Origin: Zobellia galactanivorans
GTDB taxonomy: Bacteria > Bacteroidota > Bacteroidia > Flavobacteriales > Flavobacteriaceae
Assembly (NCBI RefSeq): GCF_000973105.1
Contig: NC_015844.1
Coordinates: 2,600,501 to 2,664,500, forward strand
DNA: 64,000 bases
Direction: 5' to 3'
In this document: piece after piece, positions 1 to 64,000 of the stretch
Layout: each line of letters begins with the position of its first letter
Numbering within the stretch: the first letter of the stretch is position 1
Notes under the pieces: generated by a model
Seen by the model: the letters and a program-made list of their open reading frames with translations, nothing else
What the model was told of the DNA's origin: nothing
The model's database searches: none
Translations under genes and position numbers: made by a program

Positions 1-2042
1 AAGTTGCCTTCCGAATAGCCGTTGACCAAGGAGTTTCCAATAGTATAAATGCCCGATTCAAGGTTGTAGACCGGAATATAACCGAATCGGTTCACTCCTT
101 CGGAAACTCCGGTTTTACCATAAGAGCTTCGTAGTTTTAAGGAGTTGACGATGTTGTCTTCCTTTAATTTTTGCATAAAATTCTCCTCGGCAATATTCCA
201 GGCGAATGACATGGCCGGAAAGAAGCCCCATCTTTTTTTAGGGGCAAAGTTGTCGTTACCATCGTATCGGCCACTAAGCTCAATAATGTATTTGTAATCA
301 AAGTCGTATTTCAAACGGAAGACATACCCCGCATTGGCGGCTTCACGTTCGCTGCCATCATTGTCTTTTCCTACGGCCGGGCCGGCAAAAAGTTGATCGA
401 CCGCACCTGATAGGTAGTTTCTTCTCGAGGCCGCTAAATTGGCATAGTTGCTGGTGGTCTGGTTATAAACAAAGGTAGCATCAAGACCGTGCATGCCGAA
501 AGTTCTGGAGTACGAAGCGCTAGATTCAAAATACAATCGGTTGCTGTAGTATGAACTTAAGCTTAGTGCGGGGGGCGTTTGCGCCATGAGTGAGCCGTCT
601 TGCATATAGAGGGGCACATTGTATTCCCATAATTTTCCCCAACCGTCACCATCGCGGTAATTGGCCATCATACCTAGTTTTAGGCCTTCTACGTTCGGAA
701 CTTGCCATTTTAGGTCTAATTGGGCATTGATAAACTTATCCCTTGTTTTGTTGTAGCCGGCGTCTTTGTCGGTGAGGGCGAGCGGGTTGTCGCCGTTACC
801 ACCTCCAGCCAAGGTGCCGTCAAGGTTATACCCCCTGTAAAGCGGGTCGGTGTTTTGGTTTACGGCACGCCATATGCCGTACATTCCTGACGATGGTTCT
901 TGATAGTTTTCAATACTTGAGTTGAGGTTTATACCCACGTCAAGACCTATTTTTTCGAATTTGGTAGTAACGTTACTTCTAACGTTGAACCGGTTATAAT
1001 TGACTACGTCTGCCTTTAGTAGGCTGCCTTCGTCGATATATCCGAGGGAAACGAAATAGTTGGTCTTTTTATCACCGCCCGACAGCGAAAGGTTGTGGCG
1101 TTGTTCGGGTGCAAATTCCTTTAAGGTCAGGTCTGGCCAGTTATTATCGGGATAGGTGTCGAGGTCGGCATGCGTCCTGATGGTCTCCAATTGGTCTGGG
1201 GAGTATGGAACCGGTATGCCTTCATACGCACTGGCCGCATTCTGGACTTGGGCAAATTCATAAGAATTCATCATTTCAGGAAGAATGGTAGGCTGGCTCA
1301 TTTGGTAGTTGTACGAGTAGTTGACATTGATCTTGCCGTCTTTACCCCGCTTGGTGGTGACCAAGACAATACCGTTTCCTGCCCTTGAACCGTATACGGC
1401 CGTAGCTGCAGCATCTTTAAGGAAGCTAATGCTTTCAATATCGTTGGAATTGATGGTGTTGAAATCTTGCTGCTCCGTAATGACCCCGTCAATGACGTAT
1501 AAAGGGGCGCCACCCCCACGAATGGAAATAGCCGGCGAACTACCTGGAGCACCACCACTGTTTTCGACGATCAGACCTGAAACTTGCCCTTGAAGCGCTT
1601 CGCCCACGTTGTTAAAAGGGGTCTGTTCCAATTTTTCGGGTGCCAAGGTCGTAACGGCTCCTACCATTTTTCGTTTGGTAGAGGTTCCGTAACCGATGAC
1701 TACTACCTCGTCTAACTTGGCGGAGTCGGTATCTAGGGAAATGTCTATGGTTGTTTTTCCATCGATAGCTACTTCTTGTGTGCTATAACCGATATAGCTA
1801 AAGATCAGGACATTGGAGCCTTCGGGTACTTCGATGGAATAGTTGCCGTCAAAATCGGTGACGATACCTACTGTAGTGCCCTTTACGAGTACGTTTGCAC
1901 CGGGAAGGGGCATGCCGTCTTCCGTGCTAATTACCGTTCCGTTCACTGTGGTTTGTGCATATGCGGCACCGCAGATGAGCATGTTGAGAATGCATAGTGG
2001 AAAGAGCCACCGCCTGAAAAATTTAGGTTTGTCTTTTTTCAT
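1..2042 (-). CDS. SusC/RagA-family TonB-dependent outer membrane receptor (C-terminus cut by window edge)
   Basis: About 680 residues are readable in one frame from an ATG at 2042 down to position 1, with no stop. A signal peptide (residues 1 to about 35, ending near AYAQ) is followed by a carboxypeptidase-regulatory-like domain (ANVLVKGTTVGIVTDFDGNY). Next come the SusC signature around LDEVVVIGYGT, the plug domain (AAATAVYGSRAGNGIVLVTT) and the start of the beta-barrel. SusC proteins usually reach about 1000 residues, so roughly the last third is missing here. The family imports oligosaccharides across the outer membrane with a SusD lipoprotein. The susD gene would lie beyond the left edge. 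The hybrid two-component regulator just upstream on the same strand is the likely controller. The substrate cannot be told. Confidence 0.93.
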   Translation of the reverse strand, partial: MKKDKPKFFRRWLFPLCILNMLICGAAYAQTTVNGTVISTEDGMPLPGANVLVKGTTVGIVTDFDGNYSIEVPEGSNVLIFSYIGYSTQEVAIDGKTTIDISLDTDSAKLDEVVVIGYGTSTKRKMVGAVTTLAPEKLEQTPFNNVGEALQGQVSGLIVENSGGAPGSSPAISIRGGGAPLYVIDGVITEQQDFNTINSNDIESISFLKDAAATAVYGSRAGNGIVLVTTKRGKDGKINVNYSYNYQMSQPTILPEMMNSYEFAQVQNAASAYEGIPVPYSPDQLETIRTHADLDTYPDNNWPDLTLKEFAPEQRHNLSLSGGDKKTNYFVSLGYIDEGSLLKADVVNYNRFNVRSNVTTKFEKIGLDVGINLNSSIENYQEPSSGMYGIWRAVNQNTDPLYRGYNLDGTLAGGGNGDNPLALTDKDAGYNKTRDKFINAQLDLKWQVPNVEGLKLGMMANYRDGDGWGKLWEYNVPLYMQDGSLMAQTPPALSLSSYYSNRLYFESSASYSRTFGMHGLDATFVYNQTTSNYANLAASRRNYLSGAVDQLFAGPAVGKDNDGSEREAANAGYVFRLKYDFDYKYIIELSGRYDGNDNFAPKKRWGFFPAMSFAWNIAEENFMQKLKEDNIVNSLKLRSSYGKTGVSEGVNRFGYIPVYNLESGIYTIGNSLVNGYSEGN

Positions 2043-2124
2043 GGTTTGAGTTAAGTTATTTAAATACTTGTTGTGTGAGTTTCGAATGGAAAAGTGTCCT
2101 GTAGTTTTTCGACATTCGCAGAAT

Positions 2125-2132
2125 CAAAGGTA
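2125..2132 (-). promoter_or_regulatory. Candidate -7 promoter box for the SusC gene
   Basis: On the minus strand this reads TACCTTTG, a perfect match to the Bacteroidota -7 consensus TAnnTTTG. It implies a leader of roughly 75 nt before the ATG at 2042. No convincing -33 element was seen. In the rest of the gene-free stretch 2043-2409 only a weak terminator (2294-2315) is visible. Confidence 0.45.
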
Positions 2133-2293
2133 TTTTTTAGGGAAGGAAAGGTGTATCTCTAGGTAAATTTTATGTATTTATAGATCAATACGCCTCGCCC
2201 GTAACAGTTTGTTACTGGTGTATGGAACGTGTAATTGTTAGGGGGAAAGGGGCTAAGCGTGGTAGTTTGACGGTTTTGCACAAATAGAAATAC

Positions 2294-2315
2294 AAAAGGG
2301 CTTTGTGCCTTTTTT
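2294..2315 (-). terminator. Weak bidirectional terminator-like hairpin after the hybrid regulator
   Basis: AAAAGGGC, a five-base loop, then GCC and a run of T form an eight-pair stem including one G-U pair. On the minus strand it comes about 95 nt after the stop of the hybrid regulator and is followed by TTTT. It would separate that transcript from the SusC promoter. The stem is short. Confidence 0.35.
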
Positions 2316-2409
2316 GTTGGGAAAATCAGGACGAAGGGGCCGATTTTTTTAAAAGGGCATAAAAACCTATCTGTATACCAAGGATATTTCAGATTTAATA
2401 AAGGTGTGA

Positions 2410-5400
2410 TTATTTTGAGCCCTTGTACTTGCCCGGTGAAACACCGTAAATTTCTTTAAAGAGTTTACTGAAGTGGGTTCGGCTTTTAAAACCGGTCATG
2501 GTATAGACCTCGTTTACCGATAGTTCGGGTTGGTGTACCAATAGTTCCGCGGCCTTCTTTAAACGGTACATTTTTAGCAGTTCAAAGGGGGTTTTGTCCG
2601 TTAAGGCCTTTACTTTTTGGTAGAAATGGGTGCGGTTTAGGTAGAGTTGACGCGCAAATTGGTCCATATCTAGGTTTTGATTGTCTAGATTTTCGGCCAT
2701 AAGATGGTATAACTTTTCCAGAAAGGCATTATCGTTTCTATTGTTGACGTTGTTGTCCTTGGTCAGGGCTATGCCGATTTCAAAACGCTCCCGTAGGCGT
2801 TTTCTGTTTTCGAGCAAGGCCTCGGTGCGGGCGACTAATTGACGGGCGTCAAAGGGTTTTTTGATATAGGCATCGGCACCGTCTTTTATACCTTGGATCT
2901 GGTTTTCTATATCGGCCAAGGCCGTCAGTAAGATGACCGGAATATGGCTTGTTTTTATATCGGCCTTTATGCGCTTACAAAGCTCTAGGCCGTTCATTAT
3001 GGGCATTTGAATATCGCTAATGACCAAGTCGGGCCATTGGTCCTCCATGGCATCCAGACATTCCCGGCCGTTAGTAAAGGTTTTTACCTTAAAGAACTTA
3101 GACAGTACCTTACTGACATAGAGGCGCATGTCTAAATCATCTTCTACATAAAAGATAAGACTACCGGAATAATCGCCGCTGGCCTTGATTTTTGAAATTT
3201 CGGTCTTTTCAATAGTGGTTTCCGCCTTGGAAACCTGGTTCTCGGCGGTTATGATGGCCTTTTCTTTTGTGGCCTGGTCATCTGCCGATTCTTTCTTGAC
3301 CACGGGCAAGCGCACACTGATTGTCGTACCTACTCCTATTTCACTTGTAGCTTCTAAATAGCCATAGTGCATTTCGACCATCTTTTTGGAGAAGGCGAGG
3401 CCTATTCCCGAGCCTGTGGAATGGACGTTTTCCCTTTTTCTTGACTGGTAGAACCTTTCGAAAATATGGGGTAGGTCGTCGTCGTCGATGCCCCTTCCCG
3501 TATCCGTTACCGAAACGATCAGGTCTTTGTCGTCACTTTCATAGGTAATGGTAATGACGTCGTTTTCACCGGTGTATTTGAACGCATTGCTCAACAGGTT
3601 GTTAAAGACTTTCTCTAGCTTGTCGCGATCGGCCGATACCACAATATTTTTGTTCTTGGCAATGATCTCCAACTTTTTATCGCTGTTGTAGGCCAAGAAG
3701 TGAAAGTCGGGCACAAGGTGGTCTAAAAACTCATCAAAGTAAAACCTCGAGTAGTCCATTTCCATCAAATTGGCATCGACCCGTTCAAAATCGTGGATCT
3801 GGTCGATGAGTTGGCTTATTTTTTTGGACTGACGTGCGACGATATGGAGTTTTTCTTGGGAATCAGGATTGTCCCTATAGCGTTCTGACAGTTGCTTTAT
3901 GGGGCTTGCGATGAGGTTGAGGGGCGTCTTTAGCTCATGCGATATGTTGGCAAAGAAGCGTAATTTGGCGGCATTGACTTCCTTTACCTTGTCTTTTTCA
4001 ATTTGCTCCAGTTGAATGTTGTAGCGTAACGATTGTACCTTTATGATATAAAACAGCACGGTTCCCAAGATAAGAAGCGTTAACAAGGCATATAGTACAT
4101 AGGCCCAAGGCGTTTTCCAAAACGGAGGGGAGATGACAAGGTGCAAGGTCTTGGGCCGGGTCCATTCACCAATAGAGTTCGATGCGGCCACTTCTAGGCT
4201 GTATTCCCCAGGTTGAAGACCGTTATAGTTTATCAAACGTTGATCGGAAGTGGTCTCGAACCAATTTTGGTCTACGGGTAGTAAACGGTATTTTAAAAAG
4301 TGGTTTTTCGGTGAGGCAAAATGTAGGGATAAGGCCTCGACGCTAAATACGTTCTCATTGTATTTTAGATTAAGGGTCTGCCCGTTCTGTAAGCGTTCGT
4401 TCAGTAAGACCCTACCGCCCACCGTGTCGTTCGGACGTATGGTTTGGTTAAAAATCTTGAAATCACCAAATCGCAATATAGGGAGCGCTTCTGAATCGGT
4501 TATAGATTTCGGGCTGAAAAAAGAGAAACCTTCAAGACCCGCCAAAATGAGGGAACCGTTCTTAAGACGGGCCGAAGCGTACCAGAAATCTTCAAAGGGT
4601 AGGCCGTCTTGCTTTCCGAATTTCCTGAATTTTTTTTCTTTTGGATAGAATTTGTTCAGTCCGATATTCGTGGCGACCCATAGGTTGCCTAATTCGTCTA
4701 TATTAATGCTTTTGACTACATTGTTCGACAGTCCGTCCTTTTCTGAAAAAGGAACGAAGCGAGGGGTGCTTTCGCTGTTTTCCACCTTGCAGATACCCGA
4801 CCCTTCGGTGCCTATCCATAAGTTGCCTTCAGGGCTGCGCGTTATGGCCGAAACAAAATTGTTCGGAAGCCCGCCCTTCTTTTTAGTAGCCCTAAAATGG
4901 GTGATTTTGGCCTTTGATAAGCGGGGAGCGTCTTTTGTGTCTACCCTAAATAGACCGTCTTCCGCCGTTCCCACCCATATGAATTGGTATAGGGGGTCGG
5001 CATAAACGTAGCGGGCCAAGGTTATTTTGGAGTTTTCAAAATACGGGTTGTCATTTAAGGCTTCGATCCGAAGTACTTTCCCCTCTTTGCCGACCGTTAT
5101 TTTAAAAACGCCCTGTTTGCAACCTAGCCATAGGTTTCCGTTTTGGTCTTCCGTTATTTTATAGGGGTCTATTTGTGAAAATTCGGGATAGGTGCTTGTA
5201 TCTATGCGTTGGGGTTCGGTCTCTCTCGGTTTTAAAAGGAAGTAGCCCTCTTGGGCGACTTTCAACCAAGTCCGATTTTTGGTATCGACATATACCGATG
5301 ATATCCGTGAAGCGTATTTTGGGTCAAAAGAAAAAGGCAGGGGGTCGAATTTCTGCCGTTCCGTATTAAATAGGGCGAGTCCCCCGCGATTTTTTGTCAA

Positions 5401-6525
5401 ATACACCCTATGGTCGTCTAAAGGTGAGATATTGATCAGGTGCCTGTCACTTACTCCAAATTCGTAGGGGCTATTTCCTTTAAATTCCTTAAAAGGATTT
5501 TTCTTTAGGTCAAACCTGTAAAGCCCTTTGTCAAAGGATCCCACCCAAAAACCATGCTCTTTGGTACTCTCGAAACAACTCATTCGAAGTTGTTTGTTTT
5601 CGAAGCTAAAGGGGGCGTACTGGTTCTGGGAACCGTGTCGCAACGCGTTGATATCGTCTATACGTATGGCCCCACTGTTCAGGGTGCCCAACCATAGGTG
5701 GTTTTCCAGGTCGAAGGCCGAGCTGTTAAAGTTGTGTTCCGGTAAAATTTCATCTTGTAGCAAGGAATAGTCGTAACCCTTGCCATTTGCTCCGTAGGAA
5801 AACATAAGAACGCCCGATTTAAGGGTGACCAAAAAGGTAGAAGGGTCAATGCGTAAAAGCGATTGGCAATAGCGGATTTCTTCTGGTAAAACCCTTGAGA
5901 ATTGATGGGTTTTCAGGTCGAAAGAAAGTAGTCCGACCGAAGTAGCGTATAGATAGGTGCTGTCATCTATGGGGGCGGAGCCATAAAATTCGGCCGCTCC
6001 GTTTCGGTAAAAAGCCGTAGGGGAATATTCGTCCTTGAAGGAATAGTCGTCGTTAAAGATCAATACGCCGTATTTTTCGGTAGCGCATAGAATGATCCCT
6101 AAATTTTCGTTGACGACGATATCTCTGACAATCGGGCCTTTAACGGCTTTCTTGACAAGCTGGTTCGAATAGATATTGGTGAACTTTTGTGTGGTGTAAT
6201 CGTATACGGATATACCTTCGTCCGTACCGATCCAAATATTGCCTTTGCTGTCTTCCTGTAGCGAACGAATGCGGTTGCTTACGAAAAGATCATGACCCAC
6301 CGTGTTTTTAAAAGTCTTGAATTCGTAACCGTCAAAAAGGTTCAGGCCTTCATAGGTGCCGACCCAAATGAAGCCTCGAGAGTCTTCTAAAATAGAGGTG
6401 ACCCCATTGTGCGCCAGTCCGTTTGAAATAGTGTAGTTCTGGGAATATCTAGGTTGGCTCTCTTGTGCTAGGGCACATAGAAAGAAAAATAGGCAGATGA
6501 ATGTGGAGTAAATGTTTTTGGACAT
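2410..6525 (-). CDS. Hybrid two-component system sensor/response regulator (HTCS)
   Basis: A 1371-residue one-protein phosphorelay typical of Bacteroidota glycan sensing. In order: signal peptide (1 to about 20), periplasmic beta-propeller repeats of the reg_prop type (about 30-690), a Y_Y_Y domain (about 720-800), one membrane helix (about 806-828), HisKA with the phosphorylated His in the SHELKTP motif (about H863), and HATPase_c (N box near 975, DTGRGI near 1008, GSGIGLAFS near 1040). A receiver domain follows with acceptor Asp near 1171 and the KKPF lysine near 1223. An AraC-type DNA-binding domain closes the protein (about 1277-1371). Length and order match the family. The gene sits next to a SusC receptor and probably activates that locus when its oligosaccharide binds the propeller. 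The ligand is unknown. Confidence 0.95.
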   Translation of the reverse strand: MSKNIYSTFICLFFFLCALAQESQPRYSQNYTISNGLAHNGVTSILEDSRGFIWVGTYEGLNLFDGYEFKTFKNTVGHDLFVSNRIRSLQEDSKGNIWIGTDEGISVYDYTTQKFTNIYSNQLVKKAVKGPIVRDIVVNENLGIILCATEKYGVLIFNDDYSFKDEYSPTAFYRNGAAEFYGSAPIDDSTYLYATSVGLLSFDLKTHQFSRVLPEEIRYCQSLLRIDPSTFLVTLKSGVLMFSYGANGKGYDYSLLQDEILPEHNFNSSAFDLENHLWLGTLNSGAIRIDDINALRHGSQNQYAPFSFENKQLRMSCFESTKEHGFWVGSFDKGLYRFDLKKNPFKEFKGNSPYEFGVSDRHLINISPLDDHRVYLTKNRGGLALFNTERQKFDPLPFSFDPKYASRISSVYVDTKNRTWLKVAQEGYFLLKPRETEPQRIDTSTYPEFSQIDPYKITEDQNGNLWLGCKQGVFKITVGKEGKVLRIEALNDNPYFENSKITLARYVYADPLYQFIWVGTAEDGLFRVDTKDAPRLSKAKITHFRATKKKGGLPNNFVSAITRSPEGNLWIGTEGSGICKVENSESTPRFVPFSEKDGLSNNVVKSINIDELGNLWVATNIGLNKFYPKEKKFRKFGKQDGLPFEDFWYASARLKNGSLILAGLEGFSFFSPKSITDSEALPILRFGDFKIFNQTIRPNDTVGGRVLLNERLQNGQTLNLKYNENVFSVEALSLHFASPKNHFLKYRLLPVDQNWFETTSDQRLINYNGLQPGEYSLEVAASNSIGEWTRPKTLHLVISPPFWKTPWAYVLYALLTLLILGTVLFYIIKVQSLRYNIQLEQIEKDKVKEVNAAKLRFFANISHELKTPLNLIASPIKQLSERYRDNPDSQEKLHIVARQSKKISQLIDQIHDFERVDANLMEMDYSRFYFDEFLDHLVPDFHFLAYNSDKKLEIIAKNKNIVVSADRDKLEKVFNNLLSNAFKYTGENDVITITYESDDKDLIVSVTDTGRGIDDDDLPHIFERFYQSRKRENVHSTGSGIGLAFSKKMVEMHYGYLEATSEIGVGTTISVRLPVVKKESADDQATKEKAIITAENQVSKAETTIEKTEISKIKASGDYSGSLIFYVEDDLDMRLYVSKVLSKFFKVKTFTNGRECLDAMEDQWPDLVISDIQMPIMNGLELCKRIKADIKTSHIPVILLTALADIENQIQGIKDGADAYIKKPFDARQLVARTEALLENRKRLRERFEIGIALTKDNNVNNRNDNAFLEKLYHLMAENLDNQNLDMDQFARQLYLNRTHFYQKVKALTDKTPFELLKMYRLKKAAELLVHQPELSVNEVYTMTGFKSRTHFSKLFKEIYGVSPGKYKGSK

Positions 6526-6670
6526 ACCGCCAGAAACCAGGTGGTTGATTTAGAAACTAAATTTCAAGATACTAAAAATACAATAGTTCAAGCTTAGTAA
6601 CGAAGTTAAATGAGCTTTATTTTTGGCAGTGGTTACTTCCCGAAAAAAGAATTCTGTAGAATAGGGTTAC

Positions 6671-7738
6671 CTATTTTTTTAATTTTTCATCCAGAACCTT
6701 TTCCATATAATCGATACGATCCAGGGCCTTTTGGGTAAAGTTATAAAGGCTAAGGCCGCGGTCTAGATTCTGGTTTTCATAAGCCACTTTATAGTAGACG
6801 TTGTTGTTGAGGAAATCGGTCAAAGCCCGTATGCCATGTAAAAAAGGCATGAGTACGGCTCCCCAAGGAAGCAGTTCGATTTCTTTTTGGGTCAAGAAAG
6901 CACCGTTCTCGCCCAAGCCGTCAACAAAAGCTTCGAAGAGGGTTTCGTCAAAAACAATTTTATCGTGGTCTTGCTCGTCTTCCGCCGCCGTATTGGCTAT
7001 AGTGCGTATGGCATCACCAAAATCAAAAAGAAAATAGCCTTTCATAAGGGTATCCAAGTCGATCAAGCAAAGGGCCTTTTCGGTCTCTTTTGAGAAAAGG
7101 ATATTGTTGAGCTTGGTGTCGTTATGGCAAACCCTGAGGGGGAGTTGGCTAAGGTCAAGGGCCATTAGGCTTTCTAAGACCTCATGCGTAAAACCGATGG
7201 CCTTTTCGGCGGTCTTCAGCTTTTCGGAGTTGGCACTTGCGATGGCGGATTCAAATTGCGCTTTGCGCAACCTGATATCATGAAATCGAGGTATGGTGTC
7301 GGTATAGTCGTCAAGACGGGCTTGTTGCAGCAGCGAATTGAACTTTCCGATTATCCTTCCCGCTTCATAGGCTATATTCGGGTTTTCGGTAGTGTTATAG
7401 GCCGTACTTCCGTCAATATAAGTCATCACCCGCCAATAATCTCCGGTTTCGGTGAGGTAGAAGCTACTGCCCTTTTTCGATTTGACCAAGGTAATCTTAG
7501 TGTAATCGGTATCGTGCAAATAACGAAAGGCATGATGGATGTTGTTCATCAACCCTTCTACATCCGTAAAGACAAGATGGTTTACCCGTTGTAATATGTA
7601 TAGGGGGGTGGAAGCGTCAAAAACCAAAAAAGTATCATTGATCAAACCGTCAGTCAACGGTTTGATCAAATATTTCTTTTCAGGCACCGCAAAATGCCCT
7701 AATAGGCTGTTAAGCTTTTCATGGGAATAGCTGTCCAT
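6671..7738 (-). CDS. Sugar-1-kinase of the aminoglycoside phosphotransferase superfamily, NahK-like
   Basis: About 355 residues. The kinase core shows VCHNDTKLNNILF with the catalytic Asp of HND, followed by LIDLDTLMKGYFLFDFGD with the metal-binding DFGD. This pattern is the one known from N-acetylhexosamine 1-kinase (NahK/LnpB). Such enzymes phosphorylate a free sugar at C1. I place the start at the ATG at 7738, because it overlaps the stop of the upstream nucleotidyltransferase as TAATG, a typical coupled start. An in-frame TTG at 7753 would add five residues. With its partner the enzyme would turn a free hexosamine or hexose into a sugar 1-phosphate and then an NDP-sugar. The exact sugar is not shown by the sequence. 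Such genes are sometimes labelled mucin desulfatase, which the kinase motifs do not support. Confidence 0.8.
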   Translation of the reverse strand: MDSYSHEKLNSLLGHFAVPEKKYLIKPLTDGLINDTFLVFDASTPLYILQRVNHLVFTDVEGLMNNIHHAFRYLHDTDYTKITLVKSKKGSSFYLTETGDYWRVMTYIDGSTAYNTTENPNIAYEAGRIIGKFNSLLQQARLDDYTDTIPRFHDIRLRKAQFESAIASANSEKLKTAEKAIGFTHEVLESLMALDLSQLPLRVCHNDTKLNNILFSKETEKALCLIDLDTLMKGYFLFDFGDAIRTIANTAAEDEQDHDKIVFDETLFEAFVDGLGENGAFLTQKEIELLPWGAVLMPFLHGIRALTDFLNNNVYYKVAYENQNLDRGLSLYNFTQKALDRIDYMEKVLDEKLKK

Positions 7739-8628
7739 TATTGTTTTGGCCAAAGCGGGGAAGGATACTTGCCGGCATCGGTTTTCTCTTGGAGGTTTGC
7801 AACGGCCTTTTCACGGTCGCTGGCATAGGTCACACCAAACCAATCACCACCGGATGGTACAACTTTTACCTTTATTTCGCCAGCCTGCAACATTTCTTGA
7901 ACGGTCTTTGGAATATAAAGCTCGCTTGTTGTGGCCAGGTTTTCATCGGCAAGGAAATTTCTGAACTCGCTTTCTATTTTTTCGAAAATTGATGGCTGAC
8001 ATACCCAGAAGTTCATGCTTACTTGCTCGTCTCCCGTGTATTCGTTGCCAGAATCAAGGTCTAATACTTTGCCATCCTTGGGCTCAAGTTTTAGGCGTTC
8101 GTCAACAGAGACCAAATCGTCTCCGTTTACTTGGCAAACCCCTCTTGAAACGGAACCGTGTTCCGACAAGGTGTCCTTTAAGGTATATCCCACAAGGGCA
8201 AAGGTATTGTCGTTGTTATGTTCGCGTGCAAAATTGGCGGCATTGGCATAGGCCGATTGTCCGTAGAAATCATCGGCGTTCAAAACGGCAAAAGGTCCGT
8301 TGATTACGTTTCTGGCGGTCCAAACGGCATGGGCGGTACCCCAAGGTTTTTTACGCTCTCCCGAAAAAGAACATCCTTCCGGTAAATCGGTGATTTCCTG
8401 GGCCAAGACATCTAGCTTGATGTTGGCGGGGATTCTTGGTCTTAAGTGGTCTTCTGCCAAAGAAACATTTTCCTTCTTAGTAATGAGTACTATATGGTCA
8501 AAACCGTTTTTAAGGGCATCGTAAATGCCGAACTCCATTAAGAATTCCCCGTTAGGGCCTAAATCGTCAAATTGTTTTAGTTTTCCGTATCGACTACCGC
8601 TACCAGCGGCCATTAATAATAAGGTCAT
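7738..8628 (-). CDS. Sugar-1-phosphate nucleotidyltransferase (NTP_transferase family)
   Basis: A 296-residue protein beginning with the nucleotide-binding motif LLMAAGSGSRYG and keeping the downstream metal-site pattern VLNADDFYG (about residues 115-123). These are hallmarks of NDP-sugar pyrophosphorylases, which join a sugar 1-phosphate to an NTP and release pyrophosphate. No acyltransferase or left-handed helix domain follows, so it is a stand-alone transferase. It is the first gene of a two-gene unit. Its TAA stop overlaps the ATG of the NahK-like kinase, so the two proteins are probably made together as a salvage pathway giving an activated sugar. The nucleotide and sugar specificity (for example UDP-GlcNAc) is inference. 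Confidence 0.82.
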   Translation of the reverse strand: MTLLLMAAGSGSRYGKLKQFDDLGPNGEFLMEFGIYDALKNGFDHIVLITKKENVSLAEDHLRPRIPANIKLDVLAQEITDLPEGCSFSGERKKPWGTAHAVWTARNVINGPFAVLNADDFYGQSAYANAANFAREHNNDNTFALVGYTLKDTLSEHGSVSRGVCQVNGDDLVSVDERLKLEPKDGKVLDLDSGNEYTGDEQVSMNFWVCQPSIFEKIESEFRNFLADENLATTSELYIPKTVQEMLQAGEIKVKVVPSGGDWFGVTYASDREKAVANLQEKTDAGKYPSPLWPKQ

Positions 8629-8661
8629 GTTTTTCTTTTTTTAGAGAGCCGCTAAAATAAG

Positions 8662-8677
8662 GTTTTCACATGAAAAC
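8662..8677. other. Small inverted repeat upstream of the nucleotidyltransferase gene
   Basis: GTTTTC, ACAT, GAAAAC form a six-base-pair inverted repeat 34 nt before the start codon of the nucleotidyltransferase gene. It could be an operator or a short leader hairpin. Nothing else is seen in the gene-free stretch 8629-8832. Confidence 0.2.
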
Positions 8678-8832
8678 TTGTAGGTCATTTCTATTTACAT
8701 AACAATTTTTTGACATCTTGTGGGTTGCCAAGCTCTGATGTTTTTATCGATAGGGGAGTGCTTGCCCTTGATGGAGTATTTGAAAGGAGGGGGCTACAGG
8801 GCGTTTGGACGTTATGGATGCTAAGCCTATTT

Positions 8833-9795
8833 TTAACGGGAAAGTCGGTTTTGGGCTTCCTTGAGAATTTCCATGACCCGTGTCTTTAGGCTTTCGGGCT
8901 CGAGAATTTCGGCATAATCGGCAAACATCAGATACCAGCGGGGGAAACCGTGCAGCACATCGGAAGTCATAAAGGTCATTACGACTTTGTCGGCCTTGCT
9001 TTCTTGGGAAACGAAACCATATTGTCTGCTTCGAACGGAAATGTAACGGGCGATATCCTTGTCAATGGAAATCACGATTTTGGTTTTTTCCTTTTCCGGA
9101 TTTTTGTTCAGGTGCTCGTCGAGCGAGCCGTGTTCTAGGGTAAAGGCTTGGTCGGTCCTTTGGATCTTGAGCATCCTGTCGGTTCTGAACTGCCGGTAAT
9201 CGCACCTAAAATGACAATAGCCGAGCACATACCAAAAATTGTTTTCGTGAAAAAGTCCTACCGGTTCAATAAACCGTTCCGAAGGGTGTTCGGCATTGAG
9301 CGAGTGGTATTTTAAAAAGACCTTTCTTTTTTCGGCTATACTTTCGAATAGGACTTCTAGGGCGTTGGGAATGTTTTCGTCAAAAGGTTTTTGTGACGGG
9401 TCTATCAATACTTGCGACTCCAAGGTGCTGATCCAATCTTTTTCCTTTCCCCTTAAAACCGATTTTACCTTGTACATGGCCGACCGATGGTGCAAGCCTA
9501 AGGAGGGGTCGGTAAACTTTTGCATTAATTTTTCGGCAGCGACGAAGCTACTGGCCTCTTCACATGTGAACATGACAGGAGGTAGGCGATATCCTTCCAT
9601 GATGGAATACCCTACACCGGCCTCACTTGAAATGGGAACCCCTGAAGCTTCCAAGGAACGGATGTCCCTATAGATGGTTCGTAAACTGACATTGAAACGC
9701 TCTGCCAATTCTTGGGCCTTTACAATACGTTTCGATTGCAGTTGGATCAGTATGGCTACAATGCGGTCAAATCGGTTAATGGTATCCAATCCCAT
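8833..9795 (-). CDS. WYL-domain transcriptional regulator with N-terminal HTH_11 (YafY-type)
   Basis: About 320 residues. The N-terminal winged helix-turn-helix (about 8-60) contains KAQELAERFNVSLRTIYRDI, typical of HTH_11/DeoR-like YafY proteins. The WYL domain (about 140-215) contains KYHSLNAEHPSERFIEPVGL and the segment NNFWYVLGYC. A C-terminal WCX-like extension follows. WYL domains sense small ligands or nucleic acid, and these proteins usually act as repressors. I choose the ATG at 9795 over one at 9861 because a -7 box (9815-9822) lies between them and because homologues start close to the helix-turn-helix. No target gene is evident; it is monocistronic. Confidence 0.85.
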   Translation of the reverse strand: MGLDTINRFDRIVAILIQLQSKRIVKAQELAERFNVSLRTIYRDIRSLEASGVPISSEAGVGYSIMEGYRLPPVMFTCEEASSFVAAEKLMQKFTDPSLGLHHRSAMYKVKSVLRGKEKDWISTLESQVLIDPSQKPFDENIPNALEVLFESIAEKRKVFLKYHSLNAEHPSERFIEPVGLFHENNFWYVLGYCHFRCDYRQFRTDRMLKIQRTDQAFTLEHGSLDEHLNKNPEKEKTKIVISIDKDIARYISVRSRQYGFVSQESKADKVVMTFMTSDVLHGFPRWYLMFADYAEILEPESLKTRVMEILKEAQNRLSR

Positions 9796-9814
9796 AAGTT
9801 TACGGTATAAATTC

Positions 9815-9822
9815 CAAAGATA
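9815..9822 (-). promoter_or_regulatory. -7 promoter box of the WYL regulator gene
   Basis: TATCTTTG on the minus strand, a perfect TAnnTTTG match 20 nt before the ATG at 9795. It supports that ATG as the true start, since transcription would begin downstream of the alternative ATG at 9861. Confidence 0.5.
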
Positions 9823-9942
9823 AAGTTTCAGGTGATGGCCTGGGCAGTTTCGGAATTTCATTCTGTATTGTTTGCAGATTCATAGGAACTAATGTTCCAC
9901 AAAGAAAGGAAGGGGAGGTGACAAGGGTATGTCAGTAGGGGG

Positions 9943-10968
9943 TTAGGCCCTTAAGGAAGAGTCCCTGACGACGAGGGTGGTTTTTATTTCAACGGTTTTG
10001 GTGATGATGTTGTTGGAAGGGCTATCAATTTCATCGATAAGGTATTTTACCGCCGTACGGCCAATTTTATCCCCTGGCTGATCGACGGTTGTGAGTTCGG
10101 GTTGAATGATTTTTGAACTGGCCGAGTTGCTAAAGCCTACCACGGCTATTTCCTCGGGTATTTTTATTTTGAACTTGTTTAGGGCCTTTATGGCGCCTAT
10201 GGCCGCATCATCGGTAATGGCAAAGATGGCATCGGGCCGTTTTTTCATGCTCAAGAGAATGTTCGTCAGTCGTCTACCGTGAATAAGAGAGATGTCCTCG
10301 GTACTTAAGATGATCTTTTCGCGAATGCGGATCCCATGATGTTCCAAAGCACGGAGGTAGCCGGCGTAGCGTTTTTCGGAGTTATATGAATTTTCGGTTT
10401 CCTTAATGATGGCAATACGCTCTTTGCCCAATTCGATGAGGTGTTCCACGGCATTGAAGGCGGCTTCCTCCTCGTTGATGACCACCTGGGTGCATGGGAT
10501 TTTTTGAGACACTTTGTCGAACAGAACAATAGGTGCCCGGTTCAAAGTGCGAAGCACATCGTCTACTTTGGTAGTTTTTCGGGCAAGCGACATCAGAATG
10601 CCGTCTACACCGAATTGGGTCATGGTATTGAGCATTTCGGTTTGTTTGGTTTCACTATTGTTCGATTCTGAAATAATGACACGGTAGCCCTGTATTTCGG
10701 CTTCCTCTAAAATCCCCTTTAATATCGTAGAGGTAAAGTAATGCGAAATGTTGGGGACGATCACCCCGATGATATTCGTTTTTTGGGAGCGGAAACTTCT
10801 GGCGAAGAGATTGGGCGAATAGTTCATTTGCCGGGCCAGTTTCTTTACGTTTTCCTTGGTTTTTTCATTGATGTCGGGGTGATCGTTTAAGGCTCTGGAA
10901 ACTGTTGAGATCGACAGGTTCAGGGCTAAGGCCAATTCCTTTAAAGTGGTGTTATGTCTTTTGCTCAT
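9943..10968 (-). CDS. LacI-family transcriptional regulator
   Basis: A 341-residue repressor-type regulator. The N-terminal LacI helix-turn-helix spans about residues 8-55 (TLKELALALNLSISTVSRAL). The periplasmic-binding-like effector domain follows (NIIGVIVPNISHYFTSTILKG and onward). It is transcribed away from the TonB receptor, hydrolase, symporter and glycerate kinase genes. The intervening region carries a LacI-type palindrome GCAAACGTTTGC (11042-11053). This arrangement is typical of a local regulator controlling a sugar-use operon. The inducer is predicted to be the imported glycoside or a breakdown product. Confidence 0.92.
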   Translation of the reverse strand: MSKRHNTTLKELALALNLSISTVSRALNDHPDINEKTKENVKKLARQMNYSPNLFARSFRSQKTNIIGVIVPNISHYFTSTILKGILEEAEIQGYRVIISESNNSETKQTEMLNTMTQFGVDGILMSLARKTTKVDDVLRTLNRAPIVLFDKVSQKIPCTQVVINEEEAAFNAVEHLIELGKERIAIIKETENSYNSEKRYAGYLRALEHHGIRIREKIILSTEDISLIHGRRLTNILLSMKKRPDAIFAITDDAAIGAIKALNKFKIKIPEEIAVVGFSNSASSKIIQPELTTVDQPGDKIGRTAVKYLIDEIDSPSNNIITKTVEIKTTLVVRDSSLRA

Positions 10969-11029
10969 AAAGTAAATGGATATTGATTTTCAGTTCGGTA
11001 CGCTTGTGATTGTGATAAAATTAAGAATT

Positions 11030-11053
11030 GCAAACGTTACCGCAAACGTTTGC
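11030..11053. promoter_or_regulatory. LacI-type operator (tandem palindrome) upstream of the TonB receptor operon
   Basis: GCAAACGTTACC at 11030-11041 is followed directly by the perfect palindrome GCAAACGTTTGC at 11042-11053. The central CG dyad with flanking CAAACG/CGTTTG is the usual LacI/GalR operator form. A -7-like box CATATTTG lies at 11058-11065, so a bound regulator would overlap the promoter. The divergent lacI gene suggests autoregulation as well. Confidence 0.75.
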
Positions 11054-11164
11054 ATGTCATATTTGTAATTTTTTCGTCGAAATAGTGTGATATTCAGATA
11101 GTTTTGACTCTGTATTGATAAATTAATAACAACTCAAGTTAAAACAACTTAAAAAACTACGATT

Positions 11165-13843
11165 ATGAAAAAATTAGTTTTTGCGGTAATCGGTTTATTT
11201 TTGGGAACTGGCGCTTTTGCCCAGACAGAAATTTCCGGTGCCATTACGGATAGTGCTGGGGAACCTATCCCAGGAGCGAACATTATAATAGTTGGGAGTA
11301 CCTCGGGTACGACATCTGACTTTGATGGCAACTATACCTTTTCAACCGACCTTGAAGGAAACCATATGCTTCGTATTTCCTATCTAGGTTTTACCACTAT
11401 AGATAAGCCGGTAGAGCTCAACAATACCGCTTTGACCATAGATGTTGTACTTCAGGAGGGAGGGCAACAATTAGACGAGGTGGTCTTGACCGCTTCCAGT
11501 ACGTTTAGGTCGCAGAAGCAGGCGCCTTTATCGATCAGTTCGGTAAAAATGAAAGAGATTACCAAACTATCGGCCAACAGCCAAGCGGATATTCTTCGTA
11601 GTGTTCCTGGTATTACCGCTGAAGGTGGTGGTGGTGAAACCGCAACAAACGTATTCGTTAGGGGGCTTCCTTCAGGTGGGCAGTATGTGTTCAACCCGTT
11701 ACAATACGACGGTATGCCTTTAATGAGCACTTTTGGTTTAAACTCTTCCGCTCATGATGTGTACGCAAGACCCGATATTGGTTTTAAAGGAGTGGAATTT
11801 GTACGTGGTGGTTCTGCAATTTTATATGGTGCGGGTTCTGTGGCCGGTATCATTAACTATACGAGTAAAACAGGGGATACCAACCCGGGTAACATCGTAA
11901 ACCTAGAAGTAGCCAATATGGGCCGGTTAAAAACCGATTTTTATAGTGGTGGCCAATTGGGTGGAGAAGATTCTAATACCTACTATGCTTTTACTGGTTT
12001 TGTAAGACATGACCGTGGCCCCATAGATACAGGTCTACCAACAAAAGGGGTGCAGTTCAGGGCTAATATCAAGAAGAAATTTGACAAAGGTACGTTTACC
12101 GTGCATGGCCAATTCATAAATGATAAGGCCCAGTTCTACCTTCCGATACCTTTAAAAGGGGGAAGTAGGGAGCGTATAAACGGAAATGACGGTGAGCCCG
12201 TAGAGCAATTGTTGACAGGGGAATTGGCCAATACTTCCTTTCTTACCCCAGGTGGAACTTACAATAGTCCCATTGCCGATGGTGTTTCTACCACTGGCGG
12301 CTATCTTTTGGCCGATTTTGACTATAGATTGGACGATGACCTAAGATTTAAATCCAAAGTAAAATATGCCAACTACAAGCACAATTTTGCCCTCTATGTG
12401 GGAGGTGACGGAAACAACGGAAACCCTATTACCCTAGATAATTACGTAGAGAGCATCGCTCCAGGAAATCAAGGATATACGGCGAATTACCAAAGTGGAA
12501 ATCCCAACCAACAAATAAACGGTTCCGACTTGGTTGTCGACAACCTGCATGTTGACCGTTTAAGGCCTATGACCGATTACTCGGGAGAGGCTTCTTTGAC
12601 CAAAACGATAGAGACTATGAATGGTGGAAGTCACAACGTAACCTTAGGTACTTTTATCGCCCGTACCGAAGCGGAAGACGTTAATTACCAATACCGTGTG
12701 CTTTCCGAATTCAATAACGCTCCAAGGTTGGTGAACTTGAGCTATGCAGATGCAGGGGGTAACAATGTTATTTATTCCGAAGGCGGATTGTACGATCGTA
12801 TCGGTCAAACCGCAAACAACTACCTGTCTCAAAACAGGTTGGCCTTTTATCTGACCGATGAGATGATTTTTGACCGATGGCGTTTTGATGTTGGTTTTAG
12901 ATATGAGCATACCGATGGTGAAAACAGTAAAGGGGGCATTATGAGCGCAACCGTTTATGACAATCCTGAATTGACCACTGCATTAAGTGATGTTCAAACG
13001 GCAGATGGTAGCTTTATTCGGTCATCGATACAAGCTTCGGGATGGGCCGTTTCTTTCGCCGGTCTTTACGAATTGACCGATGCAACAAACCTGTATGCAA
13101 ACTTCTCTAAAGGCTATTTTTTTCCACAAATAAGGGGGTTTGCCCCAGTGGCGGGTATTTCAGAAAATGCATATGATCCGGAAAACATTATTCAGTTCGA
13201 GGCAGGTGCTAAATTTGGTACGCCCAAATTCTCTGGATCGGTTGCCGCTTACTATGTAGCCTTGAAGGATAGGATAAAAATTCAACAAGCCATTGTTGGT
13301 GGCCAGTTGATAGATGAGACGCGTTCTGAGCAAGATACTAGAACTATAGGTGTAGAGGCTACGGGCGATTACGAAGTGGCCAGTAATTTCAACCTTCGCG
13401 GTACAGTAACTTATCAAGCTCACGAAATCACGAAAAATACAGATTTTGATTTGGTGAACGGTACGTCTACCGAAGCCAACGTAGGAAACAAATTGGCAAG
13501 ACAACCCAACTTTTTAGGGTCTTTGGGAGCGTATTACGACAACAATAAATTCGACGCCAACTTTGGTGTGAACTATACGGGTAGCAAATACGCTTCCGAT
13601 GTCAATGATATAGAATTAGATGCTATTCCGATCGGTAGATTGGGCGCTGGCTACACTTTTGGTAAGCCAGAAGAAAACCAAACGGTCCGTTTGGGTTTCT
13701 CCATCTTCAACCTTTTTGACAGTGATGGTATTACCGAAGGAAACCCAAGGGCAGGTGCCGCAGGCCAGAGCGAATCTGAGTTCTTTGTCGGTCGCCCTAT
13801 TCTTCCGAGAAGGTTCTTCTTGACGGCTACCTTCAATTTCTAA
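11165..13843 (+). CDS. TonB-dependent receptor of the predicted glycosylglycerate locus
   Basis: An 892-residue outer membrane receptor: signal peptide (1-20, cut after GAFA), carboxypeptidase-regulatory-like domain (about 24-100, with DFDGNYTFS), plug domain (about 115-225, with VFVRGLPSG and GSAILYGAGSVAGIINYTSK) and a 22-strand barrel ending in the aromatic terminus LTATFNF. It lacks the SusC signature and no SusD gene follows, so it belongs to the FecA/CirA-like class that takes up small solutes. It is the first gene after the LacI operator and heads the hydrolase, symporter and glycerate kinase genes. The substrate is predicted to be a charged glycoside such as mannosylglycerate. Confidence 0.9.
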   Translation: MKKLVFAVIGLFLGTGAFAQTEISGAITDSAGEPIPGANIIIVGSTSGTTSDFDGNYTFSTDLEGNHMLRISYLGFTTIDKPVELNNTALTIDVVLQEGGQQLDEVVLTASSTFRSQKQAPLSISSVKMKEITKLSANSQADILRSVPGITAEGGGGETATNVFVRGLPSGGQYVFNPLQYDGMPLMSTFGLNSSAHDVYARPDIGFKGVEFVRGGSAILYGAGSVAGIINYTSKTGDTNPGNIVNLEVANMGRLKTDFYSGGQLGGEDSNTYYAFTGFVRHDRGPIDTGLPTKGVQFRANIKKKFDKGTFTVHGQFINDKAQFYLPIPLKGGSRERINGNDGEPVEQLLTGELANTSFLTPGGTYNSPIADGVSTTGGYLLADFDYRLDDDLRFKSKVKYANYKHNFALYVGGDGNNGNPITLDNYVESIAPGNQGYTANYQSGNPNQQINGSDLVVDNLHVDRLRPMTDYSGEASLTKTIETMNGGSHNVTLGTFIARTEAEDVNYQYRVLSEFNNAPRLVNLSYADAGGNNVIYSEGGLYDRIGQTANNYLSQNRLAFYLTDEMIFDRWRFDVGFRYEHTDGENSKGGIMSATVYDNPELTTALSDVQTADGSFIRSSIQASGWAVSFAGLYELTDATNLYANFSKGYFFPQIRGFAPVAGISENAYDPENIIQFEAGAKFGTPKFSGSVAAYYVALKDRIKIQQAIVGGQLIDETRSEQDTRTIGVEATGDYEVASNFNLRGTVTYQAHEITKNTDFDLVNGTSTEANVGNKLARQPNFLGSLGAYYDNNKFDANFGVNYTGSKYASDVNDIELDAIPIGRLGAGYTFGKPEENQTVRLGFSIFNLFDSDGITEGNPRAGAAGQSESEFFVGRPILPRRFFLTATFNF

Positions 13844-13884
13844 AAGGTATTTGAAATTTAGTTTGAGTTTAGTTTGTTGAATCC

Positions 13885-13924
13885 AAAGACACATTGGTGG
13901 TGGATTTGCTGCCAATGTGTCTTT
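13885..13924 (+). terminator. Strong intercistronic hairpin between the receptor and hydrolase genes
   Basis: AAAGACACATTGG and CCAATGTGTCTTT form a perfect 13-bp stem with a 14-base loop, followed by ATTTTA. It lies 41 nt after the receptor stop and ends 14 nt before the preferred start of the hydrolase. It looks like a partial terminator or mRNA-stabilising hairpin that would make receptor mRNA more abundant than the downstream message. Confidence 0.8.
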
Positions 13925-13938
13925 ATTTTATGCATGTT

Positions 13939-15249
13939 ATGAAAGAAAATTTAATCCATAGGGCAATTGACGTTTTAGACGCCAATTTTCAAGAAGGAGG
14001 GTTTACTATACCGAGTAAAGGACTTTATCCGTTTCAATGGAAATGGGATAGCGGTTTTATTGCCATAGGCTTGGCCCATTACAATACGGATCACGCAAAA
14101 AAAGAAATAGAGACCTTGCTGAACGCACAATGGGACAACGGCTTTATACCGCACATTGTTTTTCATACGGATGACGATTCTTATTTTCCAGGCCATGATT
14201 TCCACAGATCGGACTTACATCCGCTTTCATCAAAAAAATACAAGTCTACAGGAATGACCCAGCCTCCGGTTACCGGCTTTGTATTACAGGATATGTTGCG
14301 CATTGTAGAGGATAAGGAAGATATGCTCGATTTTATCAAAGGGCAGATCGATAAGGTGTATGACAACCATGTGTATTTTTACGAAAACCGTGACCCGCAA
14401 AACGAAGGTCTGGTATACATCTACCACAATTGGGAGTCGGGCACCGATAACTCTCCGGTATGGGATGATATTTGGGATACAATGAATCCACCGGAATATA
14501 CTTTTGAGCGAAAGGATACCACTCATGTCGATGCCTCGGAAAGGCCTTCAAAAAGAGAGTATGATCACTACCTGTACATCATTGATATAGCCAAGCAAAA
14601 CAATTACGATGATGCCAAAATAGCCGAATTATCCCCTTTCTTGGTGCAAGACCCGTTATTCAACGCCATGCTCATCAAGTCGAACCAGGCACTGATCGAG
14701 CTTTATGAAATAATCGGGGGGAATGACGATAAAATTACATACCTGAAAAAGAACCAAGAAAGAAGCATTGCCGCTTTCAACCAGAAACTATGGGATGCTG
14801 AATTGGGGGCATATGTTCATTATGACCTGCGAAACAATACGCCCATACGCCATGTGTCTTCTTCTTCGTTTTCGCCTTTGTTCGCGGCTATACCTAGTAA
14901 AGAAAGGGCCGAGGTTTTGGTCAATACCATGATGGAGCGTTTCGGAGGTGACGATAAATACCTTTGCGCCTCTTTTGATCCGACAAATGACCGTTTCAAT
15001 CCTAGAAAATATTGGAGGGGCCCCGTTTGGATCAATATGAACTGGATGTTGTACCGTGGCTTAAAGGAGTACGGGTATACTGATATTGCCGAGCGAGTAA
15101 AAAATGATTCGATCGAGCTTGTGGAGCGCGATGGCTTTTTTGAATATTTCGATTGTAGAAAAGACACCGGTGATGAAACAAGAAAAGGCTATGGAGGCGA
15201 TAACTTCTCATGGAGTGCGGCCTTGATCATCGATCTTTTAAAAAATTGA
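13939..15249 (+). CDS. GH63/MGH1-like glycoside hydrolase, predicted mannosylglycerate (or glucosylglycerate) hydrolase
   Basis: About 436 residues with no signal peptide, so cytoplasmic. The (alpha/alpha)6-barrel family motifs are in order: YPFQWKWDSGF (about 30-40), NWESGTDNSPVWDD (about 164-177; its Asp near 170 fits the general acid), RGPVWINMNW (about 360-369), and a late EYFD...GDNFSWSAAL segment (about 402-428) that should hold the general base Glu. Length and motifs match mannosylglycerate/glucosylglycerate hydrolases, not trehalases (whose PGGRF signature is absent). Such enzymes release glycerate plus a hexose; a glycerate kinase is encoded two genes downstream, which supports the assignment. 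The start is the ATG at 13939. An upstream TTG at 13894 falls inside a terminator-like stem, and an ATG at 13930 is also possible. The sugar (mannose or glucose) is not settled. Confidence 0.78.
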   Translation: MKENLIHRAIDVLDANFQEGGFTIPSKGLYPFQWKWDSGFIAIGLAHYNTDHAKKEIETLLNAQWDNGFIPHIVFHTDDDSYFPGHDFHRSDLHPLSSKKYKSTGMTQPPVTGFVLQDMLRIVEDKEDMLDFIKGQIDKVYDNHVYFYENRDPQNEGLVYIYHNWESGTDNSPVWDDIWDTMNPPEYTFERKDTTHVDASERPSKREYDHYLYIIDIAKQNNYDDAKIAELSPFLVQDPLFNAMLIKSNQALIELYEIIGGNDDKITYLKKNQERSIAAFNQKLWDAELGAYVHYDLRNNTPIRHVSSSSFSPLFAAIPSKERAEVLVNTMMERFGGDDKYLCASFDPTNDRFNPRKYWRGPVWINMNWMLYRGLKEYGYTDIAERVKNDSIELVERDGFFEYFDCRKDTGDETRKGYGGDNFSWSAALIIDLLKN

Positions 15250-15401
15250 ATAAGGTTTTTTTTAAAGGTTTGGGGGCGCGGAATTAAAATGTGTGGGAAA
15301 ATCTATTTTTCCCTTCTGTTGGATGACGGTTATGGGGCGTTTCGGCTCCCAAACTCCCTTTGAAAACGATGTAGAATACCATTTTTGGGAGGTTAAACAC
15401 T

Positions 15402-15409
15402 TATATTTG
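15402..15409 (+). promoter_or_regulatory. Candidate internal promoter (-7 box) before the symporter gene
   Basis: TATATTTG, a perfect TAnnTTTG match, lies in the 297-nt gap between the hydrolase and symporter genes, 137 nt before the symporter ATG. No well-spaced -33 element was seen. It could provide extra transcription of the symporter and kinase. Nothing else is recognised in the gap. Confidence 0.35.
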
Positions 15410-15546
15410 GTGTAATCCCCCCTGTTTTTAGTAGTGCAATAAAGGAACGTAGATGACCAGGAATTGTTAAAAAGGACAGTTCCGTAGAACATTCAGCTAA
15501 TTGGATGAGTAGGAGATAACATACCAAACCAAAAGTAAATTTACTC

Positions 15547-17151
15547 ATGAATTATTTAGACTATATCATAATCGTTGTTTACCTAGTGGGCTTCTTGGGT
15601 CTTGGTTTTCTGTTTAAGGAAAACAGTTCTGGGGGCGACTATTTTCTAGGGGGAAGAAAAACTTCTTGGTTGCCTTTGAGCCTTTCGGCCATGGCGACCC
15701 AGCTTTCGGCCATCAGTTTTATTTCGGCGCCGGCATTTGTGGGCCTGAAAGATGGCGGGGGCATGCAATGGCTTACCTATGAGCTGGGCGTGCCTTTGGC
15801 CATGGCATTTCTGCTGGTAGCCGTGTTGCCGACCCTCTATAAATCGGGTATTGTAAGTGTTTACGAATACCTCGAAAAACGCTTTGACGCTTCTTCGCGC
15901 TTATTGATCAGTTTTGTATTCCAGATCAGTCGCTCCGTAGCGACCGGGGTAATGGTCTATACCATGGCCTTGATATTGCAGGCTACCATACAATTGGATT
16001 TTTGGATATCGGTCTTGATCATTGGGGTCATTACTATGGTCTACTCTTTTCAAGGAGGTATGAAAGCCGTTATTTGGGGAGATGTCATTCAAATGAGTAT
16101 TTTGTTCTTAGGAATAATCATCTGCCTCTTTTACGGGTTCAGCGAGCTTGGGGGCATCGATAGCTTTTTGGCCAACGTAGATCAAGACCGTATTACGGCC
16201 ATTGATTTTGATAAATGGGGGTTCAGCAATGCCGATGGTAATGATGAATTCGGTTTTTGGCCCATGGTTATCGGCGGTTTCTTTTTATACGCATCGTATT
16301 ACGGTACAGATCAGACCCAGTCGCAGCGTCTGTTGTCATCGAGTAGTATGTCAAATCTAAAGAAATTGATGATGGCCAACGGCCTGTTGCGCTTTCCTTT
16401 TACCTTGACCTATTGTATTATGGGCTTGGTGTTAGGTACCTTGTTGATGCAAGATTTGGGGTTTCAAGACCAAATGGAAAGTGTATATCAAGCCAATATT
16501 TCTTCTTTGGAGGGAAAAAAGGCCGACCTCTTGGTACCGGTGTTCATCATTAAATATTTGCCCAACGGGGTAATCGGTATATTGATCGTGGCCATTATGT
16601 CGGCCGCAATGTCGACCCTTAGCTCTACGGTCAATTCATTGTCTGCCGTTACCATGGAAGATTTTGTGAAGCGATTCAAGCCCAATATGGGGGATAAGCA
16701 ATACATGTCCTACTCAAGATTGCTTTCCATATTTTGGGGCTTGGTCTGTTTATTCTTTGCTTTTTTCGCGGGTAATATAGAAGGTACCGTTATCGAGGTC
16801 ATCAATAAGATCAGTTCGGTATTTTATGGTCCGATCTTGGCCGCTTTTATTTTGGCGATCTTGACGAAACGAACCCATGCCCTTGGGGCCAACATCGGTA
16901 TTGTTGCCGGGGTATTGTTCAATATTTACCTTTGGTTGTACGTGCCGCAAATATTCTGGTTCTGGTGGAACGCCCTCGGGTGTTTGGTCACCATTCTTAT
17001 AGCTCTTGCCGTTAGCTATACGGTCAAGAGAACGGTAAACGAAGGTCTAGAGGTGGTATACTATTCAGGGAAGAAAGAAGTGGCTATTTTGGTCGGTTAT
17101 TTTGTGATCATTCTTTGTGCTTGTCTTTTGCTTCCCTCTGTTTTCAATTAA
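15547..17151 (+). CDS. Sodium:solute symporter family (SSS) transporter
   Basis: A 534-residue inner-membrane protein with about 13-14 hydrophobic helices. The N-terminal region has the SSS hallmarks FFLGGRK-like (DYFLGGRKTSWLPLSLSAMA) and the following Gln/Ser-rich helix used for sodium and substrate. These carriers couple uptake of sugars, acids or related solutes to the sodium gradient. Lying between a cytoplasmic glycosylglycerate hydrolase and a glycerate kinase, it is the obvious inner-membrane carrier for the intact glycoside delivered by the TonB receptor. The substrate is inference from context. Confidence 0.9.
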   Translation: MNYLDYIIIVVYLVGFLGLGFLFKENSSGGDYFLGGRKTSWLPLSLSAMATQLSAISFISAPAFVGLKDGGGMQWLTYELGVPLAMAFLLVAVLPTLYKSGIVSVYEYLEKRFDASSRLLISFVFQISRSVATGVMVYTMALILQATIQLDFWISVLIIGVITMVYSFQGGMKAVIWGDVIQMSILFLGIIICLFYGFSELGGIDSFLANVDQDRITAIDFDKWGFSNADGNDEFGFWPMVIGGFFLYASYYGTDQTQSQRLLSSSSMSNLKKLMMANGLLRFPFTLTYCIMGLVLGTLLMQDLGFQDQMESVYQANISSLEGKKADLLVPVFIIKYLPNGVIGILIVAIMSAAMSTLSSTVNSLSAVTMEDFVKRFKPNMGDKQYMSYSRLLSIFWGLVCLFFAFFAGNIEGTVIEVINKISSVFYGPILAAFILAILTKRTHALGANIGIVAGVLFNIYLWLYVPQIFWFWWNALGCLVTILIALAVSYTVKRTVNEGLEVVYYSGKKEVAILVGYFVIILCACLLLPSVFN

Positions 17152-17161
17152 AGTAAGCATT

Positions 17162-18286
17162 ATGAAAATTGTAATCGCTCCCGATAAATTTAAAGATTCC
17201 CTCACTGGGTTTGAGTTCTGTGATGCCGTAGCGGAAGGCCTGCAGCACGTATTCGATGACGTCGAAATCGTAAAAATGCCTTTGGCCGATGGGGGAGACG
17301 GTACCATCGACGTGGTGAGGCACTATATACACGGTGAAAAAATAAGCATAACCGTAAACGACCCCTTGTTTAGGCCTATAAGCGCTTCCTACCTATATGC
17401 TTCGGAAAACCACATCGCCTATATTGAAATGGCGGAAGCATCCGGACTCAAGTTATTGGCCGATGCCGATAGAAACTGTATGAACACTACAACTTTCGGT
17501 ACGGGTGAGCTTATTGCCGATGCCCTTGAACGTGGGGCCCAAGAAATTATTCTAGGGATAGGGGGAAGCGCCACCAACGATGGGGGCATGGGCATGGCGA
17601 ATGCCTTGGGCTATCGTTTTAAGGATAGCTTCAGTAAAGAATTGAATCCGGTAGGAAGCAATTTGAACAAGGTAAAAAGTATTGATGCATCAAAGGTCCA
17701 CCCCCTCTTGGCCAATGCAAAATTTAAAATCGCCTGTGATGTTTCCAATCCGTTTTATGGTGTGAACGGGGCGGCCAAGATCTATGCCCCACAAAAGGGG
17801 GCATCTGAAGAAGAAATAGCGTTGTTGGACAACGGCTTGAAGAGTTTTGCCAAGGTCGTTTTTGATACCTACAATATAAGTCTACAGAAAATACAGGGCT
17901 CGGGTGCCGCGGGAGGAATTGGCGGTGGGGCTATCGTATTTCTAAGGGGCGAGCTCACTTCCGGTATCGATTTGGTCAAGGGCTTGGCCCGTTTTGATGA
18001 GGTAATCGCAAATGCCGATTGGGTGATTACCGGAGAGGGCCAGTTAGATGAGCAAACCCTGTCGGGCAAGACCATAGATGGGGTGATTACTTCCGCAAAG
18101 AAGGCGAATGTTCCGGTTGCCGCGCTTTGTGGTTCGGTATCTATATCCATTGAACAACAAGAAGGCTTCGGGCTGGCCTATGTGAATTCCATTGTAAGGG
18201 GAGTCTCTACCTTGCCCGAAGCTATGGCTTCCAGCTATACGAATTTGGTGAATGCCAGTTACAATTTTGCCAAGTTGATAAAGTAA
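17162..18286 (+). CDS. Glycerate kinase (GlxK/GarK family, glycerate 2-kinase)
   Basis: About 374 residues starting MKIVIAPDKFKDSLTG, the classic N-terminus of the family, so the ATG at 17162 is used; an upstream in-frame start at 17117 overlaps the symporter gene. Other family motifs are ADGGDGTIDVV, GIGGSATNDGGMGM, GSGAAGGIGGGA and ITGEGQLDEQTLSGK. The enzyme phosphorylates D-glycerate with ATP, in this family to 2-phosphoglycerate, which enters glycolysis. It follows the symporter by 10 nt, so the two are cotranscribed. Its place in this operon identifies glycerate as a product of the pathway and is the strongest clue to the substrate. Confidence 0.92.
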   Translation: MKIVIAPDKFKDSLTGFEFCDAVAEGLQHVFDDVEIVKMPLADGGDGTIDVVRHYIHGEKISITVNDPLFRPISASYLYASENHIAYIEMAEASGLKLLADADRNCMNTTTFGTGELIADALERGAQEIILGIGGSATNDGGMGMANALGYRFKDSFSKELNPVGSNLNKVKSIDASKVHPLLANAKFKIACDVSNPFYGVNGAAKIYAPQKGASEEEIALLDNGLKSFAKVVFDTYNISLQKIQGSGAAGGIGGGAIVFLRGELTSGIDLVKGLARFDEVIANADWVITGEGQLDEQTLSGKTIDGVITSAKKANVPVAALCGSVSISIEQQEGFGLAYVNSIVRGVSTLPEAMASSYTNLVNASYNFAKLIK

Positions 18287-18395
18287 GGGTTGTATTCGTT
18301 TCAGGATCGGTTGTTGGCCTTCCTTAAAATAGGGGCTTTAAAAAAAAACTTCTTTTCTACATCACTACTGACAAAGGGTTGTCACGTGGCACTTT

Positions 18396-18403
18396 TACAT
18401 TTG
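18396..18403 (+). promoter_or_regulatory. -7 promoter box of the DinB-family gene
   Basis: TACATTTG, a perfect TAnnTTTG match 36 nt before the ATG at 18440. It suggests the DinB gene is a new unit, not a tail of the glycerate kinase operon. Confidence 0.45.
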
Positions 18404-18439
18404 TTCCCGTAAAATAATACGAACTTAAAAATGTAAATT

Positions 18440-18940
18440 ATGAGCACAGCAAACCCATCCGTAGAAAAAGTGGCGCAGGTAATTCTTCCTGCCGAACTAT
18501 TGGCCCACTGGCAAGGGCATAGAACTTTGACCAGAAAAGTAATAGAAGCATTTCCTGAGAAAGATTTTTTCGAATACAGCATTGGGGGAATGCGGCCATT
18601 TTCAAAAATGGTAGATGAGCTCTTGAGCATAGCGGGTCCTGGAATGAAAGAAATAGTTTCGGGAAAAGCGGCTGCCTTCACAGAAGCCGTAGCTCATGGA
18701 AATAGTAAAGCCAAAGTCTTAGCGCTTTGGGACGAAGCCACGGAAGAGATCAACGCTAATTGGGCTAAGATCGGGGTTGATAAATTTCATGATTCTATCA
18801 AACTTTTTGGTCAGTACGAAGGGACTATTCAATCTAGTATTTTATATTTCGTAGACAATGAAATACACCATCGCGGCCAAGGCTATGTCTATTTGCGAAC
18901 CCTAGGTATCGAGCCGCCCATGTTCTGGGATAGAAATTAA
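18440..18940 (+). CDS. DinB-family protein (putative metal-dependent, four-helix bundle)
   Basis: A 166-residue cytoplasmic protein predicted to form the DinB/YfiT-like four-helix bundle. Candidate metal-ligand histidines are in LLAHWQGHRTL (about residues 22-28) and in the C-terminal motif DNEIHHRGQGYVYLRTLG (about 140-157), where the HHRGQ pattern is diagnostic of the family. Members include thiol-dependent transferases and stress proteins, but most have no known reaction. A short gene for an HMA-like protein follows by 18 nt and may be cotranscribed. Confidence 0.85.
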   Translation: MSTANPSVEKVAQVILPAELLAHWQGHRTLTRKVIEAFPEKDFFEYSIGGMRPFSKMVDELLSIAGPGMKEIVSGKAAAFTEAVAHGNSKAKVLALWDEATEEINANWAKIGVDKFHDSIKLFGQYEGTIQSSILYFVDNEIHHRGQGYVYLRTLGIEPPMFWDRN

Positions 18941-18958
18941 CGGTAAAAAGCCTAGGCA

Positions 18959-19168
18959 ATGACAGTATTGGTCTTTAAGACATCCGTTTCCAAGAATAAA
19001 CAGGTAAAAAGGCTCAAACCCCTCTTGACCCAATTGGTCGAACCGATAGGACGATGGAATTTTGATCTGGAGGATTGTGATAATATCCTCCGGGTCGAAA
19101 CCCGTCAATGCCCATCTTCGGTAGTACGCCTATTGGAAGAACAGGGCTACGTTTGCGAAGAACTTTAG
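18959..19168 (+). CDS. Small HMA-like (ferredoxin-fold) protein lacking the CxxC metal site
   Basis: 69 residues. The alternation of strands and helices, with WNFDLEDCDNILRVE in the middle and VVRLLEEQGYVCEEL at the end, resembles heavy-metal-associated domain proteins common in Bacteroidota. The loop that normally holds CxxC reads SKNKQ here, so copper binding as in CopZ is unlikely. Two other Cys remain outside that loop. It sits 18 nt after the DinB gene. Function unknown; it may be a degenerate metallochaperone with a protein-binding role. Confidence 0.6.
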   Translation: MTVLVFKTSVSKNKQVKRLKPLLTQLVEPIGRWNFDLEDCDNILRVETRQCPSSVVRLLEEQGYVCEEL

Positions 19169-19200
19169 TGGGCCAAATCGGCCCGCTATTTTCCTATACC

Positions 19201-19243
19201 TGACATATATCATATTTTGAACAGCTTAACAAAGTTAAGTTTG
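19201..19243 (+). promoter_or_regulatory. FNR-type site and promoter of hemN
   Basis: TGACATATATCA (19201-19212) fits the palindrome TGA-N6-TCA, and a perfect -7 box TAAGTTTG begins exactly 35 nt further on (19236-19243). The palindrome centre lies about 40 nt before the inferred transcription start, the place for a class II Crp/Fnr activator. The same spacing recurs at six other promoters in the window. Confidence 0.75.
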
Positions 19244-19263
19244 TATAAAACAAGATACGATTT

Positions 19264-20625
19264 ATGTGCAGTCTAGTTCAAAAATACAATGTGGCGGGTC
19301 CGAGATATACCAGTTACCCCACTGTTCCTTATTGGAATATGGATACTTTTTCTAGCAAGAAGTGGCAATCGACCCTGATCCAAAGTTTTGAGGAAAGCAA
19401 TGCGAAAGAAGGTATTAGCCTGTACATACACTTGCCCTTTTGTGAAAGTATGTGTACGTTTTGTGGTTGCCATAAACGCATAACCCAAAGGCATGAGGTT
19501 GAGGAACCGTATATTCGTACCGTATTGAAGGAGTGGAAATTGTATTGCGACCTCTTTTCTCAGCGGCCCATAATAAAAGAACTTCATTTGGGGGGCGGAA
19601 CCCCTACTTTCTTTACACCACAGAACCTCCAGAACTTGATCAATGGAATTTTTAGCATGGCCAAAAAGGCCGAAGATTACGAATTTAGTTTTGAGGGACA
19701 TCCGAACAACACCACCAAAGAACATTTACAGGCACTGTACGATGTAGGGTTTAGGCGGGTCAGTTTTGGGGTGCAAGATTACAATATCAAAGTACAACAG
19801 GCCATCCATCGCATACAGCCTTTTGCGAACGTAAAAAACGTAACGCAATGGGCCAGGCAGATCGGTTATACATCGATCGGCCATGATATTATTTTCGGAC
19901 TTCCTTTTCAGAAGGAGGAACATGTTCGCGAAACTATATTGAGAACCAAGGAACTGCGCCCAGATCGTTTGGCCTTTTATAGCTATGCCCATGTGCCATG
20001 GTTAAAAGGTAATGGACAAAGAGGGTATAAAGATGCCGATTTGCCTTCGGCCGAAGAGAAGCGCCAACAGTATGAAACCGGTAAGGCCTTGCTCGCCGAG
20101 GTCGGATACCGTGAAATCGGTATGGACCATTTTGCCCTTCCTACCGATGCGTTGTATAAATCTATGCAATCGGGCGAACTGCACCGTAACTTTATGGGGT
20201 ATACGGCTTCTAAGACCCAGGCAATGATTGGCTTGGGAACCTCTAGTATCAGTGATAGTTGGTATAGCTTCGCCCAAAATGTTAAAGGTATCGAAGAGTA
20301 CCAACATTTGGTGGAAAACAACGTTATTCCAGTGTATCGAGGTCATATTCTCACCGATGAAGATCGCGTGATAAGAAAGCATATCCTAAATTTGATGTGC
20401 GGGTTTAAAACCTCTTGGTCGCTACCGGGCCTTCGTTTTGAGGCAATTGACGAGGTGCGGGAAAGGTTGCGTGAAATGGAACAGGATGCTTTGGTGGTTG
20501 TCGTTGAAGATGGGGTAGAGGTCACCGAAAAAGGACGCCCGTTCATTCGTAACATTTGTATGGCATTTGATGTGCTTTTACATAAAAAGGAACCGGAAAA
20601 AAGATTATTTTCAATGACAATTTAA
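19264..20625 (+). CDS. hemN: Oxygen-independent coproporphyrinogen III oxidase
   Basis: A 453-residue radical SAM enzyme of haem synthesis that decarboxylates coproporphyrinogen III to protoporphyrinogen IX without oxygen. The cluster motif CESMCTFCGC (from about residue 60) has the CxxxCxxCxC pattern of true HemN, unlike the HemW-type paralogue at 59458. The nearby GGGTPTF motif binds SAM, and the C-terminal HemN domain is present. The promoter carries an FNR-type site, matching induction at low oxygen when the oxygen-dependent enzyme fails. The universal stress gene 30 nt downstream probably shares the transcript. Confidence 0.95.
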   Translation: MCSLVQKYNVAGPRYTSYPTVPYWNMDTFSSKKWQSTLIQSFEESNAKEGISLYIHLPFCESMCTFCGCHKRITQRHEVEEPYIRTVLKEWKLYCDLFSQRPIIKELHLGGGTPTFFTPQNLQNLINGIFSMAKKAEDYEFSFEGHPNNTTKEHLQALYDVGFRRVSFGVQDYNIKVQQAIHRIQPFANVKNVTQWARQIGYTSIGHDIIFGLPFQKEEHVRETILRTKELRPDRLAFYSYAHVPWLKGNGQRGYKDADLPSAEEKRQQYETGKALLAEVGYREIGMDHFALPTDALYKSMQSGELHRNFMGYTASKTQAMIGLGTSSISDSWYSFAQNVKGIEEYQHLVENNVIPVYRGHILTDEDRVIRKHILNLMCGFKTSWSLPGLRFEAIDEVRERLREMEQDALVVVVEDGVEVTEKGRPFIRNICMAFDVLLHKKEPEKRLFSMTI

Positions 20626-20655
20626 TAGGCCCTAATCTTCTAAAATAGATATATT

Positions 20656-21477
20656 ATGAAAAAAATTATAGTACCTCTAGATTTCTCCGAACAGTCTGAA
20701 TATGCCCTTAAGGTTGCCGTATCGTTGGCAAAAAAACACGATTCGGAAATACTGGCCTTGCACATGCTGGAACTCAATCAGGCCATGATTACTTCTTCCG
20801 AAGGCTTTCACCCAGAACAGACCGTTTTTCTGATAAAACTGGCAGAGAAAAGGTTTAACGAGTTTTTAAAGAAACCCTATTTGGAAGGTGTGAAGGTCAC
20901 GCCCATCATCAAACACTACAAAGTCTTTAGTGAGGTGAATGCGATTGCCGAAGAACACAAGGCCGAGCTTGTTGTTATGGGCTCACATGGTACCGATGGC
21001 CTCGAAGAGATTTTTATAGGGTCGAATGCCGAAAAGGTAGTGCGAAATTCCGAAGTGCCCGTATTGGTCATTAAGAACGAAATAGCCAATTTTAGTATAA
21101 ACCGTTTTGTCTTTGCCTGCGATTTTAGGGAAGAAAGCATCCCGGCCTATAAAAAGGCCAAGGCATTTGCCGATTTATTAAAAGCCGATTTAGACTTGGT
21201 GTATATCAATACACCGGGCGATAATTTTTTAAGTTCAGCGGATATCTACAAACGTGTAAACGCTTTTATCGGAAAGGTAAACGAAGCTTTACAGGTAGAG
21301 ATTTACAACGATTATAGTGTAGAGCGCGGGGTGTTGAATTATAGCGAAAGCAACAGTGCCGATGCCATAGGGATACCTACCCATGGACGTAGGGGACTAT
21401 CCCATTTCTTTATGGGAAGTATTGGGGAAGACATCGTGAACCACTCCAAGATACCCGTGGTTACTTTTAAAATATAG
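20656..21477 (+). CDS. Universal stress protein with two UspA domains
   Basis: 273 residues forming tandem UspA domains. The first (about 1-145) starts KKIIVPLDFSEQSEYAL and ends with the nucleotide-binding-like signature MGSHGTDGLEEIFIGSNAEKV. The second (about 150-273) is degenerate in its start but keeps THGRRGLSHFFMGSIGEDIV near the end. It lies 30 nt behind hemN, ahead of a strong terminator, so it is the last gene of the FNR-controlled hemN unit. A second USP gene at 47744 has its own FNR-type site, suggesting a role in low-oxygen adaptation. Confidence 0.9.
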   Translation: MKKIIVPLDFSEQSEYALKVAVSLAKKHDSEILALHMLELNQAMITSSEGFHPEQTVFLIKLAEKRFNEFLKKPYLEGVKVTPIIKHYKVFSEVNAIAEEHKAELVVMGSHGTDGLEEIFIGSNAEKVVRNSEVPVLVIKNEIANFSINRFVFACDFREESIPAYKKAKAFADLLKADLDLVYINTPGDNFLSSADIYKRVNAFIGKVNEALQVEIYNDYSVERGVLNYSESNSADAIGIPTHGRRGLSHFFMGSIGEDIVNHSKIPVVTFKI

Positions 21478-21504
21478 ATGCACTTAAACTTTATGCAACT
21501 ATAA

Positions 21505-21539
21505 GGCCGGTCCGTTTCATACGGACCGGCCATTTTTTT
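21505..21539 (+). terminator. Intrinsic terminator of the hemN-usp unit
   Basis: GGCCGGTCCGT, loop TTCAT, ACGGACCGGCC form a perfect 11-bp GC-rich stem followed by ATTTTTTT. It lies 28 nt after the usp stop and between two convergent genes. Confidence 0.92.
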
Positions 21540-21550
21540 ACCGGTTTGGG

Positions 21551-22942
21551 TTAGCCGATCTTCATTTCTTCGGGGTTCCAGTTTACGGGTTCTTTTTTGT
21601 AATAGCTTTCATTGGCCAATAAGGCCGCACCTGCAGCCCGTAGTCCGAACGTAGGGTCTTGAACGACCTTTCCGTTTTCGCGAATGGCGGTGAAGAAATT
21701 ATAAAAATGATCGTGGTGGCCACCTTTGTAATCCTTTGGTGCCTGCCATTTGGTAGTTCCTGTGGCCAAGGCCGAGGTACGGGTGTCTAAGTTCTGTTGG
21801 GCATAGCCCCTCCTGATTTGTTCTTGCATGGCTTCGGGAAAGGAAATCATGGAATAGCCACCGGGCACTAGGCCGAGTTTGGAACGTTTTAGGGAAACGG
21901 AATTTTGGCCAATTTCCATTTCGCCTTCGGTCCCGATCAGTTTAAAGCCGCTTCCTCCTCCGCTTCCGGCGATGAAGTTGATGCGAAAGGCCGCATTGAA
22001 GGCCGCGTGGGTCGCTGTCTTAGGATAATCGTATAGGGTAATGCTTACATCGGGTACGTCCCTGCCATCCTTCCAATAGCGAAGGCCTCCGGTAGCCATG
22101 GCGCGGTTAGGGCCATGGGAGTCGATAACGTAGTTCAAGGTTGAGAATGCATGAACGAAAAGGTCTCCGGCAACACCTGTGCCGTAATCCCTATAGTTTC
22201 TCCATCTAAAAAATCGTTTCGGTTCAAATTTCACCTTGGGCGCCTGTCCCAAAAACGTATCGAAATCAACGGTTTTCTTATTTGCGTCGGGTGGGATCGG
22301 ATATTGCCAAGCGCCCTCTGCCGAGTATCGGTCATTATAAAAATCGAGCATTACAATATCGCCAATGGCCCCATCTTGGTAGAGCTGTTTTGCTTTTTCA
22401 TTGCCTAAGGAAGCCATTCCCTGACTTCCTACTTGACATATCTTGCCAGAAGCCTTTTGGGCGTCTATTATGGCTTGTCCGTCTTGCCACTCCTGTACCA
22501 TAGGCTTTTCGCAGTAGACATGTTTTCCGGCTTTAAGGGCGTCTATGGTAATTTGTTTGTGCCAGTGGTCGGGCGTGGCGATAATCACTGCATCGATATC
22601 TTTTCTTTTGAGGATTTCCCTATAGTCGCGGGTGGTGAAAATAGCATCGCCCCACAATTCCTTGGCCCTTTCCAGTCGGCCCGTATAAAGGTCGCATGCG
22701 GCAACCAGCTTTATGCCGGAAACGGTGAGCGCGGCCTTGGTGTCGAAAATACCCTGAATACCGGTTCCGATCAAGGCCAGTTGTATTTGATCATTTGAGG
22801 AGAACACCTTGGTGTCGTATTCGCGTTGCATTAAGATGCTTTCGTCTTTTGATGCCGATAAGATTAAGGGGGCAGAAGTCACTGCTGCAGAACCTAAGGC
22901 TGCTTTTTTAAGAAAATACCTTCTAGAGTTGTCTTGTTTCAT
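21551..22942 (-). CDS. Gfo/Idh/MocA-family oxidoreductase with twin-arginine signal
   Basis: 463 residues. The N-terminus has a Tat signal (SRRYFLKKAALGSAAVTSAP), so it is probably exported folded with its nucleotide bound. The Rossmann domain shows LIGTGIQG and the family motif CEKPMVQE (about 140-147), where EKP is the conserved cofactor/substrate motif. A C-terminal alpha/beta substrate domain follows. Tat-exported members of this family in Bacteroidota include glycoside- and sugar-processing enzymes acting with NAD(P). No sugar genes are adjacent here, so its substrate is unknown. It is convergent with the hemN unit. Confidence 0.88.
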   Translation of the reverse strand: MKQDNSRRYFLKKAALGSAAVTSAPLILSASKDESILMQREYDTKVFSSNDQIQLALIGTGIQGIFDTKAALTVSGIKLVAACDLYTGRLERAKELWGDAIFTTRDYREILKRKDIDAVIIATPDHWHKQITIDALKAGKHVYCEKPMVQEWQDGQAIIDAQKASGKICQVGSQGMASLGNEKAKQLYQDGAIGDIVMLDFYNDRYSAEGAWQYPIPPDANKKTVDFDTFLGQAPKVKFEPKRFFRWRNYRDYGTGVAGDLFVHAFSTLNYVIDSHGPNRAMATGGLRYWKDGRDVPDVSITLYDYPKTATHAAFNAAFRINFIAGSGGGSGFKLIGTEGEMEIGQNSVSLKRSKLGLVPGGYSMISFPEAMQEQIRRGYAQQNLDTRTSALATGTTKWQAPKDYKGGHHDHFYNFFTAIRENGKVVQDPTFGLRAAGAALLANESYYKKEPVNWNPEEMKIG

Positions 22943-23026
22943 GTAATAAATCAGGGTTTTGTTCGGTCAACCGATGAATTTACAATTTTCTACCGATCCC
23001 TGATTTCTTTTTAGGGAAAAGAAAAA

Positions 23027-23040
23027 AGACAATTTTGTCC
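23027..23040. promoter_or_regulatory. NsrR/Rrf2-like inverted repeat upstream of the nos operon
   Basis: AGACA-ATTT-TGTCC is a 14-nt inverted repeat with one arm mismatch. The same form occurs before ric (GGACA-N4-TGTCC, 33063-33076) and the rrf2 gene (GGATA-N4-TATCC, 33576-33589). It lies just upstream of the FNR-type site of this promoter, suggesting dual control by oxygen and nitrosative signals. Confidence 0.5.
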
Positions 23041-23047
23041 TATTTAC

Positions 23048-23090
23048 TGATATATATCATGTTTTTCACCTTGTATAGCGCCTATTTTTG
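23048..23090 (+). promoter_or_regulatory. FNR-type site and promoter of the nos operon
   Basis: TGATATATATCA (23048-23059) is a perfect palindrome. A perfect -7 box TATTTTTG starts 35 nt after the palindrome start (23083-23090). The first ATG follows at 23119. The spacing is the same as at hemN and five other promoters. Confidence 0.78.
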
Positions 23091-23118
23091 TTGAAAATTA
23101 ATCATTAAACCACTCAAA

Positions 23119-23631
23119 ATGAAAATAGTAGTTAAAAGTGTAGTGCTGATTTTTTCGCTTTTGCTTACGGCCTGTGGAGGCAAGGAAGAAAAGAAGAAAG
23201 AAGGATTTAGCGTAGATCGTGAAAAGGCAAAAACGGAAAAGCCGGCTGAGGCGGTACCGGCTACCAGTGCGGTACCGGCATCTCAACGTGTCGATCTTGA
23301 GAACAAGGGGGTCGGCCCGGTAAAATCGGTGACCCTGTCTCCCGATATCGACGAGGCCTTGGCCAAAAAGGGGGAGGAAATCTATACCCAAATGTGTTTG
23401 GCCTGCCATAGGGTCGATAAAAAATTCATTGGTCCGGCACCAACGGGTATTTTAAAAAGACGTAGCCCCGAGTGGGTCATGAACATGATCCTAAACCCAG
23501 AGGTAATGGTAAAAGAAGATCCCTTGGCAAAAGAGCTTATTGCCGAATTCAACGGAGCTCCGATGTCGAACCAGGGGTTGACCGAAGACCAGGCTCGAAG
23601 CGTACTGGAATTTTTTAGAACGCTAGAGTAG
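23119..23631 (+). CDS. Lipoprotein c-type cytochrome of the nos operon
   Basis: 170 residues. A lipoprotein signal ends LLLTAC with the lipidated Cys at 19, then a charged Lys/Glu-rich linker and a monohaem domain with CLACH (C93, C96, H97). The likely axial Met lies in APMSNQG near residue 153. It is the first gene of the nos operon, 65 nt ahead of nosZ, and probably donates electrons from the quinol/cytochrome chain to nitrous oxide reductase. Membrane-anchored cytochromes are common in clade II nos clusters. Confidence 0.88.
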   Translation: MKIVVKSVVLIFSLLLTACGGKEEKKKEGFSVDREKAKTEKPAEAVPATSAVPASQRVDLENKGVGPVKSVTLSPDIDEALAKKGEEIYTQMCLACHRVDKKFIGPAPTGILKRRSPEWVMNMILNPEVMVKEDPLAKELIAEFNGAPMSNQGLTEDQARSVLEFFRTLE

Positions 23632-23696
23632 TTCTAGCCATAAGAGGCCATGGCTGTTGATGCAGCAGAAATAAGATAACCATAAAAACAGTACAA

Positions 23697-25658
23697 ATGA
23701 AAAAATATACCTTTCATCTATTCGCGATTTTAGGGATGGCTCTGTTCCTCTCTAGTTGCGGTGACCAGAACGGCAAGGCGTCCTCAAATAGCGGACTATC
23801 GTCGAACAATGCGGAAAAAGTATACGTTGCCCCGGGAGAGCATGATGAGTTTTATGCTTTTATGTCGGGCGGGTATAGCGGAAACCTTACGGTTTACGGA
23901 CTTCCTTCGGGAAGAATGTTCAAAGAGATTCCCGTTTTTTCGCAGTTTCCTACCTCGGGTTATGGATATTCGGAAGAAACAAAACCCATGTTGAACACAT
24001 CTTTCGGTTTCGTTCCTTGGGATGATGCCCACCACCCCGATATTTCCCAGACCAATGGGGAGTTAGACGGTAGATGGATATTTATTAATGGAAACAACAC
24101 ACCAAGAATTGCCCGGATCAGCTTGAGTACGTTCGAGACCGAGGAAATTATGGAGGTACCCAACAGTGCAGGGAACCACAGTTCTTCTTTTGTTACCGAA
24201 AATACCGAGTATGTAGTTGCCGGAACCCGTTTTTCGGTGCCTATTCCCCAAAGGGATATGCCCATTAACGAGTACAAGGGGAATTTTAGGGGCTCGCTTT
24301 CCTTTATAAGCGTTGATCCTGAAGATGGACACATGGATCTAAAGTTTCAAATTTTGATGCCAGGGTTTAATTACGACCTGTCGCATCCGGGTAGGGGCAA
24401 ATCCCATGGATGGTTTTTCTTTACGACCTACAATACCGAAGAGGCAAATTCACTTTTAGAAGTAAATGCTTCGCAAAACGATAAAGATTTTATCGCTGCG
24501 GTGAATTGGAAGAAAATTGAAGAGTATGTGGCAAATGGAGGGGGTACAATGATGCCGGCCGAATATGCCCACAATGTGTACGATGAAGCAAGCCATACCG
24601 CGACTTCCACCCTAAAAAAGGAAGTCTTGACCATAGACCCGACCAAAGTGCCGGGAGCCGTTTACTTCTTGCCTACACCAAAATCGCCCCATGGGGTAGA
24701 TGTTGATCCTTCGGGAGAGTATATCATTGGTAACGGAAAGCTATCGGCCGATCTTACGATCCATTCCTTCGATAAAATGGTGGCTGCGATCGAAGCTAAA
24801 AAATTCGACGGAGAAGCTTATGGCATCCCCATCTTGAAATTCGACGATGTACTTGCCGGAACCGTGAAAAGTGGCGGATTGGGCCCCTTACATACCGAGT
24901 TTGATGGAGAGGGAAATGCCTATACTACCTTCTTTATTTCCTCTGAAGTGGTGATGTGGAAGTTGGGTACATGGGAAGTTATCGATAGAAAACCTACTTA
25001 TTATTCCGTGGGACACTTAATGATACCTGGGGGGAACTCTAGGAAGCCCTTTGGTAAATACGTGGTGGCCATGAACAAAATAACCAAAGATAGGTACCTG
25101 CCCACAGGTCCCGAACTGGAACATTCCGCCCAGATTTATGATATTTCCGGAGATAAAATGGAGCTTATTTACGATTTTCCCACCCACGGTGAACCCCATT
25201 ATGCAGCAGGTATACCCGCTGAACTTTTGGCCCCGAAATCTAAGAAGATCTATAAGCTTTCCGAAAATAAACACCCCTTTGCCGCAACCGGCCCCGCCGA
25301 TACTAAAGTGGTAAGGGAAGGGAATGAGGTTCATATTTACATGTCTATGATCCGAAGCCACTTTACCCCTGATAATATAGAAGGTATTAAAGTGGGCGAC
25401 AAGGTGTATTTTCATGTCACCAACCAAGAACAAGATTTTGATGTGCCCCATGGGTTTGCCATGATCGGCGCGAATAACTCCGAATTGCTAATTATGCCAG
25501 GGCAGACCAAATCTCTGGTATGGGAGCCTAAAAAAGTAGGGGTATGGCCATTTTATTGTACCGATTTCTGTTCCGCTTTGCACCAAGAAATGCAAGGTTA
25601 TATACGGGTGTCACCGGCAGGTTCAAATACTGAGCTGTCGTGGTCCCTAGGAGAATAA
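23697..25658 (+). CDS. nosZ: Nitrous oxide reductase, Sec-type (clade II)
   Basis: 653 residues. The copper enzyme reduces N2O to N2 as the last step of denitrification. The N-terminus is a lipoprotein-type Sec signal (LFLSSC) with no twin-arginine motif, which marks the clade II (atypical) enzyme. The beta-propeller with the CuZ site includes the His-rich DAHHPD (about 104-109) and HGVDVDPSGEY. The C-terminal cupredoxin domain has the CuA motif with C621, C625, H629 and M632 (CTDFCSALHQEM). Accessory nosL, nosD, nosF and nosY follow. No nitrite or nitric oxide reductase is in the window, so this may be a partial denitrifier that scavenges N2O. Confidence 0.97.
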   Translation: MKKYTFHLFAILGMALFLSSCGDQNGKASSNSGLSSNNAEKVYVAPGEHDEFYAFMSGGYSGNLTVYGLPSGRMFKEIPVFSQFPTSGYGYSEETKPMLNTSFGFVPWDDAHHPDISQTNGELDGRWIFINGNNTPRIARISLSTFETEEIMEVPNSAGNHSSSFVTENTEYVVAGTRFSVPIPQRDMPINEYKGNFRGSLSFISVDPEDGHMDLKFQILMPGFNYDLSHPGRGKSHGWFFFTTYNTEEANSLLEVNASQNDKDFIAAVNWKKIEEYVANGGGTMMPAEYAHNVYDEASHTATSTLKKEVLTIDPTKVPGAVYFLPTPKSPHGVDVDPSGEYIIGNGKLSADLTIHSFDKMVAAIEAKKFDGEAYGIPILKFDDVLAGTVKSGGLGPLHTEFDGEGNAYTTFFISSEVVMWKLGTWEVIDRKPTYYSVGHLMIPGGNSRKPFGKYVVAMNKITKDRYLPTGPELEHSAQIYDISGDKMELIYDFPTHGEPHYAAGIPAELLAPKSKKIYKLSENKHPFAATGPADTKVVREGNEVHIYMSMIRSHFTPDNIEGIKVGDKVYFHVTNQEQDFDVPHGFAMIGANNSELLIMPGQTKSLVWEPKKVGVWPFYCTDFCSALHQEMQGYIRVSPAGSNTELSWSLGE

Positions 25659-25688
25659 AGGAAGGGCACAAGAGTATTTGTTCAAACG

Positions 25689-25724
25689 AAAAGCAGGTCG
25701 CGTACCAAGACCGGCCTGCTTTTT
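25689..25724 (+). terminator. Intercistronic terminator/attenuator after nosZ
   Basis: AAAAGCAGG and CCTGCTTTT form a 9-bp stem with a long loop (which can also pair internally GGTC/GACC), followed by T residues. It lies 30 nt after the nosZ stop and 49 nt before the next gene of the operon. It would allow much more NosZ and cytochrome mRNA than accessory mRNA, as needed for an abundant enzyme. Confidence 0.7.
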
Positions 25725-25772
25725 AAAAATACCGGCCTGTTCAATAGCTATGAATTTTAAGATTGAGGTAAG

Positions 25773-26417
25773 ATGAAAAAGGCAAGTATACTTATGATAT
25801 TGGGGTCTTTATGTTTGTTGGGACTGTTTCAGTTTCCACTTTGGAATATTATGCTGGGCGCCCCGCAATATCCCGAGCCCTTAGGTATGAACATCCATAT
25901 TACGGGCATTCAAGGGGTATCTGAATTCGACCTTCAGAACATTGACGGACTCAACCACTATATTGGTATGAAGACGATTCCCAAAGCTGGCGAGATGTGG
26001 GAGTTCGATATATTTCCTATAGTAATAATCGCCATGGTACTCTTAGGGGTACTATTGGGGATACTCGGTTTTATAGGTAAAATTGACTACCGATTTTTCT
26101 TGGGTTGGTTCTTACTAATGTCTATCTTAGGAATCATGGGGATGTACGATTTTAACCTATGGCTGACCGATTACGGTTCAAACCTAGATCCTCACGCCAT
26201 AATAAAGGTGGTCAATGAAGACGGTACCCCCATGAGCTATAAACCGCCACTTTTTGGGTACAAAAAATTGTTGAATTTTGATGTAAGTTCAATGCCGGCC
26301 ACAGGAGCATGGATGATGTTCGTAGGTATGTTGTTGACGGTAATCGCATTTTTTGTAGGATGGAGGTGCAAAAATTCCGTTTCATCTGAAAAAAAGCATA
26401 AATTGGTTACACCATGA
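25773..26417 (+). CDS. Membrane protein of clade II nos clusters (NosB-like)
   Basis: 214 residues with about four membrane helices: an N-terminal helix (about 5-25), two helices near 85-105 and 110-130, and one near 180-200. A periplasmic loop of about 60 residues (IHITGIQGVSEFDLQNID) lies between the first two. Proteins of this type occur between nosZ and nosL in Bacteroidota nos operons, and a membrane gene called nosB holds this place in other clade II clusters. I did not recognise a catalytic motif. A role in electron transfer or copper delivery to NosZ is inference from position. Its stop overlaps the nosL start as ATGA. Confidence 0.6.
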   Translation: MKKASILMILGSLCLLGLFQFPLWNIMLGAPQYPEPLGMNIHITGIQGVSEFDLQNIDGLNHYIGMKTIPKAGEMWEFDIFPIVIIAMVLLGVLLGILGFIGKIDYRFFLGWFLLMSILGIMGMYDFNLWLTDYGSNLDPHAIIKVVNEDGTPMSYKPPLFGYKKLLNFDVSSMPATGAWMMFVGMLLTVIAFFVGWRCKNSVSSEKKHKLVTP

Positions 26418-26860
26418 AAAGTTGTAAAATACTCATTTTGATGGGGCTTTTGGTAATTTCCGCTTGTAAAGGCGAACCGAAACCCATAGCATACGGTGGC
26501 GAGGGTTGCCAATTTTGTAGCATGACCATTGTCGATAAGCAACATGCTGCCCAATTTATGACGAAGAAAGGAAGAAGTTACTCCTTTGATGCGGTAGAGT
26601 GTATGCTGAACTACTTGAAAGATGTAGATCCTGAATCGGTAGCCCTTTATCGAGTGAACGATTACAATAACCCCGGGGTCTTTATCGATGCCACCAAGGC
26701 TACGTATTTGATCAGTAAGAACATACCCAGTCCCATGGGGGCGTTTTTGACGGCGTTTGCCAATGAAGAAGAAGCGAGTAGCGCCCAGTCGGGAAATACG
26801 GGTACGATTTATTCATGGCCCGAGCTCAGAGATAAATTTGAAAAAGATAACCCATTTTAA
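26414..26860 (+). CDS. nosL: NosL copper chaperone lipoprotein
   Basis: 148 residues with a lipoprotein signal (LLVISAC, lipidated Cys18) and the NosL copper-binding motif CQFCSM (C32, C35, M37). NosL is an outer- or inner-membrane-anchored protein that binds Cu(I) for assembly of the NosZ copper centres. The start overlaps the stop of the preceding membrane protein (ATGA), so translation is coupled. Length fits the family. Confidence 0.92.
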   Translation: MKSCKILILMGLLVISACKGEPKPIAYGGEGCQFCSMTIVDKQHAAQFMTKKGRSYSFDAVECMLNYLKDVDPESVALYRVNDYNNPGVFIDATKATYLISKNIPSPMGAFLTAFANEEEASSAQSGNTGTIYSWPELRDKFEKDNPF

Positions 26861-26873
26861 ACCCCAAGAAACT

Positions 26874-27335
26874 ATGATAGTAAAGTTAGAGCTTTCGGAG
26901 TGCATGGCTTTTTTAAGTGAACACAGTATCGGTCATTTAGGTTACATTTCGGGCAGGAGCCCTTACATTGTGCCAATAACCTATTATTATGATCAAGAAA
27001 ATAAAAGTATACTGAGTTATTCGGCCTTGGGCCATAAAATCAATGCAATGAGGAGCTACGAACATGTAGCCCTTCAAGTTGAGGATATCGATTCTATGTC
27101 TGAGTGGCGTTCGGTTTTGGTCAATGGTCGCTTTGAAGAATTAAAAGGCAGTACGGCCAAAAAAAGCCTTCATACTTTTGCCCAAGGCGTACAGGATACG
27201 ATTTTGCGAACCCAAGGCGAGAAGCCTGAATTCATAAAGGATTTCTCGAGCAAATTGGAAATGGAGACCCTGCCTATCGTTTTCCGAATTCATATTTCTG
27301 ACATTGTAGGCAAATACAGAACCGTGCGTAGCTAA
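26874..27335 (+). CDS. Pyridoxamine 5'-phosphate oxidase-like FMN-binding split-barrel protein
   Basis: About 153 residues forming a split beta-barrel: GHLGYISGRSPYIVPITYYYD and ILSYSALGHKINAMRSYEHVALQV near the start are typical of the PNPOx-like (pyridox_oxidase_2) family that binds FMN or haem. I use the ATG at 26874, 14 nt after nosL; an in-frame earlier start would overlap nosL extensively. Its place between nosL and nosD is unexpected. A flavin or haem protein helping electron flow or nitrosative stress resistance is possible, but this is inference. Confidence 0.75.
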   Translation: MIVKLELSECMAFLSEHSIGHLGYISGRSPYIVPITYYYDQENKSILSYSALGHKINAMRSYEHVALQVEDIDSMSEWRSVLVNGRFEELKGSTAKKSLHTFAQGVQDTILRTQGEKPEFIKDFSSKLEMETLPIVFRIHISDIVGKYRTVRS

Positions 27336-27581
27336 GGTTTACTTCCAGTTTGCGCCATACCCGAAGTATAACACCGTTTTAAATCGCACCGATAGAGGTA
27401 GGTTTCAATCGTTTCATACTTATGGGCCTGTATTTTATTGGCTCTTGGTGTCGTTTTAAATCATGTTTTTATACAGATATAACGGGAGGAGTGTTCACTA
27501 GTACCATATCGCCTGCCTTTGTCGATAGAAGTGAAGGTGGGGCAAACGAAACCACGAGGTTGCCAAACTTCTCAATTAAAG
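27336..27581 (+). other. Gene-free gap inside the nos operon
   Basis: About 246 nt without a convincing gene separate the split-barrel gene from nosD. Open frames that cross it show no recognisable features and overlap nosD. No terminator, strong promoter or FNR-type palindrome was seen. Confidence 0.3.
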
Positions 27582-28823
27582 ATGATGCAATACCCAAAAT
27601 TATTCATATTTGTCCTCGTACTTTTTACTACGGCACAGCTGTGGGCAAAACCCATTGTCGTTTGCGAAAGCTGCGTGGTAAAGTCCATTTCGGAAGCGGT
27701 GGCTTTGGCCATAGACTTTGACACCCTATTGGTTAAAAAGGGGACATACAAAGAATATAATATCCTCATAGATAAACCCCTGACCTTGATAGGCGAAAAT
27801 TACCCTATTATCGATGGGGAAGACCAGGGTGAAATTATACGGATCGTATCCGATAATGTTACCGTAGATGGTTTTTTTATAGTGAACGTAGGTACAAGTT
27901 ATACGACGGATTATGCCGCAATAAGGGTAGTGAAGAGTAAGAACTTTTTAATTCAGAATATAGTTCTTGAAAAACTGTTCTTCGGTATTTATCTCGAAAA
28001 ATCAAGCCACGGGAAAGTCTATCACAACAAAATTATCGGCGATGCCATAGACGAGTACAATTCAGGGAACGGAATTCAACTCTGGTATTCGCATCATGTT
28101 GAGGTCAGTCAAAATATCGTTCAAGGGGCAAGGGACGGAATCTACTTGGAATTTTCCGATAACATTACCATACATAACAATAAAAGCACCGATAATTTAA
28201 GGTACGGATTGCACTTTATGTTCTCCGATGACGATGTGTATACCGACAATATCTTTGAAAACAACGGGGCGGGAGTGGCCGTCATGTTCTCCAAACGAAT
28301 TAAAATGAAGGGGAATACTTTTCGAAAAAATTGGGGTCCCGCGGCTTTCGGGATGTTGTTGAAGGAAATCAACGATGCCGAAATCAGTGGCAATACTTTT
28401 GAAGAAAATACCATTGGTATCCATATTGAAGGATCTAATCGTATCGAGTATAAAGAGAATAACTTCGTAAAGAACGGATGGGGCATTAAAGTGTTGGGGG
28501 CTTGTTATGCCAACACTTTTAGCGCTAACAATTTTCTGTACAACAGCTTCGATATATCGTATAACAGCAAGTTGAACGATAATGTCTTCGACGGCAATTA
28601 TTGGAGCGCGTATACCGGTTATGATTTGGATAAGAACGGTATTGGCGATGTGCCCTATCGTCCCGTAAAATTGTTTTCCTATATCGTGAACCAAACTCCA
28701 GAGGCCATTGTTTTGCTGCGTAGTCTTTTTATGGATATTATCGATTTTTCCGAAAAGGTATCGCCCGTGTTTACACCAGATAATTTATTGGATACTAATC
28801 CCTTAATGACCAAAGTACAATGA
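27582..28823 (+). CDS. nosD: NosD periplasmic copper-processing protein
   Basis: About 413 residues. A Sec signal (YPKLFIFVLVLFTTAQLWA) is followed by a right-handed parallel beta-helix of carbohydrate-binding/CASH type with many repeated N/D-rich turns (for example DNITIHNNKSTDN and GNTFEENTIGIHIEGSN). NosD works with the NosFY ABC transporter to mature the CuZ sulfide centre of NosZ. I choose the ATG at 27582 because it begins a normal signal peptide; earlier starts place an extra hydrophilic stretch ahead of it. The stop overlaps the nosF start (ATGA). Confidence 0.92.
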   Translation: MMQYPKLFIFVLVLFTTAQLWAKPIVVCESCVVKSISEAVALAIDFDTLLVKKGTYKEYNILIDKPLTLIGENYPIIDGEDQGEIIRIVSDNVTVDGFFIVNVGTSYTTDYAAIRVVKSKNFLIQNIVLEKLFFGIYLEKSSHGKVYHNKIIGDAIDEYNSGNGIQLWYSHHVEVSQNIVQGARDGIYLEFSDNITIHNNKSTDNLRYGLHFMFSDDDVYTDNIFENNGAGVAVMFSKRIKMKGNTFRKNWGPAAFGMLLKEINDAEISGNTFEENTIGIHIEGSNRIEYKENNFVKNGWGIKVLGACYANTFSANNFLYNSFDISYNSKLNDNVFDGNYWSAYTGYDLDKNGIGDVPYRPVKLFSYIVNQTPEAIVLLRSLFMDIIDFSEKVSPVFTPDNLLDTNPLMTKVQ

Positions 28824-29530
28824 TTCATATTGAAGGCTTACATAAAAAATTCGGAAAGAACCCAGTGCTTTCCGGCCTAGACCTTACCATAAATAAGGAG
28901 GGTGTTTTTGCGGTCTTGGGGCCCAATGGTTCAGGAAAAACCACCTTGATCAAGAGTATATTGGGAATGGTGGTGCCCGATAAAGGAACGATTTCCGTGC
29001 AAGGGGAGCCCATTAAAAAGAATTGGAAGTACCGTAAAGAAATCGACTATCTGCCGCAGATTGCCAACTTTCCGGGAAACCTGAAGGTCCGTGAACTGAT
29101 CCGGATGATAAAAGACCTTCGGCAAAGCCCGAGCGATGAAGACAGGTTGATAGCCCTTTTTAAACTCGAACCTTTTTTAGATAAGAAGCTCTCGACCTTA
29201 TCAGGGGGTACCAAACAGAAGGTGAACATTGTATTGGCCTTTATGTTCAACAGTCCCTTGCTGATTTTGGACGAGCCTACCACAGGGCTTGATCCCGCTT
29301 CCTTGATCCATTTAAAAGAGCTTATACGCGAACAGCGGGAAATGAAAAAAACCATACTGATTACCTCGCATATTATGCAATTCGTTGCCGAAGTATCGGA
29401 TGTTATCGTCTACCTGTTGGAAGGTAATATTTACTTTAAGGGCAGTATTGAGGAACTCAAGACCAAGACCGGACAAACCGATTTAGAACACGCCATTGCG
29501 GCCATAGCAACTGCACCTAGCCATGCTTAA
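28820..29530 (+). CDS. nosF: NosF ABC transporter ATP-binding protein
   Basis: 236 residues with Walker A LGPNGSGKTTLIK (about 34-46), ABC signature LSGGTKQKVNIVLAF (about 124-138), Walker B LLILDEPTTGLDPAS (about 143-157) and switch His (ITSHIM). It powers the NosFY transporter thought to supply a sulfur species for the NosZ CuZ cluster. It is coupled by overlaps to nosD (4 nt) and nosY (8 nt). Confidence 0.93.
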   Translation: MIHIEGLHKKFGKNPVLSGLDLTINKEGVFAVLGPNGSGKTTLIKSILGMVVPDKGTISVQGEPIKKNWKYRKEIDYLPQIANFPGNLKVRELIRMIKDLRQSPSDEDRLIALFKLEPFLDKKLSTLSGGTKQKVNIVLAFMFNSPLLILDEPTTGLDPASLIHLKELIREQREMKKTILITSHIMQFVAEVSDVIVYLLEGNIYFKGSIEELKTKTGQTDLEHAIAAIATAPSHA

Positions 29531-30305
29531 GATACTCAAATATAGTTTTTATGACCTGATCCGTAGCCGATGGAGCTACGTGTACTTTTTGTTTTACCTT
29601 TTGTTGGGCTTTGTATTGTTGTTCCTGAACAACGATGTGTCAAAGGCCATTATAACCCTGATGAACGTTATTATTCTGCTCGTACCCCTTATCGGTACCA
29701 TTTTTGGCATAATGTACTTCTACAATTCAAAGGAATTTACAGAATTATTGCTGGCGCAACCGGTCAAGCGTTCCTCTATATTTTTGGGGCAGTACTTCGG
29801 TGTGGCGGGTTCCTTGACCCTAAGTTTGGTGCTAGGGCTCGGTATTCCGTTTGTACTCTACGGCCTTTTTAAGAGCGATGCTATTTTCGACTTTACCCTG
29901 CTCTTGGTCACAGGGGCCTTCTTGACCTTGATCTTTACGGTATTGGCATTTAATATCGCCCTCTCCAATGAGAACAAGATCAAAGGTTTTGGCTATGCCG
30001 TATTGCTGTGGTTGTTCCTTGCGGTGATTTATGACGGACTCTTTCTGATGTCCTTAATTATTTTTAAGGAATATCCACTGGATAGTTTTTCCTTGGGCGC
30101 GACAATGTTGAACCCCATAGACTTATCACGAACCTTGATTCTTTTAAAATTGGATATATCCGCCCTCTTAGGATATACCGGGGCCGTGTTCAAGAAGTTC
30201 TTCGGCACGGACCAAGGCCTCCTTATTTCTATGCTGATGCTCGTTTTATGGACCGTTCTGCCTATTTGGCGATTGGTTTCCGTGGCCAAGAAAAAAGATT
30301 TTTAA
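29523..30305 (+). CDS. nosY: NosY ABC transporter permease
   Basis: 260 residues with six hydrophobic helices (near 20-38, 45-65, 90-112, 120-142, 148-170 and 230-250), matching the ABC-2 type permease NosY. It pairs with NosF and NosD for NosZ maturation. The start overlaps the nosF end by 8 nt. A membrane protein gene follows after 15 nt in the same operon. Confidence 0.9.
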   Translation: MLKILKYSFYDLIRSRWSYVYFLFYLLLGFVLLFLNNDVSKAIITLMNVIILLVPLIGTIFGIMYFYNSKEFTELLLAQPVKRSSIFLGQYFGVAGSLTLSLVLGLGIPFVLYGLFKSDAIFDFTLLLVTGAFLTLIFTVLAFNIALSNENKIKGFGYAVLLWLFLAVIYDGLFLMSLIIFKEYPLDSFSLGATMLNPIDLSRTLILLKLDISALLGYTGAVFKKFFGTDQGLLISMLMLVLWTVLPIWRLVSVAKKKDF

Positions 30306-30320
30306 TACATTGCCGATACA

Positions 30321-31541
30321 ATGGCCGCATTAATGACAACTCTTAGGAACCAAAGTAAAATGGCCTTGGTGTATTTGGTCGTAGCGGCCGCCTTGGGTTG
30401 TGTACTTCGGTTTTTTCGCGTATTCGATATTCCCGTTACCTATAAGTTTATCGTTCATGCCCATTCCCATATCGCCTTATTGGGTTGGGTGTATTTGGCC
30501 CTTACCACCCTGCTGTATGAGCTGTTTTTGAAAGGTCTAGGAATCGATAAGAAATACGCTAGGATCTTTTGGTTTACCCAAGTGACCCTGGTCGGTATGT
30601 TGTTGACCTTTCCGTTGCAAGGGTATGCCGTCTTTTCAATTGTCTTTTCTACCTTGTTCCTGTTCGCCTCTTATTGGTTTTCATACTTTTTTTATAAGAA
30701 CGTGCCAAGGGAGTACAAGACAGTACCATCCTTCAAGTGTGCCAAGGCCGCTATTGTATATTTATTGGTTTCCAGTATAGGCCCGTGGGCATTGGGCGCT
30801 ATAATGAATATCCTTGGCCCCGACTCCATTTGGTATCGATTGGCCATTTATTTCTATCTCCATTTTTTGTACAACGGATGGATGATAATGGCACTTGTGG
30901 CCGTTTTTCTCTTTTTTCTTGAAAAGCAACAGGTGGTTTTGCCCGAGCGTAAGTTTAAAACCTTCTTCTGGGGCTTGAATCTTGGAATCGTTTTTTCCTT
31001 CTTCCTGTCTACCTTGTTTGCCCATCCGGGACCGGGGTCTTATCTGTTAGGGGGAGTTGGGGCGGTTTTACAGCTAGGTGCTTTCTATATTTTACTAAGG
31101 TTTTCTAGGGGGAGACAAAGCGAGGTAATGAAGGCATTATCACCGTTTCAGTACAGATTGCTGGGGGCGGTGGCCTTATTATGGGGAATTAAGATGTTAT
31201 TGCAACTACTAAGTGCCTTGCCGTACTTTGCCGATTTGGCCGTCACCTATTTGGATTTTACCATTGGCTATTTGCATTGGACGTTTTTGGGAGTGGTTAC
31301 TATGGGGCTGTTTTTATTCCTTGATTCTTTTAAGTTGCTAGCTCTGAATCGGAAGTTCTTTTTCTTGTATGCCTTAGGGTTTCTACTGACCGAAGCACTT
31401 ATTTTTTATAGGGCGATCGCGTACTGGCAAAGGCTCGAACTCCTGTCTAGGTTTGATGCCATTTTGGGCATTGCTAGCTTGCTGGTATTATTGGCGCTGG
31501 TGGGCCTATTGCTGGGGAAAGGAAAAAAAGTTCGAAGGTAA
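30321..31541 (+). CDS. Haem-copper-oxidase-like polytopic membrane protein, last gene of the nos operon
   Basis: 406 residues with about 12 membrane helices. Three His-containing helices stand out: HAHSHIALLGWVY (about 49-61), YLHFLYNGWMIMAL (about 174-187) and YLHWTFLGVVTMG (about 312-324). The HxHxH...LGW pattern resembles the haem-ligand helix of haem-copper oxidase subunit I and of NnrS-like proteins, but the protein is shorter than subunit I. It follows nosY by 15 nt, so belongs to the nos operon. A haem-bearing membrane protein in electron supply or NO handling is possible; the function is not known to me. Confidence 0.6.
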   Translation: MAALMTTLRNQSKMALVYLVVAAALGCVLRFFRVFDIPVTYKFIVHAHSHIALLGWVYLALTTLLYELFLKGLGIDKKYARIFWFTQVTLVGMLLTFPLQGYAVFSIVFSTLFLFASYWFSYFFYKNVPREYKTVPSFKCAKAAIVYLLVSSIGPWALGAIMNILGPDSIWYRLAIYFYLHFLYNGWMIMALVAVFLFFLEKQQVVLPERKFKTFFWGLNLGIVFSFFLSTLFAHPGPGSYLLGGVGAVLQLGAFYILLRFSRGRQSEVMKALSPFQYRLLGAVALLWGIKMLLQLLSALPYFADLAVTYLDFTIGYLHWTFLGVVTMGLFLFLDSFKLLALNRKFFFLYALGFLLTEALIFYRAIAYWQRLELLSRFDAILGIASLLVLLALVGLLLGKGKKVRR

Positions 31542-31545
31542 GGGC

Positions 31546-31878
31546 TTAGACCGCATCGTCCTTTAAGATGCTAAAAACAATACCGTCTAAATTGGAATCG
31601 AGTGGGATTTGACACGCTAGGCGACTGGTCTTGGTACGGCCGGTGATATTTGAAAGTGTATTTTCTTCATTGATATCCATTTTTTCCAAATTACGATCAC
31701 TATGTAGTTGAATGTGGCAAGTACCACACCAGGCACGGCCTTTGCAGTCGCCCCAATCCTGTAGGTATTTGTCGAACAAGAGTTCCATAAGGCTATGGTA
31801 TTCGTGGTTGTTAAAATCGGCCTGGCAGGTCTCGCCAAATTCGTCAATGTAAGTAAGGCTCAACTTCTTTAGTGACAT
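31546..31878 (-). CDS. [2Fe-2S] ferredoxin, adrenodoxin type
   Basis: About 110 residues from the ATG at 31878. The cluster ligands are in DCKGRAWCGTCHIQ, which gives the CxxxxxCxxC spacing of adrenodoxin/ISC-type ferredoxins, plus a fourth Cys in RLACQIPL. It starts MSLKKLSLTYIDEFGE, a usual ferredoxin beta-strand start. An earlier in-frame start would add an 18-residue extension unlike the family. It lies downstream of a small membrane protein and ric on the same strand and may pass electrons to the di-iron Ric protein or other reductases. It converges on the nos operon with a 4-nt gap. Confidence 0.85.
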   Translation of the reverse strand: MSLKKLSLTYIDEFGETCQADFNNHEYHSLMELLFDKYLQDWGDCKGRAWCGTCHIQLHSDRNLEKMDINEENTLSNITGRTKTSRLACQIPLDSNLDGIVFSILKDDAV

Positions 31879-31901
31879 ATGTTTTTTAGAAAAGATTGTT
31901 G

Positions 31902-32249
31902 CTAAAGAAAGCTTGCGATAATAACCGAACAACTGAAGAGCAGACTTGCCAATAACAGGTTGAACGAAAACTTGGATTTCAAATTGGCCAGTACCGAAGC
32001 GTTATAGGCCATACATAGTATGGTCACGAAAAACACCAAGGTCATCTTCGAGAAGTCATGTAAGTTGCCCATGAGCAGTACCATGGCCGCGGCGGAGCCA
32101 ATACAGCTTTGGGCGATGATCGCAATGGTGGCATATCCGGTCTGTCCGCGTTTGAATTCATTCAATAGGCTAAAATATAGTCTTGATATAGGGTTGCTTC
32201 TGTGTTGTTCTTCTGAAACGCTTAAGGGAGGTAGGGTTGAATCTTTCAT
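31902..32249 (-). CDS. Small membrane protein between ferredoxin and ric
   Basis: 115 residues with a polar N-terminus and three hydrophobic helices (about 41-62, 68-87 and 93-113). No family recognised. It lies 23 nt upstream of the ferredoxin and 59 nt downstream of ric, all on the same strand, so the three may form one nitrosative-stress unit. It could anchor the ferredoxin or Ric to the membrane, but this is a guess from context. Confidence 0.55.
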   Translation of the reverse strand: MKDSTLPPLSVSEEQHRSNPISRLYFSLLNEFKRGQTGYATIAIIAQSCIGSAAAMVLLMGNLHDFSKMTLVFFVTILCMAYNASVLANLKSKFSFNLLLASLLFSCSVIIASFL

Positions 32250-32308
32250 CGGGATTAATTTTAGGGTTAAAATTTTGTTTTTAGCAATTCGTTGAGTGAG
32301 CTGGCTTT

Positions 32309-33028
32309 TTATACCAATGCCGATAGTTGCGACTCTAGTTCACTGGCCTTCGGAAAAAGTATATTGTTCTCTAAGTGGATGTGTTGGTGTAGGTCGTCTT
32401 CAAATTCCTGTAACAGGGCGTATGCCACTTTGTAGGTCGTACACGCGTCTTCGGGAGGGGTATAGTTGTTGCTGAGTGCGGCAATGGTTCTAAAACGCTC
32501 TCCTTCGTATTCATGGTCGTGCATCATGGCCTGAATAGGATTGCTCACGGTACCGAAGTGTGGGGTGCCCAAGGTCTTGCCCGATTGCTTTGCCGCTGCC
32601 ATTTTGCGTATAAAGGGAAAGAGTACCAATTCTTCTTTTTTCATATGCATGGCCAACTCGCCTGCAGAGGTAGTAAAAAGGTCCTTGATTTCATAGAGCT
32701 CGGGGTGTTTTTGGCCATGAACGCGGCATAACTTGTCGAGATATTGCCTTAACACCGTACTTTGCTTTTCAACGTATCTGTGATGCTTCTTTTCGATGTA
32801 GTCGATAAGAAGGTCCAATGGCCATGATTGATAGCCTAGGCGGTCTCCCTTGCCCTCTTCTTGTACTTCATTTAGTTCAGCGGAAAGGAGGTCAAGGTTT
32901 AAGTTGTTTTTCTTCGCCACCTCTTCCAAGCTTCGATTGCCTTTGCAACAAAAGTCAATGCTGTGGTTTTTGAAAACTTGGGCCGTGCGGTAGTCCTTGG
33001 CCACGATTTCACCTATGGTCTTTGTCAT
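32309..33028 (-). CDS. ric: Iron-sulfur cluster repair di-iron protein
   Basis: 239 residues with an N-terminal DUF542 domain (MTKTIGEIVAKDYRTAQVF followed by HSIDFCCKGN, the conserved Cys pair near residue 27) and a C-terminal hemerythrin-like domain with His/Glu ligands (KKHHRYVEK, MHMKKEELVLFPF, MHDHEYEGERF and HIHLENNILFPK). Known as RIC, YtfE or ScdA, it repairs Fe-S clusters damaged by nitric oxide or peroxide. The promoter has a GGACA-N4-TGTCC repeat and a Rrf2 regulator gene lies just upstream, which fits NsrR-type control. Confidence 0.93.
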   Translation of the reverse strand: MTKTIGEIVAKDYRTAQVFKNHSIDFCCKGNRSLEEVAKKNNLNLDLLSAELNEVQEEGKGDRLGYQSWPLDLLIDYIEKKHHRYVEKQSTVLRQYLDKLCRVHGQKHPELYEIKDLFTTSAGELAMHMKKEELVLFPFIRKMAAAKQSGKTLGTPHFGTVSNPIQAMMHDHEYEGERFRTIAALSNNYTPPEDACTTYKVAYALLQEFEDDLHQHIHLENNILFPKASELESQLSALV

Positions 33029-33062
33029 GATTTCTTGTTTTTATAGTTAGATATATTAAATA

Positions 33063-33076
33063 GGACATTTTTGTCC
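33063..33076. promoter_or_regulatory. NsrR/Rrf2-like operator upstream of ric
   Basis: GGACA-TTTT-TGTCC is a perfect 5-bp inverted repeat with a 4-nt spacer, 35 nt upstream of the ric start. It matches the repeat before the rrf2 gene and the one before the nos operon. It is probably bound by the Rrf2 protein encoded immediately upstream. Confidence 0.6.
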
Positions 33077-33096
33077 GATTTATAGTTAAATTTTTT

Positions 33097-33531
33097 TTAG
33101 CGTTTCAGGTGGGTCAAGCCTTCTTCAAGGCCCATGGTCATATCATAAAGGCTCGTGCTTTCGAGCATGTCTTTGAGGTCGGCCCGTATTTGAACAAATT
33201 TGTCGTGTACTGGACAAGGTTCGTTACTATTGCACCTTTTAAGGCCTAGGCCACAACCTTCGTATACGTTATTTCCGTCTATGGCATACACGATCTGTGC
33301 AAGCTTTATCTTGGGAATGTTCGATTGTGAAATCTGAAAACCACCTAAGGATCCCTTTACGGATTCTATAATCTGTTTTTTAGATAGCTGTTGCAATATT
33401 TTAGCGGTAAAGGCTACGGGAGAATCGATTTTATCGGCGATTTCCTTTAGGCTCACACGAGTACCCTCAAGCGACTTCAATGCTATGTAGGTCGATGCCC
33501 TTATACCGTATTCACATGCTTTTGAAAACAT
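33097..33531 (-). CDS. Rrf2-family transcriptional regulator, NsrR/IscR-like
   Basis: 144 residues: winged helix-turn-helix (about 1-60; SLKEIADKIDSPVAFTAKIL is the recognition region) and a C-terminal Fe-S loop with CGLGLKRCNSNEPC (near residues 93-106), giving C-x6-C-x5-C. Rrf2 regulators with three Cys bind an iron-sulfur cluster that reacts with NO or reflects cluster status. The gene sits just upstream of ric and has a related inverted repeat in its own promoter, suggesting autoregulation. NsrR-like function is likely but IscR-type sensing cannot be ruled out. Confidence 0.88.
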   Translation of the reverse strand: MFSKACEYGIRASTYIALKSLEGTRVSLKEIADKIDSPVAFTAKILQQLSKKQIIESVKGSLGGFQISQSNIPKIKLAQIVYAIDGNNVYEGCGLGLKRCNSNEPCPVHDKFVQIRADLKDMLESTSLYDMTMGLEEGLTHLKR

Positions 33532-33553
33532 TCAGATGGTGTTTATTTCTTTA

Positions 33554-33589
33554 CAAAGATAGGTTTTTTTAATTAGGATAAAAATATCC
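33554..33589 (-). promoter_or_regulatory. Promoter and operator of the rrf2 gene
   Basis: A perfect -7 box TATCTTTG on the minus strand (33554-33561) is preceded by GGATA-AAAA-TATCC (33576-33589), a 14-nt inverted repeat in the -33 region. Another half-site TATCC lies at 33600-33604. Placement over the -33 element suggests repression. Confidence 0.6.
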
Positions 33590-33615
33590 GAATTAAAAAT
33601 ATCCACATAGATGGT

Positions 33616-34008
33616 TTAGTTTTTTTTCCTGTGCTGGTACATTTGCATAAAAAGCATGGTACTCATTTTTTGCGCCCTGTTTTTGGCGATCCAGACCCTT
33701 TCCCCGTCGAAAAGTTCATCTAGGGTGGCGAACCAGAGGTTGAGCCAAAGCCCGAAATGCTCGGAAGTAATGGTGTGATTTGTTTTATCGTCTACTTCCT
33801 GATGGGCCGTAACCGGGTTGCCATGGTACTTGCGTTGGAGAAAGAGTTGGGTTTCCCAAAAATCGGTCAACAGCTCAAGATGGGCCTCCCAATCGGAAAT
33901 GATCCCGTTAAAAATAGGGCCAAGGGTTTCCTCCTCCCTTATTTTTCCATAAAAGGTGTCGACCAGTAGCCGTACATCTTGCCGGGTTTTGATTTCCTTT
34001 TTTTCCAT
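33616..34008 (-). CDS. Group III truncated haemoglobin
   Basis: 130 residues with the trHb III pattern: TFYGKIREEETLGPIF near the start, then WETQLFL, and the proximal His in SEHFGLWLNLWFATLDE (H84). These small globins bind O2 or NO and are found in microaerobic or nitrosative settings. The gene lies 24 nt downstream of the CoA-transferase gene and is probably cotranscribed from its FNR-type promoter. It sits between that gene and the Rrf2/ric nitrosative-stress genes. Confidence 0.9.
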   Translation of the reverse strand: MEKKEIKTRQDVRLLVDTFYGKIREEETLGPIFNGIISDWEAHLELLTDFWETQLFLQRKYHGNPVTAHQEVDDKTNHTITSEHFGLWLNLWFATLDELFDGERVWIAKNRAQKMSTMLFMQMYQHRKKN

Positions 34009-34032
34009 CGCATCAAAAATACACTATTAACT

Positions 34033-35301
34033 TTAGTTCTTGAAGCGTTCGTACGTGGCCTTTTCCAATTCTTCCCTAAAGTCGGGATGGGCTATGGCAA
34101 TTAGGGCCTGTGCCCTTTCCTTTAGGTTTTTTCCGAAGAGATTGGCCACACCGTATTCGGTTACAACATAGTGTACGTGAGCCCTGGTCGTAGTAACCCC
34201 GGCACCCTGTTTTAGAAAGGGCGTAATTTTGGAAACGCCTTTTGCCGTAAGTGAGGGCATGGCGAAAATAGGTTTGCCGCCTTTTGAAAGCGATGCCCCA
34301 CGAATGAAATCCATTTGGCCCCCGACCCCAGAGTATTGGCGACTGCCGATGGTGTCGGCGCAGATTTGACCGGTCAGGTCTATTTCAATGGCACTGTTTA
34401 TCGCCGTTACTTTTGGGTTTCGTCTTATGATGGCCGTATCGTTGGTATAGGCGGCTTCCTTAAAATGTACCGAGGGATTGTCATCTACAAAGTCATATAG
34501 TTTTTGGGATCCCACGGCAAAGCAAGTAACTATTTTTCCGGTCTTGATCTGTTTGTCTTCCCCGGTGACCACGCCTTGTTCGATCAAGGGCAGTATACCG
34601 TCGGAAAACATTTCGGTATGGATGCCAAGGCGTTTGTGGTTGCCCAGATTGCTCAATACGGCATTGGGAATACTGCCGATGCCCATTTGCAGGGTGGCAC
34701 CGTCTTCGATAAGGCCGGCCACGTTTTTACCTATTTTCGCCTCTACGGGAGATATGGAAACAATATCGTGGGCGTGGATCGGACTGTCGATCTCAATGGC
34801 GCAGTCAATATTTTTTATATGGATAATTCCATCACCATGCGTTCTAGGCACTGAGGGGTTGATTTGGGCAATGACCTTTTTGGCGACCTGAATGGCCGGA
34901 AGGGCTACATCTACAGAAACACCCAAAGAGCAATACCCGTGTCTGTCTGGCGGGGAGACCTGTACTATGGCTACGTCAATGGGTAAAATGCCCTGTCTGA
35001 ACAAAAGGTGGATCTCGCTCAAAAAAATTGGAATATAGTCACCTTGGGTACTGTTGACAACGTTTCTTACATTACCGCCCACAAAACAGCTATTCATTCT
35101 AAAGCTCTTGTTGTAGGGTTCACGAGCGTATTTTGCCTCGCCTTCGGTGTGTATCGAAACGATTTCAACGTTTTTTAATTCTTCATGTCTGTCGCATAAA
35201 GCGTCTATGAGCGTATTGGGTGTCATTGCGGCCCCCTGTAAAAATACGCGGTCACCTGATTTTATCGTTGATACGGCTTCTTCCTTTGAAACAATTTTCA
35301 T
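34033..35301 (-). CDS. Acetyl-CoA hydrolase/CoA-transferase family protein
   Basis: 422 residues of the AcH/4-hydroxybutyrate CoA-transferase family: N-terminal SGDRVFLQGAAMTPN, then VQVSPPDRHGYCSLGVSVD (about 113-131), and the C-terminal domain with GVGGQMDFIRGASLSKGG (about 325-342), holding the family GxGGQxDF motif. Such enzymes move CoA between acetyl-CoA and other acids in fermentation. An FNR-type site precedes the gene, and a globin follows by 24 nt, so it is probably used at low oxygen, for example in acetate or succinate formation. The acceptor acid is unknown. Confidence 0.9.
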   Translation of the reverse strand: MKIVSKEEAVSTIKSGDRVFLQGAAMTPNTLIDALCDRHEELKNVEIVSIHTEGEAKYAREPYNKSFRMNSCFVGGNVRNVVNSTQGDYIPIFLSEIHLLFRQGILPIDVAIVQVSPPDRHGYCSLGVSVDVALPAIQVAKKVIAQINPSVPRTHGDGIIHIKNIDCAIEIDSPIHAHDIVSISPVEAKIGKNVAGLIEDGATLQMGIGSIPNAVLSNLGNHKRLGIHTEMFSDGILPLIEQGVVTGEDKQIKTGKIVTCFAVGSQKLYDFVDDNPSVHFKEAAYTNDTAIIRRNPKVTAINSAIEIDLTGQICADTIGSRQYSGVGGQMDFIRGASLSKGGKPIFAMPSLTAKGVSKITPFLKQGAGVTTTRAHVHYVVTEYGVANLFGKNLKERAQALIAIAHPDFREELEKATYERFKN

Positions 35302-35320
35302 AATGGTCGGTTTTGTTATG

Positions 35321-35363
35321 CAAATATCAAGAATAGGGCTTCTTTAAAATATGAACATTATCA
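35321..35363 (-). promoter_or_regulatory. FNR-type site and promoter of the CoA-transferase/globin unit
   Basis: On the minus strand TGATAATGTTCA (35352-35363) is followed at the usual 35-nt offset by GATATTTG (35321-35328), one mismatch from TAnnTTTG. The ATG is at 35301. The palindrome is imperfect, so it is the weakest member of the set. Confidence 0.55.
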
Positions 35364-35382
35364 TGTTTTAAAATATAGCATA

Positions 35383-35416
35383 AAAAAAGGGGACCCTTGT
35401 ACGGCTCCCCTTTTTT
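35383..35416 (-). terminator. Bidirectional terminator between haloperoxidase and CoA-transferase genes
   Basis: AAAAAAGGGGA and TCCCCTTTTTT form an 11-bp stem with a T-run on both strands. On the minus strand it follows the haloperoxidase stop by 18 nt. Confidence 0.88.
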
Positions 35417-35434
35417 CTTTATACGTTCAATTTT

Positions 35435-36889
35435 CTATTGACCTAGGTGTTTGTTGTAGAATTTCCAGGCTTGGGATGCAACATCACGCCCCAATTGTAA
35501 GCCTGCTATATTATCGGCCTGTATATGGTAGCCTCCCATAACCCTTGACATACCGGCCATATTTGCGGTTTCGGTAAATGTTGGGAAGTGTATGGTTACG
35601 GTTTTTCCATAATGGGCGGAGTCGAGTTCGGTCATAGAGCCTGCTACGAGTTTTACGGATTCGCCAAAATGTTCGCTTCCCGTAAAAAGGCGTAGTACTT
35701 CGGCGCAGCCTCCACTAATGGTACTGTGTCCGGAAGTATAGCTAGGGAAGGGAGGGCATAGAAAGATATCTGGGGAATAGGGACGCCATTCCTGGCCTTT
35801 CATTTTAATAACGCCTTTGCCGGGGCCGGCCCAGGCTTTTATGGTCTTGTCTTTGTAGTATTCGTGTACCAAGGCATAGGGTCTTGCGTAATCATAGAAC
35901 ATTTTGGAGTCCCATGAAGCAATAAAGGCGTCCATAGCCGTAATCTCGGTCAAGAAATACATTTTTACATCTTCGTCTAGCGTATGGTTGTCTCTTCGGG
36001 AAACATCTTGCGCGAACTTCAGCCAGTGGCCCGCTTGTTGTACCGATTGGGGCCCGTCTCTCATAAATTCTACCAAAGCTTTTTCTTCGTCGGAAAGATG
36101 GGCCTGCAAATCAACTACCTCTTTGACTTCTTTTTTCAACTGCTTGGAGCCTACCAAGGGCGGTGGTCCGGGTCTAAATTGGTCGGCTGAGGTTAATGCA
36201 ATGGGCTTTACTTTTTGCCAATAGGGCGTAAGGCAGCCAGGGGCATATTGTCCACCTTTTCCATCAGAGAAATACTTGGGTTGCCATCTGTTGATATCGG
36301 TGTTCTCGTCCGCCGTGTTTACGGGGCTGTAATTGGTGTAGTCTGAATAGGGTTCGCCGTTTGCGCCTTTAGCTTCACCATATTGGTTACTGCCGTCATT
36401 TTTTCTGGCCTCAATGGTGGCCTTGGCGGCCAAATTGCCAACGCCCTCGGGTGTGGTCGGGTCCATTGAGGTATTGTCGGGGTCAAGCCCTAGGTCGGCC
36501 ATGAGCTTTCTGAACATTTCGGTGTCTGAAAAGTAGTACTCCTTCATTGCCCCGAAAGCGGCATAACTAATGGCGATTTCTTTGTTCTTGAGGTTGCGCT
36601 CATTGGCGGGCCTGCGGTCTACGTCGTTCAAATAAACGGGTATGGCACTTTCGTCATAACGAGACCAGGCGTCAAAAATGGAAACAAAGATCAAGCCTAG
36701 ATAGCGTGAGGTAATGGTGGGGCGTGGCTTGAACCTTTCCGTATCGGAGGCCGTAGCATCTAAGGCCATTTTCCCCCATTGGTAGGCAACATTCTCCGTT
36801 CCTCTTGGTTCTTCTTGGTTTTTCTGGGCAAAGATGACACCGGAATATAGTAGACCCAACGTAAGGGCCAAGGTTAAAATACGCTTCAT
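35435..36889 (-). CDS. Vanadium-dependent haloperoxidase-like protein (PAP2 superfamily)
   Basis: 484 residues with a Sec signal (1 to about 21). The vanadate-binding motifs are complete: K329 and R336 (KMFYDYARP), S386-G387-H388 (PSYTSGH) and R449...H455 (SRVMGGYH). These hold vanadate and the catalytic His in haloperoxidases, and phosphate in acid phosphatases of the same superfamily. Length and motifs resemble bacterial iodoperoxidases described from algae-associated Zobellia. Iodide or bromide oxidation with H2O2 in the periplasm is the favoured role; halide choice cannot be read from sequence. Monocistronic, with its own terminator. Confidence 0.85.
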   Translation of the reverse strand: MKRILTLALTLGLLYSGVIFAQKNQEEPRGTENVAYQWGKMALDATASDTERFKPRPTITSRYLGLIFVSIFDAWSRYDESAIPVYLNDVDRRPANERNLKNKEIAISYAAFGAMKEYYFSDTEMFRKLMADLGLDPDNTSMDPTTPEGVGNLAAKATIEARKNDGSNQYGEAKGANGEPYSDYTNYSPVNTADENTDINRWQPKYFSDGKGGQYAPGCLTPYWQKVKPIALTSADQFRPGPPPLVGSKQLKKEVKEVVDLQAHLSDEEKALVEFMRDGPQSVQQAGHWLKFAQDVSRRDNHTLDEDVKMYFLTEITAMDAFIASWDSKMFYDYARPYALVHEYYKDKTIKAWAGPGKGVIKMKGQEWRPYSPDIFLCPPFPSYTSGHSTISGGCAEVLRLFTGSEHFGESVKLVAGSMTELDSAHYGKTVTIHFPTFTETANMAGMSRVMGGYHIQADNIAGLQLGRDVASQAWKFYNKHLGQ

Positions 36890-36945
36890 TTTATTGGTTG
36901 TTAGGTTATTTGTAGCCGTTAAATATAAGGAAGACTATAAAAACT

Positions 36946-37443
36946 CTAGGCTTTTTGCTCAAGGATTTTTCTTGTAAATGTTTGTAATTCTTGCATTTGC
37001 GGTTTCCCTTTTTGCTTGCCGCTCCTCCCAAAAAAGTAAAGTACGAACCATAGGATGACCAAGAAGCCCATAATACCCATCTGAATGTGATAGGGTTTGT
37101 TCAAGGAGGCACTTGAATAGGCCCAAATGCCAAAAATAATGAAAAGACAGGCTATGATGAAGTGTATGAACATGAAGAAGGTCCATAGGGTAGGGTTAGG
37201 GCCGAATATGCCGTATAGCTGGCTATTGGTGGCGTCTATTTCTTCAATTTGGAGGTGCAATTGGGGCGACCAGAAATGATTGTTCTGGGCGTTAAACTTA
37301 ATAAATACGTGTTCGTCTAGGCGCTTTACTAAAAAAGGGGGGTGTCCTGCCGTTTCGAATTTTTTAAGTATTTCTTCTTTGGCTCCGGACACATCCCATT
37401 GAAACCTCGGGCGAAGTACAATTTCGTTGGGTAAGGGTTTCAT
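36946..37443 (-). CDS. Conserved membrane protein, unknown function
   Basis: 165 residues. A soluble N-terminal part (about 1-85) rich in charged and aromatic residues is followed by two membrane helices (about 88-108 and 122-140) and a basic tail. No domain recognised. It lies 27 nt downstream of the TauE/UreH-like gene at the end of the cco cluster and on the same strand, so may be part of that operon. No Cys or His motif for metal binding was seen. Confidence 0.6.
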   Translation of the reverse strand: MKPLPNEIVLRPRFQWDVSGAKEEILKKFETAGHPPFLVKRLDEHVFIKFNAQNNHFWSPQLHLQIEEIDATNSQLYGIFGPNPTLWTFFMFIHFIIACLFIIFGIWAYSSASLNKPYHIQMGIMGFLVILWFVLYFFGRSGKQKGKPQMQELQTFTRKILEQKA

Positions 37444-37470
37444 AAGCGAGATGTTTGGTGGCCGTGGCCG

Positions 37471-38175
37471 TTAGTTTTGGCACTCTATGGCACTTGAAGC
37501 CATTTCCGTAATGGGTGCTGGCGATACATACGGGATGCCCAGGCCTAGGCCCCTAAGAATAAATAGTAAACCGATGATGACGACAAAAACCGGAATGGCC
37601 TTGCGTACTTTCTGACGTATACCGCCTTTCAATAGGCCACTAAAATATATGGCGACGGTCATTAAGGGCAGGGTACCTAAACCGAACAACATCATATAAA
37701 GACCGCCCTGTACGGCATTCCCCATGGCAATGGCCCCAAAGAGTGCCATATAGACCAGGCCGCAAGGTAAAAAGCCGTTAAGGAAGCCTATGGTCAGGAA
37801 GGTGTCGGGCGATTTTTTCTTGAGCTCCTTTCCCAATCGGTTCTTGACTTTTGAAACCATTTTGTAAATAGGCTTCGATAGATTGTATTTGTTGAAAGTT
37901 TTATAGGGAATCAAGATGACCAGGATCATTAAAACCCCAATGATGATGGAAAGCTTCTGCTGCATCCCGAAAATGGAAAGTCCTTTGCCGAGAAGACCGA
38001 ATACTACCCCGATAATACCGTAGGCCATGAGCCGGCCCAAGTGATAAATGAATATCTGGCCGAATTTTTTAAACTCATTTGACCGATCTACCGGAAGCAT
38101 AAAGGCTATAGGACCGCACATACCCACGCAGTGCAAGCTTCCCATAAGACCTAAAACGACGGCAGATAAAATCAT
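37471..38175 (-). CDS. Sulfite exporter TauE/SafE or UreH-like membrane protein of the cbb3 cluster
   Basis: 234 residues with about six membrane helices. The N-terminal motif LGLMGSLHCVGMCGP (about 8-22) with paired Cys is typical of the DsbD_2/UreH-like transmembrane family found beside ccoGHIS genes. Members are thought to move metals or help thiol/copper handling during cbb3 oxidase assembly. It follows ccoH by 7 nt. The transported substrate is not established. Confidence 0.85.
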   Translation of the reverse strand: MILSAVVLGLMGSLHCVGMCGPIAFMLPVDRSNEFKKFGQIFIYHLGRLMAYGIIGVVFGLLGKGLSIFGMQQKLSIIIGVLMILVILIPYKTFNKYNLSKPIYKMVSKVKNRLGKELKKKSPDTFLTIGFLNGFLPCGLVYMALFGAIAMGNAVQGGLYMMLFGLGTLPLMTVAIYFSGLLKGGIRQKVRKAIPVFVVIIGLLFILRGLGLGIPYVSPAPITEMASSAIECQN

Positions 38176-38182
38176 AGTGCTT

Positions 38183-38629
38183 TTAAAAGGTTATACTTTC
38201 CTTGTGCATAAAATCCTTGCCTTGGTGTTTCCAAGATATGGTTATGTCCCAGCGACCATCCAACAGGCGTTTGTCAGGTATGAGCAAATGTGAATTGGAT
38301 AAACTTAAAGGTAAGTTGAAATCCAAGTGCTTATTGGATGGTCTGTATAGGGACACATTGCCTGATACGTTCGTATTGTCATATCCTTCGGGGAAAATAA
38401 CCAGTAATCCGTCAGGCGATTTTTTTAATTCTATTTGTTCGCTAGCGTTAAGGGCATTTTGTTCCGCGTCGATCTCTTTTTGATAGCCCAGTTCGGCCTT
38501 GTAATATTCTTCGGTTACCAAATCATGGTTAGCATTGTGGCTCGTGGTCATTCGTATCACGAAGAACAGTATAAAACTGATGAAGCCAACAAAAGCTATT
38601 ACGATACCCGTACCCCAATTTATTTTCAT
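38183..38629 (-). CDS. ccoH: FixH/CcoH cbb3 oxidase assembly protein
   Basis: 148 residues with one N-terminal membrane helix (about 7-27, GTGIVIAFVGFISFILFFVI) and a periplasmic domain ending in WDITISWKHQGKDFM, as in the FixH family. CcoH stabilises the assembling cbb3 complex. It lies 18 nt after ccoG in the cco operon. Confidence 0.88.
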   Translation of the reverse strand: MKINWGTGIVIAFVGFISFILFFVIRMTTSHNANHDLVTEEYYKAELGYQKEIDAEQNALNASEQIELKKSPDGLLVIFPEGYDNTNVSGNVSLYRPSNKHLDFNLPLSLSNSHLLIPDKRLLDGRWDITISWKHQGKDFMHKESITF

Positions 38630-38647
38630 GATTTTCCTTTTTTAATC

Positions 38648-40066
38648 TTATTTATAACTACGCGGAGCCAAAAAGCGGGCCGTCGTGGTTTCTATCAGTT
38701 TATCGTCACTATACACCCCGATTTTTAGGTTGTTTTTATCACCGCTCAGGGCCGAGGCCTTGATTTCAATGAACAAGGTGCCTTCTGCCAAGGCTTCTGG
38801 TGGCACGGAAAAATTCTCGTTACGGACCAGTTTGATATTGCCTTCGTGCGACATCAATTTAAAATTCACGTTGTCGACCGATTTGGTCGTCTTGTTCAAT
38901 AGTTTATAGGTATATACATTGCTGATAATATTACCTTCCTTGTGTTCGTAAAGTTGACCTGGTAACCGCAAAATATTGGCTTCAAGGTCGTTTCTCAAGA
39001 ACATCATACCGATAAGCACACCGGTTAAAATCACCAATACGGCCGTATACCCTTTTAAACGGGGCGTAAATTTGAACTTTTCCTTTTTTGTGATTTCGTC
39101 TTCACTGGCATAGCGGATCAAGCCTTTGGGCAGGTTTACCTTTTCCATGATTGTATCGCATTCGTCGATACAGGCCGTACAATTGACACATTCCAATTGG
39201 GTTCCATTTCTAATATCTATTCCGGTGGGGCATACGTTCACACATTGAAAACAGTCGATACAATCGCCATGGCCCAAGGCCTCTCGGTCTTCGTTCTTAC
39301 GCCATTTTTTTCTTCCGTTCTCACCTTCGCCCCTCTTGTGGTCATAGGCCACTACAATAGATTTGTTGTCGAGCAACACCCCTTGCATACGGCCGTAAGG
39401 GCAGGCGATGATACATACCTGTTCCCTAAACCACGCGAATACAAAGTAAAAGACAGCGGTGAATATCAATAAAGACAACATGGTGCTCAGGTGCTCGGTC
39501 GGGCCATCGGTAATGTATTGTATCAAACGGTCACTTCCGATAAGGTAAGCCAGAAAGACATTGGCTATAATGAACGATATGATAAAAAAGATAAACCATT
39601 TGAGCGTGCGTTTCCTGATTTTTTCGGCATTCCAAGGTTGCCGGTCGAGTCGCATTTGCGCGCCTCTGTCCCCATCGATCCAATACTCGATCCTTCGGAA
39701 GACCATCTCCATGAAAATGGTCTGTGGGCACATCCATCCGCAAAAAATACGACCGAAGGCCACGGTAAAAAGTGCAATAAAGACCACCCCGATAATCATC
39801 GAAATAACAAAGAGATGAAAATCTTGGGGGTAGAATGGAAAGCCAAAGATGTTGAACCGTCTTTCGAGTACGTTGAACATCAAGAATTGGTTGCCATTTA
39901 TCTTTATAAACGGAGAGGCAATCAAGAAGGTCAGAAGAACATAACTGACATATTTACGATATTGGTAAAATTTGCCACTGGGTTTTTTAGGAAAAACCCA
40001 TGCGCGTTTACCATCTTCTTTAATGGTGCCTATTGAATCTCTGAAATTGTCTTGGTCTTGTGCCAT
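38648..40066 (-). CDS. ccoG: CcoG (FixG/RdxA) cbb3 oxidase maturation ferredoxin
   Basis: 472 residues with membrane helices in the N-terminal part, the CGWMCPQ motif (about 109-115), and two 4Fe-4S ferredoxin clusters (CIDCFQCVNVCPTG, then CVNCTACIDECD; about 258-302). A further helix and a C-terminal immunoglobulin-like FixG domain follow. CcoG is a Cu(II) reductase that supplies Cu(I) to the oxidase. It comes 45 nt after ccoP in the operon. Confidence 0.94.
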   Translation of the reverse strand: MAQDQDNFRDSIGTIKEDGKRAWVFPKKPSGKFYQYRKYVSYVLLTFLIASPFIKINGNQFLMFNVLERRFNIFGFPFYPQDFHLFVISMIIGVVFIALFTVAFGRIFCGWMCPQTIFMEMVFRRIEYWIDGDRGAQMRLDRQPWNAEKIRKRTLKWFIFFIISFIIANVFLAYLIGSDRLIQYITDGPTEHLSTMLSLLIFTAVFYFVFAWFREQVCIIACPYGRMQGVLLDNKSIVVAYDHKRGEGENGRKKWRKNEDREALGHGDCIDCFQCVNVCPTGIDIRNGTQLECVNCTACIDECDTIMEKVNLPKGLIRYASEDEITKKEKFKFTPRLKGYTAVLVILTGVLIGMMFLRNDLEANILRLPGQLYEHKEGNIISNVYTYKLLNKTTKSVDNVNFKLMSHEGNIKLVRNENFSVPPEALAEGTLFIEIKASALSGDKNNLKIGVYSDDKLIETTTARFLAPRSYK

Positions 40067-40111
40067 TTTATGTTCGCTTTATCAGCTTTCGGGGCCTTGG
40101 TCCCGCAATAT

Positions 40112-41065
40112 TCAGTTCACGGTTACCGAAGTGGAGTCGATGACCTGTTCGGTACTGTTTTCTTGTGCCGGTGCTGGCTGTTCAGTAGCGTTCGGGTCTA
40201 CCCATAAATCACCTTCGGCGGGTTTTGGATTGGCCGGTGTTGTACCTTGAAAGCTTAGTACGTAGCTAGCCACCTGGGCAATTTCCGCTGGTTTTAAGGT
40301 TTGCTTCCAGGCAATCATACCTTTGCCATCACGACCACCTTCTGAAATGGTATGGAAAACGTTTTTGATGCCTCCACCCAAAATCCAATGTTGATCGGTA
40401 AGGTTCGGTCCGATACCTCCACCACCATCGGCCATATGACAGGCGATACAGTTGCTCTCAAAAATCGTCTGTCCGGCTTTAAGGTCGCCCGCATCGGTAA
40501 GTAGTTCTACCGTATTGGCATCCACAAGTCCCTTAGCGGTTTTTTTGTAGGCCTCGATCTCTAGTTGCGCGGCGGCCACCTCTTGTTCGTATTCTTGGTC
40601 TTGGTTATAGTCGTTGAACACGTGAAAGCGTGCCAAATAGACTACGGCAAAGACAATGGAGGCATAGAAAAGATATACCCACCACGGCGGAAGATTGTTA
40701 TCTAGTTCGCGAATACCGTCGTAATTGTGGTCAAGGATGATTTCTTCCTCTTTTTCAATGGGTTTTGAACCAAGTAGTTTTTGGTAGACTTTTTGGCCCC
40801 ATTCCCATTGGAACGATTTGCTCTTGGCGGCGATATAGCGCTCTTGGCCTTCTTTGGAAAGCGTTTGGAACATTACGTTTTCAATAGCCCTGGTAATTAC
40901 CGCTATAACGATAAGCAAGAACAGGATGAATACGAGAAACACCTGTACCATCGGGTATTTTATAAAGGCCGGAATCTCTCCTGAATCAACAAAGAATTCC
41001 GTCAGGCCGAATATTAAAAAGAAAATCAGTGGTATTTTAATCCACCAAGTCGATGTATTTTTCAT
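40112..41065 (-). CDS. ccoP: cbb3-type cytochrome c oxidase subunit III, monohaem
   Basis: 317 residues with two membrane helices near the N-terminus (about 10-28 and 40-60) and one near 130-148, preceded by the CcoP motif YDGIRELDNNLPPWW. One cytochrome c domain follows with CIACH (about 206-210) and the likely axial Met in GKGMIAWK. Proteobacterial CcoP normally has two CxxCH motifs; only one is present here. The C-terminal tail is rich in Pro, Glu and Thr. The start overlaps the ccoQ stop as ATGA. Confidence 0.92.
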   Translation of the reverse strand: MKNTSTWWIKIPLIFFLIFGLTEFFVDSGEIPAFIKYPMVQVFLVFILFLLIVIAVITRAIENVMFQTLSKEGQERYIAAKSKSFQWEWGQKVYQKLLGSKPIEKEEEIILDHNYDGIRELDNNLPPWWVYLFYASIVFAVVYLARFHVFNDYNQDQEYEQEVAAAQLEIEAYKKTAKGLVDANTVELLTDAGDLKAGQTIFESNCIACHMADGGGGIGPNLTDQHWILGGGIKNVFHTISEGGRDGKGMIAWKQTLKPAEIAQVASYVLSFQGTTPANPKPAEGDLWVDPNATEQPAPAQENSTEQVIDSTSVTVN

Positions 41066-41253
41066 AATTCTAGGTTTTGTTGGTTATCTTCTTCCAAAGG
41101 CAATTCGCTCACTTCTTTTATGTACGATTTCGAGGCGGTGAAGACCCACCAGAACAACAATGTGAAAAACACAAAGAAGATAAGTAACGATATCATGGGG
41201 TAGGTTGCTACGCCATCGATACTTTCCATGTAACCTTTTACAAATTTGAGCAT
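41062..41253 (-). CDS. ccoQ: CcoQ-like small cbb3 oxidase subunit
   Basis: 63 residues with one membrane helix (about 20-40, ISLLIFFVFFTLLFWWVF) and an acidic tail, the usual form of CcoQ. It stabilises the interaction of CcoP with the core. It is placed between the fused ccoNO and ccoP, with 5 nt and -4 nt spacing. Confidence 0.88.
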   Translation of the reverse strand: MLKFVKGYMESIDGVATYPMISLLIFFVFFTLLFWWVFTASKSYIKEVSELPLEEDNQQNLEL

Positions 41254-41258
41254 GATCT

Positions 41259-43463
41259 TTAGTTTTTGTTGTCAGATAATATTTCACCGGTTTCCTTGAC
41301 CTTGATATCGGTTCCTAACCTTTGTAGGTAGGCGATTAAGGCTACGATTTCTCGGTCTCTCATTTCTATGAACTCTTCGCCGTTTTCTGCGGCATTGGCT
41401 TTATCGGCCTCATAGTTCTTTGCAAAATCGGGATCCGTATACAGGTTTTTCTCGATTTTTTCTGCCTGTGCATCCATAAGGGCATCGGCGTTTTCAATCT
41501 CCTCTTCGGTATAGGGAACCCCTAAGGTGACCATGGCTTTCATTTTTTTCTGTATATCACTGCGGTCGTGCTTGTTGCGCACTAGCCATGAATATGAGGG
41601 CATGATAGAGCCTGAAGAGGTACTTTGTGGGTCGTACATGTGGTTCAAGTGCCAGTTGTCGGAATATTTACCGCCAACCCTGAGCAAATCGGGACCGGTA
41701 CGTTTACTTCCCCAAAGGAAGGGGTGGTCGTATACGAATTCACCTGCCTTTGCATATTCACCATAACGCTCTACCTCGCTTCTGAAGGGGCGTACCATTT
41801 GTGAGTGGCAACTTACACAGCCTTCACGGATATAGAGGTCACGGCCTTCCAATTCTAAAGGCGTATAGGGTTTTACACTGGTTATGGTAGGGATGTTCGA
41901 TTTTACCAAAAGTGTAGGTACGATCTGGATAATACCTCCGATCAAAATGGCTACGGTGGCCAAAATGGTCAACTGAATAGGCTTGCGCTCCAACCAAGTA
42001 TGGAAGGTTTCCCCAGCGGTTCTGTGTTTTGAAACGCGGGTCAAGGCAGCGGCTTCGGCCAATTCGTCTTCTATAGTGCTACCGGAGCGTATAGTTCTCA
42101 CTACGTTATAGATCATTACACAGGCCCCGGTGATATATAGGGTGCCACCAATGGCGCGCATCCAGTACATCGGCATGATTTCGTGTACGGTCTCTAAGAA
42201 GTTACCGTAAACCAAGGTGCCATCTGGGTTGAAGTCTTTCCACATCAAGGCTTGGGTAAATCCGGCCACATACATAGGCAAGGTATATAGAATGATACCC
42301 AAGGTACCGATCCAGAAGTGGAAGTTTGCCAAACTGGTCGAGAACAATTTGTTCTTGGTCATTTTAGGTACCAACCAATAGATCATACCAAAGGTCAAGA
42401 AACCGTTCCAGGCCAAGGCCCCTACGTGTACGTGGGCAATGATCCAGTCACTAAAGTGTGCAATGGCATTTACGTTTTTAAGTGAAAGCATAGGGCCTTC
42501 AAAAGTGGCCATACCATAACCGGTAATCGCTACCACCATAAATTTTAAGACGGGATCGGTACGAACCTTGTCCCAGGCACCACGCAAGGTTAAGAGTCCG
42601 TTGATCATACCTCCCCAAGAAGGGGCCAAAAGCATGATGGAAAACGCAACCCCTAGGTTTTGTGCCCAATCGGGTAATGCGGAATACAATAAATGGTGAG
42701 GTCCGGCCCAGATGTAAATAAAGATCAAAGACCAAAAGTGGACTATAGACAATCTATACGAGTATACCGGTCTGTTCGCGGCTTTTGGAACGTAGTAGTA
42801 CATAAGGCCCAAAAACGGTGTGGTCAAGAAGAAGGCTACCGCGTTATGTCCGTACCACCACTGCACCAAGGCATCTTGAACGCCCGCATAGACCGAATAA
42901 CTTTTTAGGGCGCTTACGGGAAGTTCCAGGTTATTGAAAATATGCAGAACGGCTACGGTAACGAAAGTTGCCAGATAAAACCAAATGGCCACGTAAAGGT
43001 GACGTTGTCTCCTTTTAAGCATGGTACCGATAAGGTTGGCACCAAATGCGACCCATACCAAGGTAATGGCGATATCTATGGGCCATTCAAGTTCGGCGTA
43101 TTCTTTGGTACTGGTGTATCCTAACGGCAAGGTAATGGCCGCCGATACGATAATGGCCTGCCAGCCCCAAAAATTGAACTTACTCAAGAAGTCACTGTAC
43201 ATACGGGCCTTGAGCAATCGTTGCGTTGAATAATAGACCCCCGCGAAAATAGCATTTCCTACAAATGCGAAAATCACCGCATTGGTGTGTAATGGGCGCA
43301 AACGGCCAAAACTTAACCATGATATTCCGTCGGTCAAGTTGGGAAACATGAACATGAAGGCTAGCAATAAGCCTACGGACATACCCACAATACCCCAGAA
43401 CATGGTTGCATAGAGGAAATTTTTCACGATTTTGTTATCGTAATAAAACTGCTGTACTTCCAT
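41259..43463 (-). CDS. ccoNO: Fused cbb3-type cytochrome c oxidase subunits I and II (CcoN-CcoO)
   Basis: 734 residues. The N-terminal part (about 1-480) is CcoN with its membrane helices and haem/copper His motifs (RPLHTNAVIFAF, WWYGHNAVAFF, GPHHLLYSALP, IIAHVHVGALAWNG). After a linker and one helix (about 505-530) the CcoO part has the monohaem CVSCHSQMVRPFRSE (about 560-574) and the Met ligand near GSIMPSY. The fusion of N and O is typical of Bacteroidota. The complex reduces O2 to water with high affinity and pumps protons. It lies directly after ccoS. Confidence 0.96.
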   Translation of the reverse strand: MEVQQFYYDNKIVKNFLYATMFWGIVGMSVGLLLAFMFMFPNLTDGISWLSFGRLRPLHTNAVIFAFVGNAIFAGVYYSTQRLLKARMYSDFLSKFNFWGWQAIIVSAAITLPLGYTSTKEYAELEWPIDIAITLVWVAFGANLIGTMLKRRQRHLYVAIWFYLATFVTVAVLHIFNNLELPVSALKSYSVYAGVQDALVQWWYGHNAVAFFLTTPFLGLMYYYVPKAANRPVYSYRLSIVHFWSLIFIYIWAGPHHLLYSALPDWAQNLGVAFSIMLLAPSWGGMINGLLTLRGAWDKVRTDPVLKFMVVAITGYGMATFEGPMLSLKNVNAIAHFSDWIIAHVHVGALAWNGFLTFGMIYWLVPKMTKNKLFSTSLANFHFWIGTLGIILYTLPMYVAGFTQALMWKDFNPDGTLVYGNFLETVHEIMPMYWMRAIGGTLYITGACVMIYNVVRTIRSGSTIEDELAEAAALTRVSKHRTAGETFHTWLERKPIQLTILATVAILIGGIIQIVPTLLVKSNIPTITSVKPYTPLELEGRDLYIREGCVSCHSQMVRPFRSEVERYGEYAKAGEFVYDHPFLWGSKRTGPDLLRVGGKYSDNWHLNHMYDPQSTSSGSIMPSYSWLVRNKHDRSDIQKKMKAMVTLGVPYTEEEIENADALMDAQAEKIEKNLYTDPDFAKNYEADKANAAENGEEFIEMRDREIVALIAYLQRLGTDIKVKETGEILSDNKN

Positions 43464-43465
43464 AA

Positions 43466-43675
43466 TTATACCTGTTTATTTAGTTGGATTTTTTCTTTGT
43501 TTTTCTTGATGGAGACATCTTTTTGCTTCTTTACCAGCTCATCTTCAAAAAGCATACGTACCGATGGGGTATACGAATCATCGTACTGACCGCTCTTTAC
43601 CGAAACGATAAATGCAATGAAAAATAAGACCGCAACTAGAACGCTGATGGCCAATAACACATAAATAACACTCAT
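43466..43675 (-). CDS. ccoS: CcoS cbb3 oxidase assembly protein
   Basis: 69 residues: an N-terminal helix (about 2-25, IYVLLAISVLVAVLFFIAFI) then the CcoS motif SGQYDDSYTPSVRMLFED. It helps insert haem and copper cofactors. It is the first gene of the cco operon, 20 nt after the promoter box and 2 nt before ccoNO. Confidence 0.92.
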   Translation of the reverse strand: MSVIYVLLAISVLVAVLFFIAFIVSVKSGQYDDSYTPSVRMLFEDELVKKQKDVSIKKNKEKIQLNKQV

Positions 43676-43694
43676 ACCTACCTGAATTATGCCG

Positions 43695-43737
43695 TAAAAC
43701 TACGGCGTGTGTACCCGATTAAATATGACTTATATCA
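43695..43737 (-). promoter_or_regulatory. FNR-type site and promoter of the cco operon
   Basis: On the minus strand TGATATAAGTCA (43726-43737) is followed at 35 nt by TAGTTTTA (43695-43702), one mismatch from TAnnTTTG. The first gene ccoS starts at 43675. A high-affinity oxidase under an FNR-type activator fits induction at low oxygen. Confidence 0.72.
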
Positions 43738-43874
43738 GGTTTTGACGATTCTCTTAAAGTTTCTTAATTATCGAATGTAAACATTTGATTTATAAAAAGA
43801 TAAAATAATCGTATTTCTAGAAAAAAATATAAAAATGGGGTGCCTAGGGGGTAAATAGGCCTCGGTTTGAGATC

Positions 43875-44309
43875 TTAGGCCTTTTTTGCGCCTTGATAGA
43901 TAGAAATTAATGCGGCAACGATAATCAAATTCTTGATTATATATTGGCCGAGCAATGTAGGGGCGAATGGGCTGAAGGTAAAAGAGGCTTCGTTCAGAAG
44001 CAATAAAGTGGAAAAGGTACAGACCATATGCAATAGGGTCACGATAACGGTTTGCTTCCTAAATAAATCGAAAAGCAGGAATGTGCCGATACCGACTTCC
44101 AAAAGGGCTAGAAGTATAATTGAAACGTTCGGGGGGATAAGACCAAAGCTCAATGATGTAATGGTTTCTTTGGCCAATTCTTCGGCGGGACTTACATCGT
44201 TGAAAAATTTGAGTACTCCGAACCAGAGATATACAATGGCTATCGATATCTGAAGAAAAGAGATGTTTTTAAAATGGTTTAAAATCGAAGAGGTCTTGAA
44301 AGTTGGCAT
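43875..44309 (-). CDS. DoxX-like membrane protein
   Basis: 144 residues with four membrane helices (about 17-36, 58-80, 84-104 and 118-138). The layout and the segment IVYLWFGVLKFF resemble the DoxX family. DoxX proteins take part in quinol or thiol redox processes in some organisms, mostly without known function. It lies between the cco operon and ccoI but has its own -7 box and no FNR-type site. Confidence 0.65.
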   Translation of the reverse strand: MPTFKTSSILNHFKNISFLQISIAIVYLWFGVLKFFNDVSPAEELAKETITSLSFGLIPPNVSIILLALLEVGIGTFLLFDLFRKQTVIVTLLHMVCTFSTLLLLNEASFTFSPFAPTLLGQYIIKNLIIVAALISIYQGAKKA

Positions 44310-44345
44310 TTATACTTAAACGAGTTTGGTGGATTGTTCGTTTTA

Positions 44346-44353
44346 CAAACCTA
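44346..44353 (-). promoter_or_regulatory. -7 promoter box of the DoxX-like gene
   Basis: TAGGTTTG on the minus strand, a perfect TAnnTTTG match 36 nt before the ATG. No FNR-type palindrome lies at the 35-nt offset. Confidence 0.45.
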
Positions 44354-44422
44354 ACTTTTTAAACGGATCCATCCCGTTTTTTTACTATGAAGTTACAAAT
44401 GTGGACGCTATAACTTGCAATA

Positions 44423-46819
44423 TCAGTCAATGTTCCTGCCTATAAAATTAGTGGCTATCGTGGTAAACGCTACCACACTAATGGAGCTCAGGGGCATTAA
44501 GATGGCCGCAATAACCGGCTCTAATTGCCCTGTAACCGCAAAATAAAGTCCAATTAGGTTATAGGCCAAAGATAGGATAAAACTCATTTTTATGACCTTC
44601 ATGGCTTTTTTAGAGGCCCAGATGTACTGATGTAGCTGTTTGAATTTGCTGGCATCCATAATGCCATCACTGGCAGGTGAAAATACATTGATGTTCTCGG
44701 AAATGGCAAGGCCTACTTCGGCTTGGGCCAAGGCACCGGCGTCGTTAAGCCCGTCACCTACCATCAGTACTTTTTTGCCCTGTTCTTGTAATGTTTTAAT
44801 AAATTCGAGCTTATCTTGTGGTTTTTGGCCAAAATACAGGGGGGTAAGTTTTGGTAACAATTTTTCAAGGCGCTGCTTTTCACCTTCGTTATCGCCCGAG
44901 AGTACGGCTACATTAAAATCTTTTGACATTTTTTCGAATACTTGGGAAACCCCTTCGCGGTATTCATTGTGAAAAATGTACTTGCCCTTATACGTGTCGT
45001 TGCTGCTGATATGAACCGCCGTGGTAAGGGCATCCGTAGTTTGTCCGTTACCTACAAAGTCGGCCGATCCCGCTTTAATGTGTTCGTTGTCCTTAGACCC
45101 TTCTACGCCTTTGCCGATATGTTCTTCGTATTCGTCAAGGGTAACGATATTCTCTTCGGCCAACAGGTTGTAAAGGGAGCGGCTCAAGGGGTGGTTCGAC
45201 CCCCTTAAGGTATTCTTCAATAGGGAGGCCTCGGCTTCCGTAAGGGGCATGCCCTCATAGGTGGCCGTGCTCTTTTTAGCAGTGGTTATCGTACCTGTTT
45301 TATCAAAAATAGCCGTATCTATTTGGGCCAATTGCTCAATGGTTTGGGTGTCTTTTAAATAAAATTTCTTCCGTCCGAAGATTCGGAGCATGTTGCCCAG
45401 GGTAAAGGGTGACGAAAGGGCAATGGCGCATGGGCAGGCAATGATCAAGACTGCGGTAAAAACGTTCAAGGCCTTGCTCGGGTCAAAATAAAGCCAGAAA
45501 ATGGCCGATAAAAAAGCAATGCTGAGCACGGCTATGGTAAACCTTCTGCCGATACTGTCGGTCAGGGTCTGAAACTTACTGGCCTTGTCTTCCTGAAAAA
45601 CGGAATTGCTCCACAATTGGGTGAGGTAACTTTGAGAGACCGATTTTAGGGCTTCCATCTCTATGGCTCCTTGGAGTTGTTTTCCTCCGGCAAAGACTTT
45701 TTCCCCAGATTCTTTTTTTACCGGTTCCGATTCGCCCGTAACAAAGCTATAGTCGATACGGGCCTGCCCCTTGATGAGGATGCCGTCAACGGGAATCAGT
45801 TCTTCGTTTCGGATCAGTAGGCGGTCGCCGCGTTCAATATCGTGTACTTGGGCGGTTTCTTCCTTGCCGCCTTTAGTGATGCGGGTTATAGCTATAGGAA
45901 AATATGATTTGTAGTCACGTTCGAAGGAAAGGAAGGAGTAGGTCTTTTGCTGAAAGAACTTTCCTAAGAGCAAGAAAAAGACCAATCCCGTAAGCGAATC
46001 GAAAAACCCGCTTCCCCAATCAAAGACAATGTCGAGGGTGCTGCGAACAAAGAGCACTAAGATCCCAAGGGCAATGGGTACGTCAATATTCAACATTTTA
46101 CTACGGATGCCTTTGTAGGCCGAAATAAAATAATCCCTGCCGGCATAAAGAAGTACCGGTAGTGAAAACAAGAATATAAGCCAATGAAAGACCGGTTCGT
46201 ATTTGTTGAGCCAGTATTCGCCGCCGGATGCATTGCTTGACGATAGGTCGAAATAGTCGGGAAACGACAGGAACATCACATTGCCAAAGGCGAAACCTGC
46301 TACCCCAAGTTTATAGATGAGGCTACGGTCGGCACTTTTCTTCTTTTTGTCGAAATCATCAAGGGAGATATAGGGTTCATAACCGATCCGGGCCAGCAAC
46401 ACCACTACTTCCTTTAGTGAAATATCGGAACTGCTATATGTAATCCGTACGGTCTTTTTGGGGAAATTTACTTGGGCGCCCTTAATATAGGGGTTTAGCT
46501 TGTTCAGGTTCTCAAGAACCCAGATACACGAGCTACAGTGAATATGCGGAATATAGAGGTTTATGATCTGTAAGTCACCGTCGTTGAACTCAATAAGTTT
46601 TTCGGCGATTGGAGTTGAATCTAAAAAATCGTATCTTCCATCAATTGATTTCGGGGATGCCCCGGCCGCAGATTGCAAGTCGTAATAGTAATCGAGGTCA
46701 TGGCCCGATAATATTTCGTACACGGTCTTGCAACCGTGGCAGCAAAAATTTTTATCGTCTAGTGCGATTGGGTTATTGCCACAGTCGTCGCCGCAATGGA
46801 AACAGTTGTTAGAATTCAT
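44423..46819 (-). CDS. ccoI: CcoI-type copper-translocating P-type ATPase
   Basis: About 798 residues. The N-terminus has a Cys-rich metal-binding domain (CFHCGDDCGN and CCHGCKTVYEIL), then an HMA domain with CSSC (about 82-85). The P-type ATPase core has the CPC transport motif (ACPCAIALSSP), phosphorylation motif DKTGTIT and hinge GDGLNDAGAL. The two N-terminal Cys clusters and the cco neighbourhood favour CcoI/FixI, which exports copper to mature cbb3 oxidase. I use the ATG at 46819, because an in-frame TTG at 46846 would lie upstream of the inferred transcription start of its FNR-type promoter. Confidence 0.93.
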   Translation of the reverse strand: MNSNNCFHCGDDCGNNPIALDDKNFCCHGCKTVYEILSGHDLDYYYDLQSAAGASPKSIDGRYDFLDSTPIAEKLIEFNDGDLQIINLYIPHIHCSSCIWVLENLNKLNPYIKGAQVNFPKKTVRITYSSSDISLKEVVVLLARIGYEPYISLDDFDKKKKSADRSLIYKLGVAGFAFGNVMFLSFPDYFDLSSSNASGGEYWLNKYEPVFHWLIFLFSLPVLLYAGRDYFISAYKGIRSKMLNIDVPIALGILVLFVRSTLDIVFDWGSGFFDSLTGLVFFLLLGKFFQQKTYSFLSFERDYKSYFPIAITRITKGGKEETAQVHDIERGDRLLIRNEELIPVDGILIKGQARIDYSFVTGESEPVKKESGEKVFAGGKQLQGAIEMEALKSVSQSYLTQLWSNSVFQEDKASKFQTLTDSIGRRFTIAVLSIAFLSAIFWLYFDPSKALNVFTAVLIIACPCAIALSSPFTLGNMLRIFGRKKFYLKDTQTIEQLAQIDTAIFDKTGTITTAKKSTATYEGMPLTEAEASLLKNTLRGSNHPLSRSLYNLLAEENIVTLDEYEEHIGKGVEGSKDNEHIKAGSADFVGNGQTTDALTTAVHISSNDTYKGKYIFHNEYREGVSQVFEKMSKDFNVAVLSGDNEGEKQRLEKLLPKLTPLYFGQKPQDKLEFIKTLQEQGKKVLMVGDGLNDAGALAQAEVGLAISENINVFSPASDGIMDASKFKQLHQYIWASKKAMKVIKMSFILSLAYNLIGLYFAVTGQLEPVIAAILMPLSSISVVAFTTIATNFIGRNID

Positions 46820-46843
46820 ATTACACTTGCTAATACCTGTTTG

Positions 46844-46917
46844 CAAAGATGCAAAAGGTAGGTATTAAAAAATATGACAATTGTCAGGTTTAACACGGTC
46901 GGTGAAGGTTATCTTTG
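46844..46917. promoter_or_regulatory. Divergent FNR-type promoter between ccoI and crp/fnr
   Basis: The perfect palindrome TGACAATTGTCA (46875-46886) has a -7-like box exactly 35 nt away on each side: CATCTTTG on the minus strand (46844-46851) for ccoI and a perfect TATCTTTG on the plus strand (46910-46917) for the crp/fnr gene. One activator dimer could therefore serve both directions and autoregulate. Confidence 0.75.
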
Positions 46918-46955
46918 CATTGTCAGGTATAAGTAGTTTGCATAGTCAGGTATAA
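46883..46955 (+). repeat. Three direct copies of GTCAGGTWTAA in the crp/fnr leader
   Basis: GTCAGGTTTAA (46883-46893), GTCAGGTATAA (46922-46932) and GTCAGGTATAA (46945-46955) are near-identical. The first is the right half of the FNR-type palindrome with its flank. The other two lie downstream of the inferred start, between promoter and ATG. Confidence 0.7.
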
Positions 46956-46966
46956 ATAATAGTGTT

Positions 46967-47656
46967 ATGAGCAGCAGATGTGAAAATTGTATAATACGAC
47001 AATTTAATTCGTTACGTGCGATGAGCAAGGAAGAATTAAAGAAAGTATCCGATTCCAAGATTTCCAAAAAACTTAAAAAAGGCGAGGCCCTATTTCAAGA
47101 GGGTGAGCAACTTAATGGGGTTTTTTGCGTAAGGACCGGGGTTTCAAAGCTGTCGAAACTGAGTGCGAACGGAAAGGATCAAATCGTAAAACTGGCCAGC
47201 AAGGGCGAGGTAATGGGCCAGCGTGCCGTGATTGCCGAAGAAGTTACCAATTTGAGCGCAATCGCGGTAAGTGATATGGAAGTCTGTTTTATTCCAAAGG
47301 ATGTGATTTCCAATACGCTCGATCAAAACCCGAACTTTGCGGTTGAGGTCTTACGGCATATGGCCCACGACCTAAAGGAAGCAGATGACGTTATCGTAAA
47401 CATGTCTCAAAAAACGGTGAAACAGCGAATGGCCGAAGCCTTTCTATACCTGAGAAAAAACTATGGGGACGATACCGATGGTTTCTTGAATCTGGTACTC
47501 TCTCGTGAAGATTATTCAAATGTGGTAGGAACCGCTACCGAATCCTGTATCCGGATTATTTCGGAGTTCAAGAAGAAAGGCTTGATCAAAACTTCCGGAA
47601 AAAAAATAGGGGTGCTCGACGAGCGCAAACTCTTGGAACTCGCCGAAAGATTCTAA
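46967..47656 (+). CDS. Crp/Fnr-family regulator, probable oxygen-responsive regulator of this window
   Basis: 229 residues: cyclic-nucleotide-binding-like domain (about 20-130), dimer helix, and winged helix (about 150-222). C5 and C8 (CENC) resemble the start of the FNR cluster motif and C107 could be a further ligand, but the third N-terminal Cys of E. coli FNR is missing. The recognition helix contains TESCIR, keeping the Glu and Arg four apart that contact GA in FNR and CRP, consistent with TGA-N6-TCA sites. It is divergent from ccoI and shares the central site. It is the natural candidate to bind all the palindromes described. Confidence 0.88.
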   Translation: MSSRCENCIIRQFNSLRAMSKEELKKVSDSKISKKLKKGEALFQEGEQLNGVFCVRTGVSKLSKLSANGKDQIVKLASKGEVMGQRAVIAEEVTNLSAIAVSDMEVCFIPKDVISNTLDQNPNFAVEVLRHMAHDLKEADDVIVNMSQKTVKQRMAEAFLYLRKNYGDDTDGFLNLVLSREDYSNVVGTATESCIRIISEFKKKGLIKTSGKKIGVLDERKLLELAERF

Positions 47657-47673
47657 ACCGGACATTCCAAAAC

Positions 47674-47716
47674 TGACATATGTCATAGTTTACCTATGGT
47701 TTTGCATCTACTTTTA
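47674..47716 (+). promoter_or_regulatory. FNR-type site and promoter of the second usp gene
   Basis: TGACATATGTCA (47674-47685) is a perfect palindrome; TACTTTTA (47709-47716), one mismatch from TAnnTTTG, starts 35 nt after it. The ATG is at 47744. Confidence 0.75.
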
Positions 47717-47743
47717 CCCTTGAAGATTTCAATAAAAAAGTAG

Positions 47744-48649
47744 ATGAAGAATATATTGTTGCCAACCGATTTTTCAGAAAATGCGTGGAATGCCGCATGC
47801 TACGCCATAGAGCTTTTTGCCAACGAGGCCTGTACTTTTTACGTGTTGAATACCTACACGCCGCACATTGCGCACAGTCGTTTTATGGCGGCCGCCCTTG
47901 AAGGGAATATGTTGGAAGATACGGCCAAGGAAATATCGGAATCGGGCCTGGCCAAGGTCATATCGCGCATCAAGGCCCAGTTCAACAACCCACGGCATAG
48001 TTTTTATGCGATATCGTCGTTTAGCATGTTGGTCGATGAAGTCAAGGAAACCATAGAAGATAAGCAGATCGATCTGGTGGTGACAGGAACCAAAGGAGCC
48101 TCGGGGCTGGAAGAGGTCTTTATGGGCAGTAATACCGTACGGATCATAAAATCGGTGAACAATTGCCCAGTATTGGCCGTGCCTGAATCCTTTCCCTTTG
48201 TCCGCCCCAATGAAATTGCCTTTGCTACGGATTTCAATCGGTTTTATACCGAATCTGAACTAGAGCCCTTGCTCGATATGAGCCGGACCTTCGGTGCGGT
48301 CATCCGCATCGTACACGTACAACAAGGGATACATGCCTTGAGCGAACTGCAGAAATTCAATTTAGACATGCTTAGAAAGTATTTGAAAAATGTAGAGCAT
48401 TATGTTCATACCGTATCGGAATTGAACTCGGTATCAAAAACTTTGGAGGTCTTTAGCAATGAACTGGACATACACCTGTTGGCCATGCTTAATTATCAGC
48501 ATAGCTATATGGAAAAAATCACAAGGGAGCCCGTTGTAAAGAAAATGGCATTTCATACACAGATACCCCTATTGGTCATACCCGAACTGGGGATGTGTAA
48601 CAAAAAATCGAAAAACCAAAACGAAGAAGGCCTCTCCGTTTCCCAGTAA
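47744..48649 (+). CDS. Universal stress protein with two UspA domains
   Basis: 301 residues. The first domain (about 1-145) runs from KNILLPTDFSENAWNAACYA to TGTKGASGLEEVFMGSNTVRI and ends PVLAVPESFP. The second (about 150-290) starts NEIAFATDFNRF and is more degenerate, lacking the glycine-rich loop. It sits directly downstream of the crp/fnr gene but has its own FNR-type site, so it is probably induced at low oxygen. Role: survival or ATP/AMP sensing in stress; the ligand is not known. Confidence 0.9.
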   Translation: MKNILLPTDFSENAWNAACYAIELFANEACTFYVLNTYTPHIAHSRFMAAALEGNMLEDTAKEISESGLAKVISRIKAQFNNPRHSFYAISSFSMLVDEVKETIEDKQIDLVVTGTKGASGLEEVFMGSNTVRIIKSVNNCPVLAVPESFPFVRPNEIAFATDFNRFYTESELEPLLDMSRTFGAVIRIVHVQQGIHALSELQKFNLDMLRKYLKNVEHYVHTVSELNSVSKTLEVFSNELDIHLLAMLNYQHSYMEKITREPVVKKMAFHTQIPLLVIPELGMCNKKSKNQNEEGLSVSQ

Positions 48650-48693
48650 ATAGGGGACGTGGGCAAGTAGGACTTGATCTTGAAATAAAACAC

Positions 48694-48720
48694 AAAACTG
48701 CTTGAAAGGGCAGTTTTTTT
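48694..48720 (+). terminator. Intrinsic terminator after the second usp gene
   Basis: AAAACTGC, an eight-base loop, GCAGTTTT and further T residues. An 8-bp stem, 45 nt after the stop. Confidence 0.82.
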
Positions 48721-48782
48721 ATTGGGTCAAAATTATCTGTTATATTTCTCCTAATCGCACGCCCCGCAGCATCGGTTCTTCT

Positions 48783-48790
48783 TAATTTTG
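48783..48790 (+). promoter_or_regulatory. -7 promoter box of the NDH-2 gene
   Basis: TAATTTTG, a perfect TAnnTTTG match 15 nt before the ATG at 48805. No FNR-type site precedes it. Confidence 0.45.
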
Positions 48791-48804
48791 TATAAAATTA
48801 CGAC

Positions 48805-50082
48805 ATGAACCTTCCCGATACTGGTCAAAAACGAATAGTGATAATTGGTGGCGGTTTTGCCGGAATATCACTGGCAAAAAATCTAAAAGGAGTTGATTTA
48901 CAGGTGGTATTGATCGACCGCCATAACTACCATACCTTTCAGCCACTTCTATATCAGGTTTCTACCAGTGGCTTGGAGCCTGATTCCATTGCATACCCGC
49001 TTCGAAAGGTCTTGAAGGAACTCGATAATTTTTATTTTAGGATGGCTTCGGTGCAACGTATCGATCCTGATGGAAAGACCGTTTTTACCGATATAGGAAA
49101 CCTAGGTTACGATTATTTGGTCTTGGCCACAGGCACAAAGACCAATTTTTTTGGCAACCAGAATATTGCCCGGTACGCCATGCCTATGAAGACCGTTCCC
49201 CAGGCGCTTGATATCAGGAGCCTTATGTTACAGAATTTTGAAAAGGCCGATGACTGTCTAGACCCGGTTGAACGCAAGGCGTTGTTAAATTTTTGTATCG
49301 TGGGTGCGGGCCCTACGGGAGTAGAGTTGGCCGGTGCCTTTGCCGAATTGAAAAACAACGTTTTTCCTAAAGATTACCGGCATCTCAACATAGATGAAAT
49401 GGAAATCAACCTATTCGAGGGCGGCCCAAGGGTACTGCCCCCAATGAGTGAGAACGCCTCCAAAAAGGCGACCGAATTTTTGAAGGCCCTAGGTGTGCGC
49501 GTTCATTTGAACGTGATTGCCAGTGATTATGATGGGGAGCGACTGACCCTAAAGGATGGCACGACCTTAAATACCAAGAATTTTATTTGGACGGCAGGGG
49601 TTACGGGGGCCGCCATTGAAGGTTTTGCCACCCATGTTCTTGTGGAGCGGTTGAACCGCTATAAGGTAAACCGGTTCAACCAAGTTGAGGGCTATGATAC
49701 GGTTTTTGCCATTGGTGATATTGCCTATATGGAAACCGATGGCTTCCCGAAAGGGCATCCCCAAGTGGCACAACCCGCCATTCAACAAGGGGAGTTGTTG
49801 GCCGATAACCTTGAGCGCATGCTAGAGGGAAAAGAATTGAAGCCTTTTACTTATCGCGATAAGGGAACCATGGCCACCATCGGCCGAAATAAGGCGGTGG
49901 CCGATATTAAGAAGCTAAAATTCGCTGGCTTCTTTGCATGGTTTATTTGGATGTTCGTTCACCTAATGGCCTTGGTAGGTTTTAGAAATAAGGTGGTAGT
50001 ATTTTTTAACTGGGCCTACAACTACATTAACTACGATAAGGCTGCGCGGCTCATTATGAGACGCTTCAGGCCTAAGGCTTAG
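48805..50082 (+). CDS. ndh: Type II NADH:quinone oxidoreductase
   Basis: 425 residues. It has a first dinucleotide-binding motif IGGGFAGISLAKNL (about 12-25) for FAD, the quinone-site segment FQPLLYQVSTSGLEPDSIA (about 49-67), and a second Rossmann motif VGAGPTGVELAG (about 170-181) for NADH. The late FAD-binding segment FAIGDIAYM is also present. A C-terminal amphipathic or membrane region (about 385-410) attaches it to the membrane. The non-proton-pumping enzyme passes electrons from NADH to menaquinone. It stands alone after a terminator. Confidence 0.93.
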   Translation: MNLPDTGQKRIVIIGGGFAGISLAKNLKGVDLQVVLIDRHNYHTFQPLLYQVSTSGLEPDSIAYPLRKVLKELDNFYFRMASVQRIDPDGKTVFTDIGNLGYDYLVLATGTKTNFFGNQNIARYAMPMKTVPQALDIRSLMLQNFEKADDCLDPVERKALLNFCIVGAGPTGVELAGAFAELKNNVFPKDYRHLNIDEMEINLFEGGPRVLPPMSENASKKATEFLKALGVRVHLNVIASDYDGERLTLKDGTTLNTKNFIWTAGVTGAAIEGFATHVLVERLNRYKVNRFNQVEGYDTVFAIGDIAYMETDGFPKGHPQVAQPAIQQGELLADNLERMLEGKELKPFTYRDKGTMATIGRNKAVADIKKLKFAGFFAWFIWMFVHLMALVGFRNKVVVFFNWAYNYINYDKAARLIMRRFRPKA

Positions 50083-50097
50083 TTTGTGGTCGGCAAA

Positions 50098-50129
50098 TTG
50101 CAATTAATTCAAATGCTTTAGTATCTTTG
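50098..50129 (+). promoter_or_regulatory. Bacteroidota promoter of the candidate small RNA
   Basis: TTG at 50098-50100, a 21-nt spacer and a perfect -7 box TATCTTTG at 50122-50129. This is one of the best full -33/-7 pairs in the window, yet no protein gene follows. Confidence 0.55.
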
Positions 50130-50135
50130 CCCTGT

Positions 50136-50204
50136 TGTGTTGTGACCCAGAACCTTTATAGGTTTGGGCCAATGAAAGGCTTTCCTTGTTGGAAGGCTTT
50201 TTTT
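50136..50204 (+). ncRNA. Candidate small RNA of about 70 nt
   Basis: A promoter (50098-50129) is followed at once by two hairpins. The first, 50146-50168, has CCCA, a bulged G, AACCT, loop TTAT and the complement AGGTTTGGG. The second, 50175-50201, pairs AAAGGCTTTCC with GGAAGGCTTT around loop TTGTT and ends in T residues, so it is a terminator. The transcript would begin near 50136. No start codon with an extended frame exists inside it. No known RNA family was recognised. Confidence 0.5.
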
Positions 50205-50290
50205 GTTTGCCCCCTTCGGTAATTTAAAAACACGACGGACAAGGCTGTCGACCAGTATTTGGTGAAGGGAGAATTTTTGGAAGGAAAACT

Positions 50291-50416
50291 TTAGATTTTT
50301 TGCAATTGGCGCTCTAACGATGCCTGTTTGTTTTGCTTGGAAGTCGTCTGGTTTTGGATGAGCATCCATGCTTTTTTGGCCCTTTCCGCTTTTATCTGAT
50401 GATGTGTTCTTTTCAT
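50291..50416 (-). CDS. Possible 41-residue basic protein
   Basis: An ATG-started frame (MKRTHHQIKAERAKKAW and onward) ends in TAA before the candidate small RNA. It is rich in Lys, Gln and Arg, probably helical, and without a recognised family. It lies in an otherwise gene-free stretch (50083-50697) and has no clear promoter. In the rest of that stretch only a weak CTCAT/ATGAG hairpin (50495-50509) is seen. Confidence 0.3.
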   Translation of the reverse strand: MKRTHHQIKAERAKKAWMLIQNQTTSKQNKQASLERQLQKI

Positions 50417-50697
50417 GATGCGAGGTGTTAAGGATTCGACTATTTCGTGTGCTTTAAACCAGGTTCAAATTTTTAGCGCCCCTAGTTTATGCCACTCATT
50501 TTTTATGAGCTTAACGACAGGTCAAACTTACGACGAAATGCGCTCTTTTTATCGGTGAAATACATTATTAAAACGTTTTTTCCATTTTAAGGATTTCTTA
50601 TATGAAAAATAATTCCATCCGTTTTTATGGAAGGGCAAATATGCGATATCGCTAAAAAAGCACTAATTTTAGGAGTACATTTATAAACGCAGAACAT

Positions 50698-51855
50698 ATG
50701 CCGTTATATCATAAGCTCGGAAAGTTTCCGCAAAAACGTCATACCATCTTCAAAAAAGACGATGGCACCTTGCATTACGAACAATTGTTCGGTACCATTG
50801 GGTTTGACGGAATGTCCTCTTTACTATATCATTTGCATAGGCCTACACAGGTAAAGGAAGTCGGTAAAACCTTGGATATTGCTCCGAGGGCCGCCGTAGA
50901 ATACAATATAAAGTCAAGATTGCTAAAGGGCTTTGAGGTAAAGCCCCAAGACGATTATCTACAGAGCCGAAAGACCGTACTTTTCAATTCAGATGTGCAT
51001 GTAGGGCTCGCTGCGCCCAGAAAGTCGGTCACGGATTATTTTTATAAGAATACCGATGCCGATGAGCTATTGTTCGTACACAGGGGCTCAGGTACTTTAA
51101 AGACCTTTTTGGGGGAAATTCCTTTTGAATATGGAGACTACCTTGTGATTCCAAGAGGTATGATCTATCAAATCGAGTTTGATACAGAGGATAATCGTTT
51201 ATTGATCACCGAAAGCTATCACCCCATATATACCCCTAAAAGATACCGGAATTGGTTCGGTCAGCACTTAGAGCATTCGCCTTTTTGCGAGCGCGATTTT
51301 AAGCTGCCACAGAACCTGCAGACCTTTGATGAAAAGGGTGAGTTTTTGATGAAGGTAAAAAAACAAGGGCAGCTGCACCATCTGGTATATGCCACCCATC
51401 CGTTTGATGTGGTCGGTTGGGACGGGTACAATTTTCCGTACGGCTTTTCCATTCATAATTTCGAACCCATTACAGGTCGCGTTCACCAACCGCCCCCAGT
51501 GCACCAAACCTTTGAGACAAGCGCCTTTGTGGTGTGCTCCTTCTGCCCGAGGTTGTACGATTATCACCCACAGGCCATACCGGCACCGTATAACCATTCC
51601 AATATAGATTCGGATGAGGTGCTCTATTATGTGGATGGTGATTTTATGAGTAGGAAGGGGATTGATGAAGGGTATATTTCCCTACACCCGGCGGGTATTC
51701 CTCATGGTCCGCACCCAGGTACTTACGAAGGCAGTATAGGGAAAAGCAAAACTGAAGAACTTGCAGTAATGATAGATACGTTCAAGCCGTTGAAATTAAC
51801 CCAACAGGCCTTGGATATCGATGATGGCAAGTATTACCAAAGCTGGTTGGAGTAG
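50698..51855 (+). CDS. hmgA: Homogentisate 1,2-dioxygenase
   Basis: 385 residues, a cupin-fold iron enzyme opening the ring of homogentisate in tyrosine/phenylalanine breakdown. The iron site is visible in the C-terminal part: His and Glu in YNHSNIDSDEVLYY (about 297-310) and the later His in GIPHGPHPGTYEG (about 339-351), as in characterised enzymes. The N-terminal half carries the beta-sandwich (DELLFVHRGSGTLKTFLGEI). It is slightly shorter than the human protein, as is usual in bacteria. No other tyrosine-catabolic gene is adjacent. A -7-like TACATTTA lies just upstream. Confidence 0.93.
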   Translation: MPLYHKLGKFPQKRHTIFKKDDGTLHYEQLFGTIGFDGMSSLLYHLHRPTQVKEVGKTLDIAPRAAVEYNIKSRLLKGFEVKPQDDYLQSRKTVLFNSDVHVGLAAPRKSVTDYFYKNTDADELLFVHRGSGTLKTFLGEIPFEYGDYLVIPRGMIYQIEFDTEDNRLLITESYHPIYTPKRYRNWFGQHLEHSPFCERDFKLPQNLQTFDEKGEFLMKVKKQGQLHHLVYATHPFDVVGWDGYNFPYGFSIHNFEPITGRVHQPPPVHQTFETSAFVVCSFCPRLYDYHPQAIPAPYNHSNIDSDEVLYYVDGDFMSRKGIDEGYISLHPAGIPHGPHPGTYEGSIGKSKTEELAVMIDTFKPLKLTQQALDIDDGKYYQSWLE

Positions 51856-51919
51856 CGCTTAGGGCTGTTTGTTATCTTTTTGCTAAAGCCAATGCTTACA
51901 TTTTGCTTTTTGGATACTT

Positions 51920-52498
51920 TTGAGACAAGAAAAAAAGAAACAAGTGATATTAGATTTAATACGAAACAGACGCTCGGTATTTCCGGCTCAGTATAATAAT
52001 AAGCCTATTGCCAAGGCCGATATCGAAAAAATATTGGAAGCGGCCAATTGGGCCCCTACCCACAAAAAAACCGAACCATGGAGGTTTCGGGTTTTACAGG
52101 GGGAGTCTCAAGAGAAATTGGGACTTTTCCTTTCCTTGAAATATCTGGAAAACGATCCCAACCCGAAGGAGTTCAAAGCCAAAAAACTAATTGAAAACCC
52201 GAAGCGTGCGGGCGCAATTATCGCTATCTGTATGCAAAGGGACCCCGCCCAAAGTATTCCCGAATGGGAAGAAGTCGCCGCTACCGCAATGGCCGTTCAA
52301 AATATGTGGCTCTGCTGTACGGAAATGGGTATTGGCTGCTATTGGAGTTCTCCGGGACTCGTAAAGCATATGAACGATTTTTTTGAAATGAACGAGGGCG
52401 AAGCCTGTTTGGGCTTTTTCTATTTGGGCTATTCCGATGAGGAAATTCCTGAAGGACAGCGGAGTCCCATTGCGGATAAGGTAGTTTGGATGGATTAG
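51920..52498 (+). CDS. Nitroreductase-family FMN oxidoreductase
   Basis: 192 residues of the nitroreductase fold: RNRRSVFPAQYNNKPI (FMN-binding Arg-Arg-Ser), ILEAANWAPTHKKTEPWRF and VAATAMAVQNMWLCCTEMGIG are the family segments. It reduces nitro- or quinone-type compounds with NAD(P)H. Substrate unknown. The first usable start is TTG at 51920, because no ATG precedes the conserved region in frame; a GTG at 51944 is an alternative. It lies 64 nt after hmgA. Confidence 0.85.
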   Translation: MRQEKKKQVILDLIRNRRSVFPAQYNNKPIAKADIEKILEAANWAPTHKKTEPWRFRVLQGESQEKLGLFLSLKYLENDPNPKEFKAKKLIENPKRAGAIIAICMQRDPAQSIPEWEEVAATAMAVQNMWLCCTEMGIGCYWSSPGLVKHMNDFFEMNEGEACLGFFYLGYSDEEIPEGQRSPIADKVVWMD

Positions 52499-52512
52499 AA
52501 AGCTATTATAGT

Positions 52513-53832
52513 CTATTCCATTTTATATTTAAATACGCCACCGCCTTGCTTTAAAAGCATTGTTTTGTTCTCAGGGTCGAACTCAAGGCGTACTCCCGCT
52601 AGGTGAAATTCAAAAACATTCTTTGCTACGGCCTCCAACGGAAATGAGGGTTGTCCGGTCGCCTGTGCCATAAGGGTGCCATTATTTTGAGTAATACTTA
52701 TCTTTAATTTTTTCTGATGACTTGCATAGGTGCCGAGGTATTTTTCTAGGTCTTCTGCGGCTATTTCTATGGTGCTAAAGTCGGGTATGTCAAAAGATTT
52801 GCCATAGTATGCCGCTAGTACGGCAATAAAGATGTCATTGTTGCTATAACGGGTGCCGTTCGATGTAAGTGCTATGGAGATATGGTCTTTGGGGAAAATG
52901 GCTAATTGAGATGAGAATCCATCTATGCCGCCATTATGGCCAAATCCCTTCTTGCTGAAATAGGGCATCTCAAATAGGCCCATTCCATAACCGTCCTTAA
53001 AAGTTTTCATTTGCTTCAGGCTTTCGCTCGTAATGAGTTTGCCCTCAAAAAGAGCCCTTGCAAAAGTGTTGAGGTCGTTAGGTGTAGAGACTATGGCCCC
53101 GGCTCCTAAAGGAATAGACATGTGGGTTTCAAAAGATTTCTTCCACTGGGTGTCATAGCTATAGGAGTGGGCCTCGTTGTTTGTTAGGTCTATGCTTGAG
53201 CCTACATACGTATTGCTCAATTTTAGAGGAACCGCTATTCTGTCTTTAATTAGATTGGCATAGTTGTCTTTGAAGACATCTTCTAAAATAAAGGTCAATA
53301 GTATATAGTTAGAGTTGCTGTACTCCGCTTTGCTATCAGGGTTAAAAACGCTTCCCCCTTGTTCGATCAACTCTAAAAGCTGTGTTCTTGTTTTTGGCTG
53401 TGTATTCCATAGAAGATAACTGGGTAGACTTGTTACGTTCATGATTCCACTGCGGTGGCTGAGCAAGTGGCCAATAGTAATATCGGATGCATTTTTAATT
53501 GAGGGGAAGAAGTTTGATAGAGGTTGGTCTAAAGTTATTTTATTTTCTTCAACAGCCATAAAAGTAAGGGCTGAGGTGAACATTTTGGAAATGGACCCCA
53601 CCCTGAATTTTGTTGTTGTATTTATCTTTTGTTTCGTCTCTATATCGGCATAGCCCGTGGTTTTACTGTAAATGGTCTTTCCGTTTTTTGATAGGGCAAC
53701 ACTGCCCATAAAACGATCATGGGTTTCTAAGGTTGCAAAAAGGCTATCAAGTTTTTTGGTGTCAAATTCCTGGGAAAAAATCGATCCGGTAATCAGTAGA
53801 AATACGAGCGGAACAAATACTGATTTTCTCAT
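52513..53832 (-). CDS. Serine beta-lactamase-like hydrolase (class C / PBP4* family)
   Basis: 439 residues with a Sec signal (1 to about 20). Active-site motifs of the beta-lactamase family are present: SxxK in VGSISKMFTSA (about 78-88, Ser and Lys three apart), YxN in AEYSNSNY (about 166-173), and the third motif in GFGHNGGIDG (about 292-301). A C-terminal lipocalin-like domain follows. Members act as esterases, peptidases or beta-lactamases. Substrate cannot be inferred; clinical resistance is not implied. Convergent with the nitroreductase gene. Confidence 0.85.
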   Translation of the reverse strand: MRKSVFVPLVFLLITGSIFSQEFDTKKLDSLFATLETHDRFMGSVALSKNGKTIYSKTTGYADIETKQKINTTTKFRVGSISKMFTSALTFMAVEENKITLDQPLSNFFPSIKNASDITIGHLLSHRSGIMNVTSLPSYLLWNTQPKTRTQLLELIEQGGSVFNPDSKAEYSNSNYILLTFILEDVFKDNYANLIKDRIAVPLKLSNTYVGSSIDLTNNEAHSYSYDTQWKKSFETHMSIPLGAGAIVSTPNDLNTFARALFEGKLITSESLKQMKTFKDGYGMGLFEMPYFSKKGFGHNGGIDGFSSQLAIFPKDHISIALTSNGTRYSNNDIFIAVLAAYYGKSFDIPDFSTIEIAAEDLEKYLGTYASHQKKLKISITQNNGTLMAQATGQPSFPLEAVAKNVFEFHLAGVRLEFDPENKTMLLKQGGGVFKYKME

Positions 53833-53845
53833 GGGAAATACGGGT

Positions 53846-54361
53846 TTAGTTTATAAAAGGAAATAGTTCTAAGCGATAATCCCACGCTTTTGAGATAAAT
53901 AGTCCCAAGTAGATTATGGCAATCAAGAATTTCATAAAGGTACCGGTCAAGAAACCTAAAAACGACCCAAAAGCGGCTTTGGTGGCCGTTTTTCCATCGG
54001 CTTTATTCAATAATTCACCTACCAGGGCACCGACAAATGGCCAAATAATAATACCAAACGGACCTAAAACAGGGAAGAATAGGGCGACCAATAGTCCCAA
54101 GGTAGTGCCGATAACCCCTGCCTTGGTTCCTCCGAATTTTTTTGTGCCTATGGCGGGTATGACGTAGTCTAGGGCAAATACAATCAGTGCGAGGGCCGCG
54201 GTGATACCTAAAAACAACCAGTCTTGGGGAACGGCCTTGGTGAGGTGTAGCAGTAGTAGCCCCACCCAACTGATCGGGGGTCCTGGGAGAACGGGCAAGA
54301 AACTGCCCAAAATTCCCATGAACATAAAAACGAAACCTAAAACAAGCAGTACAATGTCCAT
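53846..54361 (-). CDS. DUF456 membrane protein
   Basis: About 171 residues with four to five membrane helices and glycine-rich stretches; the N-terminal segment FMGILGSFLPVLPGPPISW (about 12-30) is typical of DUF456. I use the ATG at 54361 (MDIVLLVLGF) because the 11 extra residues before it are hydrophilic and not conserved in style. Function unknown. It lies 13 nt upstream of the serine hydrolase gene on the same strand. Confidence 0.78.
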   Translation of the reverse strand: MDIVLLVLGFVFMFMGILGSFLPVLPGPPISWVGLLLLHLTKAVPQDWLFLGITAALALIVFALDYVIPAIGTKKFGGTKAGVIGTTLGLLVALFFPVLGPFGIIIWPFVGALVGELLNKADGKTATKAAFGSFLGFLTGTFMKFLIAIIYLGLFISKAWDYRLELFPFIN

Positions 54362-54499
54362 TTTATCAATTTGCTGTTTGACGAAGATAAGCACATTTTG
54401 TTACATCTTTCCGGTGGGTTCTCTTGCTGCTTTTAAGGGTGGTCTGACTGTTAGTATGTTAGCGATTTTGATAGAAGTTTAAAACCGATTTTTATTTTT

Positions 54500-54568
54500 T
54501 AACTAAAATTTTAGTTTGAACTATATTTTTAGTTATATTTGTTTCGTGTATGAACTAAATACTTAGTT
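54500..54568. promoter_or_regulatory. Three BlaI-type operators around the promoter of the blaI-M56 operon
   Basis: AACTA-N6-TAGTT occurs three times: 54500-54515 (perfect palindrome AACTAAAATTTTAGTT), 54518-54533 and 54553-54568. A perfect -7 box TATATTTG (54533-54540) lies between the second and third. The blaI ATG is at 54571, two bases after the third. Occupation would block both promoter and leader. Confidence 0.78.
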
Positions 54569-54570
54569 AA

Positions 54571-54960
54571 ATGAAGCAATTAACAAAAGCGGAAGAAGAG
54601 GTGATGCAGCAATTATGGCAACTGGAAAAATGCAATGTTGCCGCTATTATTGAACAATTACCAGAACCAAAACCAGCATACAACACCGTATCCACAATTG
54701 TAAGGATTTTAGAAAGTAAAGGTTTTGTAGGTCATGAAAAAGAAGGGAAGGGATATCTCTACTTTCCTATCGTAAAAAAGTCGGATTACAGCAACCAGAG
54801 TATCAATAAGCTGGTGGACGGGTATTTTCAGGGCTCTTTTAAAAGCATGGTCTCTTTCTTTATGAAGAAGAACGATATGAGCCTTTCTGAATTGGAATCT
54901 ATAATGCAGGATATTAAAAAGGGTTCCGGGCCGGAAGGGATAAATAAAAAGAATAATTAA
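54571..54960 (+). CDS. BlaI/MecI/CopY-family repressor
   Basis: 129 residues: a winged helix (about 1-75; KAEEEVMQQLWQLEKCNVAAI, YNTVSTIVRILESKGFV) and a C-terminal dimer helix region. These repressors bind TACA/AACTA-like dyads and are cleaved or released when a membrane peptidase partner signals. The M56 peptidase follows 11 nt downstream, and three dyads lie in the promoter, so an autoregulated two-gene signalling unit is likely. Such units are common in Bacteroidota outside antibiotic resistance. Confidence 0.9.
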   Translation: MKQLTKAEEEVMQQLWQLEKCNVAAIIEQLPEPKPAYNTVSTIVRILESKGFVGHEKEGKGYLYFPIVKKSDYSNQSINKLVDGYFQGSFKSMVSFFMKKNDMSLSELESIMQDIKKGSGPEGINKKNN

Positions 54961-54971
54961 AATCTGTTTTG

Positions 54972-56936
54972 ATGATACAATATATCTTAGAGTGCATCGC
55001 CTTTCAACTGGTTTTTCTTGTTATTTATGATTTTTTCTTAAAACGGGAAACCTTTTTTCAATGGAACCGGTTTTATCTTTTGAGCACGTTTTTGCTATCG
55101 CTCTTGCTGCCTTTTGTAAAGATTGAAGCTTTTAAAACCACAGTGGAGCAGCCCTATATTGAATATGGCGAGGAACTTTGGGGGGTAAATAATGCCCTTG
55201 TACTTGGAGCTCAAGAGCCTACGGGAATAGACATTTCGTGGCAAACGGTATTATTTGTGTCAGGAGCACTAGTAGCTACGTTGTTATTGGCGTATAAGCT
55301 GCGCCAGCTATATCTTTTGGGCACAAAGGGAGACAGGATTAGTTTCAAGGAGTTTACGCAAATATTGATTCCCAATAGCAACATGGCTTTCTCCTTCTTT
55401 AAATCAATTTTTATTGGGGATAAAGTTTCAAAAACGGATTACACCAATATCATAGCCCATGAATTGGTTCATATAAAACAAGGGCACTCGTGGGATTTGC
55501 TCTTTTTTGAGCTCATGCGCATTGTTGGCTGGTTTAATCCGCTGGTTTATATCTACCAAAATAGAATTTCGGAATTGCACGAGTTCATCGCCGATGCAAA
55601 AGTTGCGAAAAACAATAAAAACGAGCAGTACCAATTATTGCTTTCCCAAGTATTTCAAACACAAAATATATCGTTCATCAATCACTTTTTTAAATCATCA
55701 TTAATCAAAAAACGAATCGTCATGTTACAAAAATCACAGTCAAAATCGGTTTTCAAATTAAAGTATTTGGCCTTGGTGCCATTGATTTTAGGTATGTTAT
55801 TTTATACTTCGTGCGAAAACGATGATAAAAATAGTCTGGAGGATAATGAAAATATCATAACCGTAAGTAGCGTAGATAATCTCTCAGAAGAAGAGGAGAC
55901 TAAGGTGTATGCAAGATTGAAGTCTCTAGCCGATTCCGAAGAAGCCTGGAGCTTGAGGGTAGAGGATTCCGAAAATTCGTTGAAGTTCGAAAGTACAAAG
56001 GATGACGTATTTGTTTCGGGGATTAACAATGAGCCAGTTCGGGCTAAAATGACTATTGGTAATAATGGCTCGCCAAAGTACTTTAAAAACTTTATGCCCT
56101 CTGCAGGCAAGCCGTACGATTGGAAAAAGATTTATAGGGAAGAAAATCTAGTGCCTTTTACTTATGCCGACGAAGTTCCTGTTTTTCCGGGTTATGAAAA
56201 TGAAAATGATTTAAAAGCTTGCTTTCAACAAAATATCCAGAAACATATTGGTAAACATTTTAAATATCCCGAAGAAGCTCAGAAACAGGGAATTCAAGGC
56301 AGGGTAAGTATTATGTTTACTATTGATGAAGATGGTTCAATTGTAGATATTCGAAAAAGAGGTCCCCATGAATTATTAGAAAATGAAGCGGTTCGTATTA
56401 TTGAAAAATTGCCACGTATGACGCCGGGTTCTTATGAGGGCAAAACCGTGAAGGTTCCATTTTCACTTCCGATTACTTTTAAGTTGGAACAGGCAGGGTT
56501 TAGTCCGTCTAGTACTGACGATATTTATGCGCAAATGCAAAAGGAACAAATAGCTAAATTATCCACTGAGGCGCAAATAGCTTATGGGAATTCCGTGGCT
56601 TTTAAAGAAGTAGAAATCCCCCCTGTTTTTCCGGGTTGCGAAAATGTGGATAATATACAAGACTGTTTTCAGAAAAGTGTATATCGGCATATTTCCGAGA
56701 ATTTCAGGTATCCGCAGGATGCACAAGAAAGAAGGATTCAAGGCAGGGTTCTGGTCATTTTCCTAATGGATACCTCAGGAAACATTACTCATATTTCTAC
56801 CAGAGGACCGGATGAATCTTTAGAGAAGGAAGCGGAACGTATTATTTCAAAGTTGCCTAAAATGACTCCTGGACAGAACGATGGGGTAGCCGTAAATGTT
56901 CCTTATTCTATACCTATTGCTTTTAAACTCCAATAA
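54972..56936 (+). CDS. M56 (BlaR1/MecR1-like) membrane peptidase with two C-terminal TonB-C-like domains
   Basis: 654 residues. The N-terminal part has four membrane helices, with the zinc motif HELVHIKQGH (about 159-168, HExxH) and a further helix near 255-275. The periplasmic C-terminal part holds two repeats of a TonB-C-type domain: about 395-500 (VFPGYENENDLKACFQQNI...TIDEDGSIVDI) and about 545-650 (VFPGCENVDNIQDCFQ...DTSGNITHI). They are clearly duplicates of one another. No penicillin-binding sensor domain follows. The start is the ATG at 54972; a TTG precedes it. It probably senses an envelope signal and relieves the BlaI repressor. Confidence 0.88.
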   Translation: MIQYILECIAFQLVFLVIYDFFLKRETFFQWNRFYLLSTFLLSLLLPFVKIEAFKTTVEQPYIEYGEELWGVNNALVLGAQEPTGIDISWQTVLFVSGALVATLLLAYKLRQLYLLGTKGDRISFKEFTQILIPNSNMAFSFFKSIFIGDKVSKTDYTNIIAHELVHIKQGHSWDLLFFELMRIVGWFNPLVYIYQNRISELHEFIADAKVAKNNKNEQYQLLLSQVFQTQNISFINHFFKSSLIKKRIVMLQKSQSKSVFKLKYLALVPLILGMLFYTSCENDDKNSLEDNENIITVSSVDNLSEEEETKVYARLKSLADSEEAWSLRVEDSENSLKFESTKDDVFVSGINNEPVRAKMTIGNNGSPKYFKNFMPSAGKPYDWKKIYREENLVPFTYADEVPVFPGYENENDLKACFQQNIQKHIGKHFKYPEEAQKQGIQGRVSIMFTIDEDGSIVDIRKRGPHELLENEAVRIIEKLPRMTPGSYEGKTVKVPFSLPITFKLEQAGFSPSSTDDIYAQMQKEQIAKLSTEAQIAYGNSVAFKEVEIPPVFPGCENVDNIQDCFQKSVYRHISENFRYPQDAQERRIQGRVLVIFLMDTSGNITHISTRGPDESLEKEAERIISKLPKMTPGQNDGVAVNVPYSIPIAFKLQ

Positions 56937-56939
56937 GTT

Positions 56940-58079
56940 TTGAGAACCTTAATTTCTGTTTTTTTACTTGTATCCTGTGTTACGGCAGAAGGTCAAATAT
57001 CAAATTCTAAGATAGCCGATAGTCTATACGCTACAGGTAACTACATTAAGGCTATTAACCATTATGCGGAAGATGGTTCCATTACTTCTACTTTACAGAT
57101 TGCAAGGGCCTATAACGCTATTGGCAATTATGAAAAAGCAATTGCACAGTATCAGAATGTGCTGTCTCAAGATGCAACGCTTCAAATTGCAAAATTTGAA
57201 CTGGGAAAGCTCTATCTGAAAACAAAAGACTTTACGAATGCGGAGGCCCTATTCTTAGAACTGACGCATGCTGCAAGTAACAACCCTGAGTATTATTTTT
57301 ACTTGGGAGAGACCTTTCGAGAAGAAAAAAAGACGGAGCGTGGTCTGGCGTCTTACAAAAAGGCAGTGGTAATTGATAATACGCATTTAAGAAGTCTGTT
57401 TCAATTAGGAAAATATTATGTAGGGCAGCGCGAAAAGGATTCGGCCTTAACTTTCATTGACAAAGGACTTCGCTTCTATGAAAATGATGTAGCACTGATA
57501 AACTTAAAAGCACTGGCCTATTATAATAACGATGAGTATGTCAAGGCATCTCACTATTTTGAAAGGCTTTTAGAATTGGGCGAGCACAAAGAGTACATCT
57601 ACGAGAAATTAGGTTATTGTTACTTTAAGGATTGGGAGTTTGAAAAGGCAAAAGCCAACTATAAAAAGGTTTTAGAATTGAACGATGAAAATGCCGATGC
57701 CTATTTCAATCTGGGACAGGTGTTTTGGAAAGACCGACAGATAGATAGTTCCCAATATTATATCAAAGAATCCATAGCGGTTCAAAAGCCTTTTTTATTA
57801 AGAGAGTATGTTGCCTTAGCGGGAATCGCAAGGAATAAGGACGATATGAGAACGGCTTTGAAATACTACAAATTAGCACATCAAGAAGACCCGGATGAAG
57901 CACTGGTTTATCATAATGTCTGTACAGTGGCCGATCGGTATTACAAAGACCCCAAAATCAAATTAACATATTACGAAAAATTTGACGAGCGATTTGGTGA
58001 TAAAAACGACTATATGTCCAAAATGGTAAACAAGCGTATTTCTGAATTAAAAGAGGAAATCCATTATGATGTGAAATAA
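56940..58079 (+). CDS. Exported tetratricopeptide-repeat protein
   Basis: 379 residues with a signal peptide (VFLLVSCVTAEGQ) and about eight TPR units covering most of the protein (for example NAIGNYEKAIAQYQNVLSQD and NAYFNLGQ-type Asn/Ala/Tyr motifs). It begins at TTG 56940, 3 nt after the M56 gene stop, with no in-frame ATG before the signal peptide. It is the third gene of the blaI-M56 unit. TPR proteins scaffold protein complexes; here it may work in the periplasm with the M56 sensor. Partner unknown. Confidence 0.82.
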   Translation: MRTLISVFLLVSCVTAEGQISNSKIADSLYATGNYIKAINHYAEDGSITSTLQIARAYNAIGNYEKAIAQYQNVLSQDATLQIAKFELGKLYLKTKDFTNAEALFLELTHAASNNPEYYFYLGETFREEKKTERGLASYKKAVVIDNTHLRSLFQLGKYYVGQREKDSALTFIDKGLRFYENDVALINLKALAYYNNDEYVKASHYFERLLELGEHKEYIYEKLGYCYFKDWEFEKAKANYKKVLELNDENADAYFNLGQVFWKDRQIDSSQYYIKESIAVQKPFLLREYVALAGIARNKDDMRTALKYYKLAHQEDPDEALVYHNVCTVADRYYKDPKIKLTYYEKFDERFGDKNDYMSKMVNKRISELKEEIHYDVK

Positions 58080-58207
58080 TCCACCTTGTTTTCTAGGTTG
58101 CTTTTTTACTACTAAGATCCGTTTTTTAGGTGTTTTCCCTTTGAGAATCGCTATTCATAGCGTAAACCTCCCTAAAAAATCGTAATTTTCGCCTAGAATT
58201 CAGGGCA

Positions 58208-58678
58208 ATGCGAAACCTTACAATTTTATGCTTTCTGTTCGTGCTGACCGCGTGTAATTGGTCGGCTTCAAGGGAAAAGAAAACCCAAGAATTGGTAAAC
58301 AAAGAGATATTGGGTATCGACTGGGAAGATGTGGACCAATACCCTCTTTTCGCCGATTGTGACGAAACGGCTTCTAAACAAGAGCAGAAGCAATGTTTTA
58401 TGGCAACCTTGTTGAAGCACTTCTCAGAAACTTTGGAAGAATCAGATTTTGTAGTGGAAGAAGCTCTCAACGATACTATTTTTGTCGATTTTTTAATGGA
58501 AGCTTCAGGGACTATTTCACTTTTGGAAATCGATAAGGGCGGTATTACCGACGACCAGCTTCCGGGTTTTGACGAGCAGATTTCAAAATGTTTAAACCGT
58601 TTGCCCAAAATTGAGCCCGCATTAAAAAGAGGTATTCCCGTTAGGGCGAAATTTAGAATTCCTATAGTACTACAATAA
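58208..58678 (+). CDS. Lipoprotein with a TonB-C-like domain
   Basis: 156 residues with a lipoprotein signal (LCFLFVLTAC; lipidated Cys17). The mature part looks like one diverged copy of the TonB-C-like domain of the M56 peptidase: PLFADCDETASKQEQKQCFM at the start, FLMEASGTISLLEID in the middle and RGIPVRAKFRIPIVLQ at the end. The two conserved Cys positions (C...CF) are shared. It lies downstream of the TPR gene after a 128-nt gap. It probably binds envelope partners; the function is unknown. Confidence 0.7.
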   Translation: MRNLTILCFLFVLTACNWSASREKKTQELVNKEILGIDWEDVDQYPLFADCDETASKQEQKQCFMATLLKHFSETLEESDFVVEEALNDTIFVDFLMEASGTISLLEIDKGGITDDQLPGFDEQISKCLNRLPKIEPALKRGIPVRAKFRIPIVLQ

Positions 58679-58688
58679 AACAAATCAT

Positions 58689-59243
58689 TTGGCTACGGAA
58701 AAAATTATACTCGGTATTGACCCAGGTACTACCATTATGGGCTTTGGTCTTATAAAAGTGGTAGGAAAAAAAATGGAATTTGTTCAAATGAACGAATTGC
58801 TACTTCAAAAATATAATGACCCTTACGTAAAACTAAAGCTCATTTTCGAGCGCACCATAGAGCTTATAGATACGTATCACCCTGATGAAATTGCCATTGA
58901 GGCACCTTTTTTTGGAAAGAACGTACAGTCGATGCTCAAGCTGGGTCGTGCCCAAGGTGTGGCCATGGCTGCGGGACTCTCACGTGAAATTCCCATAACG
59001 GAATATTTGCCAAAGAAAATAAAAATGGCCATCACGGGAAACGGTAACGCCAGTAAGGAACAAGTGGCCAAAATGCTACAAAGTCTACTGGGATTAAAAT
59101 CCTTGCCCAAGAATTTGGATAGCACCGATGGCCTTGCCGCTGCCGTTTGTCATTTTTATAACCAGGGCAGGGTAGAGGTCGGTAAAAGTTACTCTGGTTG
59201 GGACGCATTTGTGAAACAGAATAGTTCTAGGGTGAAGAAGTAG
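58689..59243 (+). CDS. ruvC: Holliday junction resolvase RuvC
   Basis: 184 residues. The endonuclease cleaves four-way junctions in recombination with RuvAB. Catalytic acidic residues are in ILGIDPGTTIMGFG (about D10), IAIEAPFFGKNVQS (about E70) and STDGLAAAVCH (about D142). Length is usual. The start is TTG at 58689; no nearby in-frame ATG precedes the motif. It is 10 nt after the lipoprotein gene. Confidence 0.93.
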   Translation: MATEKIILGIDPGTTIMGFGLIKVVGKKMEFVQMNELLLQKYNDPYVKLKLIFERTIELIDTYHPDEIAIEAPFFGKNVQSMLKLGRAQGVAMAAGLSREIPITEYLPKKIKMAITGNGNASKEQVAKMLQSLLGLKSLPKNLDSTDGLAAAVCHFYNQGRVEVGKSYSGWDAFVKQNSSRVKK

Positions 59244-59340
59244 GCGAAATTATGGTGCTGGGTATGAGGTAAAGATTACTCGGTGAACGTTAGACCTTAT
59301 TTCCGTACATCAAAAAAAGCCAATATCCCGAAGCCCTAAG

Positions 59341-59452
59341 AACTAAACACTTAATACTAATTACTTAGTACTTAATACTTAGTACTTAATACTTAGTACT
59401 TGATACTAATTACTTAATACTGTTTACTTAGTACTTAATACTAATTACTAAA
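59341..59452 (+). repeat. Sixteen tandem copies of a 7-bp unit TACTTAR before hemW
   Basis: From 59341 to 59452 the sequence is read as sixteen uninterrupted heptamers. Units are TACTTAG, TACTTAA, TACTAAT, TACTAAA and a few variants (AACTAAA, CACTTAA, TACTTGA, TACTGTT). The array ends 5 nt before the hemW ATG. Every frame has stops, so it is not coding. The rest of the 59244-59340 gap holds nothing recognised. Confidence 0.9.
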
Positions 59453-59457
59453 AAAAA

Positions 59458-60591
59458 ATGAGCGGAATCTACATTCATATCCCTTTTTGCAAACAGGCCT
59501 GTCACTATTGCGATTTCCATTTCTCGACCTCCATGGGAAAGAAAGAGGCGATGGTTTCGGCATTGCGGAAGGAACTGCTCTTGCGGAAAGAGGAGTTTAA
59601 GGATGAGGTGGTGGAAACTATTTATTTTGGAGGAGGAACGCCCAGTGTCTTGGATGCCGAGGAAATACAATTCATTATTGATTCGGTTTACGATAATTAT
59701 AAAGTTGCAGGGAATCCTGAAATCACCTTGGAGGCCAACCCCGATGATTTGTCGACGGAGAAGATAATGGCCCTTTTTAAGAGTCCTGTCAATCGCTTAA
59801 GTATTGGAATACAGTCCTTTTTTGAAGAAGATTTAAAACTGATGAACCGGGCGCATAATGCCAGCGAAGCGGAGAATTGCATAAGGGAAGCAAGCGCCTA
59901 TTTCGATAATATTTCTATCGATTTGATTTACGGCATTCCGGATATGGACAACGAGCGTTGGAAGCATAATATAGAGAAAGCCCTTTCCTTTGGTATTCCC
60001 CATATTTCGAGTTATGCCCTCACCGTTGAGCCGCAAACGGCCCTTGCTAGTTTTATTAAAAAGGGCTTGGTCAAAAATGTAGATGATGAGGTGGCGCAAG
60101 CACATTTTTATATTTTATCGGAGACCTTGGAAGCTGCCGGGTTTGAGAGCTACGAAATCTCCAATTTCGGGAAGCCGGGCTATTTTTCAAAAAACAATAC
60201 GGCTTACTGGCAACAGAAAAAATACTTGGGAATAGGTCCCTCGGCCCATTCTTATGATGGTGTACGTAGGGGGTGGAACATCAATAATAATCCAAAATAC
60301 CTAAGGGCTATCGAAAAAGGGGAGCTTCCTATGGAGACGGAGACCCTATCGGTTACCGATACCTATAACGAATATGTAATGACCGGCCTACGTACCATTT
60401 GGGGGGTGTCGCTTTCAAGGATAGCATCTGATTTTGGCAAAAACTATCGTGAGTACGCATTGATACAGGCCGAAAAACACCTGAGGGACGAATTGCTCCA
60501 TATTGAGGGAGACACCTTGCTGACTACCAAAAAAGGGCGTTTTTTGGCAGACGGCCTCGCATCTGACCTTTTTATGGTAAATTTGGGGTAG
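59458..60591 (+). CDS. hemW: HemW-type radical SAM haem chaperone
   Basis: 377 residues. The radical SAM motif CKQACHYCDFHFS (from about residue 11) has CxxxCxxC followed by Phe, so it lacks the fourth Cys of true HemN; the nearby GGGTPSVLD binds SAM. This type (formerly called HemN-like) is a haem-trafficking protein, not a coproporphyrinogen oxidase. The C-terminal HemN domain is present. A heptamer tandem repeat lies directly upstream and may affect its expression. Confidence 0.92.
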   Translation: MSGIYIHIPFCKQACHYCDFHFSTSMGKKEAMVSALRKELLLRKEEFKDEVVETIYFGGGTPSVLDAEEIQFIIDSVYDNYKVAGNPEITLEANPDDLSTEKIMALFKSPVNRLSIGIQSFFEEDLKLMNRAHNASEAENCIREASAYFDNISIDLIYGIPDMDNERWKHNIEKALSFGIPHISSYALTVEPQTALASFIKKGLVKNVDDEVAQAHFYILSETLEAAGFESYEISNFGKPGYFSKNNTAYWQQKKYLGIGPSAHSYDGVRRGWNINNNPKYLRAIEKGELPMETETLSVTDTYNEYVMTGLRTIWGVSLSRIASDFGKNYREYALIQAEKHLRDELLHIEGDTLLTTKKGRFLADGLASDLFMVNLG

Positions 60592-60675
60592 GTGTGGGCA
60601 TATGGCATCGAAAAGGAAAATGGAGCCTTTTGAGTTTCCGTAGCTTATGGATGTCCTTAAAACTCAACACATGTT

Positions 60676-61428
60676 ATGATTGCCACAATAAAATATAGAA
60701 CAAAGAATTACCCGATCGACCTTAGCAAGCCTTTGGATATTTCCATCGCTATAAAAGGGGGGAGTGAAAACGTAACTGCATGGTACGTTGATCCCCCTGA
60801 AATAAAGGCACATGAAGAAGATGGTTTTGTGGGTAAGGTGTCTGAAGGGGCATCGATCAATTTTAACGATATTGCCTTCAATCCCCATGCCCATGGTACC
60901 CATACCGAATGTGTCGGGCATATCACGGACGAGTTTCATTCCGTCAATAAGAACTTAAAGCAATATTTCTTTTTGGCCGAAGTGATCACCATTGCCCCGG
61001 AAATGCTTGATGGCGATTTTGTGATTTCAAAAAAGCAGCTGAAATACGCTTTGGGCAATAAAAAGCGGGAAGCCGTGGTCATCCGTACCTTGCCCAATTT
61101 GAGTCAGAAAAAATCTAGGCAGTACTCGCATTCGAATCCACCTTATCTTACACAGGAAGCGGCCGAATTTTTGGTGGAAAAGGAAGTCGGGCATTTATTG
61201 GTAGACCTCCCTTCCGTGGATAAGGAAAAAGACAATGGGGCCTTGGTCGCCCATAAGGCATTTTGGAACTTTAATGGTAAACTTCGCAAGAATGCTACCA
61301 TAACGGAATTTGTTTATGTGCCCAACTCCGTAGGAGATGGCTCTTATATGTTAAACCTACAGGTGGCGCCTTTTGAGAACGACGCTAGCCCCAGTAGGCC
61401 TGTACTCTATGAAATTATTAAAAAATGA
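60676..61428 (+). CDS. Cyclase-family (kynurenine formamidase-like) metal hydrolase
   Basis: 250 residues. The metal site motif is in NPHAHGTHTECVGHI (about 75-89), the HxGTHxxxxxH pattern of the cyclase family (kynurenine formamidase KynB and relatives), with Glu in place of the usual Asp. Further His and Asp occur in LLVDLPSVDKEKDNG (about 175-189). Substrate is unknown: N-formylkynurenine, an isatin or another amide/ester is possible. No tryptophan-pathway gene is adjacent. The stop overlaps the next start (ATGA). Confidence 0.8.
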   Translation: MIATIKYRTKNYPIDLSKPLDISIAIKGGSENVTAWYVDPPEIKAHEEDGFVGKVSEGASINFNDIAFNPHAHGTHTECVGHITDEFHSVNKNLKQYFFLAEVITIAPEMLDGDFVISKKQLKYALGNKKREAVVIRTLPNLSQKKSRQYSHSNPPYLTQEAAEFLVEKEVGHLLVDLPSVDKEKDNGALVAHKAFWNFNGKLRKNATITEFVYVPNSVGDGSYMLNLQVAPFENDASPSRPVLYEIIKK

Positions 61429-61775
61429 AAAGAATCTTGAAGGTGGAGGAATTCTTCATGTTCCTCTTCGGCATTTATCTGTTCAGCCTCTTGCCCTATG
61501 CTTGGTGGTGGTTTTTGGTTTTATTGTTGACCCCCGATATTGGTATGCTCGGTTATCTTTTAGGAAACAAGGCGGGGGCCTTTACCTACAATCTGTTCCA
61601 TCATAAGGGCATTGCCCTTGTCATCTATGTAATTGGGGTGTATCTTTCAGGACCGATATTGCAGTTGATAGGGATTATCTTATTTTCGCATGCTGCAATG
61701 GATCGTGTTTTCGGGTACGGCCTGAAGTATGACAAAGGATTTAAATTTACCCATTTGGGGGAAATAGGAAAATAA
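61425..61775 (+). CDS. DUF4260-family membrane protein
   Basis: 116 residues with three hydrophobic stretches (about 8-35, 62-85 and 88-100). The sequence EFFMFLFGIYLF...LLTPDIGMLGYLLGNKAGAFTYNLFHHKG is typical of the DUF4260 family. Function unknown. The start overlaps the previous gene by 4 nt and the next gene starts 1 nt after the stop, so it is in one operon with the cyclase and DUF4230 genes. Confidence 0.85.
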   Translation: MKRILKVEEFFMFLFGIYLFSLLPYAWWWFLVLLLTPDIGMLGYLLGNKAGAFTYNLFHHKGIALVIYVIGVYLSGPILQLIGIILFSHAAMDRVFGYGLKYDKGFKFTHLGEIGK

Positions 61776-61776
61776 C

Positions 61777-62400
61777 ATGGATAATATTTTCGATACCTTC
61801 TTAGGCCTGATACTAGGTGCTATTCTCATGTACTGGGTATATTCTTTTTTAAGGCAGAAGAAGAAGAAAGAGGTCACCAAGCACCAATCTACGGTACTTG
61901 TCGATAAGATACAGCGTGTGTGCAAACTGGTTTCGGTCGAAGGCGATTTTGCCGAAATCTACCGTTATGAGAATATCAAGGAACGGTTTATGAGCTTGGT
62001 GAGCAGCAAGAAAAAAGCCCTGCTGGTCATCAATGCCAAGGCCCATATCGGATACGACCTGAAAAAAATAAAGATCAAGGCCGATGAGGAGAACAAGCGG
62101 ATCATACTGACCCATTTTCCAGAGCCGGAAATCTTGTCGATCGAGCCCGATATCCAGTTTTACGATATTCAGAGCGGGATGTTCAATTTCTTTTCTTCGG
62201 AAGACCTCACCTTGTTGAACAAAGAAGCCAAACAACATATCCGGGAGAAAATCCCGCAAAGCGGATTGATGGAAACGGCCAAAAAGGAGGCCATTCAGGC
62301 CGTATTGTTAATCGAGAATATAGTGGAGACCATTGGTTGGAAACTTGATTACACGGCTTTGAAAATCACCGAGAAGCAAAAGGAAATGCTTGAAGACTAG
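61777..62400 (+). CDS. DUF4230-family protein
   Basis: 207 residues: an N-terminal membrane anchor (about 7-26, FLGLILGAILMYWVYSFL), then a mostly cytoplasmic or periplasmic domain with KALLVINAKAHIGYDLKKIKI (about 78-98), the conserved core of DUF4230. Function unknown. Two nt after the DUF4260 gene and same strand. Confidence 0.82.
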   Translation: MDNIFDTFLGLILGAILMYWVYSFLRQKKKKEVTKHQSTVLVDKIQRVCKLVSVEGDFAEIYRYENIKERFMSLVSSKKKALLVINAKAHIGYDLKKIKIKADEENKRIILTHFPEPEILSIEPDIQFYDIQSGMFNFFSSEDLTLLNKEAKQHIREKIPQSGLMETAKKEAIQAVLLIENIVETIGWKLDYTALKITEKQKEMLED

Positions 62401-62423
62401 TATAAATGGTTTATATAAATACA

Positions 62424-62828
62424 ATGATTATGAGAACGCTTACTACAGTAATATTATTTTTAACCCTTGCCATTACCGCTAATGGCCAAACAAAGAATGA
62501 CATGAGAGAGTTTGATCCCCATTTTGCCCATACCGTATTTTTCTGGTTCAAAAATCCCGATAACCAAGAAGACCGTGCCGCATTCGAAAAATCCTTACAG
62601 AAGTTTTTGGATAATTCGGCCTATGCGAAAACCAGCTTTATAGGCAAACCGCCCAAAGCTAGCCGTGATGTGGTAGATGGATCTTTTACCTATTCCTTGA
62701 TCGTAACTTTTGAATCGGCCGAAGCCCAGCAAAAGTACCAAGACGAAGCCCCTCACAAGGTATTTATTGAAGAGTCGAGCCACCTATGGGCCAAAGTAAT
62801 CGTTTACGATTCAATGGGCGTACAATAA
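62424..62828 (+). CDS. Exported Dabb-domain protein (stress-responsive alpha/beta barrel)
   Basis: About 134 residues with a signal peptide (TTVILFLTLAITANGQ) and a Dabb domain (PF07876-like: HTVFFWFKNPDNQEDRAAFE...SFTYSLIVTFESAEAQQKYQ). The domain forms a dimeric ferredoxin-like barrel. I choose the ATG at 62424 to fit the signal peptide; 62406 and 62430 are possible. Function unknown, related to stress response in plants. Confidence 0.8.
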   Translation: MIMRTLTTVILFLTLAITANGQTKNDMREFDPHFAHTVFFWFKNPDNQEDRAAFEKSLQKFLDNSAYAKTSFIGKPPKASRDVVDGSFTYSLIVTFESAEAQQKYQDEAPHKVFIEESSHLWAKVIVYDSMGVQ

Positions 62829-62832
62829 AGGT

Positions 62833-63384
62833 ATGATGGTCTATAGGCCTGCCGTGGCCGATGATGCCTTGGCCATTGCACATTTGCATGCCAAGAGCTG
62901 GCAAGAAAACTATCGCGGTGCATTTAGCGACCGTTATTTGGATGGAGAGGCCTTAAACGACCGACAAGAGGTCTGGGCCGATAGACTTCGCGACCCTCTT
63001 GAGGGCCAGGTCGTTCTGGTAGCGGAGTATAAAGGGAAGATAATAGGTTTTGCCTGTGCCTTTATGGATTACGACCCTCTGTTCGGAACCTTGCTTGACA
63101 ATCTGCACGTCTCTAGGGAAGTACAGGGCAAGGGCGTGGGTAGGCAATTGATGTCTCGCGTGGCCGGAATCTGCTCTGATCAATGTCTGAAACAAGGACT
63201 CTTCCTGTGGGTGTTGCAGCAGAATGAAGCGGCACATGGTTTTTATAAGGCCTGTGGAGGCGAGGAAATGGAAACCGTGGAAGGATGCGATATAGGAGAT
63301 AGGCCCATCATGAAAGTCAGGTATCATTGGCCGGAGATAAAATCGTTGGTGGTAAGATCTTCGGATAAGAATGGGGTAAAATGA
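62833..63384 (+). CDS. GNAT-family N-acetyltransferase
   Basis: 183 residues of the GNAT fold. The acetyl-CoA-binding segment is VSREVQGKGVGRQLMSRVAG (about 95-114, R/Q-x-x-G-x-G/A) and the ending FYKACGGEEMETVEG fits motif B. It transfers acetyl from acetyl-CoA to an amine; substrate unknown. The gene follows the Dabb gene by 4 nt and overlaps the next by 4 nt. Confidence 0.88.
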   Translation: MMVYRPAVADDALAIAHLHAKSWQENYRGAFSDRYLDGEALNDRQEVWADRLRDPLEGQVVLVAEYKGKIIGFACAFMDYDPLFGTLLDNLHVSREVQGKGVGRQLMSRVAGICSDQCLKQGLFLWVLQQNEAAHGFYKACGGEEMETVEGCDIGDRPIMKVRYHWPEIKSLVVRSSDKNGVK

Positions 63385-63737
63385 ACATAGAACAGTTTCG
63401 CGACTATTGCATAGCCAAAAAAGGCGTTACCGAGTCATTTCCTTTTGATGAAAAAACCTTGGTGTTCAAGGTTATGGGGAAGATGTTCGCCCTGTGTGCA
63501 TTGGAGCGGATACCGTCTCAGGTAAACCTGAAATGTGATCCCGAGCGTGCCATTGCCCTGCGAGAAGCATATGACGGTCGTATTATACCGGGCTATCATA
63601 TGAGCAAGGTGCATTGGAATACGCTTCTGTTGGAAAGCCTTCCTCCCCAACTTATAACCGAACTTGTAGACCATTCGTATGCATTGGTCATTTCCAAATT
63701 CACCAAAAAGCTTAAGGCGGGGTACGATGCCCTTTAA
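63381..63737 (+). CDS. MmcQ/YjbR-family protein
   Basis: 118 residues: MNIEQFRDYCIAKKGVTESFPFDE at the start and KCDPERAIALREAYDGRIIPGYHMSKVHWN (about 49-78) match the MmcQ/YjbR family, a CyaY-like fold thought to bind DNA. Function unknown. The ATG overlaps the acetyltransferase stop (ATGA), so they are coupled. Confidence 0.88.
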   Translation: MNIEQFRDYCIAKKGVTESFPFDEKTLVFKVMGKMFALCALERIPSQVNLKCDPERAIALREAYDGRIIPGYHMSKVHWNTLLLESLPPQLITELVDHSYALVISKFTKKLKAGYDAL

Positions 63738-63783
63738 AAAAAACATTACCCCAATAATCATATATAAATCCTTGTAGGATACT

Positions 63784-64000
63784 ATGCAGCAATTGAATTC
63801 TTTTTATCGTGGCGAAATTGAAAAATACTCCAAAGAACTGGCGAAAATAAAAAAGCAACTCTTTGCTTCAAGTATGTTGCGCCTGGCCATATTTGGAGCG
63901 GCAGGTTTTGCAATCTATTGGTTTTTTGGCGATTCCAAATGGGTTATGGGCGTGATTTTGGTAACGATCGTGCTTTTCCTTTTTCTTGTGACCCGACATG
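63784..64000 (+). CDS. Probable MutS-like membrane-associated ATPase (N-terminus only, cut by window end)
   Basis: An ATG at 63784 opens a frame with no stop to the window end (72 codons). It reads MQQLNSFYRGEIEKYSKEL, a helix rich in Lys and Leu, then two membrane helices (about 30-46 and 52-68) and ends LVTRH. This layout is typical of the membrane-anchored MutS-family proteins of Bacteroidota (about 590 residues). The ATPase domain is outside the window, so the call rests on the N-terminal pattern only. Confidence 0.5.
   Translation, partial: MQQLNSFYRGEIEKYSKELAKIKKQLFASSMLRLAIFGAAGFAIYWFFGDSKWVMGVILVTIVLFLFLVTRH

Follow-up and report, generated by a model that had tools for sequence, protein, structure and literature searches.

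Escherichia coli-type FNR contains an O2-labile [4Fe-4S] cluster that controls dimerisation. In E. coli FNR itself, the cluster ligands are three N-terminal loop cysteines and C122, the recognition helix carries E209, S212 and R213, the site is TTGATN4ATCAA, and at class II promoters this site is centred at -41.5. Other FNR systems have cbb3 and hemN among their targets. Bacillus subtilis Fnr reportedly has a [4Fe-4S] cluster as well, with a ligand set that, going by the title of a reference, differs from that of E. coli FNR. The P. gingivalis proteins CrpPg, HcpR and PgRsp share superfamily and phylum with the regulator described here; according to the accessible part of PMC12040651, HcpR and PgRsp bind haem. 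In F. psychrophilum, sigma-A promoters have a TAnnTTTG box at -12 to -5, and cbb3 and haem genes are induced by O2 limitation; the word "fnr" occurs 0 times in the main text of this source (PMC9723704). The literature searched, which covers the field in part, yielded no description of an FNR of the kind proposed below in Bacteroidota, which is not proof of absence.

The window, i.e. the whole stretch of DNA analysed, comprises 64,000 nt of Zobellia galactanivorans (NC_015844.1, GCF_000973105.1, positions 2,600,501-2,664,500, forward strand). The sequence-only reading had proposed six TGAN6TCA palindromes and seven promoters with a -7-like box at exactly 35 nt. All six palindromes were found, at 19201, 23048, 35352, 43726, 46875 and 47674, and all seven boxes lie at offset 35, counted from the palindrome's first T, towards the gene, to the start of the box; the palindrome at 46875 serves two promoters. 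The features are as follows.

19201..19212, + strand: site TGACATATATCA upstream of hemN (palindrome, spacing)
19236..19243, + strand: -7 box TAAGTTTG of hemN, offset 35 from 19201
19264..20625, + strand: hemN, oxygen-independent coproporphyrinogen III oxidase (NCBIfam TIGR00538, 437.7 bits, above cut-off)
23048..23059, + strand: site TGATATATATCA upstream of the nos operon (palindrome, spacing)
23083..23090, + strand: -7 box TATTTTTG of the nos operon, offset 35 from 23048
23119..23631, + strand: cytochrome c gene, first of the nos operon (PF00034)
23697..25658, + strand: nosZ (PF18764 nos_propeller)
26414..30305, + strand: nosL, nosD, an ABC ATPase gene (nosF by position) and a further ORF (PF05573, PF05048, PF00005)
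33616-34008, - strand: group III truncated haemoglobin (phmmer match to 2ig3, 5e-12)
34033-35301, - strand: CoA-transferase (PF13336, PF02550)
35321..35328, - strand: -7-like box GATATTTG, one mismatch, offset 35 from 35352
35352..35363, - strand: site TGATAATGTTCA (- strand reading), one half not TGAY, same in G182
38648..43675, - strand: cbb3 oxidase genes (PF03597, PF14715, PF11614; NF011053)
38648-40066, - strand: ccoG-like
40112-41065, - strand: ccoP-like
41259-43463, - strand: ccoNO, fused
43466-43675, - strand: ccoS
43695..43702, - strand: -7-like box TAGTTTTA with a single mismatch, identical in G182 and L030-L033
43726..43737, - strand: site TGATATAAGTCA (- strand reading) upstream of ccoS-ccoNO, kept in G182 and L030-L033
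44423..46846, - strand: ccoI-type P-type ATPase (TIGR01525, 339.3 bits, just below the cut-off of 346.25)
46844..46851, - strand: -7-like box CATCTTTG of ccoI, offset 35 from 46875
46875..46886, both directions: central site TGACAATTGTCA, common to the divergent ccoI and fnr
46910..46917, + strand: -7 box TATCTTTG of fnr, offset 35 from 46875
46967..47656, + strand: FNR-like Crp/Fnr regulator with C5xxC8, C54 and C107 (PF00027, PF13545)
47674..47685, + strand: site TGACATATGTCA upstream of usp (palindrome, spacing)
47709..47716, + strand: -7-like box TACTTTTA, one mismatch, same in G182, L030, L032 and L033
47744..48649, + strand: universal stress protein, usp (PF00582)

The name ccoI is used because of the sub-cut-off TIGR01525 score together with the neighbouring genes. 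The listed TTG start of this gene falls inside the -7 box; translation more likely begins at the ATG at 46819. A Pfam search returned no match for 25773-26417 and 29523-30305.

The protein encoded at 46967-47656 has a cNMP-binding-like domain and a Crp-type helix-turn-helix, both above cut-off. Its structure model (pLDDT 92.1) aligned in Foldseek with holo-FNR 5e44 at TM 0.82 by query length. The top match in both sequence and structure was CrpPg (2GAU), which, unlike this regulator, has no cysteine aligned to C54 or C107. The earlier reading of an FNR-type regulon holds in so far as the protein is Crp/Fnr-type and FNR-like: it shares with E. coli FNR the fold, the domains, the CxxC motif and the VC.IP cysteine (VCFIP, aligned to FNR VCEIP), the counterpart of C122. 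Membership in the E. coli type was rejected on cysteines, recognition helix and NCBIfam score. The third N-terminal cysteine is absent, its position being occupied by Asn in 81/81 close orthologues (a set of at least 77% identity only), in which C54 is conserved instead. In the recognition helix, E192 and R196 of the E-x-x-S-R pattern are kept, with I at the S position in 81/81. The NCBIfam Fnr model scored 104.5 bits against a cut-off of 228.

Among the phylum-wide homologues read, C5, C8, C54 and C107 occur all together in 46/50. This is the fair count; the 35-sequence alignment, in which all four are invariant, is a selected one that leaves out L147, L149, L157, L158, L159, L110 and ten more near-duplicates. 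L147 and L149 have none of the four, L149 having a cysteine one position ahead of C107; in L159 just two are present, C8 and C107. The confident structure model places C54 within strand 51-57 and C107 within strand 104-110. We infer that C54 is probably a relocated fourth [4Fe-4S] ligand. The departure from the E. coli ligand set would be a likeness to B. subtilis Fnr, the cluster of the 46967 protein being putative.

A regulator that senses redox state or NO by cysteine thiols, zinc, haem or another ligand instead of [4Fe-4S] would leave the promoter geometry unaffected. The Asn at the third cysteine position, the score far under the Fnr cut-off and the haem bound by HcpR and PgRsp of the same superfamily (PMC12040651, accessible part) speak for it. 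We nevertheless consider it rather unlikely: the CxxC motif and the aligned VCFIP cysteine are FNR-like, the four cysteines occur jointly in most homologues, and L147 and L149 lack all four, although L149 has the cysteine just before C107.

The palindrome by itself is not enriched, as 18 copies of TGAN6TCA were seen in the window versus 14.25 expected by chance. There was likewise no enrichment in the window of TTGAN6TCAA with at most one mismatch (36 versus 41.4). Bare TGAN6TCA was dropped as a site criterion, being too loose and unenriched. The predicted site form is TGAYN4RTCA, mostly followed by T, rather than the FNR consensus, in which A follows. The one-mismatch scan of the genome gave 53 matches versus 7 for the reversed pattern; in the 46 of these with an intact palindrome, the base 3' of TCA is T in 35 and A in 5. 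The cores are AT-rich in all six sites of the window, the weakest of which is 35352 (TGAACATTATCA), with a single TGAY half; it is kept in G182, the single relative compared.

The spacing is where the signal lies. In the 36 site-directions of the 18 window palindromes, 7 boxes with at least 5/6 matches begin at offset 35, compared with a mean of 0.37 and a maximum of 3 at the other 75 offsets. By the binomial, 7/36 at some one of the 76 offsets has a probability of about 1e-6, base composition near promoters being ignored. A scan of 31 spacings in the 5.52-Mb genome, as the sequence-only reading had suggested, placed 18 of 68 box-site pairs at 35 nt, with an average of 1.67 at other spacings. 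In 60 genomes of the same family, a large one whose members are mostly aquatic, 478 pairs were found at 35 nt versus 21.9 and 17.9 per neighbouring spacing. These single-spacing peaks and the binomial estimate bear out the view that equal spacing is unlikely by chance. The geometry had also been called invariant, which applies to the spacing and not to the box: 4/7 window boxes have one mismatch to TAnnTTTG (3/7 match fully), and in ccoI homologues the first base is not T in 73/73.

The window promoters resemble those of F. psychrophilum in the TAnnTTTG box. With offset 35 and the box position of -12 to -5 given in PMC9723704, the site centre would fall at -41.5, in agreement with the class II position proposed earlier. 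TTTG at -36 to -33 was found in 0/46 genome sites with intact palindrome, in line with class II promoters, at which a good -35/-33 element is dispensable; the idea of a separate -33 TTTG element was dropped on this count. The centre at -41.5 is common to E. coli FNR promoters; the Bacteroidota -7 box in place of a -10 hexamer is not. E. coli nirB has TTGATTTACATCAA and a TAAGGT hexamer at offset 34, a rough match only, and no TGAN6TCA was found in the dmsA stretch compared.

A site with a box at 35 supports hemN, nos, the cbb3 oxidase, ccoI, the regulator gene and usp as targets, as had been proposed. Site and box at 35 are kept across genera of the same family at hemN in 27/30 loci and, with the exact box, at nosZ in 29/30. 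At loci located by tblastn of ccoI, ccoS, ccoN and usp, so that neighbouring genes are taken into account, site and box at 35 were present in 75/75 loci for ccoS homologues and in 77/78 for usp homologues, and the box at 35 in 73/78 for ccoI homologues (first base C in 62, A in 6, G in 5). The CoA-transferase/globin genes (33616..35301) are probably under the same regulator.

Genome-wide, the 35-nt geometry is not unique to the 46967 regulator. It may be a class II architecture common to several Crp/Fnr regulators, with the window genes under joint control or that of another paralogue; candidates include the transporter-linked paralogue at 1.93 Mb and the REC-Crp/Fnr protein encoded at 4.53 Mb. 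The genome has 17 cNMP-binding matches, 15 of them above cut-off. Among its 18 exact pairs are some with GC-richer cores, located at 3.82, 4.01 and 4.53-4.57 Mb, and such pairs, e.g. TGACCTAGGTCA, group at 4.52-4.57 Mb around the REC-Crp/Fnr gene (genes were assigned as the longest ORF starting at most 400 nt away, which misses short genes). The recognition helix of the REC-Crp/Fnr protein resembles that of the 46967 protein, and the other genome-wide 35-nt sites are probably those of this second regulator. In addition, three same-family genomes with no homologue at E 1e-30 (G053, G130 and G234) carry 3-7 pairs each, suggesting that other Crp/Fnr proteins use such sites. For the window genes, however, joint control or control by another paralogue is unlikely, as all six window sites are AT-rich in the core, the ccoI, ccoS and usp sites stay linked to the 46967 orthologue, and the transporter-linked paralogue occurs in 9/60 same-family genomes, far from the retention of the geometry at hemN and nosZ.

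Of the four cysteines, the REC-Crp/Fnr paralogue has only the counterpart of C107; together with L159, it shows that the four are not always found together. Its structure model, built from a single sequence, reached a mean pLDDT of 35.7 and was set aside as poor. In a paralogue clade of the same family, all 12 sequences (from 11 distinct genes) have C-x2-C-x4-C and no sequence has C54.

In 296 phylum genomes, hits averaged 5.9 per genome where a regulator homologue matched at E 1e-30 (67 genomes) and 0.59 in the remaining 229. Homologue count and site count both track kinship: 50/67 holders belong to the same class as the window. A few of the proteins counted as homologues in the 67, e.g. that of G088, are paralogues.

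Chance, or the reader's picking of boxes, has a negligible probability, since for all the unenriched palindrome and loose box consensus, peaks appear in genome and family scans made independently of that choice, the window statistics agree, and the spacing is conserved at orthologous promoters.

We return to a low-oxygen class II activator encoded at 46967-47656, acting via TGAYN4RTCA with an O2-labile [4Fe-4S] cluster on C5, C8, C54 and C107, to which we assign a probability of roughly 0.8. Sites, spacing, conservation and cysteine pattern are direct observations. The regulator dimer would bind TGAYN4RTCA centred at -41.5, and the bound site would substitute for the -33 element. RNA polymerase carrying the main sigma factor would then use a TAnnTTTG box placed so that its T, at -12, and the first T of the site, at -47, are exactly 35 nt apart. 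The genes activated would be that of the regulator itself, those of the cbb3 oxidase and its copper pump, hemN for oxygen-independent haem synthesis, the nos genes for N2O reductase, and usp, with CoA-transferase/globin as a probable addition. The single palindrome between fnr and ccoI would drive both, presumably with one polymerase bound at any time. The oxygen response would most likely come from the cluster, with C54 standing in for the third N-terminal cysteine of E. coli-type FNR.

We further lean towards the view that Bacteroidota have their own FNR class, with an oxygen-labile [4Fe-4S] cluster on the N-terminal CxxC, the C54 of a barrel strand and the VC.IP cysteine, and base-locked TGAYN4RTCA class II promoters. 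The third cysteine would have moved from loop to barrel, the paralogue clade having kept the FNR-like three-cysteine loop. A base-exact, family-wide promoter rule makes low-oxygen regulons, nosZ control included, readable from genomes. The relocated cysteine, if confirmed, would show that FNR oxygen sensors can be built in a second way, and would allow the ligand positions essential to the mechanism to be tested cleanly.

Single promoters differ in detail. A qualifying site was present upstream of fnr in 72/80 loci and was not found within 400 nt in 8/80, a site being accepted if one box had at least 4/6 matches and adjoining genes not being considered. The fnr-facing box had at least 5/6 matches in 53 of the 72 loci with a site, and 14 of the 80 retained the ccoI-facing box alone. 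A tandem-repeat search of the fnr leader found none. At the ccoS promoters, one further offset has 37 boxes, compared with 75 at offset 35. The usp box in L031 is TAGTTTTA.

All six TGAN6TCA palindromes that the sequence-only reading had placed at 19201, 23048, 35352, 43726, 46875 and 47674 are present there. It had also proposed that at seven promoters a TAnnTTTG-like -7 box starts 35 nt from the first base of the palindrome, towards the gene; this spacing held in all seven cases, but the consensus was exact in only three and one base off in four. The palindrome by itself was not enriched in the window (18 found, 14.25 expected). When these 18 palindromes were examined in 36 site-directions, seven boxes with at least 5 of 6 matches were found at offset 35, compared with a mean of 0.37 and a maximum of 3 at the 75 remaining offsets. 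The combination of palindrome and box, unlike the palindrome by itself, is enriched in the window. The site at 35352, upstream of the CoA-transferase/globin genes, is the weakest of the six. The sister genome keeps all six sites and all seven boxes, off-consensus bases included, with one base different in the central site at 46875.

The spacing observation is correct and also general. In a scan of the whole genome (5,521,712 bases, window at 2600501-2664500) with the pattern box-N8 to N38-TGAN6TCA, as had been suggested, 18 of 68 matches fell at spacer 23, which corresponds to offset 35; the 30 remaining spacings had a mean of 1.67 and a maximum of 4 (Poisson P of about 3e-13 for spacer 23). 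All 18 exact pairs had the form TGAYN4RTCA. When one mismatch was tolerated, 53 matches were obtained, against 7 with the reversed pattern. Sixty genomes of the same family gave 478 exact matches, spread over 57 genomes, against 9 for the reversed pattern, 219 for ten larger spacings together (21.9 each) and 179 for ten smaller ones (17.9 each).

At least one exact match was present in 124 of 296 phylum genomes. The 67 genomes with a homologue of the FNR-like protein encoded at 46967-47656 (+) (E 1e-30) had a mean of 5.9 matches and the other 229 a mean of 0.59, a comparison confounded by kinship, as 50 of the 67 belong to the window's class. Three same-family genomes without a homologue at this threshold still carry 3 to 7 matches, which speaks for other regulators acting on the same type of site. 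The highest number among the 296, 28 exact pairs in 3.7 Mb, was seen in a genome far outside the window's family (G271, family f46), whose homologue (L141) has the four-cysteine pattern described below.

Individual promoters were also followed in relatives. For hemN (best 30 of 42 matches, 30 genomes of the family), TGAYN4RTCA with a box at 35 was found in 27 of 30 loci, 26 of them with an exact box, and exact boxes at other offsets averaged 0. For nosZ (best 30 of 48 matches, 47 genomes), site and exact box were present in 29 of 30 loci; the exception, L222, has its first base at position 214 of the contig, and its promoter is probably cut off by the contig edge. Around the regulator gene (80 loci, neighbours located by tblastn), a ccoI homologue was found in 78 loci, always divergent from fnr. 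Upstream of ccoI, a site plus a box with 5 or more matches at 35 was present in 73 of 78 loci, upstream of ccoS in 75 of 75 and upstream of usp in 77 of 78. Other offsets averaged 0.4 to 1.7 such boxes, with one reaching 37 in the ccoS promoters. Upstream of fnr, 72 of 80 loci had a qualifying site and 8 had none; the box faced fnr in 53 of the 72 and only ccoI in 14.

In F. psychrophilum, the TAnnTTTG box is located at -12 to -5 (PMC9723704). With an offset of 35, this would place the palindrome at -47 to -36 and its centre at -41.5, in agreement with the class II position claimed for these sites. In 46 own-genome sites with an intact palindrome, a T-rich run lies 3' of the site, with T at -35 in 35 cases, and TTTG at -36 to -33 occurred in none of the 46. 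In the simplest reading, the activator would substitute for the -33 contact.

The central site would serve two divergent class II promoters, those of fnr and ccoI. Since two polymerases could hardly use one dimer simultaneously, fnr and ccoI transcription probably alternate. The boxes around this shared site show a conserved asymmetry: T is the first base of the fnr box in 53 of 53 loci but of the ccoI box (46844-46851) in 0 of 73, where C (62), A (6) or G (5) stands instead. Retention in the sister genome and a non-T ccoI box in 73 of 73 loci indicate conservation, not decay, of the off-consensus boxes. For ccoI (44423-46846), the listed TTG start lies within the gene's own -7 box, and translation more probably starts at the ATG at 46819. 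The fnr leader (46918-46960) exceeds that of many relatives by about 23 nt and contains two near copies of the stretch GTCAGGTATAA; a tandem-repeat search of the leader identified no array.

The regulator contains both Crp/Fnr domains, and its model (pLDDT 92.1) resembles 2GAU (TM 0.88) and holo-FNR 5e44 (TM 0.82, both by query length). Alignment with A. fischeri FNR matched C5 and C8 to the CxxC and C107 to the VCEIP cysteine, whereas the third loop cysteine is replaced by Asn. C5, C8, C54, C107 and Asn at position 14 are invariant throughout 81 close sequences. All four cysteines occur in 46 of 50 phylum homologues; of the exceptions, L147 and L149 are without any of them, L157 lacks C54, and L159 retains just C8 and C107. 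In the model, C54 and C107 fall in strands 51-57 and 104-110, which we take to be adjacent in the cNMP barrel, so that the two cysteines would lie on neighbouring strands. In the recognition helix, E192 and R196 are kept, whereas I replaces the S of FNR, which fits the different outer base of the site compared with that of FNR. An FNR-type regulon was thus the right kind of interpretation, but not one with a textbook FNR: judged by sequence, the regulator appears to be a variant FNR distinguished by its site and by its pattern of cysteines. No description of such an FNR in Bacteroidota was found in the literature searched, which was partially covered.

A further Crp/Fnr paralogue (L002:1156-1911, minus strand) has a C-x2-C-x4-C loop, lacks C54 and adjoins a major-facilitator transporter (Pfam MFS_1), NarK-like by our own reading. 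Matches to it were found in 9 of 60 same-family genomes, including this one. In its clade (12 sequences, L002 and L164 being one gene), the loop was present in 12 of 12, the C107 counterpart in 11 and C54 in none. From this distribution, one of the two cysteines, C54 or the third of the loop, seems to take the place of the other.

The 35-nt geometry is not exclusive to the protein encoded at 46967 but is shared by more than one regulator. The same genome has a cluster of sites at 4.52-4.57 Mb with cores such as TGACCTAGGTCA; there, a TGACAAAGGTCA site with a box at 35 precedes the first of two overlapping genes:

L026:11336-15659 (own genome 4528335-4532658), PAS/GAF histidine kinase and receiver-Crp/Fnr fusion genes

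Further sites in this region lie upstream of hsp20, usp, ClC, MlaE, GH15 and ATP-synthase-type genes. We infer that the sites belong to the receiver-Crp/Fnr protein, which has, of the four cysteines, only the C107 counterpart and is possibly the regulator of the surrounding stress-gene island.

Sites with this geometry also precede three tiny ORFs of 37-42 residues:

L020:2680-2808, plus strand, tiny ORF
L020:3107-3235, plus strand, tiny ORF
L021:2871-2984, minus strand, tiny ORF

Two of their boxes are exact and one has a single mismatch. By eye, the products look like single membrane helices, and they are candidates for low-oxygen small proteins.
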